This document shows positions 1 through 64,000 of a stretch of DNA of 64,000 nt, piece after piece. The notes under the pieces are model-generated. The model saw nothing but the letters and a program-made list of their open reading frames with translations. It was not told where the DNA came from and did no database searches. The first letter of the stretch is position 1. Every line of letters begins with the position of its first letter. Source of the DNA: Sipunculus nudus. Taxonomy: Eukaryota; Annelida; Sipuncula; Golfingiida; Sipunculidae. The stretch covers positions 75,778,300 to 75,842,299 of the forward strand of contig CM049314.1 in assembly GCA_026874595.1 (NCBI GenBank), given 5' to 3'. Position numbers and translations under genes: made by a program.

Positions 1-640
1 GTGGAAGTTGGTTTCCGAGTGCTGGTTGACGAGTGATCTTGTCCCAGCGCGGGCATGTCTTTTCACAAACAATGACCAGGACTGCTATTGGCCGGTATTT
101 ACTTCCGGTTTGCAGTGCCTTATGGTCGCCCCAAATCTTTCTTGATATAATATTTAATGGAGTTTTTAGTCCAGTTAGAATACGGATAGGGATGTTTGTA
201 ACATATATTTACTAATCTTGACCCTTCTTGTCAAAGTGAGGTCCTCTGTAATCAAAATTCAAAATCTAGCGACCTTGAACTTCCGCCCTCTTGTAAGCAG
301 TGCCGCCATATTGGATATTCGCCCTCTCCTATAGTTACTTCCGCGTCTTCATAAACTGGTTATACTGCAGATAGAATTAAAATACTTGTTTCAAATGAAT
401 CTGCTTATTTACCTAGGTCCTCACGCTGCCGGCTATGGGACTCCATACGTTAAGAGTACCAGATTTCCCAGAACACAGTCTTACTTTAATAATCGCCCAG
501 TGCCGCCGTACTAATAACGATGACCACCCTCCAAGTATTCTCACTATTTGTCGGGACAGTTTTTAACTCTCTGATTTTGGTTATCATTACCTTTTTTTCA
601 ACCAGGCATGTCTTGGGATTTAAATATTTGTGTATATACT
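1..640. other. Single-copy DNA, no gene recognised
   Basis: No repeat family of this window, no reading frame resembling a known protein and no RNA gene is visible. The longest open frame, 60 codons at 33-215, has no recognisable domain and its composition is not coding-like. Confidence 0.4.
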
Positions 641-1119
641 AGTATTACCCCCCCCCCCCCCCCAGTATCGTTTCCTTTTATTGACGCCCAACACACAAAA
701 CAAACACAGATGGTGTGGCGTGCATAAAATTATTATCTGCTTGGGGCAGAGTAATTGTATATTTTTCATGAAATTTTCTAAGTTGAGGAGTAGTAAAACG
801 GTCAAACCTGGACGAACCGCAAACGTGATCTGTAACTGGTCATTATCTGCTCACACCAAAAATCAGGCCAATATCTGCAGGCATCGCGAAAAAAGTCCGG
901 ACATGTGTGTTGAGGAGTAGTAAAACGGTCAAACCCGGACGAAGCGCGAACTCGATCTGTAACTGGTCATTATCTGCCCACACACCAAAAATCAGGCCAA
1001 TATCTGCAGGCATTGTGAGAAAAAGTCTGTACAGCTGTTTGAATTCCGAATGACGGAAGGAGGGAATGACGGACATGAGTAAAACTATATGCCCAGGCCA
1101 CTTTGTGACGGGGGCATAA
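640..1119 (+). mobile_element. Family F element, 5'-truncated copy
   Basis: Two tandem monomers are visible, each with GGTCAAACC, GATCTGTAACTGGTCATTA and AATATCTGCAGGCAT. They match the 180-bp monomers of the fuller copy at 32227-33926. The 3' end keeps the family terminus: ATGACGGA-type repeats, then a hairpin with arms TGCCC and GGGGGCA, then TAATAAAA. The 5' hairpin is not found, so the copy is truncated or rearranged at its left side. No coding capacity. The HINE-like assignment is inferred from architecture. Confidence 0.6.
648..663. repeat. Poly-C homopolymer, 16 C
   Basis: An uninterrupted run of 16 cytosines follows AGTATTA. It lies just upstream of the family F monomers. Runs of this length recur through the window (2848, 5199, 14002, 31342, 44604, 61925, 62540). 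The exact length may be a sequencing or assembly estimate. Confidence 0.85.
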
Positions 1120-1289
1120 TAAAACTGGTCAAAATTCAACTTTAACCAGATTTTGAGGCGGCTTTTGAGTACTTGCCGAAATTCTTCTTCGTAGTTCAAA
1201 GTTGATACCCCATTTATCCAAGCCTGTATACTTTGATATCATGCACGCTCTTGTTACCTCCCGTATATCGAGCCACATCTGAATAAGAG

Positions 1290-2185
1290 AATAAGTGCAC
1301 ATGGGCCATGATGCTCAGCTGAAATGCCGAAGGGGGGAGGGGGAGGGAGAGGGTTACAGCAGGTCTGCATAGACACACAAGATATTAAATTATTTTCAAC
1401 ATTGCTTACATTAAAACTAGGACCCAAAGGTCTCGACGCTGAGCTGAATATGTCTATAAGGATATTTATCAGATTTTTTAAAATATGGGTCCTGTGATCA
1501 GTTAAAACTAAAATCTCTATCCAAACTGCACAAGTCATCAATAAACTAATTTGTGAATGCATAGGCCATGTGACTTTGTCCAAGTGACACCAAAATCAAA
1601 GGAAAAACTTTATCTATTGGCAGGTGCGCGATATGTTGAAGACGGAAGGATTGCGATGAAATGTTTTACTTAAACTGCATCCACAATCTTTTTAAAGAAG
1701 TGGGCCATGTGATCCTGACCTTTGATCTCTGGATCCTGGAATCAACAGAGTCCTTACTTTAGTGGCGGGCAATATTAAGGTCAAGTTTGAAACCAATATT
1801 CAAATCATCAGGAATCTATTATGTGGATAGATGGCCCCTTGACTTTGACCTTTGACTTTGTGTCCCCAAAATCATGAAGTTTCTTCCACTATTGGCAAGT
1901 GAGCAATACCTAGACGATGGATGGCTTGCGATGAAATGTTTGGCTCAAAATACATCCACATTCAAAGGATTTTGACCTTTGACCTCATTACTCTAAAATC
2001 GAAAGGGTTCTTCCATTATTAGTGGGTCATATATTATATAAGTCAAAATTGAATCCAATATGTCAATCCAAAGTGGTATCATCATCCGGAAACAAATTTG
2101 ATAGACATACAGGAAGACGAAAAAGGGAATAGACGGTGTGATAAATATACGGCATCCGCTTTTTCAAGCGGGGCCCTAATATGCA
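1290..2185 (+). mobile_element. Family D element, decayed copy
   Basis: The 5' part carries CATGGGCCATGATGCTCAGCTG at 1301-1322 and a second 5'-like module at 1429-1450. The body repeats phrases such as 'gaccttgacc/tttgacc' and 'cctgtgatc' shared with 20400-21190. The 3' part has short ACAGG/GACGG repeats, then GGTGTGATAAATA, and a hairpin with arms CCGC and GCGG followed by GGCCCTAATA. It looks like a HINE-type non-autonomous element with a 3' terminus different from family A. No protein. Confidence 0.5.
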
Positions 2186-2251
2186 CACAAAGTTTCAGGG
2201 CACAGATGAAACCACAGTAACGAATCTGATATTAACAATATAATTTGGAAA

Positions 2252-3128
2252 CAAGTGACCCATGCGCCATAACACTCAACTGGTTACGAATTTTATCATC
2301 CGAATGCCAAATTTTGTAGGAGGTATCGCCATTCAACCGAAACTTAGCTCAGAGGTAATTGATACCACTTACAGAGACCTTATTTAAGGTTTCTCAGGAA
2401 ATTTTTCATGGACTTCCCTGGATGAAAAGTTAGAAGATTCTAGGTGCAATGGTTTTAATTTGTGCCCTGTTATCAGACAACCACATAATTTAAGGGCCTA
2501 AAAATTGTGAAAAAGTGTAAAATTCGAAAAAAAAATCAGGGTGGTACAATCAGTCTGCAGGAACATGATGAAACACTTGATGTTGAATATGCATTCAAAG
2601 GACCATGTTGATTGATGCATTAGTTGGTCAGATACTGGATATTTTGTTACAAATTTTTAACCTTTCTGCGGTGGAGGGGGTTTCATCTAAGCCCGAAATC
2701 CTTAAAGTTTGGAAAATCCAGGTGGCGATGCCAGTCTGCAGTAAATAATGAAACACTCCATGATCAAAAATTTGCATGGAAAAATTATGATGATCAATGC
2801 ATTAGTTTCAGATACCGCAGCTTTTGTATCAAATTTTTTTATCATTCGGGGGGGGGGGGGGATTTTAGAACCCCTTAGCTCACAGGGTATGGATAACAGA
2901 GACCAAATTTCCGGTTTCCAAGGAGATGTTTAAGGACCTCCCTGGATGTAAAGAAAGAAGAAGCCAGATCCAGCGGTTACGATTTGTGCCTGGCTAACGG
3001 ACGAACGGACAGACAGACGGACCACGGACAAAGGGTGATGGCTATAGCTCAGATGACTTTCAGCTTAAAACACCAAAATTAAAAAGTGCCATTCCTAGAT
3101 CTTAGTTGAATTTCAGTCAGCTGAGCTA
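2252..3128 (+). mobile_element. Family A element A0 (pearl/HINE-like), double 3' terminus
   Basis: It starts CAAGTGACCCATG after an A-run, has one to two core monomers (TCTGCAG, 'atgatgaaacac', 'ttattctg', 'taacagagacc', 'ccaaggaga'), a 14-G run at 2848-2861, then ACGG/ACAG repeats at 2998-3030 and the tail AAAGGGTGATGGCTATAGCTC. The terminal hairpin is followed by TTAAAA, and then a second variant terminus ends CAGTCAGCTGAGCTAAAA at 3128. Two 3' ends in series suggest one element inserted at, or recombined into, the end of another. Confidence 0.65.
2848..2861. repeat. Poly-G homopolymer, 14 G
   Basis: The G-run sits after TTATCATTC in a family A monomer. Other A monomers carry their G-runs at the same place (14002-14016, 44604-44616). 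Confidence 0.85.
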
Positions 3129-3959
3129 AAAATTGATTTTTGATTATTAAATATGTTAAAATAAACAGAGATTTGGACAATCAAAGCTGATCCATTTATT
3201 TCACACTCTGCTAAAGCAAAAAAAGAAAAATTCTTTCCATTAGATCCTTATTTTATTTTTTTTTATATCAAATCTTTTTCAAGTTTTTAAAATTTATAAA
3301 TGTGCAATATAAAATATATACCTGACTATTTAAGTTTATTCACAATTACTAAATTGCATCATCATTTATCCCTCATTTAGCTCGTACAGAAACGCACTAT
3401 GCATAGATGTATTTTTTTATCACAAGAATATATATACATTTTATAAACATAAATATTTTATAAATTTGCAAAATAATAAACATGTAATTTGATTCAGAAT
3501 TCAATATTCTAAATTGCATCATTATTTATCAATAATCGGCTCATTTTATCATATTATGCAATTAATCAAATGGTTTTTAATAAAATTTAATTAATCAAAA
3601 ATATTTACCATCTTTACCTCAGAATTACTCCTTGTATAAGTATCTACAGTTTTTTTTTATATTTGAGTTATGTATAAGCTGAGTGGAAACAGCTTAACAG
3701 TTAAGAAATACAGTTCAAACAATAACAATTATTGCCTTACACTCCGTGAATATTGCTGTGTGTAGGGCGAAGGGGGTGGGGGCTGATATCAGAATTAATG
3801 TACACTTGTGACAGCTGGGCCAAAAAAATGATATGTTGTGCAAGTTTGAGTGCACCGCCCCCTAGTGGCCAATTCTGGAAACTGACCAATACGGAACTGA
3901 CCAACATGCTTGCCGAAATCGAAGATTTCCAGCAAGCAATTATGCTGATAACTTACAAA
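3129..3959. other. AT-rich single-copy DNA, no gene recognised
   Basis: The stretch is low in complexity, with many A and T runs. The open frame at 3753-3977 has no recognisable domain and runs into the B element that starts at 3960, so it is not supported as a gene. Confidence 0.4.
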
Positions 3960-4795
3960 CAAGACCTACAGGCCTAATGCGAACCAGTGCAATGGTTTAT
4001 ACATCAGGTATAATTCTTCAATGCTGGTTCATTACTGTTCAAGGAGGCCTACATGTCCTGTATACGATGAAGGTATTAGAGATTGATACATATGCCCAAT
4101 AGCAGGCTGATATCCCCTCCTTAGAAATAAGCAGGGACATACACGGTGAAAAAATTATTGAAGGTGATGCCACCAGTCTTGTGAACGAGAAAGCCATCAC
4201 AGACGCATGGACAGGTCAAAATATCAGGCTGATACATCAAAATTCTGGAGTTTGATTCACTGGGCTTTCCAGGCTTAGGTGAGAAAGGCAGTTGCCCCGG
4301 GTAAACTGTGACAAAATGCTGGATCAAGCTACTGCACTGAGTGATCTCTTGACCTGCACCTGGCTAGACTGTGTAAACTTTGACCTGTACCTGGCTGCAC
4401 TGACTGAACTCTTGCATAATCTGACATGGTTGGCAGTTTGCCAAAACTAATTGATCCAGGTTGACCTTAAGTTCGAAATCTGATACAGTGTGCAGTCTGT
4501 CATAGCAATAAATAGAATGCAGCTATTGAACTGAATGACCTCTTGACCTATTCCTGGCTACACTGAGCTAACCTTTGACCTGTTGCCTAATCTGATACAG
4601 TTGCCTGTCTTCTAAAGCTATCAACTGATCCAGACTCACCTTTGGCTTGTTACAAAATCTGAAATAGTTGCCAGTCTGAAATTTGAAATCTAGTGGCATA
4701 ATGTTATAGATGCTGATAAACTGGTACCAGGCTTGCTTCACACAGCTTACATTTATGGTAAAATGACTCGATTCAATCTCCATAATTCAGCCAAA
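3960..4795 (+). mobile_element. Family B element B0, 5' portion
   Basis: The start is CAAGACCTACAGGCCTAATG, which is the B terminus with its palindrome (AGGCCT, AC, AGGCCT) damaged in the left arm, then GCGAACCAGTGCA. It continues with the ~165-bp 'accagtcttgt / agccatca' monomer and the 32-bp minisatellite phrase 'ctgagtgaactcttgacctg'. The B 3' end (CACAGGTTCGCTAAAA) is absent, so this is a 5' fragment about a fifth of the length of the full copies. Confidence 0.65.
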
Positions 4796-4930
4796 AATAA
4801 TTTTTTTTTTCAATAAAAGGTATACGTTATATTGAATACTGGGCGGATCTAATGCAGCTGAGCCCATTTTGGGTCGCCGGTTACAATTTGAGGAAAAGGG
4901 TTATTTCTATTCAGTAAACACCAAGATGTG

Positions 4931-4944
4931 TTGACAGGATGTTT
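4931..4944. repeat. SINE target-site duplication, left copy
   Basis: TTGACAGGATGTTT is identical to 5393-5406 on the other side of the SINE. Confidence 0.85.
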
Positions 4945-5198
4945 TTTTTTTTTTTTTTTTTTTAATAATTTTTTTTTGTGGAGGTAACCGCCTCCATTTT
5001 TTTAATGCTGACTTAACTAAGTCTTAACTAAGTATGTACATCTGCAGAGTTTCCATTTCGGTTTGGGACTACTTGACAGGGCGGTAGCACTCGCTTCCTA
5101 TCATTTTTATATCCTGGTGTCACCCAGGCCCGGTGTCTACCGCACCTGCGGGTCCTGGGTGTATAATCATCCCCATTGCTGAGTCATAACACCGAGGA

Positions 5199-5211
5199 CC
5201 CCCCCCCCCCC
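5199..5211. repeat. Poly-C homopolymer, 13 C
   Basis: The run lies inside the SINE body (poly-G on the SINE's sense strand). Confidence 0.8.
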
Positions 5212-5328
5212 AAAGACGCACTCGTATGTGAGTGATACACGGCTGTAGGACACAGCCTTCCCATTAAGCCTGCAGAGCGCTCACCCTGGGTAGGGGCCGA
5301 CCGTGAGAAACCTCACCGCCTCGGCTGA

Positions 5329-5381
5329 GATTCGAACCCACGATCTCCCGGCTTTGAGTCCTGCGCTCTACCCCTGAGCCA
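5329..5381 (-). promoter_or_regulatory. Internal RNA polymerase III promoter (A and B boxes) of the SINE
   Basis: The A box TGGCTCAGGGG lies at 5371-5381 and the B box GGTTCGAATC at 5329-5338, both on the minus strand. The B box matches the canonical GGTTCGANTC exactly. The spacing matches that inside a tRNA gene. Confidence 0.8.
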
Positions 5382-5392
5382 CAGAAGCCGGA

Positions 5393-5406
5393 TTGACAGG
5401 ATGTTT
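5393..5406. repeat. SINE target-site duplication, right copy
   Basis: TTGACAGGATGTTT is identical to 4931-4944. Confidence 0.85.
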
Positions 5407-5689
5407 GTAAACTAACTCCAGCCCTGCCACAGGCCTGTCAATCACTCTGCCCCCAGCCCTCACCTGGGTCAATCGCGAGGTGCAAGTGTTTAATTAATGC
5501 ATGGGCCAAGTACCTCCGTGCACGAGGTGGCATGAACTGATGGTCGACGTTTAATAGCCCAATCTAATTAGCTGAGCATACAACTGATAAGCTATGGAGA
5601 ACAACCCTAACTCTAGCTAATTAGTGTGCAAGCAAGCCCGTCCTTGTGAATGATCTGTTAGTGTCATTGGCCTTTCTGTTTTTTTTCGG

Positions 5690-6130
5690 GTATGTTACGC
5701 CGAAACACAAATTTTTCACTTGACATCATGTTATTTCTGATATATCCTGAGCTTATCAACAGATACGTAAAATTACTTAATAATAAGCTGCTTCATATCC
5801 CTACTATAACGTGTATGATATTCATACTTTCAACATCGCAACAAATAAATATTACGCCAATACCAGACGAAACTACGATGGGCCGACGACGCAAATCCCG
5901 AATGCCACTTGAAAAACTGCAGCATGATGAATGATATCAAGAAGTCTCAGCGGGCCGAACCTACTTCCTTGATCAAACTGATGGCCAGCAACGATGAATC
6001 GTCAGATGACGGCATCTCTACGTTTACGCATGAAGAAAAATCGGTGGCCGACACCTATCGACTTTGCAGTGTTATGAACTTAACGCGCTATGTTAGCCGC
6101 TGTTGTAACAACATCTATTTTATTTAGATG
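5690..6130 (+). other. Possible coding remnant, unrecognised
   Basis: Two overlapping frames in a non-repetitive, locally GC-richer stretch look more coding-like than their surroundings. One (5878-5931) encodes a basic stretch MGRRRKSRMPLEK. The other (5927-6127) encodes MNDIKKSQRAEPTSLIKLM, then an acidic NDESSDDG segment, and ends in TAG. AATAAA occurs at 6273-6278 and 6373-6378. An indel separates the two frames. I do not recognise a family. It could be a terminal exon, a decayed exon or chance. Confidence 0.15.
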
Positions 6131-8106
6131 CACCTTCGGATATGTGCATTCAACCAGAGAGATCTAATTGACTAATTACTAATGGACACTAATTACTATA
6201 CACACAGTTATTACGAGGTCAGTTATAACTACGCTGATTGTTAAATTTGTTGCCATTTATAGATTCCATGTAAATAAACCTTCTTATAAGATAATCGGGC
6301 TACTTCTGTGACTTGAATGTGTGTGCATGATGTATGAATGTTACAAACCATCGTCTTCCTATTCAACCCTCCAATAAACAATAAGTTCAAATTTCACATA
6401 TGACTTGTCTGTGTATGGGAGATTTGTATGATCGTTATAAACTCGTCTCTATTGTCAACTCCCAAATACCTATAATGTATGTAAACCCTGAAAAGTAAAT
6501 CAATCTTCGTTCTCCTTGAATGGCCATAGATCCCGCTCCCCTTGTTCCTGTGTGAACACGCGGTTACCTATTAGGCCCGGCTATGCACCTGTTTAGCCGC
6601 GGGTCCCGGTTGTCGGGTGCCTAGCGCACCTTGGCACTCGGCCAAAACTGTAAGCTCCGCCTACTGAAGTCGATGCACGTGGTGTTTGACACGTCGATGG
6701 CGTGACAGGTCAAACTTTTATCGTTTTAACACGTTTTTAAAACAAAATAGTCAATTAATCCATGTTATTATAGCATGGTTTGATAAGAACCACCGTCTTG
6801 ACCAAATTCATGTGACTGTCAACATGTAGTTGTGGTTAGTTACGTGTGTAGGACGAATGATCTCTACGAATATAGTTTTTGGCTATTTTCTCGAAACATC
6901 ATTTCACCTGAACACCTTATCTTTAGAGCGTTATTTCTCAGTACTTGTCCGAAACATACCATCTTTGATATATGTAATTGTTAATATGTCTTCCAAAAAG
7001 CGTTTTTTTTTATTTTACGCCTATACTAAATTTGAAGGATTTTATTAGGGTAAAAGTAAGAAATTAAATGATTTGTGAAGATTTCAAAATTAAATATTCT
7101 GTAAAATCGTAATTTTAAAACTTAACTCAATAAACAAAAAAAAAAACACCTGGGGATTATTACCTAAATTCTCGATTTTTTAAAGAAGATTTCCTGTATC
7201 TGCTTTAGTTGTGCTGGAATAAACGGTTTTTTTTGTTAAATATTAAAATTAAATTAAAATTCTTACAAATTCAAACCTATTCCTAAGAAACAAAGTTTAT
7301 TATCACCAAACTATAGAGAATTTTTTTAGCTTTCAGAAAATGTATACTTTAGGGGGAATTAAAGCGTTAGATTGTTCAATGCAAAGGAAAAACTGAAACA
7401 AAGTCAGGTCAGATGGGGGGACCAGTCCTGCCACCTTAATAACGGACGCCCCCAGGCTCATCTGCCAATCACGAAGCAGCATATTTGACTCCGCAAACTT
7501 TCGGGTTTAAAACTCTACTGAGTCTGTTTTTGTGACCAGGGATTAAGCTCTCCATGGCTGAATTAAGTCACCTTACCTACCTTGTTATGTCGGTTTAGTT
7601 TCATATGCAACTCGACTAAGAGAGTTTGACAACTCTCTGTTTTATTAAATATTCCATTAAACAGGTTTGGTTTGTTGTTTGTAAAGATTGATTTAAGTAG
7701 ACATCATCCAGTTCAAATTTTCACCAGAATTAGAAAATAAACTACAATATGACATTAAAATGCACCTTCTGACATAAAATGCCCCGTATAAACCTTGCCA
7801 AACGACTCCATTTTTTTAAGTGACCACCTGAATATAAAAACCTCACAAGACCGCCTAAAAAAGCGACAGCTTTATCAAAATCCAATTGGTAGTCATAATT
7901 TTGAGGTTTACTGTACTAGCATATCTTTTAACGAATATGAAACGTCAAGAAATACTATCCCTTCTTACCGTTATACACTCTCTGAATTTTCGGATGAAAA
8001 ATGAAGAGGCTAGGTCGCTATCGTAAACTCTTCGGTTTTCCACATAACTGCTTCTATGATCGACTACTCTGCTCGTGCTAGATGCTAATGCGGTTGCTGT
8101 AAGTAA
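6131..8106. other. Single-copy DNA, no gene recognised
   Basis: AT-rich DNA with a GC-richer island at about 6530-6720 (for example GCCGCGGGTCCCGG and CGGTTGTCGGGTGCC). No repeat family of the window is present and no domain is recognised in the short frames at 6830-7048 and 7795-8004. Confidence 0.35.
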
Positions 8107-8280
8107 CAAGAGACCCATGGGTCTTGACGCACAGCTGACTAGCATGAAACATACGCCTTACATTTACAACAGAAACTTAGTCGTATGAAAGCCAAATTGA
8201 GATAAACTTCAGATGTAATCTTAACCTTTGACCTTCTGACAAAAATGTCAACAGTGAAGACTGAACTTATGACTTGTCAA
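8107..8280 (+). mobile_element. 5' terminus of an A-like element ahead of the 26-bp minisatellite
   Basis: CAAGAGACCCATGGGTCTTG at 8107-8126 is the family A start with its 12-bp palindrome GACCCATGGGTC. It is followed by ACGCACAGCTGACT. The body then runs into the minisatellite at 8280. The element's own 3' end is not recognised; it may lie beyond 15482. Confidence 0.5.
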
Positions 8281-8403
8281 TATGAGCTGTACAAGAGAAG
8301 AATCAGATCAAGCTGATCAAGAGAAATCTAACATTAAGCTGTACAAGAGAAGATTAAGATCAAGCTGTACAAGAGAAAAATAACATAAATCTGTACAAGA
8401 GAA
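8280..8403 (+). repeat. 26-bp minisatellite, left part (split by A1)
   Basis: About four or five copies of a 26-bp unit built on ATCAAGCTGTACAAGAGAAG. The same unit resumes at 14905 directly after element A1, so the two blocks are one array interrupted by a 6.5-kb insertion. Confidence 0.85.
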
Positions 8404-8579
8404 CAAGTGACCCATGGGTCATGACGCTCAGCTGACTGGGAAGAGATTCGCAAAAGGAAATTTTATCATCTGAATGGTAGTATATACCCATTCAACTGAA
8501 GCATCAAACAGGTTAACCAACAGGCCAAGATTGTGTCTGTATTTATATATCTCAAAAACAGAGAAAAAATGCGTAAAAA

Positions 8580-9933
8580 ATACAGGTGGCTCCAAGATTC
8601 TGCAGAAACTAATAATAAGACTTAAAGGTCAATATGCATGCAAAGAATCATGGTGATCTCTGCATTAGTTGCTCAGATACTTTAGCTTTTGTATCAAATT
8701 TTCCATTATTCTGAGGGATACTTCGGAGTCCTATAGCTTGAAGGATATGGGTAACGAAGACCTAATTCAGGTTTCCACAGACATATTTCATGGGCCTCCT
8801 TGCATGACACTAATGAAGATTCTAGGTCCAGTTGTTACAATTTGTGCCATGTAAACAGATGACAGCATCCTTAAAGGTTCCAAAAATAGAGAAAAAAATT
8901 CGAAAAATTGAATAAAATATAGGAGGCACCACCAGTCTGCAGAAACTGAAGAAACACTCCATAATCAATATCCATGCAAAGAATCATGGTGATCTCTGCA
9001 TTAGTTGTTCAGATACTTCATCTTTTGTATCAAAATGTTCATTATTCTTAGGGATACTTCGGAGTCCTATAGCTTGAAGGATATGGGAAACAGAGACCTA
9101 ATTTCAGGTTTCCACAGACACTTTTCATGGGCCTCCTTGTATGACAAGAATGAAGATTCTAGGTCGAGTTGTTAGGATTTGTACCCTGTTGACAGATAAC
9201 CACACCTTTAAAGGTCTCAAAAATTGATAAAAAAAATTCGTAAAGATTTGAAAAAATAGACGTGGCGCACCCAGTCTGCAGAAACTGATGGAATATCTCA
9301 TGATCAATATGTATGCCAAAAATCTTGACCATCAGTGTTGTATAATTGAGATACTGCAGTTTTTGTATCAAATTTTTCATTATTCTGGGAGTATTTTGGA
9401 GCCATACAGCTTAAAGGATATGGGTAACAGAGACCTAATTTCAGTTTTCCATGGAGACTTTTCATGGGTCTCCCTGTGTGTCAAGAAAGAAGATTCTGGG
9501 TCCGGTCTATACGATTTGTGCCCTGTTAACAGATGTTCATATCTTTAAAGGTCGCAAAAGTAGAGAAAAAAAATTGTAAAAAAAAAAAAACGAAAAAATG
9601 TAGGTGGTGCCACCAGTCTGCAGAAACTGATGAAACATTCCATGATCAATAATCATTAAAAAAATTATGGTGATCTCTGTATTAGTTGTTCAGATACTTC
9701 AGCTTTTGTATCACATTCTCCATTATTCGGAGCTATACTTTGGAGTGCCATAGCTCAAAGGATATGGGTAACAGAGACCTAATTTCAGGTTTCCATGGAG
9801 ACTTTTCATTGGTCTCCCTGTGTGTTAAGAATGAAGATTCTAGGTCCAGTCGTTACAATTTGTACCCTGTTGACAGATAACTACATCCTTAGAGATCTCA
9901 TAAATAGAGAAAAAAACTGTAAACATTTGAAAA
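8580..9933 (+). repeat. Family A core monomers, left array of A1 (~345 bp unit)
   Basis: Four successive units can be aligned by eye. Each opens near CAGGTGG...ACCAGTCTGCAG, passes through ATGATCAATAT, TTGTTCAGATAC, TTTTGTATCAAATTTT, TATTCTG, GATATGGGTAACAGAGACC, AGATTCTAGGTCCAG and CCCTGTTGACAGAT, and closes in an A-rich stretch. Divergence between units is clearly visible, so the array is not freshly amplified. Confidence 0.8.
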
Positions 9934-10126
9934 CAAGGCCTACAGGCCTAATGCGAACCTGTGCAATTTGATTACACCAGGTTTAATGCTTCAATGCTGG
10001 ACCATTACTTTTCAAGAAAATGTGTAACATGTATATGAACATTGCAAGTACTGAACACTTAGAACAAAAAACAATTAAACAAGCATCACTGCTGCAATTC
10101 TGGCATGGGTGCACACAACACAGAAA

Positions 10127-11586
10127 CTAGGATATGGGTAGTCAACAAGTGACTATGTGTATCCTCCAAAATCAGAGTGGGAAAGGTGAAGTGAGGCATG
10201 GATTGAGTGGCAAGGGGAAATAGAGTGAGGTGTGTTGCATAATAGCCTGGATGTCTGCAGCCGAAATATGTATGTAGGTTGCGCCACCTACCACAAAATC
10301 CAGAAAGCTGTCCAAGATGTATAAACATGCAAAATTTTAGGCAGATAAGTCAAACCACTACTGAGATATGAGTGATTTTAGCCCACGGCAGACAAACATA
10401 TGGACACTGTGCAAAAATGGTGGCAGGTGGCGCCACCAATTTTGTGTATGATTGAGAGATATGTGAGATCTATCCACATGCAAAATTTCAGGGGGATATG
10501 TCAAACCAGTCCTGATATATAAGCCTGAATGTGTGCAGCGCATACATGAATATAGGTGGCGCCACCTGCCAAAAAAATCCAGAAAGCTATCCAAGATGTA
10601 TAAACCTGCAGAATTTTAGGCTGATAAGTCAAACCGATACTGAGATATGGGTAATTTTAGCCCACGGCAGAAAAACAGACGGACGCTGTGCAAAAATGGT
10701 GGCAGGTGGCACCGCCAATTTTGTGTATGATTAAGAGTTATGTTAGATCTACACATGTGCAAAATTTCAGGGGGATACGTCAAACCAGTTCTGAGGTATC
10801 AGCCTGAATGTCTGCAGTGTATACATAAATGTAGGTGGCGCCACCTGCCACAAAATCCAGAAAGCTATCCAAGATGTATAAACCTGCAAAATTTTAGGCA
10901 GATATGTCAAACCACTGCCTATTATGAGTGATAATATCCCACGGCAAACAAACAGACGGACGCTGTGCATAAATTATTGCAAGTGGCGCCACCGCTTTTG
11001 CGTATGATAAAGAGCTATGTGAGATCTATAAACATGCAAAATTTTTGCCCAATCGGTCAAATGGTTTCTGAGATATGAGCTTGGATGTCTGCAGCATAAA
11101 TTTGAATGTAGGTGGCGCCACCTGTCATAAAACCTAGAAAGCTGTCCAGGATGTCAACACATGCAAAATTTCAGATGGATAAGTCCAACCAATGCAGAGC
11201 TATGAGTGTTTTTATCCTAAGGCAGATGAACAGATGAACGCTGTGCAAAAATGGTTGCAGGTGGCACCACCATTTTTAGTGTATCTTATAAAGCTTTCCA
11301 AGGGCTACATTTGTGCAAAATCTTTAGCCTTATCGGTTCCCGAGATATGTGGGTTTGTGTGTGGAAACATACGCACAAATGGACGCTAAGCAGAGAGGAA
11401 AGGTCAGAGGTCAATGAAAAATGAGGGCGCACCAGTTTACATGTGACTGATAATAATTCCGAATTTAAAAAAAAAATTCTGCTTAGTTGTTATAAAGAAG
11501 TTCTCTGGAAACCTATGCGGCGATGGCGGCAGCGTCAGCGTCTGACTGAAATCATAGTATCCGTAAAACTCTGTTTTGGCGGATAC
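10127..11586 (+). mobile_element. Family J element J1, nested in B1
   Basis: It starts CTAGGATATGGGTAGTC; the hairpin arms GTAGTC and GACTAT(GT) surround a short loop, then TGTATCCTCCAAAA. It ends with a hairpin whose right arm is TTTTGGCGGATAC. The 5' and 3' inverted repeats match at 13 of 14 positions (14 of 14 in J2). Removing it restores the usual B sequence, ACACAGAAA joined to AATGATTGTAG. No ACGG tract is visible in this family. Confidence 0.75.
10276..11290 (+). repeat. J1 higher-order array: alternating ~149-bp and 129-bp monomers
   Basis: Each monomer begins with AGGTGGCGCCACC or a near match, at 10276, 10425, 10554, 10704, 10833, 10981, 11110 and 11259. The spacings are 149, 129, 150, 129, 148, 129 and 149. 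The longer monomers carry 'aaagct(a/g)tccaagatgta ... cccacggcag'. The shorter carry 'tgtgtatgatt(a/g)agag ... gcctgaatgt'. This is a regular dimeric higher-order repeat with a 278-bp period. Confidence 0.9.
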
Positions 11587-12029
11587 AATGATTGTAGCTG
11601 GCATGACCAGTCTTATATACAACGAAGAGATATATAAATATGCCCAATGTCAGACTGATATGTCAAACCCCTCCTGTGTAATAAGCAGGGACATACACTG
11701 TGCAAAAATTATTGTAGATGGCGCCACCAGCCTTGTACACTATAAAGCTACCCGATATGTATAAACATGCCAAATTTTAGGCTGATGTATCAAATTCCTC
11801 TGTAGAAATAAGAAGGCGCATACACTGCAAAAGTCAATGTTGGTGGCACCACCTGTCTTATAAGAATACAAACATGTCTTATGTGAATACCATCAAAGAC
11901 ACATAGACAGGTCAAAATATCAGTCCAATAAATCAAACTTCCCAAGAGTTTGATGCACTGGGCTGACAAGGCTTAGGTGAGTAAGGCAGTTGCCCCCGAG
12001 TGACCTGTGACAAATTGCTGCCTCAAGCT

Positions 12030-12110
12030 ACTGCACTGAGTGAACTCCTCACCTGCACCTGGCTTGACTGAGTGAACTTTTGACCTGTACCTGGCTGCTC
12101 TGAGTGAACT
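12030..12110 (+). repeat. 32-bp minisatellite inside family B
   Basis: The unit is CTGCACTGAGTGAACTCTTG followed by ACCTGTACCTGG. It recurs at the same place in the B copies near 4330, 22150, 46190, 54990, 57250 and 58810. Confidence 0.75.
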
Positions 12111-13862
12111 CTTGACCTGTTGCATAATCTGACAAAGTTGGCAGTCTGCGAAAGCTATAAATAGATTTAGGCTGAACTTTGGTACCAAATATGATGCAGT
12201 GAGCCAAAGCTATAAATAGAATGCAGCTACTGCACTGAGGAAATCTTGACCTATACCTGGCTGCAGTTCTTCCAATCCTGGCACTGTGCCAAAATTATTT
12301 ATAGAGCTGACATCATCTTGCCTAATGGCCAACATCAAGGCACTGGCAATCTGCCAATGGTAAACCAAGTGCTGCCATCTATACACAAAAGTGGTCCCTA
12401 CTTGAAATAACTTTGAAATTTATTTTTCCAATACAAAATGCTTTTCAGCTGACTTTTTATAAAAAAGAAATCAGGAATATACGTAAAATTATTACGGATT
12501 CATACTGAATGCAAAATAAAATACAGATATATCTCACTGATGGCAAATTCTTGAATTAAGTTGAGTAGGGATACCAATAATTTATAATCAACGTTCAGTT
12601 GTCTTTACATAGCCACAGAGAGCTGAATATCCTTGATTGTAACATTGCCTGGTATGATGAATAACTTAAATCATAAATTTAAAATTTTAAAAGCTTTTAA
12701 AAAAATTTTTCTGTCAATATTAACTAAAGATAACCTGAAATCTAAATGTCTAGTGGCATGATGTAATAGATGCTGATAATATGCCAGGCTAGATGAAACA
12801 GCATAACACAGCTAACATATATGGTAAAATGACTCAATTCATTCTCCATAATTCAGCCAATAATCATTCATGTGGAACCATTAATGACAATTATTATAAG
12901 AATTATGGTAGGGATTATTCTTGTAAAATATTTAACAAACTGGCTCCAGTGACATCAGTCGAAAAACGTTTCGCAGGTTTATAACTCATAAAGGAAGATA
13001 CAGCAAACTGGCTAAGTTCAGCTTCCCGTAACCAAAATGCACTGAACCAAAACCATTTGAACAAACTTGAATTATCAACATCTGAGGATAATTAATGTGC
13101 AAGATTTAAGAATTTGGCCCAGTGGTTTTTGAGAAGAAGATATTTGTAGCCACTGAGCTAAAATGGGCTGTTATATATGGCATATGATCAAATTCAGCTT
13201 CCAATAACTCAGCCAAAAGTCACTGAAAAGAGACCATTTAAACAAACTTCAGAAAGCACTACCCTAGGATCATTTCTGTGCGATATTAAACATTTTGGCC
13301 ATATGGTTCCAGAGAAGAAGTTTTTTGTAGCCCTCAGTGTGATACAGGCAATGTCGACCCTGTACAAAAAAGGCCGATGCAGGTGGCGCCACCAATACCT
13401 CAATTTCAAATATGACCTATGTGACCAACATTGGCATAAAATTTGGTGATGAAAGCTCCAGCCGTTTCTGAGATTTAAATTTTAATACGCTTTTTTGCAC
13501 AGTTAACAAAGTTCAACCTGCTGAAACTCAGCCAAAAATCTCCAAACTGGAACCATTCGAAATACTTGAGAATAATTGTTCCAGGGATTATTTCTGTGAA
13601 AAATTTTTAACAAATTGGCTGGACAGTTTCGGAGAAGAAGATTTTTAAAGCTTTTCTTGCTTTTTCCCTATAAAATCTAAGAAAATGCAGTTAGAAAAAA
13701 AATAAACAAAATCCGATATAGTTTTATGGATGACTGATTATTTGCAAAAAAATTGGTGATGCTAGCTCCTGCCGTTTTTGAGATAGCTATGGTTAACGTA
13801 CAGACGACGGACGACGCACGACAGACGTCGCCGCACCATCACATAAGCTCACAGGTTCGCTA

Positions 13863-14830
13863 AAAATACAGGTGGCAACACCAGTCTGCAGGAACTGATG
13901 GAACACCTCTTGATGAATATATATGCCAAAAATCATGACCATCTGTGTTGTAGTTATTGAGATGTTGCAGTTTTTTTTTTTATCAAATTTTCCATTATTC
14001 TGGGGGGGGGGGGGGGTAATTGGGAGCCCCACAGCTCAAAGCATATGGGTATCAGAGACCTTATTTGAGTTTCCATGGAGACTTTTCATGGGTCTCCCTG
14101 TGTGTCAAGAATGAAGATTCTAGGTCCATTCTTTACGATTTGTGCCAAGTTAACAGATGTTCACATTTTTAAAGGTCTAAAAATAGAGAAAACAATTCGT
14201 AAAAAAATCGAAAAATACAGGTTGCGCCACCAGTCTGCAGAAACTGATGAAACATCTCATGATCAATATGTATGCCAAAAATTATGACCATCAGTGATGT
14301 AGTTAATGAGATATTGAAGTTTTTGTATGAATTTTTTTTACTATTCTGGGGGGTACTTTGGGGCCCCATAGCTCAAGGGATTTGGGTAACAGAGACCTAA
14401 TTTCTGGTTTCTATGGAGACTTTTCATAGGTCTCTCACTGTTTCAAGAATGAAGATTCTAGGTCCATTCTTTACGATTTGTGCCCTGTTAACAGATGTTC
14501 ACATTTTTAAAGGTCTCAAAATTAGAGAAAAAAAAAATCGTAAAAAAATGAAAAATACAGGTGGCGCCACCAGTCTGCAGGAACTGATGGAACATCTCAT
14601 GATCAATTTGTATGCCAAAAATCATGACCATCAGTGATGTAGTTAATAAGATATTGAAGTTTTTGTATGAAATTTTAGACCATTCTGGGAGGTACTTTTG
14701 GGCCCAATAGCTCAAAGGATATGGGTAACAGAGACCTAATTTCTGGTTTCCAAGGAGTTTTTCATCGACCTCTCAGAATGTCAAGTTACAAGATTCTGAG
14801 CCCTGCGGTTACGGTTTGTGCCAGGTTAAC
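13863..14830 (+). repeat. Family A core monomers, right array of A1
   Basis: About three units resume after B1, opening at 13869, 14217 and 14559 with CAGGTGG/CAGGTTG...ACCAGTCTGCAG, a period of about 345 bp. The first contains a 15-G run (14002-14016). The last runs into the ACAG/ACGG tract and terminal hairpin. Confidence 0.8.
14002..14016. repeat. Poly-G homopolymer, 15 G
   Basis: It follows CCATTATTCT in an A monomer. Confidence 0.85.
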
Positions 14831-14904
14831 GGACAGACAGACAGACGGACGACGGACAAAGAGTGATCGCTAAAGCTCAGCATGACTGAAAGTCAGCTGA
14901 GCTA

Positions 14905-15482
14905 AAAATCAGATCAAGCTGTACAAGGGAAGAATAACATCAAGCTGTACAAGAAAAGAATAAGATCAAGCTGTACAAGAGAAAAATAACATCAAGCTGT
15001 ACAAAAGAAGAATCAGATCAAGCTGATCAAAAGAAAAATAACATCAAGCTGTACAAGAGAAGAATAAGATCAAGTTGTAAAAGTGAAGAATAAGATCAAG
15101 CTGTACAAGGGAAGAATAAGATCAAGCTGTACAAGAGAAAACCAACATCAAGCTGTAAAAGAGAAAAATCAGATCAAGTTGTACAAGAGAAAAATAACAT
15201 CAATCTGTAGCAGAAGAGAAAAATATCAAGCTGTACAAGAGAAAAATAACATCAAGCTGTACAAGAGAAGAATCTGATCAAGCTGATCAAGAGGAAAATA
15301 ACATCAAGCTGTAAAAGAGAAAAATAACATCAAGCTGATCAATAGAAAAAAAAAGGATCAAGCTGTACAAGAGAAGAATAACATCAAGCTAGTCAAGAGA
15401 AAAATAACATCAAACTGTACATGAGAAGAATAAGATCAGGCTGTACAAGAAAAGAATAAGATCAAGCTGTACAAGAGAACAA
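14905..15482 (+). repeat. 26-bp minisatellite, right part, ~22 copies
   Basis: The unit reads A(C/G)ATCAAGCTGTACAAGAGA followed by AGAATA. Units are mostly exactly 26 bp and alternate between AGATC and ACATC starts. Because 26 is not a multiple of three, the open frame through it (15083-15277) is a by-product. The array continues 8280-8403 across A1. Confidence 0.88.
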
Positions 15483-15830
15483 AATAAGAAGTTCAAATAA
15501 TGGCGACAACTTATATGCATATTAAAGTGTTAATGCGAAATGCTCAAAGGTGTCAGGGGACACCCTCTTTAATATTAATAAGCAGGACCAACAGATTATG
15601 AAACTGCAAAAATATTTAATATGAATGCAAATGCACGGTTCCCCTACCAGACTGCTAGACTTTAGCCATATTTTTTTGTAACTTTAATTTAGGAAATAGA
15701 ACAATAACAAAACTATTGAGTTTATGTGAGGATCAATATGAATGAAGTCAATATGATAAGGTTGAAAATCACATACAAATTTCCGACTTTGATTACATTA
15801 AACCTTTCTGAATGGCACATTGCGCGAGAA
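15483..15830. other. Single-copy spacer, no gene recognised
   Basis: AT-rich DNA between the minisatellite and the next A-like start. No repeat unit or domain is recognised. Confidence 0.35.
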
Positions 15831-17177
15831 CAAGTGGCGCATGGGCCATGATGCTCATCTGAATTCAGGGAACCTTGAACAATGGGTAAATGGGATCCCA
15901 GAAAGCTTAAAAACATGTCTTTTGCTTAAAACCTTAGAAATAGGTTACAGAGACCTTAGTCTACAACCAAGTTGCTACCATTTATGCCCATGTGACTAAT
16001 AGTGTGTTGAATCATTTTTTTTTTTCACAGCTTGCAGAATATAGTGCAGAGTGACGTTATTTCAGGTTTCAGAGAAATTTTTATATGAACATCCCTGGAT
16101 CTTAATCAAATTAAACAAGGGACCCATGGATCACGGCGCTCAGCTGAAGATTGAAAGTTTTGAAAATTGCAAAATATGCAAAATATTCTATTATAATGTT
16201 TTTCATATATAAGCATATGAGAAGCTAAGAGGAAAGAGGCCCTTCTACTTGGTTATAGTAAAGTTCTAAATATATGATTGCAAAACTAATACTCTAACAA
16301 GAATGTCATGAAGAAAAACAGTAAAGGGTTTGAGATACTGTGATGCATATGAAAAATTTACAGATGGACAGCCAAGTGGACAAAAGGGACTAATAACTTT
16401 ATTTCACTTTAAAGAGAATATGCATTTAAGTTTATATAAAAGCCCATTTTTTTTAGCATATCCTCTTTTTCCATTAATCGTTTTATCAGATTCATTTTTT
16501 TTATTTACAAGTTTTATAAATTTGTAATAAAAAAAATCTGAAAATATAAGTTAAAATATCAATATTCTAAGTTACAGCTATATATTTCTTGGCACCGCAG
16601 GTGCCATAGTATCCCCAGATAATTACCCCCAGCCCTTGATAAGATGCATCTTACCTGTAAGTCTGGTGACTGTACCAATACTTTGTTTTTGAGTTATTGC
16701 CATAATTTCATTTTAACATTATCGCTGCTGTGACCTTGAAAAAAAATGTATCAAGGTCATCCATGTTCAAATTTGACCTAGCCGTTGATAAGATGCATTA
16801 AATTTTGGATTCGTAGGTCCAACGATTTTAAAACATGCCCTGTTAACGGCCGGTCGGCCAGACAGACGACGGACAAAGGACCATGACTATAGCTCAGATT
16901 ACTTATAGTCGGCTGAGCTAAAAATTCTAGGTCCAACTGTAACCAATAATGCATATTTGTCTTATATTGAGCTCAAATCATGTTCTCTCACATACCTTGC
17001 TGGATAAAGGTCACTCTGACCTAATTTCAATTTCACAAGGATATTTGCCCAAGACCTCCAAGCATGTACAGTGAGTAGATTATAGGTCTAACGGTTACGG
17101 TTTGTTCCCTATTAACTACCAGGCTACTTCATTTGAAGGTCTCAAATATAGACAAAAAAATGGATAAAAAAATAAAA
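15831..17177 (+). mobile_element. A-like element carrying C1
   Basis: The start CAAGTGGCGCATGGGCCATG at 15831 is a variant A terminus, followed by ATGCTCATCTGAATTC. Short A-type monomer phrases follow (GAAATAGGTTACAGAGACC, TTTCAGGTTTCAG, ATCCCTGGAT). Element C1 interrupts it at 16116-16920, after which the phrase resumes with ATTCTAGGTCCAACTGT. Its own 3' terminus is not seen; another A-like element starts at 17178. Confidence 0.55.
16116..16920 (+). mobile_element. Family C element C1 (short copy)
   Basis: The start is CAAGGGACCCATGGATCACG, then GCGCTCAGCTGAAG, and AT-rich DNA closely matching 42340-42780. The 3' end has GGATTCGTAGGTCCAACG, CATGCCCTGTTAACGG, GACGG/ACAG repeats, GGACCATGACTATAGCTCAG and a hairpin ending GGCTGAGCTA. 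Compared with C2 (1.84 kb) it lacks about 1 kb of the middle. The junctions ATTAAA and AAAATTCTAGG belong to the host A monomer. Confidence 0.75.
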
Positions 17178-17760
17178 CAAGTGACCCATGGATCATGACG
17201 CTCAGCCGACTGACATGTTGACAATATGTCCTTGGCAACTAATTAAGATATGAAGGTGCCATCATCGTTCATGCATATTAGCTTCAGTTCATCAAGACCC
17301 TTAGGCACACATAATTTTGATGACAATCAAACCAGTCTTTCCTGAGTAATCTGACATTTTGTGTATATTTTGCATTATTTCTTGGTTGCTCAAACATACC
17401 CCGAAACACTGAGAATATAGGGCACTGTGACCCAAATTTAGGTTTTTGGGGAGAACTTTTGAGGAAATCTCAGGATTTCAAGTAAGAAGATTCTGGGCCC
17501 ACGGTTATGATTTGTGCCCTACTTTGGAATCAAATTTTCAATTATTCTAGGGGGTGCTTATAAGCCCCATAGCTGGGAGAATATGAGTAACAGAGACAGG
17601 GTTCCCATTCAAAACCTGAGTATGGATTTAAGAACCTTTTACGGACTTTTAAGGACCATATCCTTCAGATTTCATGGACCAATCTGGTTAATTTGATGAA
17701 TTTGCAGAGCAGGGTTCTTTTGAAATACCAATCACTCATGGTTGACTTTGTAAGACTTAT
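17178..17760 (+). mobile_element. A-like element, 5' part
   Basis: The start CAAGTGACCCATGGATCATG lies at 17178 after an A-rich stretch, then ACGCTCAGCCGACTG. Degenerate monomer phrases follow (GAATATAGGGCACTGTGACC, AAGATTCTGGGCCCACGGTT, ATTATTCTAGGGGG, GAATATGAGTAACAGAGAC). No 3' terminus is found before the (TA)n tract. Confidence 0.5.
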
Positions 17761-17916
17761 TTTTGGTGAAAAAAATACCATTTACTCATGGTTGCTATAG
17801 AGAAAAAATATGACTAGATACTTTATTTAGATAGGTCTTAATTATATTTGTTTTTTCAACTCATCCAAATTACATATGACACTGATAAATAAAGAGGCCT
17901 CGTTTTTATTTATATG

Positions 17917-17921
<5 letters not shown>

Positions 17922-17968
<47 letters not shown>
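17922..17968. repeat. (TA)n microsatellite
   Basis: An uninterrupted AT dinucleotide tract of about 44-46 bp. Confidence 0.9.
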
Positions 17969-17969
<1 letters not shown>

Positions 17970-19935
17970 TGCCGGTTGTTGCCATATACTTGTATAGATA
18001 TGTCATTACGTTTGGAGTTCATTCCCGTATATAATACATGGCTAAGCTTGCATCTTTTTATTAATTAAATCAGTCCAGTAAATTTACCGATCTATAAACA
18101 GCGTTTAGCCATAAACCCGTAATGTTGTGACTCGACTGCATGAAACGCTTCCAGCCCCTCGATCGCCTGGCCCCATTTTCCCCCGAGCAACCTCAATTTC
18201 CCGCCAAAATCAAAGACCACGTGCACCCCCAGTCGCCACGGTCAAGTACAAACTTTTGGATAACTTCCTTTGATCGAGTTCACTGAATATACGCGAAAAG
18301 CAAGGCAGTGGCAAATTTGATACGATGAAATAATTGCTGATGCTCTATTGTGAGGTTGCAAGCCGCGAGAGTGACCAATTTCCACTTTGAAACCCTTGGA
18401 TATCCTGCTGTATAAGCACGACCTACTGCAAGACTGCAGGTGTACCCGCCAAAGAGGGAGGCATTTCTAAAGAGAGCAGGCGAACTTTGACGTTCAAAAA
18501 TTTAAGTGAATACGCTTGGAAAAATGCATAAGGATGACACTGACATCGTTTAAAGAGCAGACGGTAATACGTGGCCAAAACAAGTTCCGAAATGCAACAG
18601 CAATATGATAAGAATTAATTGACGATCGACATAATACAATTCTTTATACACAGTATTCGGTGATATACAACCTAGTCCTACCATTACCGACACCGATGTA
18701 CACTCCACCCTGGTTGCATACGCGGCCACAGTATGTATTTCAGAACTTTCATATTCGAATCCATTTTATAGTCCTACAGAAATTAAACGAGCATCTGCTT
18801 AGCCTCTATAGCCCGCTATTTTAACGCAAAACATTTAAAGCGCAGACTTATATAAATAGCTATCTGTAAGCTTGCCGATCTATCTACGAAATTGTAACAC
18901 CTCTGAATTTTCCCCCGCTCCACTTTTCCGAAGCAGGCATAAAGTTTAATGCCATAAATTTGACAAATTTTTATTCATTCATGTAACTGATTTAACAGTC
19001 ATCCATTAATTTAATTAACTATGAATTATACAATGGTCATATGAGCCCGAAAAATGTCCTTGACCACAAAGGAGGCAAATATGTCAATGTAATATTGCAC
19101 AAGACTGTCCACTTAATATATTCAAATTTAAGAACTAGAGAGACCAACTTTCAAAACTCGTATCAAATCCTATTCGATGTCTTCCTGGAACAATTCAGCT
19201 CATCAGTGTGTCGATGTATGCAGAAGGAGCCTTAATTAGAGTTCCAGAAAACGCACGTCAGTCGAATATAAACATCAATATTTAGTTCAACTTCAAATTT
19301 CAAGCACGTTTCCAAATATATACCTATCATGCCTTCAAGTACCTTTAACGGTACGGGCCCTGCTATATCCTTATAAGAGTCAAGCAAAATAATTAACTTT
19401 TTAACTTAAAAGTGTTGTCAATATTCATACATTAACCTGCATAGGATACTTGAAACTGAAAAAAAGACAATTGATATTTAAGGACGAAATGCTTTCAGGT
19501 TTAAGTCAGAGTCTCTGGAATTTTATCTACTTAATTTGTATGTCGACAAACACAGAGCTTAGCGGGATCGTAGGCGCGTCGTTACTTTCAGTTCCCAACA
19601 AAGTTAATGAGCTCCGCCGACATGCAGAAACTGCAGAGGTTACATGATTTCGGAAAAGGGTACAGCAGAGGGAAATAATAAATTACTGCTCTTGTGGTGG
19701 GCCTATGGAATAGGCTAATAATCTGAAACTATTGGTAGATTACAACTCGCGGCCGTACAGTCCGACTATTAACTTTTCAAATAACTTTATTCATCATTCA
19801 CATGTGATAAACGTAATAGTGCAATCTGGCAAAATTTAAGGACTTTTATGGACCTCTGGCAATATTTCTGAAAATTATGGATATCTAAGTACTTAAATTC
19901 TGCAGTTTTGAATTCCTGGACTTTCTTGGTTTTTA
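17969..19935. other. Single-copy DNA, no gene recognised
   Basis: This is the longest stretch in the left half without the repeat families. It has a GC-richer patch at about 18150-18240 and a moderately complex stretch at 19490-19650 (a 65-codon frame at 19450-19647). No domain, convincing splice pair or promoter motif can be named. It could hold host regulatory sequence or small exons. Confidence 0.35.
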
Positions 19936-20377
19936 AGGGCACGTACGTACCCTGAGAGACCTAAGGTCAGGTTTCCAAGGATATTTTTCACAGATTTCGC
20001 TGGATGTCAAGTCAAACGATTCTAGGAGCAAAAGGCATGATTTGTGCCCTGTTAACAGATGACCACTGCTTTAAAGGTCGCAAGAAGAGAGGGAAAAAAA
20101 AACAGTAGAAAAAAATCCATGTGGTACCATCAGTCAGCGTCAATGCAAAGAATCCTGGTGATGAATGCATTAGTTGTTCAGATACTTGACCTTTTGTTAA
20201 ACAAGGCCTACAGGCCTAATGCGAACCTCTGCATTGGGAAATACACCAGGTATAATGCTTCAATGCTGGACCATGAATTCTCATGTATATGAACAATGCA
20301 GGTACTAAACATTTTGAATAAGAAACAATTACACAAATATCACTGCTGAAATTCTGGCATGGGTGCACACAACACAA

Positions 20378-21660
20378 CCAGGGACTCATGGGTCTCAACG
20401 CTCAGTTGAATTTGTCTATAAGGATATTTTGAAAGAAATTTTTCAGAACGACAGTCCTGTGACCTTAAACAATGACCTTGTGACCAAAAAATCTTAGAAC
20501 TTAATATCCTTGAACTTGCAGCAATAGGACTATTGTAACAATCTTTTAAAAAGTGACCTTGACCAGATAACCAAAAATTCTACAGGTTTCCTCACTTTGG
20601 GCAAATAAGCCATTTGTGAACGTTGGAAAATTCAGGATGAAAAGTTTGATTTACAGTGCATGCACAATCTTTTTAAAGATGTGGCTTCTGTGACCTTCAA
20701 CTCAGATCGCTGAACCCTGAAAATCAAAATGAATTTACATATGTGGTTGGTCATTATTAAATCAAGTTTGAAGCCAGTCTGTCTTTCCAAAGCAGAAATA
20801 TCATCCATAAACTAATTTGTGAATGGATGGGCCCTGTGACCTTGACCATTGACCTATGACCCAAAAATCAAACAGAATCTTCCCCTAGTGGCAGGTTAGC
20901 AATATCTTGAAAATGGAAGGTTTGCGATGATAGTTTTGCTTCAAATGTATACACATTCCTTTTAAAGAAATGGGTCCTGTGACGTGGTCCTTTGACCGTT
21001 GGACCCCAAAATCAACATGGTTCTTACTTTAGGGGTAGGCCATTTATAAGTTAAGTTTAAAACCAATATATCAAACTTAACTGGAGTTATCATCTGGAAA
21101 CTAATTTGTGTGGATGGACGGATTGACAGACAGACAGACATACAAACAGACAGACTGACAGACAGGGTGATTAGTATAGGGCATCCACTTGTGATCAATA
21201 AACACACCTGGTTTAGGACACCAGATGTAATGACAGTTGAGAAACTGACATGACTGTTGTCATTTTATAGTAAATAAATAGAAAAATATTTGTTGAAATA
21301 GGAAAAAATATAGGTGGTGCCACAACGTTTCAGGAACTGACAAAACTAGTCAAGGTTAAAATTCAAGGCAATATTCATGACAAACCATGCATTAATTATC
21401 AAGATATTAGAGTTTTTGTTTCAAATTTTTTACTATTCTGGGGGTACTTTCAAGCCCCATAGCTCGAAGGAAAAAGGTTGCAGTGACCTTATTTCAGGTT
21501 TCCAAGGAAATTTTTAATTGACCTCCCTGGATGTTCATTTAGAAGTTTCTAGGACCAGCTGTTACGATTTGTGCCCTGTTAACGGAGGGACGAACATCCA
21601 GACGGATGACGGACAAAGCGCCATTCCTATACCTCAGTTGACTTACAGTTGGCTGAGCTA
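20378..21660 (+). mobile_element. D/A-type element nested in B2
   Basis: It opens CCAGGGACTCATGGGTCTC then ACGCTCAGTTGA. The first part holds 'gtgaccttgacc' phrases and an ACAG tract (21125-21165) with GGGTGATTAGTATAGGGCATCC, which is a D-type terminus. The second part is one A monomer, a short GACGG tract and a hairpin end GGCTGAGCTA. Excision restores the B sequence (ACACAA then AAAATGATTTTAGCTGG). It appears to be a hybrid of two element types, or a D element inside an A-like one. Confidence 0.65.
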
Positions 21661-22319
21661 AAAATGATTTTAGCTGGCACCACCAGTATTGTATACAACA
21701 AAGCTACCACAGATATATACATATGCCCAAGTTCAGACTGATATATCAAACCCCTCCTGAGAAATAAGCAGGGACACACACTGTGCAAAAAATTATTGTA
21801 GGTGGCACCACCAGTCTTGTATACGACAAGTATACGATAATTAAAATACGATAGGTATAAATATGCCCAATTTCAGGATGAAATATCATCAATTATTGAT
21901 ATAATTAACTATGATTAACTATTGATATAATTCCTCAATAGAAATAAGCAGGCACAAAAGTCACACACTGTGCAAATGTCATTGTAGGTGGTGACACCTG
22001 TCTTGTGAACAAGAAACCCATCAAAGACCAATAGACAGGTCAGAATATTAGGCCAATACATCAAACTTACCTAAGTCTGATGCATGGGGCTGATCATGTT
22101 AGGTGAGAAAGGCAGTTGCCCCGAGTGAACTATGACAAATTTGCTAGCTCAGGCTACTACACTGAGTGGACTCATGACCTGCACCTGGCTAGACTGGGTG
22201 AACTTTTGACCTGTACCTGGCTGCACTGAGTGAACTCTTGACCTGTTGCCTAATCTCATACAGTTGGCAGTCTGCCAAAGCTATAAATAGATTGGCTCCA
22301 CATGCAGCCCTGAGGGGCA

Positions 22320-22412
22320 TGACACCCATGAGATGATCACATGCTGCCGATGAGGTGACCACATGCTGCCCATGAGGTGTTCACATGTCACCCATGAGGG
22401 GATCACATGCCT
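22320..22412 (+). repeat. 22-bp minisatellite inside family B
   Basis: The unit is about CACCCATGAGGTGATCACAT followed by GC, with the palindrome TGATCA or variants. The same array occurs in B3 (27008-27070), B5 (46255-46345) and B7 (59046-59150), with different copy numbers. Confidence 0.8.
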
Positions 22413-25173
22413 TGTGCTTGGCTGCACTGACTGAACTCTTGACCTTTATCTGGCTGCACTGAATGAACTTTTGATCTATTGCCAAATCTGAAACAGTTGG
22501 CAGTTTCTTAACCTATTTAAATATACAGACATGATCTTGGCCTGTTGGCAAATCTGTTTACACATACTGAGAGACTTTGGCTAAAATGCTTTTTTTCAAG
22601 CTGAAATATTCATCAACTTTTTTTTTATTCAAAATATCTAGAATAATCAAAGATTCAGGTCTTTCATTGTTAAAGGTCCAATAATTCTACCAAAAATCAT
22701 TCAAGTAACCTTGAACAAAGGCCACCTAAGAATAATGTTTGTGCCATGGAACAGAAGTTATAATTGAAACAATAATTTTGTAGAAGAACAGTTTTGCAGA
22801 TCTCAGTTTGAGTTAGAAATAATAATGGCCATAAGACCAATTAAGTTTTTCTGATATGATTGAAAGAACCATGTCCTATGATAATTCTTTTGAAATATTG
22901 AACGATTCAACTTGACAGTTTTATCATAAACATTTTAAGCTGAAAGAGGCTAAAATTATGAGGTTTTTGCCCATAAAAAAACAGTTCAATATAGGTGGCA
23001 CATCAAATCTGCAACTTCAAATATGAGTCATGTGAACAACATTTGCACTGGCATAAAATTTGGTGATGATAACTCTGGCCGTTTTTGAGATTGTCATTTT
23101 AGTATGCTTTTTAGACAGATAACAAGGTTCAACTTCCTGTAATTCGGCCAAAAATCACCGAACTTAAACTTGAACCATTTGAACAAACTTGAGAGAAATG
23201 GGATAAAAGAATATTTTTGTGAAATATTGAACAAATTGGCTTGACTGTTTCAGAGGAGAAGATTTAAAAGGTTTTTTTTAGCTTTTTCTCTATAAAATCT
23301 AAGAAAATGTCAATTTTTTCAGATGGCTAATTTTTTGCATTAAATTTCATGATGCTAGCTCCACTCATTTTCGAAATAGTATGGGTTTACGATACCTGTG
23401 ATTGTAAACATTGCCTGGCATGAGAAATATCTAAAATCATAAATCTACATTTTTTAAAAAGTTTTTAAAAAACATTCTTGTCAATATTAACCAAAGATAA
23501 CCTGAAATCTTAATGTCGGGAGCATGATGTAACGGATGCTGATAAACTGGTTCCAGGCCAGATGTATCTGCTTCACACAACTAACATATATGGTATAATG
23601 ACTCAATTCAATCTTTATTATTCATTAAAAATTCATTCTTTGGAACCATAAAAGACAATTATTATCAGAATTATTCAGGGGATTATTCTTGTAAAATATT
23701 AAACAAATTGGCCTCAGTGGCTTCAATTAAGAAACGTTTTGCAGGTTTATAACTCATATGGGAAAATAAAGCAAAATGGCTAAGTTCAGCTTTCAATAAC
23801 TCAGCCAAAAATCACTGAACCGAAACCATTTGAACAAACTTAAATTATCAACATCTAAGGATAATTAATGTGTGAGATTTAAGAATTTGGCCCAGTGGTT
23901 TTTGAGAAGAAGATCTTTGTAGCCACTTAGCTAAAATGGGCTGTTATGGCATATGACTAAATTCAGCTTCCCTTAACTCAGCCAAAATTCACTGAAGTGA
24001 GACCATTTGAACAAACTTCAGAAAGCACTACCCTTGGATCATTTTTTTGCGATATTAAACAATTTGGCCAAATGATTTCAGAGAAGAAGTTTTTTTGTAG
24101 CTGTCAGTATGATACGGGCACTGATGACCCCCGTTCAAAAAAGGCCGATGCAGGTGGCGCCACCAATACCTCAATTTCAGACATGACTCATGTGACCAAC
24201 ATTGGCATAAAATTTGGTGATGACAGCTCCAGCCGTTTCTGAGATTGTAATTTTAGTATGCTTTTTTGGACAGATGACTAAGTTCAACTAGCTGTAACTC
24301 GGCCAAAAATCACCGAACTTAAACCATTCGAAAAAACTTGATAGAGATTGTTCCAGGGATCATTTTTGTGTAATATTGGACAATTTGGCTGAACAGTTTC
24401 GGAGAAGAAGATTTTTAAAGCTTTTTTTAGCCTTTTCTCTATAAACTCTACAAGAATGCAGTTAGGCAAAAAATAAGCAAAATCCGATGGAGTTTTTTAG
24501 ATGACTAATTTTTGCAGAAAATTTTTTATGCTAACTCTTGCCGTTTTCAAGATAGTATGGGTTAACGTACAGATGACGGACGCCGGACGACGCCACACCA
24601 TCCCATAAGCTCACAGGTTCGCTAAAAAATTTCTACTATTCTGGGGGGTTTTCTGAGCCCCACAGCTTGGAAAATATTGGTGACGGAGACCTAATATAGG
24701 TTTCCAAGAAGACTTTTTATGGGCCTCCCTGCATACCTAGATAAAAGATTCTAGGTTCAGTCATTACCATTTGTGCCCTGTTAAAACATGACCACACCAA
24801 TAAAGATCTAAAAAAAAAAACAGAAAAAAAATCGTAAAAAATAAAAATATATAGGTGGCACCAGTCTGAAGAAACTAATGAAACATTAAATGACCAATAT
24901 CCTTCGAATGATTAATGGTGATCAATGCATTGGTCGTTCAGATACTTGAGCTTTTGTATCAAATTTTTCATTATTCTAGGGGTAACTTCTGAGCCCCATA
25001 GCATGCAGAATATCAGCGACAGAGAACTTTTTTCCTCAGGACACTTTTCATGTGCCTCCCTTTATGTCAAGATACAAGATTCTAGGTTGTCATTCCAGTT
25101 TGTGCCCTGTTAACAGATGACCACATCTTTAAAGGTATCAAAAACTGAAAGAAAATTGTTAAAAAAAAATAAA

Positions 25174-28100
25174 CAAGGCCTAGAGGCCTAATGCGAACCT
25201 GTGCATTGGGAAATACAGCAGGTATAATGCTTCAATGCTGGACCATTACTTCTCATATAATGAACAATGCACGTACTAAATATTATGAATAAGAAACAAT
25301 TACACAAACATCACTGCTGAATTCTGGCATGGGTGCACACAACAAAAAAATGATTGTAACTGGCACCACCAGTCTTGTATACAACAAAGCTATCAGAGAT
25401 TTTTATGTCAGAGACGAGATTGAAATCGAGGCGGATTTTAAATTTGCCTAGACGAGATTGCGATTGTGATCTCGCCTAGGCGAGATTACAACTGTGATCT
25501 CGCCAAGACAGATTTTAAACTCGCCTAGACGAGATCACAATCGCAATCTCGCCTAGGCGAGATTAAAATCCATCATGGAGCAGGCCAGGATTTTAATCTC
25601 GTCTAGGCAAGTTTAAAATCCATCTGGTATCATCCGGGCGAGTTTAAAATCTGCCTGATATCACTTAGGCGAGTTTTAAATCTGCCTAGGCGAGAATAAA
25701 ATAGTGATCTAATCTAATTTTTTAATATATTTTGCATAGTAATTGACATTTTTCAATTAAAAATGTTTTGAGTCAGATTTTCAATATTTTAACACTGAAT
25801 GGTTATGTATAGTTGACAGGTAATATATTTATTAATATTTACAGAATATTATAATATTAATGTAATAATTAATATTATTTTTGGAAATGGATTTTTTTCA
25901 TTATACAGTTTTATTAATATAGTTATGTATAGTTCACAAGTAATATATCTATTAATATTTACAGATATTATATTATTAATGAAATAATTTACATTATTTT
26001 TTATATTTATATTTTTATTAATAAACTAAGCAATAAGAAACTTACATGGGTATGGTATACGGCATATTTAAGTGATATATGATGTGGGCTGCTGCTGATT
26101 ATTTACATAATAATTTTGTTTTCATTATTAATTTGAAGTGAAATTGGTATTAGTAATATTAATAATATAGTAATTTAAAAAGACAAAAGGAGACTGAATA
26201 TAACTCATTTATTATATAACAATATAATTCAATGCATGTTCACATCCATAAACGATCTATTAATCTATGAATCTAGAAATCATACCTTTTTTGATATGAT
26301 ATAATACTGTACAATGTGTAATATACTCTTTAAATAGTGAAGTAATATCTATCTGTCTATCTAGCTATAATCTAGCTATCTAATCTAGCTATCTAGCTAT
26401 CGATCTATTGAACTATGATTGGTTCAATATGCAAGTGGATGACTTTTTTCTCCTAGATTTGCTCTTCATAAATTTATCTCATAAATATGCTTCAGTATAC
26501 CTCTTGTTACTCCCTAATTGCCATATATTAAATACAATTACATTTTTGTGTGTGTAAAAATTATTGGTGATTTTTACAACTCCAAGGTTGTTAAGAAAAC
26601 TGGGAAAAAAATAAAGATTAATTAATTTTCAGCAAATAATTGGTATGATATGAATGCTGAAGACCACATGAATCACATCAAAGGTGCAAGTAATAATCAA
26701 TGAATACCAAAAATAAAAATCAAAATTAATGTTAATTATTACATTAATAATTATTACATTACTGTACAAATTAATGTTTATTATTACAATAATATTATAA
26801 TATTCTGTAAATATTAATAAATATAATACCTGTGAAGTATATATAACCAATCAGTGTTAAAATATTGAAAATCTGACTGAAAACATATTTCATATGTCAA
26901 TTACAGTGCATAATATATAAGAAGTTACCTCTAGCCTGTTGTCAAATCTGAAATAGTAGCCACACCATTGCATGAGCTTATACAGGCGCCCAGCCCTGAG
27001 GGGAATGACACCCATGAAGTGATCACATGGTGCCCATGAGGTGTTCACATGTCACCCATGAGATGATCACATGCCTTGTGCTTGGTTGCACTGATTGAAG
27101 TCTTGACCTATATCTGGCTGCACTGAATGAACTCTTGATCTATTGCCAAATCTGAATTGGCAGTTTCTCAACCTATTTAAAGATACAGACACAATATTGG
27201 CCTGTTGGTAAATCTGTTTACACATACTAAAAGAATTTGGCTAAAATGCTTTTTTTTCAAGCTGACATTTTCATAAACTTTTTATCAAAATATCTAGAAT
27301 AATAAAAGATGAAGTCCTTTCATTGTAAAAGGTCCAATAATTATGCCAAAAATCGTTCAAGTAAACTTGAACAAAGGCCACCTAAGAATAATTTTTGTGC
27401 CATGGAACAGAAGTTATAATTGAAACAATAATTTTGTAGAAGAACAGTTTTGCAGTCCACAGTTTGAAATAGACATGATAATGGCCATAAGACCAACTTA
27501 AGTTTTCTGATAAGACTGAAAGATCCATGTCCTAGGATAATTCTTTTGAAAAATTGAACAATTCATTTTGACAGTTTCATCATAAACATTTTAAGCCGAA
27601 AGAGGCTAAAATTCTGAGGGTTTGTCCATAAATAAACAGGTCCATGTAGGTGGCACCACAAAATTTGCAACTTCAAATATGAGTCATGTGACCAAAATTT
27701 GCACAATACTTGGTAATGCTAGCTACTGACATTTCTGAGATTACACTGTCAGTATGCTTACTTGGCCAAATGACTGTTCAAATTCCTGTAACTCCACTAA
27801 AATTCATCAAATGCAAACCATTTGAACAAACTTGAGAGGGCCTGCCTATGGGAGCATTTCAGTAAAATATTGAACAATTTGGCTGGACTGTTTACAAGAA
27901 GAAACCTTTTAAAAGTTTTTCAGCTTTTTCCCTATAAAATCTAAGTAAATGAAGATAGCCAAAAAATAATCCCACAATATTGGTATGTGACAGATTCTTG
28001 CATTAAATCTTGGGATGGTAGCTCCTGCTATTCCTGAGATATTATGGGTTAATGTGCAGATGACCAATAACCCCCATACAAAAAAAGGTCAATGCAGGTG

Positions 28101-29006
28101 GCGCCACCAATACCTGAATTTCATATACCGGTATGACTCATGTGACCAACACTGGCATAAAATTTGGTGATGATACCTATGGCTGTTTCTGAGACTGTCA
28201 TTCTAGTATGCTTTTTATGACAGATGACTAAGTTCAACTTCCTGTAACTCGGCCAAAATTCACCAAACTTGAACCATTTAAACAAACTTGAGAGAGATGG
28301 CATAAAAGATTATTTCTGTGAAATATTGAACAATTTGACTTGACCGTTTAGGAGGAGAAGATTTTTAAAAGTTTTTTTTTTAGCCAAAAATCACTGAACT
28401 GAGACCATTTGAACAAACTTCAGAAAGCACTACCCTAGGATGATTTCTGTGCGATATTAAACAATTTGGCCATATTGTTTCAGAGTAGAAGTTTTTTGTA
28501 GACGTCAGTATGATACGGGCACTGATGACCCCTGTACAAAAAAGGCCGATATACATGGCGCCACCAATACCTCAATTTCAGATATGACTTATGTGACCAA
28601 CATTGGCATAAAATTTGGTGATGTTAGCTTCAGCCGTTTCTGAGATTGTAATTTTAGTATGCTTTTTTGGACAGATGACTAAGTTCAACTTCCTGTAACT
28701 CGGCCAAAAATCACCGAACTTAAACCATTCGAAAAAACTTGAGAAAGGTTGTTCCAGGGATCATTTCTGTGAAATATTGGACAATTTGGCTGAACAATTT
28801 CAGAGAAGAAGATTTTTATAAAATCTAAGAAAATGCAGTTAGCCAAAAAATAAGCAAAATCCGAGTTTTTTAGATGACTAATTTTTTGCATTAAATTTGG
28901 TGATGCTAACTCTTGCCGTTTTCAAGATAGTATGGGTTAACGTACAGACGACAGATGACGGACGCCGGACGACGCCACACCATCGCATAAGCTCACAGGT
29001 TTGCTA
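25174..29006 (+). mobile_element. Family B element B3, complete ends, internal foldback insertion
   Basis: The start is CAAGGCCTAGAGGCCTAATG then GCGAACCTGTGC; the end is CACAGGTTTGCTA at 28994-29006 (one mismatch). The 22-bp minisatellite and the 'gtaactcggccaaaa' monomers are present. At 25398-26933 an unrelated inverted-repeat element replaces several hundred bases of normal B sequence. After the element, B resumes with a 26944 phrase TCAAATCTGAAATAGTAGCC that matches B7. Confidence 0.75.
25398..26933. mobile_element. Foldback-like element with ~180-bp AT-rich inverted arms
   Basis: The left arm (about 25730-25880) and right arm (about 26735-26915) are inverted copies: both contain GTAATTGACAT, GTCAGATTTTCAATATTTTA, ACACTG(A/N)TGGTTAT and ATTTACAGAATATTATAATA. 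The left side also has a cluster of GC-richer palindromes built on CTCGCCTAGGCGAG (25400-25690), including long inverted copies of GATTGCGATTGTGATCTCGC. No transposase frame is present. Exact ends and target duplication are not resolved. Confidence 0.6.
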
Positions 29007-29359
29007 AAAAATACAGGTGGCGCCACCAGACTGCAGAAACGGGTGAAAAATTCCATGATCAATATCCATGCAAAGAAAAATGGTGATCAATGCAATAGCT
29101 GTTCAGATACTTGAGCTTTTGTATCAAATATTCCATTATTCTTGGGGGTACTTTGGAGCACAAAACTCACAGGTTAAGGGTAACAGAGACCTAATTTCAG
29201 GTTTCCAAGGAGACCTTTCATGGGCCTCCCTGCATGTCAAGAGAGAAGATTCTAGGTCCAGTCGTTACGGTTTGTGCTTGGTTAAAGAATGGACAGACGA
29301 ACAGCCGGACAGACAGACTGCCGCCGGACAAAGAGTGATTCCTAAAAATCCCTTGCCAC

Positions 29360-29556
29360 GTATTTTTAGTACTAACAGTTCACTGAATAATTTTTTTTTC
29401 TTGTGTGGCCAAATCAAAGCTAACATCACCTGCGCAGCCCAATACTTCAACTTTCAGTCTGTAGTAGGTGTCTGTCCATGCAATTGGATGGATCCTGATG
29501 GCAAATACATCAATTGGGAATTCAAGCATTTTGATGACCGTAATCCTTTCACTTGA
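29360..29556 (+). other. Possible terminal exon, unrecognised
   Basis: Just after the A tract, a non-repetitive stretch keeps an open frame that encodes QIKANITCAAQYFNFQSVVG and then VCPCNWMDPDGKYINWEF, ending at a TGA (29554-29556). AATAAA follows at 29578-29583. Amino-acid composition with paired cysteines and tryptophans is more protein-like than other frames here. I do not recognise the family, and no splice acceptor is certain, so this is only a candidate. Confidence 0.2.
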
Positions 29557-29599
29557 CCTGAGGAAGGCCTGTCAACAAATAAAACACTGCATTGTAACA

Positions 29600-30184
29600 G
29601 AAGTTTTCAGATACACTAGATGAAGGATAAATGATTTATGGCTATTTTAGAGTCTTGCTAGCAATCTTGGACGCCGTTTTGAAATAACAATCCTCCAAAA
29701 GGCTGATTTTCTTAGATGTTTAGTAGGACTGAAACGATGCATAGCAAGCCCTCGATTCAATTGTAATTGATTATTAACCTCTGCATAGATTCATTTTATT
29801 ATTTCCCTTTCCCAAAGTTCATTGTGAGCTCTCAAATTTGACAGAGTCATTTGTATTTTTGAAGCTCTTTCTCGCGTTTGTGCCCTAAATCAACTTTCAA
29901 CACTACACCATTGGCCCAATCCACTTACATAGAAACATATACGGCAATGACAAACAGAGGGATAGCTACATTTTTCTTTTTTAGTGGCTGGAAATTATTA
30001 TGATCCATTTTGGCAAAAATATCTTTTATATTTCTTTAAAGTCTGAAATTTTATACTTTATTACTGAAATTTCAATCAAGGGGAAAGAATCAATAACCTA
30101 AATGCGAGTCTTCACAATTCACAAGGCTAATTTTTTTAGTATGTTGCTCCCAGTATTTAACAGTGCAAAACTGTAAAAAAAAAA
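29600..30184. other. Single-copy DNA, no gene recognised
   Basis: AT-rich sequence without repeats of the window's families and without a recognised domain. Confidence 0.35.
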
Positions 30185-30545
30185 GGGACCCATGGGTCAC
30201 TGTGCTCAGCTGAAGTTGACCTTGAGGGTAAAAATCTAAAATAATATCAAATGGAGATTAACTGTGAGAGGAAGAGGTAATATAGGCCATGTTTGGTTTA
30301 TATGATTGGTTTGTATTGATGAGCAAGAAATTGTTGCAAATAATATTTTGACCTAACACATGTGTTTCCTAATATGTTCTACCCTTTTTACGTAATAAGC
30401 GCCCCGGGCGCTCTCAAAATTAATTTTTTCCAAATATTTTTTATACCCTTATAAGCGCCCATCTGCCAGCTTCCAAAATGCGTTACAATTCTCTAATTTA
30501 ACACTGCCGCTTGTGTACACGTGTTTGACTTCACAGCACATTCAG
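30185..30545 (+). mobile_element. A/C-type 5' terminus fragment
   Basis: GGGACCCATGGGTCACTG then TGCTCAGCTGAAGTTG follows an A-run at 30172-30184. The body soon loses similarity. AATAAGCGCCCCGGGCGCTC and ATAAGCGCCC at 30393-30450 form a GC-rich palindrome that may belong to a separate miniature element. Confidence 0.45.
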
Positions 30546-30560
30546 GACAATTCACAAAAA

Positions 30561-32150
30561 CTGACTATAAGTCTTCTGAGCTATAGTCGTGGTCCATTGT
30601 CTGTCCGACGGTTACATTGGCACGTTATGAAACCGTTAGACATACGAATCCAAAATTTAGAATACTGTTAGATGTCCCAAAGATCTCCTACCAAACTGAA
30701 AATTGGGTCACTGCGACTTTGTTCCTTTGAAAAATTAAGGAAAAACCTCATCTGTTTTCCTTAATATTTACCAGAAGTTTTCTCCCATATATTTCATATA
30801 CACATGCTAGAAATTAAATCCTTTCAGTGAAGTTATGGGCCTGATAATAATGCACTTTGTAAAAAATCTGGAAAAATATTTACTCACTTAACATGAAGAT
30901 TTTTGAAGCTAGAGAGTTTTTTCCAAAGTGTATATATTTTTTCATTAAGATTCAATTGTTTAGCCAAAATTAGATCATAATTTTGTAAATTATTTTAGCA
31001 TAAAGTATAGTTATTAGCATAAAAATAAAATCAGTACCCTAAATTTTGCCCATCTTTGACCATTGCATTTTTTTTCTGTGAGTACTATTGAATTAATTTT
31101 CACAGCATGTAAAAATAAGTATTTAATTAATTTAAAATCTGAAATTTGAAAATAAAAGCTTGAAAATTAGGCTAGTTATGGAATTTTTTGTTGAGGCTCT
31201 ATTGTAGTCACTTGGTTTGTCCAGATACAGGTAGCTAGCCCAATCCTGGTCACTAGAAATCAGCTATGCCAGGGTTCCTGATTTGTTACAGTCACTGGGG
31301 GAGATCCCCTGCTGTGATAGGTGTACAGTTATTCTCATGAGCCCCCCCCCCCCCCTACACCATGCAGTAATTGTTATTAATTGCACTGATTTCATTAATT
31401 GTAATGATATGCCAATATGCAAATCTTTCGTTGAAAAAGTCATTCAAGTTGTATTCTGGAAGATGCCTTGTTGGGTTAATGTAGCATTTTTAATGAAATA
31501 AATTTTCTTTTAAATAATTTTTATACAATTAAAATAGAATAAGAACCATCAGTATACTTAAATGTATAAAATATAAAGCAAATTATGGATAAATATAGGC
31601 ACAATATAAAATTGTGAAATTTGAATCAAGTATTAATTTTATATATTTATTGTTTTGCAAAATTAAAAGATATATTTTTTAGTGGTAAAAAAAAATAAAT
31701 ATATACATTTGTATGCATGATGTGGTGTTATCTGACAAGATTGAGATTAATGATGATACAATTTAGAATTATGAATCAACTTATAGATTGAGATATATGT
31801 TAAATTGGAAATGTATTGAAATATAAACTAAAAATTAAAAAAAAAATATGTGATAAAAAAATGAGGATCTAATACAAACATTCGTTCATTATTTTTCTGC
31901 CTCAGCACAGTAGGAGACATTAGTTTTTATTGCAAATGTGTAAAATATATTTAATTTAAAACATAATTGGATTAGAAAATAAAATTTAATTAACACAGGA
32001 GAATGGAACAAAAAGTGATCAGCTCTGTCTGTCCATCATCTACCCATTATCATTAAATATATATTAATTATGAAATTATTCCTTTAAACACTGTTGAAAT
32101 AACTTTCATATGCGGTATGTGGATAGATTAAATCTATCAAAATCTGAAAC
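30561..32150 (-). mobile_element. Family C element C3, the only minus-strand HINE-like copy seen
   Basis: Read on the minus strand it ends with GGATTCGTATGTCTAACGG, GTGCC, a short ACAG/ACGG tract, GGACCACGACTATAGCTCAG and TTATAGTCAG, as in C2 but lacking the final CTGAGCTA. The body aligns with C2: GACAAAATTTA / GGCAAAATTTA, AAACAATTGAATCTT, TTTTGGATTCGTA, and a G-run (31342-31355 on the plus strand) at the position of the G-rich patch of C2 (43330-43350). The 5' palindrome is not found near 32150. Confidence 0.65.
31342..31355. repeat. Poly-C homopolymer, 14 C
   Basis: This is a poly-G run on the sense strand of C3. Confidence 0.85.
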
Positions 32151-32612
32151 TTTGAAGCAACTTATATATTCAGTTGTGTAATATTGCAGATGTTGCAGAA
32201 GATTGCAGAAGAAGGCCTGTAATAAACTAGATGTGTCGGAACGACACGAATGCCCCCGCCTGGGGCAAATGAGAAACATTTGTTAAATTTTGTAAATTTT
32301 TTTAAGTTCAGGAGGTGTTGTATGGTAAAAAGTAGGTCAACTGGGGCAAAATGCAAACTCGATCTGTAATGGGTCATTATCAAGCAACACACCAAAAATC
32401 AGGCCAGAATCTGCAGGCATTGTGAAAAAAAGTCCATACATGTGCATTTTTCGTAGAAATTTCTGTCTTTCATGAAATTTTCTATGTTCAGGATCTGTCA
32501 TATGGTCAAAAATAGGTTAACTGGGACAAAATGCGAACTCGATCTGTGAGTGGTCATTATGCGCGCACAGACCAAACATTAGACCAGTATCTGTAAGCAT
32601 TGCATTGCGAAA

Positions 32613-33290
32613 CTAGAATATTAGCAAAAGCTGATAATCAGTTATAAATTTAAATTGGAGAGGTATGTACCATGTTTCATAACAATCCACCAAATGCTTC
32701 CTGAGAAATAAGCTCCTAAGTATTTTTCTATACTAAGCTCTGTGACCTTGAAAAGTAGGTCAAGATCACCCATCTTTGAACTTGACCAAGATTTTGTAAA
32801 TATAATGCAATAGCACTGAAGAAATGAAGTTCCTGTATTGAATATCTTTGGAGATATCCTGCACAAAAGGCCAAATTGAAAAATCCGATAAAATTTCATT
32901 AAAAAATCAGAAATTGCAGGTGGCGCCACCAAAATTGTGCAGCACGTACAGACCATCAGACCCAATGATTATAGAAAGTTTTGTGAACATCCACACAATG
33001 GTTCCTGAGATATAAGCTTCTGAGTGTTTTTCTATAATCAGCACTTAAATGTAGAAAATGGGTCAAGGTCACCCATCTTCGAACTTGGCCGAGATTTTAT
33101 CGATATACATCTTCACTGATGAAATAAAATTCCAACGGTGAATCCTTTTAGAGATATCCAGCTCACAAGGTAAAAGTTAACAGACGCGGAACAGACGGAC
33201 TGACGGACACCGGACAGACAGATGGACGGACGGGCAGACGGACAGCTTGGGTGACGACAATAGCCCATGAGCCTATGAGCTGACGGCTTA
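32613..33290 (+). mobile_element. Family G element G1, nested in F2
   Basis: The start is CTAGAATATTAGCAAAAGCTG, shown here in two halves of one hairpin (TTAGC and GCTGA). The body has the shared palindrome GGTGGCGCCACC at 32919-32930, 'ggtcaaggtcacccatctt' phrases in two ~310-bp units, and a dense ACGG/ACAG tract at 33180-33240. It ends GGGTGACGACAATAGCCCAT and then GAGCTGACGGCTTA. The flanks are F monomer sequence, with the insertion at TGCGAAA / AAATGG. Confidence 0.75.
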
Positions 33291-33850
33291 AAATGGCTGT
33301 ACATGTACATTTGTCATGAAAATTTCTATTTTTCATGAAATTTTCTAAGTTAAGGAGCCGTAAAATGGTCAAAAGTAGGTCAACCTGGACGAAACGCGAC
33401 CTCGATCTGTAACTGGTCATTATCTGCCCAAAAACCAGAAATCTGGCCAATATCTGCAGGCATTGCGAAAAAAGTCTGTACATGTGTATTTGTCATGAAA
33501 ATTTCTTTTTTTCATGAAATTTTCTAAGTTAAGGAGCCGTAAAATGGTCAAAAGTAGGTTAACCTGGACGAAACGCGAACTCGATCTGTTACTGGTCATT
33601 ATCTACCCACACACCAAAAATCAGGCCAATATCTGCAGGCATTGCGAAAAAAAGTCCGTACATGTTTATTTGTCATGAAAATTTCTATTTTTCATGAAAT
33701 TTTCTAAGTTAAGGAGCCGTAAAATGGTCAAAAGTAGGTCAACCCGGACGAAACGCGAACTCAATCTGTAACTGGTCATTAACTGCCCACACACCAAAAA
33801 TTAGGCCAATATCTGCAGGCATTGCGAAAAAAAGTCCGTACAACTGTTTC
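33291..33850 (+). repeat. Family F 180-bp tandem monomers
   Basis: The phrase TAAAATGGTCAAAAGTAGGT begins at about 33360, 33540 and 33720, a period of 180 bp. Other landmarks are CTCGATCTGTAACTGGTCAT, AATATCTGCAGGCATTGCGA and TTTCATGAAATTTTCTAAG. The three units are very similar, so homogenisation or recent amplification is likely. Confidence 0.9.
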
Positions 33851-33926
33851 ATTTCAGAATGACGGAATGACGGAATGACGGACATGGGTAAAACTAAATG
33901 CCCCGGCCACTTTGTGGCGGGGGCAT

Positions 33927-34258
33927 AAAAATAACCATTCTAGAAAGCATGAAGCACCTGTAACATCAACAACTGATAGTATTTGTCCAGAGAGAATTGA
34001 AGCATTAACAGCCCCGGTAGACATCTTGCATTTGGTGGCAGTAGGGAGTGTTATAATCACAGTTAACTGCAGGTGCAATCTATGGACTCCACAATGCTTC
34101 AGTCACTGAAAAAAAAGCAATTGAGGAGTTCATTCTTATGGGCTAGTAATCGAAGTGCCATGTCATCGTGTATGTCAGTGTGCAAGCCAGCTGACAGCAT
34201 CCGCATTCACTGGACTCGTTAACATTAAACGCGGTTAATACGGCACCATATGAGAAAA
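33927..34258. other. Single-copy DNA, no gene recognised
   Basis: A short open frame at 33912-34109 crosses the F2 3' end. Its later part (encoding TVNCRCNLWTPQCFSH) is in single-copy DNA but matches no family I know, and no splice signals are convincing. Confidence 0.3.
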
Positions 34259-34366
34259 GGGACCCATGGGTCCCGGTGCTCAGCTGTTATATATGATCAG
34301 AAAATATGATTTGAAAGTGAGGCACGTGCTGGTTTTGTGTGGTAATAAAGCTGTTTTATGAGTTGT
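34259..34366 (+). mobile_element. Family E 5' fragment (A-type terminus)
   Basis: GGGACCCATGGGTCCCGG then TGCTCAGCTGTTATATATGA and 'gaggca(c)gtgctggttttgtgtggta'. The same opening occurs at 57992-58110. B sequence (B4) follows directly, so the fragment is truncated. Confidence 0.55.
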
Positions 34367-35821
34367 GGAAATAACTTTGAAATTTATTTTCCCAATACAA
34401 AATGCTTTTCAGCTGACTTTTTATAAAAAAGAAATCAGGAATACATGTAAAATTATTACGGATGCATACTGAATGCAAAATAAAAATACAGATATATCTC
34501 ATTGATGGCAAATTATTGAATTAAGTTGAGTAGGGATACCAATAATTTATAATCAACGTACACTTGTCTTTATATAGCCAAAGAGAGCTGAATATCCATG
34601 ATTTTAACATTGCCTGGTATGATGAATAACTTAAATCATAAATCTATTTTTTAAAAGCTTTTAAAAAAACTTTCTTGTCAATATTAACCAAAGATAACCT
34701 GAAATCTAAATGTCTAGTGGCATGATGTAATAGATGCTGATAAACTGGTGCCAGGCCAGATGTAACAGCATCAAACAGCTGACATAAATAGTAAAATGAC
34801 TCAATTCATTCTCCATAATTCAGCCAAAAATATGATTCATGTGGAACCATTAATGACAATTATTATAAGAATTATTGTAGGAATTATTCTTGTAAAATAT
34901 TTAACAAACTGGCTTCAGTGGCATCAGTCGTAAAACGTTTTGCAGGTTTATAACTCATTTAGAACGATACAGCAAACTGGCCAAGTTCAGCTTCCCGTAA
35001 CTCAGCCAAAAAGCACTGAACCAAAACCATTTGAACAAACTTGAATTATCAACATCTGAGGATAATTAATGTTTGAGATTTAAGAATTTGGCCCAGTGGT
35101 TTTTGAGAAGAAGATCTTTTTAGCCACTGAGATCAAATATGCTGTTATGGCATATGGCTAAATTCAGCTTCCCATAACTTAGCCAAAAGTCACTGAAAAT
35201 AGACCATTTGAACAAACTTCAGAAAGCACTACCCTAGGATCATTTCTGTGCGATATTAACATTTTGGCCATATGGTTTCAGAGAAGAAGTTTTTTGTAGC
35301 CCTCAGTGTGATACAGGCACTGATGACCCTGTACAAAAAAGGCCGATGCAGGTGGCGCCACAAATACCTCAATTCAGATATGACCTATGTGCCCAACATT
35401 GGCATAAAATTTGGTGATGATAGCTACAGCCGTTTCTGAGATTTAAATTTTAATATGCTTTTTTGCACAGTTAACAAAGTTCAACCTTCTGTAACTCGGC
35501 CAAAAATCTCTGAACTGGAACCATTCGAACAAAGTGGAGAAAGGTTGTTTCAGGAATCATTTCTGTGAAATATTGGACAATTTGGCTGGACAGTTTCGGA
35601 GAAGAAGATTTTAAAATCTTTTTTTAGCTTTTTCCCTATAAAATCTAAGAAAATGCAGTTAGAAAAAAATAAACAAAATCCGATATAGTTTTTTGGATGA
35701 CTGATTATTTGCAAAAAATTTGGTGATGCTAGCTCCTGCCGTTTTTGAGATAGCTATGGTTAACGTACAGACGACGCACGACAGACGACGCCGCACCATC
35801 GCATAAGCTCACAGGTTCGAT
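34366..35821 (+). mobile_element. Family B element B4, 3' portion
   Basis: It begins abruptly at GAAATAACTTTGAAATTTAT, which matches 12409 in B1, and follows B1 closely to the 3' end CACAGGTTCGATA (35809-35821). The ACG-rich tract before the end is short. The 5' half, including the CAAGGCCT terminus, is missing. Confidence 0.75.
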
Positions 35822-36600
35822 AAAAATTTCAAGACAATATGCACATTTTTATGGACATCCCTGGATGTCAAGACGGCAGATTCTAGGTTTTGTAAGTTTT
35901 GTACCCTGTCTGACTGTCTGGGTGCTTAAAAATGTTTTGGCCAGTAAATAGGTCATCTAATTTCAAGTTTCCATTGAGATTAACCCAGATGTTTATGCCG
36001 GTAGCACGCAATCATGGTGATAAATGCATCAGGTATACATATACGGGGGCTTTTGTATCAATTTTGCAATTAATCTAGGGGTATTTTCGAGCCCCATAGT
36101 TCAGAGGATATAGATCGCAGTGACCTAATTTCAGGACCTCAATAGGTGTAACCTTAGAAGGTTCTAAGTCTAGCGGGTACAATTTGTGCCCCATCTAACT
36201 GACTGGGTGTTTGTTATCATGTTTTCTGGCTGTAATTCGCAAAATGTAGGTCACTATGACAAAATTTTAGATTTTCAAGGAGATTGGCCTTAGCCTGGGA
36301 CCTCCCCTCATGAAAAATAAGAAATTTCTTGGTCTAATGGTTACGATTTGTGCCCTGTTAACACACGAACTGCTTCATCTGAAGGTCTGAATAATAGAGA
36401 AAAAATGCGTAAAAATAAGAAAAAAAAACATTTCGCAACACCAGTTCTAGGGATAATGATGAAGCACTCCACGATCAATATGCATGGAAAGAATCATGGC
36501 AATCAATGCATTAGTTATTCAGATATTAGAGCTTTTGTATCAAATGTTTAATTTTTCTAGGGGGTATTTACAAGCCCCATAGCTGGAAGGATGATGAATA
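35822..36600 (+). repeat. A-like monomers, degenerate
   Basis: Phrases such as ACATCCCTGGATGTCAAGAC, AGATTCTAGG, CAAGCCCCATAGCTGGAAGG, GGATATAGATCGCAGTGACC and TTGTGCCCTGTTAACACACG mark two or three diverged units of the A/I type. Neither end module is visible; the left junction is the end of B4. Confidence 0.5.
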
Positions 36601-37278
36601 TGCCTGTAGAATTCCTAATTTTCTCACATCTGAACTTATCAGACATGTGAATTTGGATTTTGGTCTCTCTATATTTTGACTCAGAAAGATCTATAATTTG
36701 TCCCAAAACTCCTGTCAACCTCATTTGTGGTGATATTTCTTACAAATTTATTTTGTCCATTACTACAAAATAGCTGTTATTAAAGGAGCTCATGTAGCTA
36801 TATGATCATTTATAAAAGTATGAAATACGTATATATTTATATATATTATGAGGCGGGACGGTGCTGACCTGTCTATAAAGAGCTCCAAAAACGATGGCAT
36901 CATTTCAAGTGGACATACCCGTCAATCCATGTAATGCTGGAGGGAAGTATATGTGATGTAATGAAGGTGTGACCTACAAATACCACTGTGACGTCATATC
37001 TATGAAACATCAAAGAATGCAGTTTTAGATTGTCACTGAGATGTTGCAAGACCTTACGTTTGTTCAGTCATATTTCTTTTTGCCTTTTAGGTAAATAAAG
37101 GTAAGCATAAGTTGCTTTTTCAAAATTATCACAACAGGATTAGTGGAAAGGAGTACAGTTTCATTAGTTACAAATTGTGCCCTGATAACCAATTTTATAT
37201 AAATTTTTATCATCTAAGGACTTTTTTAAGGATATGTAAGGATGTACACTTGTACACTATATTGTTGTATACTTAAAA
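36601..37278. other. Single-copy DNA, no gene recognised
   Basis: AT-rich, without repeat families or recognisable coding sequence. If the discoidin gene on the minus strand continues, this would be intronic. Confidence 0.35.
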
Positions 37279-38396
37279 CAAGAGGCCCATTGGCCATGAC
37301 GCTCAGTTTATTTTGACTGGGTGCTCATTTCTTCTATTGGTGATATATATTGTCTGTGAGAATAGCCTATGGCTAACTTTACTCTATTAAAAAATGGACA
37401 GAAAATATAAATTTAAGGACTCATAGGACACTTGCCCAGGATCCCCCCGGATATAGGTCCTAATTTTGGGTTTGTAAGGAGAATTGCCTAATTTTGGGAT
37501 TTTAAGGAGAATTGCCAAGTGTCATTTGTACCTGATTGTCATATTAGAATAGGCTAGGTCTAATGGATACAATTTGTGCCCCGTCTGACTGCTAAAAAAT
37601 CATGTTTCTGGCCAGTAGCTTGCAGAATATAGGTCACCATGACCATATTTCTGGGTTTCAAGTATATTTGCCTAAAACCTCCCAGGATGTTGCGTAAGAA
37701 GATCCTAGGCCTAACGGATACAATTTGTGCCCCATCTGATTGTTTAGGTGCATATATGACATCATGGTGACCTTATTTAAGATTTCCACGGACATTTACC
37801 AAGACGTCTCAGAATTCTATAATAGAAGATTCTAGGTCTCACAAATACAATGTGTGCCCATCTGACATTCAGGGTGCTCAAAATCATTTTTTTTGGCCCG
37901 TAGGTCACAAAATATTGGTCAACATAACCTAATTTCCGGTTTCCAAGCAGATTTGTCTAGTTCCTCCCATGATACTGTGTTAAAAGATTCTAGGCCTAAC
38001 AGATATGATCTGTTGTCATCTGACATACAGGTTGTTCATACATCTGCTTCCTATAGGTCGCAGAATATAGGTTACAGTGACCTAATTTTTAATTTCCAAG
38101 AACATTTGCCTAGGACCTCCCTTAATGTCACGTTGGAGGATTTTAGGCCTAAGGGATAAAATGTGTGCCCTGTCTGACTGTCTGAAATCATATTTTTGGC
38201 CCGTAGGTCACATAGTATAGTTAACTATGAACTTATTTGGGGTTTCCAAAGAGAATTGCCAAGGACCTCCCTGGATGTACGGTTAGAAGTTTCTAGGTCT
38301 AACGTTTATTTGTGCCCGGTCAACGGACGGACGGCCGGACGGACGCCGCACAAAGGGTGATAGCTAATGCTCAGATGACGTACAGTCAGCTGAGCA
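37279..38396 (+). mobile_element. A-like element (type I) inserted beside the discoidin exon
   Basis: The start is CAAGAGGCCCATTGGCCATG, in which the palindrome core is GGCCCATTGGCC, then ACGCTCAGTTTA. The body has about five monomers of 150-170 bp with TTCTAGG(C/T)CTAACGG, CAATTTGTGCCCC and GGTCAC/CGCAGAATATAGGT. A GGACGG tract lies at 38322-38348, then AAAGGGTGATAGCTAATGCTC and the hairpin end CAGTCAGCTGAGC. Its end is about 25 bp from the splice donor of the exon at 38427-38573. Confidence 0.7.
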
Positions 38397-38426
38397 AAAG
38401 AATGACATGTTCAGCACTCTGCTCAC

Positions 38427-38573
38427 CCTGGTACTGGTTTGTTCTCGATACAAGACAAAGGCGGTGCCATGTTCGTGATAAACACATGACATCTGATAGA
38501 CTGTGACGACACCACCATCATCGCCCGGCTCTGTGATTATTCCTGATAGTCTCATTCTCGTTCCAAAATTAAC
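38427..38573 (-). CDS. Internal exon of an F5/8 type C (discoidin) domain protein
   Basis: This is the best-supported host coding sequence in the window. On the minus strand the exon is 147 bp, 49 codons, phase 0 at both ends. It follows an acceptor TTTGTTTCAG and ends at a donor GTGAGC. The peptide opens VNFGTRMRLSGIITEPGDDG, continues GVVTVYQMSCVYHEHGTAF, and closes VLYREQTSTR. This fits the central strands of the FA58C fold: 'LQVDLG.....TGIITQG...WVT.Y.V.YS.DG..F..Y'. The domain is extracellular and usually binds glycans or lipids, in secreted or membrane proteins. The N- and C-terminal parts of the domain are expected in neighbouring exons, which I could not find with confidence. The usual W before VT is V here. 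The whole protein's identity is unknown. Confidence 0.72.
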
Positions 38574-40022
38574 CTGAAACAAAGTAATCTTTTAGATATA
38601 ATAGGTCCATGTATAATATAGTTGGCTTGACCAATGATGTGTTATCTTATCAGCTACAATTCCATGTTCTGAAATACTGTGGCTTGCTTCATATTCCCGA
38701 GGTTAAAATTTATTATTTTTTAATTTGTCATTGTTTCGTTTTCCTTTTTACGTGGTCTCCTAATAAAATAAGCTCAAAAGATTATCAATGTTTCTTAGAA
38801 TATTTATAATAAATAAATATATGTGCACAAATCATAACCATTGGGCAAGGACCCAAGTGAACAGTAAACGAGTTGAAATTATTGTTCATTATTTTCGGAT
38901 CTGATATCATTTATAATAGTTATCTGATAAGGGTAAGATACATGATCTATTATCATTTCATTTATTTTTCTTCTTTTCCCTTTTGACTAGATTTCAACGA
39001 TGGGGCTTCTCGTTCGTGAGGGTTTGATTTTGCAATTATTTCCCTCTTGTGGTTCGTGAGACGTGAATATCGCGAATTTGGAACTCTATGAAAAAAAAAG
39101 GCAACCATGGGATATTCGGTATAAAGACCTGGTGAGGGTCTGGCTCATGATCCGGGTCAAGGAAGGAATCTTCATAAATGTGCAGTCACATATGCATAAC
39201 TGAACATGGGAATATAGGCTGATTAATAGATTGAATGCAAACACTTGCTGGGGAACTTATGCTCCAATAAACTTACGAATATGGGGCCAATATGTGAATG
39301 AAAACACGGGTTGCTACGTACCTCAAAGTTAGCACCATATAAGGATCTATATTTTATTAAGAAGAAAATATGTCTGAAGTTAATGGTATCTCTTTCATCT
39401 CATTAAAGTCCATTTAATTAGACTTAAGTCCCCTAACGCTGCAGTATACAAAACGTAGGTTATATAAAAAGAACTTTTAATGAATTTTCTAAGGGTATAC
39501 TTTTTGTGTATATCCAGGGTTCATACGCTTATCATGAGAAAAATTTCAAGCACTTTTTAAGGACCTGAAAAGAATTTTCCAGGACATCAAAATTTATGGA
39601 CGGTCAGTGCACCTTCACCTATGCATGTTGCCGACATCGAAAGGCTTGTAACACAAAATGCAAAAAATATTTATAATGAGATGGACCATATAGTGTGATA
39701 AAAAGGCTAGGAAATGACTCAGAAAAGTAACAAATTTAACCGAAATCTACACCAACAGCAATTGATGCGCTTGTGATTTACCCTTCGGTATAGCCAGTCA
39801 CGGTTTAAATACAACGGCCCATTTTTTAACTTTACATTCAAAATGATCACTCGATCATCTTTGGCATGACCTTAACAGATTTAACTAATCTGATAACGAG
39901 GGTCTAAAACCTATAATATCTTGAATAGGGATCTCTGATTTGCCGACTAGCTCAAACTTTAGCAAATTATATGCTCCGGCAGAAAGGGTGCCGAAAAACA
40001 CCGACAGTTCGGAGATCGTGGG
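38574..40022. other. Probable intron of the discoidin gene, largely single-copy
   Basis: Upstream of the exon on the minus strand. It includes a hAT-type miniature element end at 39519. Possible donor-like GTACGT occurs on the minus strand near 39320, but the segment before it is too short and too unlike the domain to call an exon. Confidence 0.35.
39519..39600 (+). mobile_element. Miniature DNA element end fragment (CAGGGTTC terminus)
   Basis: CAGGGTTCATACGC is followed by AATTTCAAGCACTTTTTAAG. The same words appear inverted at 50755-50885 (CAAGCACTTTCCAAGG ... GTGCGTACGAACCCTG). A CAGGG start with this 'aag-cactt' interior is typical of widespread hAT-like miniature elements. Only one end is present here. 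Confidence 0.5.
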
Positions 40023-40031
40023 GGGTATTCA
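40023..40031. repeat. Target-site duplication, left
   Basis: GGGTATTCA matches 41467-41475. Confidence 0.85.
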
Positions 40032-40733
40032 GGGTCTGTCTAAAACGCGGAGAATCCGCGGAGAGATGGAGAATTCGCGGAGAATTTGCGGAGAGTTTTT
40101 ATTTGCAATGATACTCTTAAATACACATTAAAATCACTTAATATCTGCAACTATATTACTCTTAACATATTCGTTCACTGTTACATGACCAAAATAATTT
40201 AAAATCTGTACATTCACGTAACATTCAGCTCTCTCTGTTGTTTGGGCAAGCAAGTTCTTCTCCGATAAGATTTTATTTGTGCCACGCCAGTGACAACGAA
40301 TAGCATCAGGAGACTGTAGGCCATTTGTCATTGCAAATGCAGTTGATTTTTGTTTCATTCCAGCAATTAAACAAATTGAACATTTTAAACAGAGTTTGAT
40401 GCAAAAGCACTTGGTCTCTTAAATTTAATTGTTTCAGTGCAGGGATGAATTTGTTTACACCATTTACTATCATATGATAAAACAATTTTCTCCTAGAATA
40501 CCAAAGCCTAAATATAATGCAACTGTAACCATTGGGACTGAATGTTAATGTGGCTTAGGAGAGTGTTCGAAGACAAGGTTGGGTTTGATAAAAAAAGAGT
40601 AATAAGTGGTTTCATTTAAAATGTGCATTTGTCTTTAAAATAAATAAAACGATCAATGAAATGGTTTTGTGAAGATTGTACAAATAATTTCTTTACTATT
40701 GCTGTATGTATGTGTACATTGTGCTATATTTTT

Positions 40734-40769
<36 letters not shown>

Positions 40770-41466
40770 GTACTTTGTATCGTTATGATCAGAAAGAAGT
40801 TTGGTGTATTTTGTACAGACTATAAAAAATATAATTCTTAACTGTAATCACAATATATATATATTTACTATTTTTTCTTTTATTTTATATAATCCTTATG
40901 CCAAGTTGATTCATTAGCTTAAAGGTAAACTCATTGTTTGTGTAAAAAGTCAAATGTTTGTGTTTCATTTTTATTTGTGCATGTAAATTGGGTCCATTAA
41001 TTCACTCTAAATGGTGATAGTGTTTTTTTATCTATCAATAACTGTAGGTAAAAGTATATGATTAATTTCTTATATTATATATTTCGTTCACCACCTGTAA
41101 ATTTGATACACCTGCATGGTTTTGTTATGGTTTGCACAATAAACTGTTGAAAATTAATTTAAGAGTGTTGCGGTTTCGTGTTAAGATCTGTCAGTGTCGG
41201 CTGGTGACTCAGACGGGTATTACATTTTACGTAACACATTCACCGGGGGGTGAGTCCACATTGTTAAGCATAAAATGCTCAGTTATATACAGATTTTTCA
41301 ATTATTTCGGTAATTTAACAGTGCGCAAAAATGTTAAGTGTAATATAGTTGGAGATTTTAAGTGATTTAAAGTGTATTTAAAAGTATCATTGCATATAAA
41401 AACTCTCCGCAAGTTCTCCGCGAATTCTCCATCTCTCCGCGAATTCTCCGCGTTTTAGACAGACCC
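40032..41466. mobile_element. MULE-like non-autonomous DNA transposon, long TIRs, 9-bp TSD
   Basis: Terminal inverted repeats run about 40032-40210 and 41290-41466. The outermost ~68 bp, starting GGGTCTGTCTAAAACGCGG with tandem CGCGGAGA(A)T words, are nearly perfect. The inner part is diverged but still pairs, for example CAACTATATTAC(T/A)CTTAAC. The flanking 9 bp GGGTATTCA at 40023-40031 and 41467-41475 are identical. Long TIRs, GGG ends and a 9-bp duplication point to a Mutator-like element. The interior is AT-rich with an (ATT)n tract and no transposase, so it would depend on an autonomous partner. Confidence 0.85.
40731..40770. repeat. (ATT)n microsatellite
   Basis: About ten tandem TTA/ATT units inside the MULE-like element. 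A 61-codon frame through it is a by-product. Confidence 0.85.
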
Positions 41467-41475
41467 GGGTATTCA
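41467..41475. repeat. Target-site duplication, right
   Basis: GGGTATTCA matches 40023-40031. Confidence 0.85.
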
Positions 41476-42138
41476 TTCAAGTTTCCAACGGCATAAAAAT
41501 CAATAAAAGCCTGAAATATGTTACCCTTATACGATATTTGGGTATAGTATTATCAAATTATTCAAAATAATACTATTCAAACTTCGTATCAGCTCGTTTA
41601 ATATGACGACCTTGTCGTGCACGAGGTTTCTGCCGTTCACCGCCAAGTCACTTACCGCACGTGTCAACAAATGGCCGGGCAACACCTGTGAAGGCTGTTA
41701 TCTAACGATCACAGACGAAGCCAGATTTCTTTTCAAACCTGTCAATATTTGATTAAAACTAACAATGTGAAATCTTATTTTAAAAAACTCTTATTGGCGA
41801 GCTTTATGCAATCGTTATGCAGGGCAAGGAGGGGGCCGATGCTGGAAGTTGTATATGTCGCTGATCACTCTTTAAACTGCCAGCGTACTATGCTAACAAA
41901 CGGCTATCAAAAAATTTGATTTCCCCCATGGATCCCAGTCTTTTACAAACTGACGCCAAAGAATGTGAAAAAAAGTCAGTACCTGCCAAACACCTTAACC
42001 TATTTCGGACAAACAGTATTTATCCTTAATTGGATTGACCCCGCGTGTAAACTGTATTTCGCTGATCAGTGGTCTTACGGAGCTAACAAATGACGATCAC
42101 AGCGCGTACACGTGGAATGCACAGGTACTAAGATAAAA
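41476..42138. other. Single-copy DNA, no gene confirmed
   Basis: GC-richer than the surroundings at 41600-41720. A minus-strand GTAAGT after ACACGTGCG (around 41660) looks like a splice donor, and TGTGATCGTTAG before it like an acceptor, which would bound a short segment of about 46 bp. This is too short to support an exon call. Confidence 0.3.
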
Positions 42139-42320
42139 GAAGTGACCCATGGGTCATGATGCTCAGCTGACTGGAAGAGATTCGAGAAAGGAAATTTTAT
42201 CATCTGAATGGTAGTATGTACCCGTTCAACTGAAGCATCAAACAGATTAACCAACAGGCAAAGATTGTGTCTATATTTATATATCTCAAAAATTGAGAAA
42301 AAAAAGTTTAAGGAAAAAAA

Positions 42321-44163
42321 GGGACCCACGGGTCACGGCGTTCAGCTGAAGTTTGAAATTTTTGCAAATGCAAAATATGCAAAATATTCTATTGTAATGT
42401 TTTTCATTTATATAAGCATATGAGAAGTTAAATGGAAAGGGACCCTACTATTTGGTTAGTAGTAGATATAGTAAATATATGATTGCTAACTAATATTCTG
42501 ATAAGACTGTCATGAAGAAAAACAGTAAAGTTTTGAGATACTGTGATGCATATGAAAAATTTACAGATGGACAGGCAAGTGGACAGAATGGACTGATACC
42601 TTTATTTCACTTTCAAGGGAATAATGCATTTAAGTTTATATATAAGCCTATTTTTTTTTAGCATACCCACTTTTTCAATTAATAGTTTTTATCTGAATAA
42701 TTTTTTTTCATTTACAAGTTTTATAAATTTGTAAAAAAAACTGAAAATATAAGTTAAAATATTATAATTCTAAGTTACAATCAGTATATATCCAGAGTGT
42801 AGCTCATATTGGGTCATATCATACATACACATTTGTTTTATTATTTTTAAATCACAAATGTTTAAACTGAATTTAAAAGAAAATAATGCCACAACATTCA
42901 TTGAATCACTATTAAAAAGTTTTGCACACTGGGGTTTTCAGTTCATGCTTTATTTTATTCACCGAAATAAAAGATTCAGTAAATCTGATAAAATAAAAAC
43001 ATCTTTTCAAATAAAGTATACTAACTGTTGGTTGAATTAGGGATAAACAATATCACTGTGCTTATTACTATTTCAGCTATAATTGATTACTGGAATTAAT
43101 AGTCAATTTCACACCTGGTGAAGTTTTTACTCTTGTGAAGTAAGGAATTACTTATCTGATGAACATCCACACTTTCATACCAATACACCACTTTGTGGAC
43201 ACAGATAAATGTGTTCTTTAACCATTGTAACCCTGGTGGTACAATACAAAATCTAAAATGTAGCATAGCCAAGAATAAAATAAAATAAAATACAGAAAAT
43301 TATAACATTCATCTAGTTAATGCACCATCGGGGGGAGGGGGAGGAGTGCAGGGCAGAGGGGAAGCCTGCTAGTAGTGGCCAAGCTGAGCCAAGGCAAGCT
43401 ACCTGGGGTGGGCTACATCTAGCTGGGCTAGATGTAAACAACACTATACATTGTGTATGAAAACTTAAATAAAAGCTACTCTGTTCAATCAATTCCTTTG
43501 AAATTTCAGATTTTAAAAGGTTAAATCCTTATGTATGTATGCTAAGAAAATTAAATCAACAGTGCTTACAGGAAAAAAATGTGCCATTGCCAAAGTTGGA
43601 CAAAATTTAAGGTATTGATTTTTTATTCATGCTAATATCTTGAAAAATTTGCAAAATTCAGATGTAATTTTACGGTAAACAATTGAATCTTGATTAAATA
43701 ATTTATATTCCTGAGAAAAAAGTCTTCAGCGCCAGAAATTCTCAATTTAGGTGAGAAAATATATTTCCTGATTTTTTAAAATTGAATTATTTTTGGGCCC
43801 ATTACTTCAAAATAATACCCAATACTGACCTATTTTTAGTAGGTTTATAGAAAATGTATGGAAGAATATAAATATTAAATTTGATCAAAAACAGATAAGT
43901 GGTTTTGATATTAGACAGCCTTGAAGTATAACAATGGCTCTTTTTATGGAAAACGGAGGTTTTTCCTGCATATCTCGAAGGAATGAAGTCCTAATGACCC
44001 AATTTTTTGTATGGTATAGGTTTTGGGGACATCTAAAGGTATGCAAAATTTTGGATTCGTACGTCTTACGGTTTCAAAACGTGCCCTGTTAACGGACGGA
44101 CGGCCGGACGGACGGACAATGGACCACGACTATAGCTCAGATGACTTAAAGTCAGCTGAGCTA
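42321..44163 (+). mobile_element. Family C element C2, full-length, nested in A2
   Basis: The start is GGGACCCACGGGTCACGG then CGTTCAGCTGAAG after AAAAAAA. The body is AT-rich, with a G-rich patch at 43330-43350 and the phrases TTTTGGATTCGTACGTC and CGTGCCCTGTTAACGG. The end is a (GGAC)n tract at 44092-44126, GGACCACGACTATAGCTCAG and the hairpin end CAGCTGAGCTA. It is about 1.84 kb, the longest C copy here. No protein domain is recognised inside. Confidence 0.78.
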
Positions 44164-44755
44164 AAAACAGGTGGCTCTACCAGTCTGCAGAAACTAAAAA
44201 AAACACCTAATGGTAAATATCCATGCAAAGAATCATGGTGATCTCTGCAGTAGTTATTCAGATACTTAAGCTTTTGGATCAAATTTTCCTTTATTCTGAG
44301 GGATACTTCGGAGTCCTATAGCTTGATGGATATGGGAAACAGAGACCTAATTTTAGGTTTCTTCAGACATTTTTTATGGGCCTCCTATCATGACAAGAAT
44401 GAAGATTCTAGGTCCAGTTATTACGATTTGTACCCTGTTGACAAATAACCACATCTTTAAATGTCTCAAAAATAGAGAAAACCCAGTCTGCAGAAAATGA
44501 TGGAACACCTCATGATCAATATGTATTCCAAAAATCATGACCATCACTGATGTAGTTAATGAGCTATTGAAGTTTTTGTACGAATTTTTTTTGTACTATC
44601 CTCGGGGGGGGGGGGGTACTTTCGGGCCCCATAGCTCAAAGGATATGGGTAGGTCCAACGGTGTCAAAACGTGCCCTGTTAACGGACGTCGCCGGCCGGC
44701 CGGCCAATGGATCACGACTATAGCTCAGATGACTTATAGTCAGCTGAGCTAAAAA
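44164..44755 (+). repeat. Tandem duplication of ~590 bp (A monomer plus C tail)
   Basis: CTGAGCTAAAAACAGGTGGC then TCTACCAGTCTGCAGAAACTA occurs at 44158 and again at 44749, with matching sequence for more than 300 bp after each. The first copy ends with a second C 3' tail (GTCCAACGGTGTC, CGTGCCCTGTTAACGG, CCGGCCGGCCGGCC, GACTATAGCTCAG). The unit therefore spans the C2 tail and the following A monomer. Unequal exchange between C tails is the simplest explanation. Confidence 0.75.
44604..44616. repeat. Poly-G homopolymer, 13 G
   Basis: It lies in the A monomer at the same site as the G-runs at 2848 and 14002. Confidence 0.85.
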
Positions 44756-44763
44756 CAGGTGGC

Positions 44764-45713
44764 TCTACCAGTCTGCAGAAACTAATAAAAACACCTAATG
44801 GTAAATATCCATGCAAAGAATCATGGTGATCTCTGCATTAGTTGTTCAGATACTTAAGCTTTTGGATCAAATTTTCCTTTATTCTGAGTGATACTTCGGT
44901 GTCCTATAGCTTGAAGGATATGGGAAACAGAGACCTAATTTAAGGTTTCTTCAGACATTTTTTAGGGGCCTCCTAGCATGACAAGAATGAAGATTCTAGG
45001 TCCAGTTTTTACGATTTGTACCCTGTTGACAGATAACCACATCTTTAAATGTCTTAAAAATATTGAGAAAACCGGGTCTGCAGAAACTGATGGAACACCT
45101 CATGATCAATATGTATGCCAAAAATCATGACTATCAGTGTTGTAGTTATTCAGATACTGCAAGTTTTGTATCAAATTTTTCATTATTCTGGGTCTTATTT
45201 TGGAGCCATACAGCTTAAAGTAAATGTGTAACAGAGACCTAATTTCAGGTTTCCATGTAGACTTTTCATGGGTCTCCCTGTGTGTCGGAAAAGAAGATTC
45301 TAGGTCCAGTTGTTATGATTTTTGCCCTGTTAGCAGATGTTCATAAAAATAGAGATAAAAAAATTGTAAAAATTAAAAAAAAATACAGGTGGCGCAACCA
45401 GTCTGCAGAAACTGATAAAACACTCCATTATCAATATCCATGCAAACAATTATGGTGATCTCTGGATCAGTTGTTCAGATACTTCAGCTTTTGCATAAAA
45501 TTTTCCATTATTCTGAGCTGTACTTCGGAGTGCCATAGCTCAAAGGATATGGGTAACAGAGACTTAATATCAGATTTTTCAATGGAGACTTTTCATGGGT
45601 CTCCCTAGAATGAAGATTCTAGGTCCAGCCGTTACGACTTGTACCCTGTTGACAGATAACTACATCCCTAAGGTCTCAAAAATAGAGATAAAAAAAATGT
45701 AAAAATTTGAAAA
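44764..45713 (+). repeat. Family A core monomers of A2, left array
   Basis: Units of about 345 bp continue with CAGTCTGCAGAAACTGATG, ATCATGACTATCAGTGTTG, GGTGGCGCAACC (a variant of the shared palindrome near 45389), and TCCATTATCAATATCC. The last unit is cut by B5 after AAATTTGAAAA. Confidence 0.75.
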
Positions 45714-48477
45714 CAAGGCCTACAGGCCTAATGCGAACCTGTGCATATGGATATACACCAGATATATCGCTTCAATGCTGAACCACTACTTTTCATATAT
45801 ATGAACAATGCAAGTACTAAACATTTTGAACAAGAAACAATACACTAACATCACTGCTGAAATTCTGGCATGGGTGCACACAACACAAAAATTATTGTTG
45901 GTGGCACCACCAGTCATGTATACGACAAAGCTATTTGACATGTATAAATATGCCCAATGTCAGGCTTATATATCAAATTCTTCCGTAGAATTAAGCAGGC
46001 ACATACACTTGGCAACACCTGTCTTGTGAATTAGAAAGCCATTAAAGACACCTAGACAGGTCAGAATATCAGGCCAATACATCGAACTTACCTTGAGTCT
46101 GATGCACGGAGCTGATCAGGCTTAGGTGAGAAAGGCTGTGGCCCCGAGTGTACTGTGACAAATAACTTGCTCAGGCTACTGCGCTAAGTGAACTCTTGAC
46201 CTGCACCTGGCTAGACTGAGTGAACTTTTGACCTGTACCTGGCTGCACTGAATAAACATGAGGTGATCACATGATACTCATGAGGTAATCACATGCTACC
46301 CATGAAATGATCACATGCTGCCCATGAGGTGATCACATGCCTTGTGCTTGGCTGCACTGATTGAACTCTTGACCTAAATCTGGCTGCACTGAATGAACTC
46401 TTGATCTGTTGCCAAATCTGAAACAGTTGGCAGTTTCTCAACCTATTCAAGAAACATACACAATCTTGACCGGTAATGTAACTCTGCTAAAATTTATCCA
46501 ACACAAACCATTTGAACAAACTTGAGAAGGCTCGCCTCTGGGATCATTTCTGTAAAAATATTGAACAATTTGGCTGGACTCTTTACAAGAAGAAGAAATT
46601 TTTTTTCAGCTTTTCCCCTGTAAAATCTAAGTTAATGCAGATAGCAAAAATAAGCGGAATCCATCAACATTTGATATGTGACTGATAATTGCAAAAAATT
46701 TGGTGATGGTAGCTCCTGCTATTTCTGAGAAATTATGAATAGTGTACAGATGATATGTAATATCATAAATCTACACTTTAAAAAAGCTTTAAAAAAACAT
46801 TCTTGTCAATATTTTCCATAGATATTCTGAAATCTAAATGTCTAGAGGCATGATGTAATGGATGCTGATAAACTGGTGCTAGGCTAGATGTATCTGCTTC
46901 ACACAGCTAACATATATGGTAAAATGACTCAATTCAATCTTTATAATTCAGCCAAAATTCATTTTTTGGAACCATAAAAGACAATTATTATTAGAGTGAT
47001 TCAGAGAATTATTCTTGCAAAATATTAAATAAACTGGCCTCAGTATTATCAGTCGAAAAACGTTTTGTAGGTTTATAACTCATATGGGAAAATACAGCAA
47101 AATGGCAAAGTTCAGCTTCCCATAACTCAGCCAAAAATCATTGAACCAAAACCATTAGAACGAACTTGAATTATCAACTTCTAAGGATAATTAATGTATG
47201 AGATTTAAGAATTTGGCCCAGTGGTTTTTGAGAAGAAGATTTTTGTAGCCACTCAGCTAACATGGGCTGTTATGGCATATGACTAAATTCAGCTTCCCAT
47301 AACTTAGCCAAAGTCACTGAACTGAGACCATTCGAACAAACTTGAATTATCAATATCTAAGGATAATTAATGTGTGAGATTTAAGAATTTGGCCCAGTGG
47401 TTTTTGAGAAGAAGATTTTTGTAGCCACTCAGCTAACATGGGCTGTTATGGCATATGACTAAATTCAGCTTCCCATAACTTAGCCAAAGTCACTGAACTG
47501 AGACCATTCGAACAAACTTGAATTATCAATATCTAAGGATAATTAATGTGTGAGATTTAAGAATTTGGCCCAGTGGTTTTTGAGAAGAAGATTTTTGTAG
47601 CCACTTAGCTTACATGGGCTGTTATGGCATATGACTAAATTTAGCTTCCCATAACTCAGCCTAAAGTCACTAAACTGAGAGCATTTGAACAAACTTGAAT
47701 TATCTGCACCTAAGGATAATTAATGTGTGAGATTAAGAATTTGGCCCAGTGGTTTATGAGAAGAAGATTTTTGTAGCCACTTGGAAAATGGGCTGTTATG
47801 GCATATGACTAAATTCAGCTTCTCATAACTTAGCCAAAAGTCACTGAACTGAGACCATTTGAACAAACTTCAGAAAGCACTACCCTAGGATCATATCTGT
47901 GCGATATTAAACAATTTGGCCATTTCGTTTCAGAGAAGAAGTTATTTGTAGACGTCAGTATGATACGGGCACTGATGACCCCCGTACAAAAAAGGCCGAT
48001 GCAGGTGGCGCCACCAATACCTCAATTTCAGATATGACTCATGTGACCAACATTGGCATAAAATTTGGTGATGATAGCTCAGGCCATTTCTGAGATTGTA
48101 ATTTTAGTATGCTTTTTTGGAAAGATGACTAAGTTCAACTTCCTGTAACTCGGCAAAAAATCACCGAACTTAAAGCATTCGAACAAACTTGAGAGAGATT
48201 GTTCCAGGAATCATTTCTGTAAAATACTGAACAATTTGGCTGAACAGATTCGGAGAAGAAGATTTTTTGAAGGTTTTTTATCTTTTTCCCTTTAAAATCT
48301 AAGAAAATGCAGTTAGCCAAAAAATAAGCAAAATCCGATAGAGTTTTTTAGATGACTAATTTTATGCACAAGTTTTCGTGATGCTTATTCTTGCCGTTTT
48401 CAAGATAGTATGGGTAAACGTACAGACGACGGACGACGGACTACGCCACACCATCGCATAAGCTCACAGGTTCGCTA
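45714..48477 (+). mobile_element. Family B element B5, complete, nested in A2
   Basis: The start is CAAGGCCTACAGGCCTAATG then GCGAACCTGTGC; the end is CACAGGTTCGCTA at 48465-48477, an exact 11-bp inverted match. It has the 22-bp minisatellite (46255-46345), an expanded array of ~176-bp monomers (47130-47830), and an ACGG tract at 48420-48440. It shares its opening ('catatggatatacaccag') with B7, so these two are close relatives. No nested element. Confidence 0.8.
47130..47830 (+). repeat. ~176-bp tandem array in B5, four units, recently expanded
   Basis: AAGAATTTGGCCCAGTGGTT starts at 47207, 47383 and 47559 (176 bp apart), and a fourth unit at about 47735 has one base deleted just before it. 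The units starting near 47305 and 47481 differ at only about three positions over ~176 bp. B1, B2 and B4 carry only one such unit, so the array grew after the B family spread. Confidence 0.88.
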
Positions 48478-49476
48478 AAAAAACTGGTGGCAGAACCAGT
48501 CTGCAGAAACAATTGGAACACCTCTTGATCAATATGTATGCCAAAAAATCATGACCATCAGTTTGTAAATATTGAGATGTTGCAGCTTGTTTTTATCAAA
48601 TTTTCCATTATTCTGGGGGGGTAATTGGGAGCCCCACAGTTCAAAGGATATTGGTAACAGAGACCTTATTTCAGGTTTTCATGGCGACTTTTCATAGTTC
48701 TCTCACTGTGTCAAGAATGAAGAATCTAGGTCCAGTCTTTACGATTTCTGCCCTGTTAACAGATGTTGACATTTTTTAGGTCTCAAAAATAGAGAAAATA
48801 ATTCGTAAAAAAAAAAATAAAAAAATTCAGGTGGCGCCACCAGTCTACAGGATCTGATGAAACATCTCATGATTAATATGTATGCCAAAAATCATGACCA
48901 TCAGTGATGCAGTTAATGAGATTTTGAAGTTTTTGTATGAAATTGTTTTTTACTATTCTGGGGGGTACTATCGGGCCCCATAGCTCAAAGGATATGGGTA
49001 ACAGAGACCGAATTTCTAGTTTCCACGGAGACTTTTCATAGGTCTCTCAGTGTGTCAAGAATTAAGATTCTAGGTCCAGTCTTTACGATTTGTGCCCTGT
49101 TAACAGATATTGACATTTTTAAAGGTCTCAAAAATAGAGAAAAAAATTCGTAAAAAATCGAAAAATACAGGTGGCGCGACCAGTTCTCTGGTACTGATGA
49201 AACATCTCATGATCAATATGTATGACAAAAATCATGACCTTCAGTGATGTAGATAATGAGATATTGACTTTTTTTAATGATTTTTTTTACTTTTCTGGGG
49301 GGTATTTTGAGGCTACATAGCTCGAAGGATATGGGTATTTTCATGGACCTTTCAGAATGCCAAGTTACAAGATGCTAGGTCCAGTGGTTACGATTTGTGC
49401 CTGGTTAACGGACGGACAGACGGACAAAGAGTGATTGCTATAGCTCAGACGACTTTCAGTCAGCTGAGCTAAAAAA

Positions 49477-50487
49477 CTAGAATATCAGCAGAAGCTGACA
49501 GAAGCTCTCAGCCAACAGTGTTTATAGGCGGTAACAGTAACAAGTACGAAATATTTGTTCTCACATGGATGTATATCTGTACATGTCTCAGTTATAAATT
49601 TAAACTGGAGAGGTATGTACCATGTTTCATAACCATATGCTTCCTGAGAAATAAGCTCCTAAGTTTCTCTATTATAAGCTATATGACCTAGAAAAGTAGG
49701 TCAAGGTCACCCATCCTCGAACATTACCAAGATTTTGTAAATATGCATCAGCACTGAGGAAATGAAGTTAATCTGTTAAAACCTTTGGAGACATCCTGCT
49801 CACAAGGCCAGAGTTGAAAAATCCAGGAAAAATTCATTAACATCAGAAATTGTAAGTGGCGCCCCTTTCCTTGTGCAGCAGGTACAGACCATCAGTCCTA
49901 ATGATCATAGTAAGTTTTGTAAAAATCCACCCGATAGTTCCTAAGAAATAAGCTTCTAAGTGTTTTTTTCTATTATCAGCTCTAAAACGTAGAAAAATAG
50001 GTCAAGGTCACCCATCTTCGAACTTGACTGAGATTTTGTCAATATACATCTTCACCGAAGAAATAAAATTCCTACGGTGAATCCTTTTAGAGTTATCCAG
50101 CTCACAAAGCCAAAGACAAAAAATCCGAGAAAAATTAATTAAAAATCAGAAATCGTAGGTGCTCCCCTCCCCCCCTACTAGTGAAGCAGGTTCAGACTAT
50201 CAGTCCCAATGATCACAGTAAGTTTTGTGAAAATCCACCCATTGGTTTCTGAGAATAAGTTTTTTTCTATAATCTGCTCTAAAACGTCTAAAAGTAGGTC
50301 AAGGTCACCCATCTTCGATCTTGACCGAGATTTTGTCGAGACACATCTTCACCGAAGAAATAAAATTCCTACGGTGAATCCTTTTAGAGATACCCCGCTA
50401 ACAAAGTAAAAGTTAACGGACGGACGGACAGGCGGACGGACAGCTTGGGTGACGACAATAGCCCATCAGCCTAAGGGCTGGGGGCTA
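49477..50487 (+). mobile_element. Family G element G2, abutting A2
   Basis: It begins CTAGAATATCAGCAGAAGCTG; the hairpin arms are TCAGC and GCTGA. It begins directly after the A-run that ends A2. Three ~240-310-bp units carry 'aggtcaaggtcacccat(c)ttcgaac' and 'ctacggtgaatccttttagag'. An ACGG tract lies at 50413-50440. It ends CATCAGCCTAAGGGCT then GGGGGCTA and AAAAA. The 5' AGCTCTCAGCC and 3' GGCTGGGGGCT pair at 9 of 11 positions. Confidence 0.75.
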
Positions 50488-51298
50488 AAAAACGCAACCC
50501 ATGGGTTTTAAAGAGCTTTTATATGTACCTCAGGGGAAATCTCCACGATCTTTCCAGTAAAGCAGCTCACTTACTATTTGATAATAAACATAGTTAATAC
50601 CCTCATATGTTAACTTGTTACATCGTCACTTTCACTGCCCAGTCTCACATATCCACGATTGGGTTAATTCTATTTCATACATTTGATTGACGTAGAGATG
50701 ACCGAAAGTCGAAATTTAAATACCAGGTATGCATACACACAACATACACCAACCTCTTTCACAAAATTTTATTTTTCAAGCACTTTTCCAAACCACTCTC
50801 TCTTTTTAAGCACTACCAGCCCTTGAAATTTAAATAACTAAGTTCAAGCACTTTCCAAGGTTTTCAAAGTGCGTACGAACCCTGATATCGATTAAATAAT
50901 ATGGTTATTTTGGCGAGTTAAAAATAGAAACACCGATGCTCATGACGTCCTGGTAGTGCCTCGCGCGTGTATGAAAGACCAATTTTGATTGTGGACTACC
51001 CGCCTTGTTCTGTCCTTCGATATTGATTAATCTGGCTACAAGGTGGTTAGTGAACCATGCGTTCTCAAGTACAAACGTTTTGGAAGATCAGAAGTCCCAT
51101 CTGGCCGGTCAGCTGAGACTTAGCATTGGTTGGAGACCGAAAATTTGCTCTGATGACTTAAAGCGCCATCTTCTGTATTTTCAGGAGTGCAGCACTAGCA
51201 TCCTTGGTATGTGTTTATGTGTAAACCTCAATAATTAATTAATATCATTTTTGATTTCTGAAAGTAATATATATTGGAGAAGGAGTAAGAACAATTAA
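50488..51298. other. Single-copy DNA with one miniature-element fragment
   Basis: A CAGGGTTCGTACGC-type terminus, inverted, occurs at about 50755-50885. The rest shows no family. A 77-codon frame at 51005-51238 has no recognisable domain. Confidence 0.35.
50755..50885 (-). mobile_element. Miniature DNA element end fragment (CAGGGTTC terminus, inverted)
   Basis: Minus strand: CAGGGTTCGTACGCACTTTG, then AAACCTTGGAAAGTGCTTG and further A/T-rich sequence. It matches 39519-39600. The second end is not found. Confidence 0.5.
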
Positions 51299-52606
51299 AG
51301 ATAAGATAAGAAAAGATATACTTTATTAATCCCAAGCCGGGAAATTACATTGTGTCCAAACAAATATATAAAGAGATATTTATAATATAAAAGGCCTGAT
51401 TTAAATATACCAGAATTCACCATAAAGCACTATAAACCAGCCCCAAACCTGACTGGGTACAACAAACATGAATTACTTATTTGAAAAGTGTAAACACATA
51501 AAATTCCTTTCATGCACGGACAAGCACATATACAATACACATAAAAACAGACGGACGTTCCATGTTAAGCAAAGAGGAGAGGTTTGGTATCGTCTGACTT
51601 AGTTCAGCAAACTTTTGTCTGATTCAGTTGTTTATGTCACCAAGATTCCTAATAACTACTTTCCCCATCTTTTTTATTAACTGGTACAGTTTATTCTGTT
51701 TTTCGTGATACCACCTTAGTATACAATACCGAAGTTTAAAAACTCTATTCAATAGACAAATAAAACAAATAATGCAAATCGGATTCAACCTCAAAAGATC
51801 TTAATTTGCGTAAAAAAAGTAACGAATATTTACTTTTGTACATATCATATTCACATGCTCACCCAAGCTCAGCTGACTGTGAATAACTAAACCTAAATAT
51901 TTATACTTCCTAACTCGTTCCACCATTTACCCTTTTAATGTAATAAGTCCATGACCACTCTAAAATCTAAGATGAGTTCCTTTGTTTTTTATATGGTTAA
52001 GGTAAGAAATTTGCATCACGCATTTCACAAAAAAGATCTATTTGTTGAATATAGTGTGATCGGCCTTTCTAATGGTGTTTTGTGGAAACTTTAGTAATAT
52101 GGAAACTTTACTAATGAACATGATGGATGATGTGTCCAGTGAGCAATGCTAGAGAGAGCACAGTCCCCTAAAGGGCTCCAGTGTTCTTACATAGCATATT
52201 TGAGGTTGCAGAAACAAGCTTTATATACTGTGTCCGTTTTGATAAGTAATTAAAAATCCAACCAAAAGTAGATGGTAAAACATTCACATTAACCAGTGTT
52301 TAACACAAAAGATGCGGTTGAATATTAGTGAATGCACTTGAGAAATCGAAAAACAATACTCTTATGCAAGTTCCGGTATTTTCAAGTAGCTGTACCATGA
52401 CTGTAAAAGATAGAACTGCGTCATCGACACTTCGCTCGGGGCGGTAGGCAAACATAAGAGGATTAATGTAATACCTGGCTTGAGTTAAAATATCTTGGAT
52501 TACATCTCGTTCATAATATTTTGATATACATAACGTTAGCGCTACCGGTCGGGGATCATCTTATGTTTCTTTGGAACTGGTACAATATACCAGTTATTAT
52601 AGATCT
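51299..52606 (-). pseudogene. Decayed LINE reverse transcriptase (CR1/Rex1-like), minus strand
   Basis: Reading down from 52606, broken frames encode recognisable RT blocks of a CR1/Rex1/L2-type non-LTR retrotransposon: IVPVPKK near 52590, RPVALT near 52550, NPLMFAYRPERSVDDAV near 52450, RVLFFDFSSAFTNIQPHLL near 52310-52370, and TGA(stop)GTVLSLAL near 52150. KYKYLGLVI of the thumb region lies near 51900. The 3' end, GGGATTAATAAAGTATATC then TTATCTTATC repeats (51299-51345 on the plus strand), is typical of this group. Stop codons and frameshifts show it is dead. The YxDD block is not recognisable. The 5' part (endonuclease) is missing, as usual for 5'-truncated LINEs. Confidence 0.82.
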
Positions 52607-52619
52607 TCTGAAAAAAAAA

Positions 52620-53470
52620 AAACTGGTTTCATTGCTTGTATCGATTTTAAAACAGCATTTGACGCTTTGGAATAGGACTTTATTATTAAATCTTAAGAAA
52701 CTTTCAATTTTGGCAATGATGCAATCAGATGGGTCAAGACATTCTACAAGAAAAATTTTCATGTGTAATAAATGAAAACTCGAAGACATAATACAGAAAT
52801 AAAATGTATAAAATTAGATAATAACTATGAAATCAAACTTGTTTAGTATGCAGATGATTAAACACTACGGAAGGACATTGACTCGAGACAGAAAGTATTT
52901 CAGCTCCTTAAAGAATTCAGCGTGGTATCTGGCCTAAAAATCAACCAAAATAGAACAAAAATAATGTGGATTGGATCAAACCAAAACAGGAAAGATAAAC
53001 CTCTAACAGGTATATGGACTTCTAAATTTAAAATTTAAGGCATTATCTTTAATCATAACAAGCATAAAATGATTGGAGAAAGCTTAAGACCTGAAACTGA
53101 TGTAGCTAACAACACTTTTGCCTTATGGAAAACAAGGAACCTCACTTTAAATGGTAGAATAGTTTTGGCCAAAATTTGGGTTACTCAAGATTTCAGATGA
53201 ACTATCGGTTATAGATGTTCCAAAATGTTAATTCAAAGAAATAAATAATCATTATTATTCCTTTATTTGGAGAGGTAACCCAAAGGGTAGGAAAAAGAGA
53301 CATTTTGAATTTAAGTAATGAAGAAGGGGGTCAAAAGATACTTAATGTCCTATGTATGGTTGATGCACAGAATTTTTTTTACGAAGAGATATATATCAGG
53401 CAAAAACAATGATTTTGTGAGAAAGTATCTCCATTCTATTAAGGCATGATGTCAGTGTGGGAAAATATTC
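52620..53470 (+). pseudogene. Decayed LINE reverse transcriptase (L1/Tx1-like), plus strand
   Basis: Broken plus-strand frames encode ACIDFKTAFDALE near 52635 (the RT 'DFEKAFDSL' block), then a YADD catalytic box near 52850 flanked by stops. KEFSVVSGLKINQNRTKIMW then IGS near 52910-52980 follows. Thumb-region motifs are LTLNGRIVLAKIW near 53150 and, in another frame, a 'YLERPKGRKKRHFEFK'-like stretch near 53270. The block order and wording fit the L1/Tx1 group. The block between the first and the YADD motif is shortened. Many stops and shifts show it is inactive. It abuts the minus-strand LINE at an A12 run (52608-52621). Confidence 0.8.
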
Positions 53471-53809
53471 GCGAAATTAAACACTGCGACATCAAATGAA
53501 ACATTAACAAGGCCTACAGGCCTAATGCGAACCTGTGCAGTGGCATATAATACAACAGGTATTATGCTTCAATGCTGGATCATTACTTTTTCAAAGACGT
53601 GTAATATGTTCATGAGCAATGTAAATACTAAACATTTGAACAAAACCAATAACACAAAAATCACTACTGAAATACTGGCGTGGGTGCCCACAACACAAAA
53701 CTGATTGTAGTTTGCGCCACCTGTCTTGTATACAACAAAGCTATCCTAGATGTACACATATGCCCAATTTCAGGCTGAGAAATAAACAGGGACATAAACT
53801 GTGCAAAAA

Positions 53810-54706
53810 CTAGAATACAGGTAGTCGACAAGCGACTACGTGTATCCGCCAAAATCAGAGTAGGACAGGTTAAGTGAGGCATGGATTGAGTGGCAAGGGG
53901 AAATAGAGTTACATGTGTAACATATAAGAATGGATGTCTGCTACGTAAACATGGTTGTAGGAGGCAGCACCTGTTATTTGAACGAGAAACTATCCAAGAT
54001 GTATACACATGCAAAATTTCAGGTTGAAAAGTCAAACCACTGCAAAGATATGAGTGATTTTATCCCACAGCAGACAAACAGATTGAAGCTGTGCAAAAAT
54101 GGCTGCAGTTGGCGCCACCATTTTTGTGTATGTTATAAAGCTATCCAAGGGCTACATTTGTGTAAAATTTTGTCCTGATTGGTCGAACGAGTCCAGAGGT
54201 TTAAGCATTGATGTCTACAGCCTGAACGTGAATGTAGGTGGCCCCACCTATCATAAAATCAAGAAAGCTATGCGCGATGTATACGCATGCCGAATTACAG
54301 GTAATTTGGTCAAACCACTGCAGAGATATGAGTGATTTTAGCCCAAGGCAGACAAACAGATGGACGCTGTGCAAAAATGGCTGCAGGTGGCGCCACCATT
54401 TTTGTGTATGTTATAAAGCTATCCAAGGGCTACAATTGTACAAAATGTTTTTCCTGATCGGTCAAACGGTTCCCGAGATATGTGGGTTTGTGTTGAAACA
54501 GACGCACAAATGGACGCTGGGCAGAGAGGATAGGTCAGAGGTCAAGGCCAATTGGTTTGGCACCAGTTTACATGTGACCCGATAATTTGTGTAAGTTTTT
54601 GATAAATCTGTGCAGTAGTCTCAGACGAGTTCTCCGGAAATGAACGTGGTGGCAGCGGAAACCGGTCAAAAACATAGTATCTGCAAAACTTCGTTTTGGC
54701 GGATAC
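53810..54706 (+). mobile_element. Family J element J2, nested in B6
   Basis: The start is CTAGAATACAGGTAGTCGAC, hairpin arms GTAGTC and GACTAC, then TGTATCCGCCAAAA. The end TTTTGGCGGATACA is an exact 14-bp inverted match, and TATCTGCAAAACTTCG before it makes a 3' hairpin. Monomer starts carry variants of the shared palindrome (54106, 54236) and an exact copy at 54386-54397. It has fewer monomers than J1. Confidence 0.78.
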
Positions 54707-55977
54707 AATTATTGTAGGTGGCACCACCAGTCTTATATACGACAAAAAAATTCGATATGTGTATATGAGCACAATTTCAGGCTGATATATAAAATGCCTA
54801 CTACGAAAAATAAACAGGTACATACACTGGGCAAAAGTCATTGTAGGGGGCTACACCAGTCTTGTTAACGAGAAAGCCATCAAAGATGCATGGACAGGGC
54901 AAAACATCAAGCCAATACACCAAATTTCTCTTGAGTCAGGTGCACTGGGCTAACCAGGCATAGGTAAGGAAGGCAGTTGCTGGCTCCAGCTACTGCACTG
55001 AGTGAACTCCTGACCTGCAACTGGCTGCACTGAGTGAACTCCTGACCTGTATCTGGGTTCACTGAGTGAACTATTGACCTGTTGCATAATCTGACACAGT
55101 TGGCAGTCTCCAAAGGTATAAATAGATCCAGACTATATCCATTAGAATAATAAAAAATGCAGTCATTTCATTGTTAATAATTGAATAATTTAATAATTGT
55201 CCAATAATTCTGCCAAAAATCATTTCAGTGAACTTATACAAAGGCCTCCTAAGAATCATTTTTGGGCAATGTCACAGAAGTTGAAACCACAGGTTTACAG
55301 AAGAGGACTATTCCAGCCCAGTTTGAAATAGACTAACTTATGGCCCCAAGACCAACTCAAGTCATATATGACTCTACCAAAACTCAATGAACACAATCTA
55401 TTCATATACACTTGAAAGGAACTTACCCGAGGATAATTCTTGTGAAAAATTAAATTACTCAGCTTGACAATTTCATCATAAAACATTTTTAATTTGAAAA
55501 TGGATTAAATTATGAGGTTTTTGACCGTAAAAAAAATTGTAGTTGGCGCTAAAAACGGCATTTCAAGTATGAGTCATGTGACCAACATTTGCATAAAACC
55601 TGGTGATGCTAGCACCTGTAGTTTCTGAAATTGTTATGTTAATATGCTTATTGCCGAAATGACTAAGTTCAAATTCCTGTATCTTGGCCAAAATTCATCA
55701 CACCAAAACCATTTGAACAAACTTAGGAGAGCTTGTCTCTTGGATCATTTCTGGATTATTTCTATGAAACAGTTTGGTTGAATGATTTCAGAGGAGGAGA
55801 TTTTGAAAGTTTTTTTTATCTTTTCAACTTAAATATAAGATAATGCAGGTGGCGCTACCAATCCCACAAAATTTTATATGTGACAGAGTTCTGCATATTA
55901 TTTAGAGATCTTATTTCCCGCCATTCCTGAGAAAAGATGGTAAAATGTACTGACCCTCGTATAAAAAGGTTGATGCA

Positions 55978-57100
55978 GGTGGCACCACCAATACCCCAAT
56001 TTCAAATACAATTCCTTCAGGCCTTATACGGACCTTGTAGATGGGATATGCGCCAGGTATAATGCTTCAATGCTGGACCATAACTTTTCAAGTACAAGTG
56101 TAACATGTATATAATCAATGCAAGTACTAAACATTTTGAACAAGAACCAATTACACAAACATCACTGCTGAAATTCTGGCATGGGTGCACACAACACGAA
56201 AATGATTGTAGCTGGCATAACCAGTCTTGTATATGACGAAGCTCTAAAAGATATATACATATGCCTCATTTCAGGTTGAGATATTGAACCCCTCTTGAAA
56301 AATATGCAGGGACATACAAAATGCAAAAACTGTTGTAGGTGATGCCACCAGCCTTGTATATGACAAAGCTATAAGAGATGTAAACATATGCCCAATTTCA
56401 GGTTTATATATTAAACTCCTCTTGAGAAATAAGCAGGGACGTACAAAGTGCAAAAAATATTGTAGGTGGCACCATCGGTCTTGTACATGACAAACTATAA
56501 GAGATGTGTACAAATGCCAAATTTCAGGTTGATATATTGGTGGCACCACCAATACCCCAATTTCAAATACAATTCCTTCAGGTCTTATGCGGACCTGTGA
56601 GACGGGATATACACCAGGTATGATGCTTCAATGCTGGACCATAACTTTTCAAGAACATGTGTAACATGCATATGAACAATGCAAGTACTAAACACTTAGA
56701 ACAAGAAACAATTAAACAAACATCACTGCTGAAATTCTGGCATGGGTGCATACGACACAAAAACTAGAATATGGGTAGTCAACAAGCGACTACGTGTATC
56801 CGCCAAAATCAGAGTGGGACGGGTGAAGTGAGGCATGGTTTGAGTGGCAAGGGGAAATAGAGTAAGGTGTTTTGCATAATAGCCTGGATGTCTACAGCCA
56901 AAATGTGTATGCAGGTTGCGCCACCTACCACAAAATCCAGAAAGCTGGATACAAAGTGCAAAATTATTGTGGGTGGCGCCGCCAGTCCAGTATATGACAA
57001 AGCTATCTGATATGTAGAAACATGCCCAATTTAGTCTAATGTATCTATTTCCTACGGAAAACGAGTAGGCACACACACCGTGTTAAAGTCATTGGGCAGG
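55978..57100 (+). repeat. Tandem duplication of ~561 bp within B6
   Basis: GGTGGCACCACCAATACCCC followed by AATTTCAAATACAATTCCTTC begins at 55978 and again at 56539. Matching 'gggatatRcRccaggtatRatgcttcaatgctggacc' sequence continues after each. J3 was inserted only in the second copy, so it arrived after the duplication, unless it was lost from the first. Confidence 0.72.
56764..56955 (+). mobile_element. Family J element J3, internally deleted
   Basis: The start is CTAGAATATGGGTAGTCAAC with the hairpin arms GTAGTC and GACTAC and TGTATCCGCCAAAA. It loses its tandem array after one partial monomer, and rejoins at GGATACAAAGTGCAAAATTA, which may keep the last six bases of the J 3' end. Confidence 0.65.
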
Positions 57101-57991
57101 CGACGTCTGTCTTGTCAACGAGAAAGCATAACAAGGTCAAAATATCAGGCCAACTTATCAAACTTCTCTTGAGTTTCTTGCACTGGGCTGACCTGGCTTC
57201 GGTGAGAAAGGCAGTTGCCCAGAGTGAGCTGTGACAAATTGCTGGCTCATGCTTCTGCACTGAGTGAACTCTTGACCTGCACCTGGCTAGACTGAGTGAA
57301 TTTTTAACCTGTACCTAGCTTCACGGAGTGAACTCTTGACCTGTTGCATAATCTGACACAGTTGGCAGTCTGCCAAAGCTATAAATAGATCCAGACTGAC
57401 ATTTGGCGCCAAATCTGATGCGGTGGACATTCTGCCAAAGCTAAAAATACAATGCAGCTACTGCATTGAGTGAACTCTTGACCTGTTACCTAACCTGATG
57501 CAGGCAGTTTACAAAAGCTATTATAAATCCAGGCTGGCCTTTGACCTGTTGCCAGATCTGAATTACTTGGCAGCCTGCCAAGCTATTTACAAAATCAGAC
57601 ACAATCTTAGCCTGTTGGTAAATCTGTTTACACATACTGAAGGACTTTTTGCTAAAATGATTTTTTGATTTCAAGCTAATGTATTCATAAGATTTTTCAT
57701 TTAAAAGAAAATCAGAATATGCAGTCCTTTTATCTTTAAAAGGGTTTTATAATTGTAACGAAAAAAAATAAGTAACCTGAACAAAGGCCACCTAAGAACC
57801 ATTTAAGAGCAATGCTACATAAATTGAAACAACAGTTTTGCAGAAGGAGACGATTGCAGCCTTTAGTTTGAAATAGGTTGATTACTAATGGTCTCAAGAC
57901 TAACTTTCTATGACTCTTCCGAAAATCAATGAACCCAACCTATTCTTATACAAAAAAAAATCCTTTCCTAGGATATTCTCTATTGAAAAAA

Positions 57992-58332
57992 CAAGGGACC
58001 CATGTGTCAGGGTGCTCAGCTTCTATATATGATAAAAAAATATGATTTGGAAATGAGGCACATGCTGGTTTTGTGTGGTAGTAAATATTAAGCTGTATTA
58101 TGAGTTGTTCGTGTTTAGCTTACGTATCATTTTTATAGTATCTTTGGAGACAGGGAAGAGGATTGATTTCATTTATTTTATTAACAAATGGAGTGCTATT
58201 GCCACACAGATTTTGACTTGGCCATTGAACTTATAAGAAGCACATATAAGAGTTTAACTATTTATTAAAATTAAATAACAAATATTGTGCTAAATATAAT
58301 TTTCATAATAAGAGAATCATATGATTTTTTAA
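57992..58332 (+). mobile_element. Family E 5' fragment
   Basis: CAAGGGACCCATGTGTCAGG then TGCTCAGCTTCTATATATGA and 'gaggcacatgctggttttgtgtggta', as at 34259. No core repeats and no 3' end are seen before B7 starts. Confidence 0.5.
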
Positions 58333-61106
58333 CAAGGCCTACAGGCCTAATGCGAACCTGTGCATATGGATATACACCAGGTATAACGCTTCAATGCTGA
58401 ACCAATACTTTTCATATATATGAACAATGCAAGTACTAAACATCTGAACAAGAAACAATACACAAACATCACTGCTGAAATTCTCGCATGGGTGCACACA
58501 ACACAAAAATTATTGTAGGTGGCACCACCAGTCTTGTATACAACAAAGCTATTTGACATGTATAAATATGCCCAATTTCAGGCTGATATATCAAATTCCT
58601 CCGTAGAATTATGCAGGCACATACACTTTGCAAAAGTCATTGCAGATGGCGACACCTGTCTTGTGAACGAGAAAGCCATTTAAGACACATAGGTCAGAAT
58701 AACAGGCCAATACATAAACTTACCTTGAGTTTGTTGCATTGGGCTGACCAAGCTTAGGTCAGAAAGGCTGTTGCCCCGAGTGTACTGTGACAAATTACTG
58801 GCTCAGGCTACTGCACTGAGTGAACTCTTGACCTGCACCTAGGTAGACTGAGTGAACTTCTGACTTGTACCTGGCTGCACTGAGTGAATTCTTGACCTTT
58901 TGCATAATCTGACACAGTTGGCAGTCTGCCAAAGCTATAAATAAATCCAGACTGACCTTTTGCCTGTTGCCAAATCTGAAATAGTAGCCACACAATTGCA
59001 TAAGCTCACAGATTGGCTCCATATGCAGCCCTGAGGGGCATGACACCCATGTGGTGATCACATGATACTCATGATGTGATCACATGCTACCCATGAGATG
59101 ATCACATGCTGCCCATGAGGTGCTCACATGACACCCATGAGGTGATCACATGCCTTGTGCTTGGCTGCACTGATTGAACTGTTGACCTATATTTGGCTGC
59201 ACTGAATGAACTCTTGATCTGTTGCCAAATCTTAAACAGTTGGCAGTTTCTCAACCTATTCAAGAAACATACACAATCTTGGCCTGTTATGTAACTCTGC
59301 TAAAATTTATCAAACACAAACCATTTGAACAAACTTGAGAGGGCTCGCCTCTGGGATCATTTCTGTAAATTTCTGACCGTTTAGAAGAATAAAACTTTTA
59401 AAGTTTTTTCAGCTTTTCCCCTGTAAAATCTTAGTAAATACAGATAGCAAAAATAAGCTGAATCCATAAACATTTATTTTGTGACAGATAATTGCATAAA
59501 ATTTGGGGATGGTAGCTCCTGCTATTCCTGAGAAATTATGAGTTAGTGTACAGATAATATCTAATATCATAAATCTACATTTTTAAAAGCTTTTAAAAAA
59601 CATTATTGTCAATATTTTCCATAGATAACCTGAAATCTAAATGTCTAGAGGCATGATGTAATGGATGCTGATAAACTGGTGCTAGGCTAGATGTATCTGC
59701 TTCACACAGCTAACATGAATGGTAAAATGACTCAATTCAATCTTTATAAATCAACCAAAATTCATTCTTTGGAACAATAAAAGACAATTATTATAAGAAT
59801 TATTCAGGGAATTATTCTTGCAAAATATTAAACAAACTGGCCTCAGTATCATCAGTCGAAAAACGTTTTGTAGGTTTATAACTCATATGGGAGAATACAG
59901 CAAAATAGCAAAGTTCAGCTTCCCATAACTCCGCCAAAAATCATTGAACCAAAACCATTTGAACAAACTTGAATTATCAACTTCTAAGGATAATTAATCT
60001 GTGAAAATTTAAGAATTTGGCCGAGTGGTTTTTGAGAAGAAGATTTTTGTAGCCACTTAGCAAACATGGGCTGTTATGGCATATGACTAAATTCAGCTTC
60101 CCATGACTCAGCCAAAAGTCACTGAACTGAGACCATTTGAAAAAACTTGAATTATCAACATCTAAGGATGATTAATGTGTGATATTTAAGAATTTGGCCC
60201 AGTGGTTTTTGAGAAGAAGATTTTTGTAGCCACTTAGCTTACATGGGCTGTTATGGCATATGACTAAATTCAGCTTCCCATAACTCAGCCAAAAGTCAAT
60301 GAACTGAGACCATTTGAACAAACTTGAATTATCAACATCTAAGGATAATTAATGTGTGAGATTTAAGAATTTGGCCCAGTGGTTTTTTTTAGAAGATTTT
60401 TGTAGCCACTTAGCTAAAATGGGCTGTTATGGCATATGACTTAATTCAGCTTCCCATAACTTAGCCAAATGTCACTGAACTGAGACCATTTGAACAAACT
60501 TCAGAAAGCACTACCCAAGGATCATTTCTGTGCGATATAAAACAAACAGGCCATTTCGTTTCAGAGAAGAAGTTATTTGTAGCTGTCAGTATGATACGGG
60601 CACTGATGACCCCCGTACAAAAAAAAGCCGATGCAGCTGGGTGGCGCCACCAATACCTCAATTTCAGATATGACTCATGTTACCAAAATTGGCATAAAAT
60701 TTGATGATGATAGCTCAAGCCATTTCTGAGATTGTAATTTTAGTATGGTTTTTTGGACAGATGACTAAGTTCAACTTCCTGTAACTCGGCCAAAAATCAC
60801 CGAACTTAAACCATTCAAACAAACTTGAGAGAGATTGTTCCAGGAATCATTTCTGTAAAATATTGGACAATTTGGCTGAACAAATTCAGAGAAGAAGATT
60901 TTTTTAAGCTTTTTTAGCTTTTTCCCTATAAAATCTAAGAAAATGCAGTTAGCCAAAAAATAAGCAAAATCCGATAGAGTTTTTTAGATGACTAATTTTA
61001 TGCATAAGATTTCATGATGCTAATTCTTGCCGTTTTCAAGATAGTATGGATTAACGTACAGACGACGGACGACGCCACACCATCGCATAAGCTCACAGGT
61101 TCGCTA
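58333..61106 (+). mobile_element. Family B element B7, complete
   Basis: The start is CAAGGCCTACAGGCCTAATG then GCGAACCTGTGC after AATTTTTTAA. The end CACAGGTTCGCTA (61094-61106) is an exact 11-bp inverted match. It carries the 32-bp (58810-58890) and 22-bp (59046-59150) minisatellites, three ~177-bp units (60011, 60188, 60365), an exact GGTGGCGCCACC at 60640-60651 and an ACGG tract at 61058-61075. It is the cleanest reference copy of the family here (2.77 kb, nothing nested). Confidence 0.82.
59935..60470 (+). repeat. ~177-bp tandem array in B7, three units
   Basis: AAGAATTTGGCC starts at 60011, 60188 and 60365. It is homologous to the four-unit array of B5 at 47130-47830. Confidence 0.85.
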
Positions 61107-61924
61107 AAAAATAAATGTAATATATTCACTTTGGACTACTTTCACATCAATCTACACACTAGACAAAGGAGGAATCTAGATTAATATTATCAACTGCATG
61201 CCTTTGTCTATCATACATTTCCTTCATATGACCCCTAATGATCAGTAACGAATAATATGATTTATTTTTTTTATTATTAAAATGGAACTGAAAAATACCA
61301 TAGGTGACTGCATGGTGTTATTTGGAATATGTGACATTCTATCCATCCATACAAGATTCTTACATCATCAGAAACTGCAAGTTAAATACCTGTTACTCAT
61401 CATCTAACAAAATCCTTTTCTATTAATTTTTCTTTAATTTGTTATTAAACACCAATAAAAATTTATTAATTTATTGTTTATTTTTATGTTGTTGGTCAAA
61501 CAACTACTAGATGAGTTAGGTTGGACACCTGGATCAATGTAGCTGGCCATAAGCTGCCTGGCTGCCCCAGTGTATGCCTCGCCTCAAGCATGCATAATTT
61601 GCTGAAAGTTCAACAAGATCAACATACATTCATACATAATGCCAACGGACAGAAACTTGATGTATGACTTGGGTTTATAGAAACTGGGATGAGACCCAGA
61701 GGCTGACAAGAGATACAAAACCCCTAGAGACATGTATCTCATAAACAAACATTTACAACACTTTAATTGCTACTAAGACAACAGACAACAACAAAAAGCA
61801 TCCCAACAAAGGAACAGACTTGGCAAGTGGGTCACTGATTGTCAAATTCGGTATATTGAACCAATGGTCAGTCATGTTTAACAATTTCATGCTCTACAAC
61901 CCACTGAACAAAATTATGTCGATT
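61107..61924. other. Single-copy DNA, no gene recognised
   Basis: AT-rich in the first half. The second half may include the leader or gag-side remains of the retrotransposon downstream, but no zinc-knuckle or primer-binding site is evident. Confidence 0.3.
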
Positions 61925-61944
61925 CCCCCCCCCCCCCCCCCCCC
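61925..61944. repeat. Poly-C homopolymer, 20 C
   Basis: This is the longest homopolymer in the window, between GATT and TCAGG. Confidence 0.85.
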
Positions 61945-62539
61945 TCAGGAAATTTTCCATGAGTGTTTTATATATATACTTTGAAAAAATCCGCTCAACA
62001 GTTTTACAGTCATCGTGTTATAAGGGCCACATCACGACATCAACAGGGATGCCCATTGTTAGATTACACTGTGGTGCAGCTAGTCTACAGCTCTTATTGA
62101 CACTGGGCGGCTTGCGTTGATGCGGCATGATTTATTCATTAACCTTAAAAGATAAGAATAAAAACCTCACATTGGAGGAACTCCAGTTCGTCACAGGGAC
62201 TGGTAGTTACTGGTATAACCTATGTGTTATTTTCAAATCTTGACACTAGGTCACGCCTCTTCATGGTACCAGACCTACCACATGATCTCATCTTAGGCAG
62301 TGACATCCTGAACGGTGGCTGTGCCGATCTTGACCGTGACAATTTACCTTAACATGGTATTGATATGTGTTCAAGATTACACATGAATATATCGGAACAT
62401 CAACTTAAATCTTTATCACAAGGCCGGGCTATGCCGATGCAGACCTGGATCACATGCTGAGACAGTTCAGTGATGTGTTCGCATCATCAGAGGAGAAAAT
62501 GTCTATTTCAAGCTAAGCCCCATTGAAGTTAGGACAAAT

Positions 62540-62553
62540 GGGGGGGGGGGGGG
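62540..62553. repeat. Poly-G homopolymer, 14 G
   Basis: It interrupts the Gypsy pol between the linker and the RT start. Confidence 0.85.
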
Positions 62554-62788
62554 AAGTTCCCTTATAGAGTTCCCCTGGAAAAGAAAAAGGTGCTTGACCA
62601 CGAAGTACAAAGCTAACTCAAGGAAGTGCATGATCAGTAGACCCAGTAGGTTACCTTTCAATAGTCCTGTGGTCATGGTCAGGTAGACAAACCGGATGCA
62701 AACAATGAAAAAAGATGCTTAGTTCCACTGGGGCCAAAAGCATAAAGTCGCTGCCAAAAAGTTAAAAAACCTACTTGTCTCACCACAG

Positions 62789-63076
62789 GTGATGGCCTAT
62801 CCACATCTTGAAAAGCCTTACCACCTGTACACTGGTGCGTCAAATGTGGCAATAGGCGCTAGGCTGGTCAAACTTGATGACAATAACACAGAAAAAGTAT
62901 TTGAGTATGTGTCACGCACACTTTACACAGCTCAGCGTTATTACTCTACCCTGGAGTGTGAAGGCCTGGCTGTTATGGTTACCCTTACAAAGCTAAGGCA
63001 GTATCTCCAGGGTAGCCAGTTTACACTCTGCACTGACCACAGACTTTTACAGTCTGTCTGTTTACCTCAAAGATAA
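62789..63076 (+). pseudogene. RNase H domain remnant of the Gypsy pol
   Basis: This is the longest intact pol frame, 95 codons. Motifs are YPHLEKPYHLYTGASNVAIG, then YVSRTLYTAQRYYSTLECEG, then LCTDHRLLQ, the order of the Ty3/Gypsy RNase HI domain that degrades the RNA of the RNA-DNA hybrid. The first catalytic aspartate (family 'TDAS') is G here; the glutamate of 'LECEG' and the aspartate of 'CTDHR' remain. The frame ends at TAA soon after the domain. It is not expected to be active. Confidence 0.85.
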
Positions 63077-64000
63077 AGAATAAAACAGTGTTTAAGAAGG
63101 GCTACTTGAATGAAAAAGCAGATATGTTTTCCTGACTACACAATTCAAAGCCGATACCACCGGTGCCAGAGCCACCAGTCAGCCTGTGTATCAACGGGAG
63201 CAGTAAAATTGGTAGACCTCAAGGAAGTGGATGAAACTAAGATCGTATTCCTGTTACAGCATGACATGTGTCTGATTATATCACTTTGGATGGTATTATC
63301 GAGGCTTAAAGATTACAGTTCCCAACACTCAAACGAAAAGGTCAAAAGGGCAACCCATATCTCACACTGATTGATGAAGAACACGTTATCTTCCGGTCAC
63401 CTTACAAGGTGCGCCACAGTACCGAAGGCTTCTTATGCCACCTTTTACCAAGAGAAAGTCATAAAATGCACATCTTCAGCTAGGCCATCAAGGGGTTAAA
63501 AAAAATTTATATGGTGGATGAAGCATACGTTTCCTGGGTTTAAAGGTCAGTACATTGGGTCATTCACTACTGCCCAGAACGCTTGCAACTAACTCTGACC
63601 AATGAGAGGGTCCCCAAAGTGATGTACAATTGGCTCACAACCGTTCCCGCTTCGAAGCAATAGGGAAGTCACCATATCTGGTTGTATTAGGGAGACATCC
63701 AAAAGTTTCATTACGCCACATTGATCCTAATATGGCTTATACATTAAATGATAGAACACAGAGAATGCACAGCATCTGGCTTGATACTCAAGTCCACATT
63801 TAAGGAAGCCGCGTACCAGACAGACTGAGATCTGAAAGACAGGCCAATGCACCAGATCTGGCGGACAATACTGCAGCCCTATTTAAAGCTGTGATTTCTA
63901 TGATATTTACTGCCAAACGTGACCCTAAGTTTTGATTACACAGCAACGTAACACTACATGTCACAGACAATACCAGCAACCTGTGGCAATGAATAAAGAA

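What the first reader, a model, noticed from the sequence alone, without database searches (positions are those of the whole stretch)
10276..60651. Perfect 12-bp palindrome GGTGGCGCCACC at monomer junctions of four different families
I count 14 exact copies (10426, 10555, 10834, 11111, 13382, 14560, 24153, 28097, 29016, 32919, 48004, 48830, 54386, 60640) and many one-mismatch copies. They occur in families A, B, G and J, whose monomers are otherwise dissimilar, and in the arrays they mark unit starts. About 0.004 exact copies would be expected by chance in 64 kb. Conservation of the palindrome above its surroundings suggests a protein-binding, recombination or nicking site common to the families, or a word copied between them.
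Basis: partly seen in the sequence, partly recalled or inferred. Interest (0 to 1): 0.88.

Follow-up and report, generated by a model that had tools for sequence, protein, structure and literature searches.

The report
Shared palindrome in clustered transposon repeats
A 12-letter palindrome found over 100,000 times in this animal genome is the best-kept core of several kinds of repeat unit, at least one of them carried by a rolling-circle-type mobile element; copies seem to decay freely once inserted, so it may matter for making new copies rather than for the host.

Summary
In detail: all 14 exact copies are where stated, with 21 further one-mismatch copies. The genome (1.4265 Gb) has 111,729 exact sites; the string read backwards has 14. 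The families are not independent: four unit types (A, A', G, G') are homologous along the unit without the palindrome; F, J and K are at most distantly related. The palindrome is the best-conserved 12-column stretch between the four homologous types (91.7% against 62.4%) but only moderately raised within types. Resident copies appear to lose it at the neutral rate: 2/90 against 106/4,728 non-CpG changes in nine copies of one element. So any constraint acts on source elements. The J repeats are the central array of a HINE, a non-autonomous Helentron: inverted subterminal repeats, GTCC-type microsatellite and terminal palindrome were found, with nine different left flanks. GGTGGCGCCACC is not that terminal palindrome. 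Element ends join mostly at A-runs beside it, so a nicking or insertion site is not supported. My best reading is a dyad bound during element amplification; function is untested. New member of a known kind.

The parts
10252..11360 (+). A'/A array: alternating units of 129 and 149 bp (period 279), each headed by the palindrome at 10277 (1 mm), 10426, 10555, 10705 (2 mm), 10834, 10982 (1 mm), 11111, 11260 (1 mm)
   Evidence: TRF period 279; palindrome-masked HMM hits; coordinates
11578..11966 (+). G-G-G' units, palindromes at 11717 and 11842 (1 mm each)
13358..13487 (+). F unit, exact palindrome 13382; other F units with exact copies at 24153, 28097, 48004, 60640, degraded at 28554, 35351, 27649
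13852..14666 (+). J array (period 340), palindromes 13871 (2 mm), 14220 (1 mm), 14560 (exact); other J units at 8568-9708, 29000-29122, 44151-45493, 48468-49274
29016..29027 (+). exact palindrome of a J unit that follows directly on the end of a P block (...GCTAAAAAATACA)
32919..32930 (+). exact palindrome of the K unit (297-bp family; relative at 49855 with 3 mm)
48830..48841 (+). exact palindrome, J unit
53688..54952 (+). G / A'-A-A'-A / G-G' arrays, exact palindrome 54386, one-mismatch copies 54108, 54237, 54717
56441..56570 (+). G unit that switches to F-like sequence exactly at a palindrome (56539, GGTGGCACCACC)
   Evidence: sequence
14874..14908 (+). element end: hairpin AGCTCAG...CTGAGCT then AAAAA (in HINE orientation the 5' subTIR + IR), preceded by a GGAC/GACGGAC tract; same kind at 3115, 16891, 44134, 44722, 49442
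8406..8437 (+). other element end: AGTGACCCAGGGGTCATGA (1 mm) + CTCAGCTGACT, the HINE 3' subTIR and terminal palindrome; also 42141-42172 and, weaker, 17180
   Evidence: defined on nine copies
12404..13867 (+). P block with 177-bp satellite unit and F unit, ending GGTTCGCTAAAAAT; copy 34368-35827 (91.6%), parts at 23399-24628, 28382-29012, 47632-48482, 60261-61110
   Evidence: self-blast; ends

Best explanation
GGTGGCGCCACC is the core box of tandem-repeat units that form central arrays of non-autonomous Helentron-type rolling-circle elements (HINEs) in this genome. Shown, within the limits stated: A, A', G and G' units share descent; five of seven unit types have the box exact and the other two differ at one position, while the rest is 48-62% identical; resident copies lose it about as fast as neighbouring DNA; the J element has the HINE layout at both ends; the genome has many Helitron_like_N domain matches. 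Inferred: all unit types sit in HINEs; the palindrome is kept because source elements need it to make or retain copies, most likely as a dyad bound by a dimeric or two-site protein (element Rep/helicase or a host factor), offered many times in an array. Clustering, shared orientation and array starts next to the palindrome come from a second feature: units other than A' usually have an A-run on the same strand mostly 4-10 bp before the palindrome, and element ends join at such A-runs with fixed polarity, so elements pile up head to tail.
For: Copy number 111,729 against 14 for the reversed string, density repeated in random loci. Between types: palindrome 95.2% against 48.1% over seven unit types; 91.7% against 62.4% over the four homologous ones, the best 12-column stretch, next non-overlapping one 87.9%. 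Palindrome-masked profiles hit across A/A'/G/G', e.g. the A profile on 17 of 19 A' and 12 of 17 G units. Decay: palindrome(non-CpG)/flank divergence ratio 1.32 (95% CI 0.81-2.13) for the closest pairs, then 1.02 (0.75-1.36), 0.76 (0.55-1.05), 0.69 (0.45-1.09) with rising divergence; in nine copies of one element 2/90 against 106/4,728. HINE ends: nine copies share (T)AACAAGTGACCC...CTCAGCTGACC with nine different flanks; opposite end TTTTTAGCTCAGCTGACT + IR + GTCC-type tract. PF14214: 143 matches (150 candidates scored), seven in open frames over 2,000 aa. Joins: 1,181 within 20 bp, 253 at 21-41 bp; 44 distinct join strings among the 100 listed of the first set, 42 of the 100 being one string.
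Against: Ascertainment: families were seeded from palindrome hits, so unit types that lost the palindrome were not sought, which inflates between-type conservation; K was taken as one exact unit. Within types the palindrome is not outstanding: rank among 12-mers 2/120 (A), 3/121 (A'), 24/118 (G), 65/122 (G'), 32/119 (F), 38/112 (J); the G and G' consensuses are GGTGGCACCACC and GGTGGCGACACC. Another stretch, around AAAGCTATC, is nearly as conserved. F, J and K: z from -1.4 to 3.8. The same elements hold tandem units without the palindrome (177-bp satellite; ~167-bp J tail copies), so it is not needed in every monomer. All decay intervals include 1. HINE structure was traced to both ends only for the J element. 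No binding protein or function was shown.
Confidence: 0.55

Rival explanations
1. Plain inheritance: related units share an ancestor and the palindrome survives by chance and by hitch-hiking in successful lineages; it does nothing.
For: Homology of A/A'/G/G'; near-neutral decay of resident copies; only modest within-type elevation; a second stretch nearly as conserved; families were seeded from palindrome hits, so types without it were not sampled.
Against: 12 of 12 positions identical in the consensus or type unit of five of seven unit types (A, A', F, J, K) while the rest is 48% identical; it is the top stretch of the four homologous types although its CpG columns mutate faster.
Confidence: 0.27
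2. Host-protein site: a host DNA-binding protein (for instance a CTCF-like zinc-finger factor; from recall, AGGTGGCGC resembles a CTCF core) uses the dispersed copies, and the host keeps them.
For: An A precedes the palindrome in 82 of 88 units examined, so the word is longer than 12 bases; copies on average every ~13 kb.
Against: Resident copies are not visibly protected from mutation.
Confidence: 0.08
3. Structural role: the palindrome forms a cruciform or RNA hairpin that promotes slippage, nicking or array rearrangement.
For: Perfect palindromy; single rearrangements at the palindrome (56539 G-to-F switch; 4-bp insertion at 60640). Literature: 13 of 16 junctions of phBglII400 lie in a 12-bp palindrome (PMC5139131, passages).
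Against: No compensatory change seen: 0 of 40 local double mutants are at paired positions, 3.3 expected (this sample is rich in loci chosen for exact copies, and the central CpG pair biases the test); genome-wide paired double GATGGCGCCATC 431 sites, 2.1 times the independence expectation of at most 203, no more than the 2.25-fold excess (40 against 17.7) of unpaired doubles locally. The genome-wide unpaired control did not complete. Element joins sit mostly in A-runs. No Rfam match.
Confidence: 0.08
4. Terminator of rolling-circle transposition: the palindrome is the element's own 3' terminal hairpin.
For: Joins to the next element lie within 20 bp in 1,181 cases.
Against: The left terminus of nine J-element copies is (T)AACAAGTGACCCAGGGGTCATGA..., with its own palindrome.
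Confidence: 0.02

Closest known systems
Cg_HINE elements, non-autonomous Helentrons with satDNA-like central repeats, Pacific oyster (PMC7492417; passages seen)
   Same: subTIR + IR + GTCC-type microsatellite on one side, tandem array, inverted subTIR + palindrome on the other side; T-rich insertion preference; repeats and flanks in fixed orientation; sometimes two consecutive arrays
   Different: here one 12-bp palindrome is shared by several repeat types, at 111,729 exact sites; whether Cg_HINE repeats contain it is open (GGTGG and CCACC do not occur in the main text; consensus tables are in supplements not available here)
Nematode satDNA Box 1 / CENP-B box-like (PMC3694981; abstract and section 13 read)
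   Same: a short motif stays conserved among monomers that are otherwise 32-64% identical and lies at monomer transitions; a neighbouring Box 2 made of T, C and A tracts also marks transitions
   Different: there 17 bp, in satDNA arrays of root-knot nematodes, not described as a perfect palindrome; no test of post-insertion decay in what I read
phBglII400, DTC84, BIV160/Cg170 repeats of bivalves (PMC5139131; passages seen)
   Same: 12-bp palindrome at most array junctions (phBglII400), palindrome near the repeat junction (DTC84), two conserved motifs across divergent monomers (BIV160/Cg170)
   Different: their palindrome letters were not in the passages seen, so identity with GGTGGCGCCACC is unknown

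Membership tests
HINE (non-autonomous Helentron), J element | 5' subterminal repeat followed by complementary IR | tested here: met
   TTTTTAGCTCAGCTGACT-ATAAGTC-ATCTGAGCTATAG in HINE orientation, several copies
HINE (non-autonomous Helentron), J element | inverted subTIR near the 3' end | tested here: met
   GTCAGCTGAGC (11 bp, inverted copy of GCTCAGCTGAC) 25-36 bp from the end in nine copies, one letter different in L031; a little closer to the end than the 38-60 bp quoted for mite HINEs
HINE (non-autonomous Helentron), J element | palindrome close to the 3' end | tested here: met
   TGACCC-CT-GGGTCA 6-7 bp from the end (quoted range about 8-35); it is not GGTGGCGCCACC
HINE (non-autonomous Helentron), J element | short microsatellite and central tandem array | tested here: met
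   GGAC/GACGGAC (= GTCC) tract beside the hairpin end, J monomers of ~337 bp
HINE (non-autonomous Helentron), J element | insertion in T-rich sites without target-site duplication | tested here: inconclusive
   right ends join mostly at A-runs; nine left flanks differ and several lack an A-run; no empty sites were compared
HINE (non-autonomous Helentron), J element | autonomous Rep/helicase partner with matching ends | tested here: inconclusive
   143 PF14214 matches in the genome; their ends were not compared with the J ends
HINE for the A/A', G, F/P and K elements | subTIRs and terminal palindrome at both ends | tested here: inconclusive
   P block has a GACG tract and a GTTCGCTAAAAA end (0-1 mm) in six copies and a left edge shared by two; A/G edges not resolved; K not tried
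BIV160/Cg170 satDNA superfamily | its two conserved motifs | not testable with these tools
   motif letters were not in the passages seen
Known RNA family (ribozyme, snRNA, tRNA-derived) | Rfam match at gathering score | tested here: not met
   0 matches in the window; 0 tRNA genes by ARAGORN with bacterial code

The most novel reading that the evidence does not exclude
The palindrome is the shared recognition site of one transposition or replication machinery that mobilises several HINE families whose repeats are otherwise hardly recognisable as kin; tandem arrays evolved as multi-copy binding platforms (iteron-like), so selection keeps the dyad in source elements while the many resident copies decay.
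Probability: 0.2. Interest if true: 0.75.

Novelty: new member of a known kind. Interest (0 to 1): 0.45.

Why it matters
Why so many mobile elements and satellites of invertebrates carry tandem arrays with short conserved boxes is an open question. Here the level at which a box is kept can be measured: apparently not in resident copies, but between spreading lineages. That turns a vague 'conserved motif' into a testable claim about a site that source elements need. It also suggests how A-run targeting with fixed polarity can build long, same-strand clusters.

Tried and rejected
Rejected: palindrome as rolling-circle terminator of the J element (its end is elsewhere). Rejected: a hairpin regularly upstream of array starts (43 first units mean z -0.34, 56 inner units -0.31). 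Rejected: very long-range strand coherence; J clusters on the first 11 Mb of contig C1 (100 listed of 10,573 sites, 59 clusters, one of mixed strand) agree in 13 of 16 pairs within 50 kb, 7 of 11 at 50-100 kb, and about half beyond 200 kb; adjacent clusters agree in 36 of 58, p 0.036. Not supported: that the two halves of J are sisters (z -0.1; the tail half matches A' at z 5.0; the 177-bp unit scores 2.8 with G, 2.3 with F, -0.9 with A'). Rejected: known RNA or tRNA. No use: the exact 12-mer in papers (one unrelated paper); a 22-mer in viral contigs (0); AGGTGGCGCC with 'repeat' (five unrelated papers by their listing); GAGCTAAAA (none in the 10 listed). The order-reversed search (3 hits) is a weak control, because that arrangement would need a deletion inside an element. 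Some joins are of the other polarity, e.g. four tandem ACTGG joins and C3:40941254.

Dropped rows and limits: conservation tables use the 109 of 132 units that span the palindrome; flank statistics use 88. Overlapping loci L003, L005-L007 and L034 were left out, which does include loci fetched because they hold the palindrome. Comparison with other bivalves was not possible: the genome has no relatives in the collection.
Full report
OBSERVATION. All 14 exact copies of GGTGGCGCCACC are at the stated places and 21 more have one mismatch; dinucleotide shuffles give none and 0.03. In the window it is the third most frequent palindromic 12-mer after two AT repeats (14 copies; next 5). In the whole genome (1,426,538,692 bases) there are 111,729 exact sites, against 14 for the string read backwards. 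Twenty 10-kb loci drawn at random from the first 75 Mb of contigs C1-C9 held 15 exact, 20 one-mismatch and 12 two-mismatch copies; the window is denser (14 in 64 kb) but not unique.

FAMILIES. From the sequence around each copy I separated unit types A, A' (alternating, 129 + 149 bp), G, G' (~127 bp), F, J (~337 bp) and K (~297 bp); letters are mine. Profiles of six types (not K) were built with the palindrome masked and searched against the window and the 20 random loci: 132 units, 75 in the window and 57 in 11 of the 20 loci. The seeds were chosen from palindrome hits, so types that lost it were not sought. Masked profiles of A, A', G and G' hit one another's units with E down to about 1e-11; the F and J profiles hit only their own, and the A profile hit one F unit at 0.002. 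Consensus scores against 300 shuffles: z 7.7 to 18.3 within A/A'/G/G'; J-A' 3.8, J-G 3.6, K-A 2.9, F-A 2.7, J-A 2.4, F-A' 2.3, K-G 1.9, the other eight pairs from -1.4 to 1.1. In the MAFFT alignment all seven keep the palindrome and a later TGAGAT-like box in register, so distant kinship of F, J and K is possible but not proven. The J element also holds ~167-bp tail copies without palindrome; the J tail resembles A' (z 5.0) but not the palindrome half of J (z -0.1).

CONSERVATION. Between unit types the palindrome is 95.2% identical and the rest 48.1% (seven types), or 91.7% and 62.4% in the four homologous ones, where it is the best 12-column stretch; the next non-overlapping one, around AAAGCTATC, reaches 87.9%. 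Within types it is raised in A and A' (ranks 2/120 and 3/121), moderately in G, F and J (24/118, 32/119, 38/112) and not in G' (65/122). Other features, in 88 units with a recognisable palindrome: an A before it in 82, most often as TACA, TGCA or TGTA; an A-run of four or more within 35 bp upstream in all 26 J, 13 of 14 F, all 13 G, all 7 G', 10 of 14 A but 1 of 14 A', mostly 4-10 bp away (background 26% of 35-mers).

LEVEL OF CONSTRAINT. Pairs of units were binned by flank divergence. Non-CpG palindrome divergence over flank divergence is 1.32 (0.81-2.13) below 15%, 1.02 (0.75-1.36) at 15-25%, 0.76 (0.55-1.05) at 25-35% and 0.69 (0.45-1.09) above, and about 0.09 between consensuses. Pairs are not independent, each interval includes 1, and the between-type figure is inflated by the seeding. 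An independent check, nine copies of one composite element not chosen for this particular palindrome, gives 2/90 non-CpG changes in it and 106/4,728 elsewhere; CpG columns 4/18 and 22/198. So copies are not visibly protected after insertion; what is kept is the motif in lineages that spread.

CARRIER. Some element ends read GGAC-tract ... TATAGCTCAGATGACTTATAGTCAGCTGAGCTAAAAA. In reverse complement this is the left flank described for HINEs of the oyster: subTIR, complementary IR, GTCC-type microsatellite (PMC7492417, passages). The other end was found by comparing nine copies of a composite J element: similarity stops at (T)AACAAGTGACCCAGGGGTCATGACGCTCAGCTGACC with nine different flanks. It contains the inverted subTIR and a terminal palindrome, in the order HINE descriptions give, at slightly shorter distances (PMC4067079, passages). 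Both end types occur in the window on the + strand. The genome has 143 matches to the Helitron_like_N domain PF14214, seven in open frames above 2,000 aa; whether these drive the J elements was not tested. The A/G, F/P and K carriers were not traced to both ends.

JOINS AND ORIENTATION. CTGAGCTAAAAA followed by the palindrome within 20 bp occurs 1,181 times, at 21-41 bp 253 times. The 100 places listed hold 44 distinct join strings, among them F-like (GCCGATGCAGG), G-like (TTACTGTAGG) and many J-like joins; 42 of the 100 are one string, part of an amplified composite element. The joins mostly continue into the A-run of the target unit, also inside units (L029:2014, L025:8189). Since the A-runs lie on one strand of the units and the element end has fixed polarity, nested elements share orientation; this step is inferred. 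It fits the window: 75 of 75 units on +, 239 of 240 self-matches of 250 bp or more direct, and one strand per locus in the 11 random loci with units, one of which has a single unit. A whole-sequence comparison with the window shows minority-strand matches in L009, L013, L015, L018 and L023; those listed map to another repeat at 30.5-31.3 kb or to 43.4 kb in four of them, but L009 has J- and K-like ones. Coherence fades beyond about 100 kb. At one place whole elements stand in tandem with period 1,047 bp (overlapping loci L033/L034).

STRUCTURE OR PROTEIN SITE. Double mutants do not favour paired positions: 0 of 40 locally, 3.3 expected (the central CpG pair and the choice of loci bias this test); genome-wide GATGGCGCCATC 431 sites with 9,525 single variants, 2.1 times independence, like the 2.25-fold excess of unpaired doubles locally. 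This speaks for a protein dyad over a cruciform, weakly.

KNOWN OR NEW. Conserved boxes shared by divergent monomers and lying at junctions are known (nematodes PMC3694981, abstract and section 13; bivalves PMC5139131, passages), as are HINEs with tandem arrays (PMC7492417, passages). The exact 12-mer was found in one unrelated paper of the library. What I did not see elsewhere, in the listings and the passages read, is this scale, the sharing of one palindrome by several repeat types of one genome, and the separation of post-insertion decay from between-lineage conservation; subscription papers and supplements were not searched.

Noticed in passing
window 1-64000; L009-L028: Same-strand clustering of palindrome units: 75 of 75 in the window, one strand per locus in 11 random loci with units; ascribed here to polarity-fixed joins at A-runs.
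   Followed up: partly
window 62723-63076: Reading frame matching RT_RNaseH_2 (PF17919, 1.5e-26): fragment of a retroelement.
   Followed up: no
window 14907-15479 and 8285-8403: 26-bp minisatellite (ATCAAGCTGTACAAGAGAAGAATAAC) directly beside an element end in both places.
   Followed up: no
window 12031-12120, 22157-22410, 27005-27143, 46187-46340, 54993-55082, 57258-57344, 58814-59152: 32-bp and 22-bp minisatellites recur, mostly a little after G/G' units.
   Followed up: no
G000 C1:3704382-3756270 and C1:63708403-63739576: Six places of GATGGCGCCACC spaced 10.2-10.4 kb, and four identical joins, two of the three spacings 9,762 bp: large tandem duplications.
   Followed up: no
window 60640: 4-bp insertion GCTG exactly at the left edge of the palindrome of an F unit.
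   Followed up: no
window 30561-31294: Another dispersed repeat whose copies in random loci lie on mixed strands, unlike the palindrome units.
   Followed up: no
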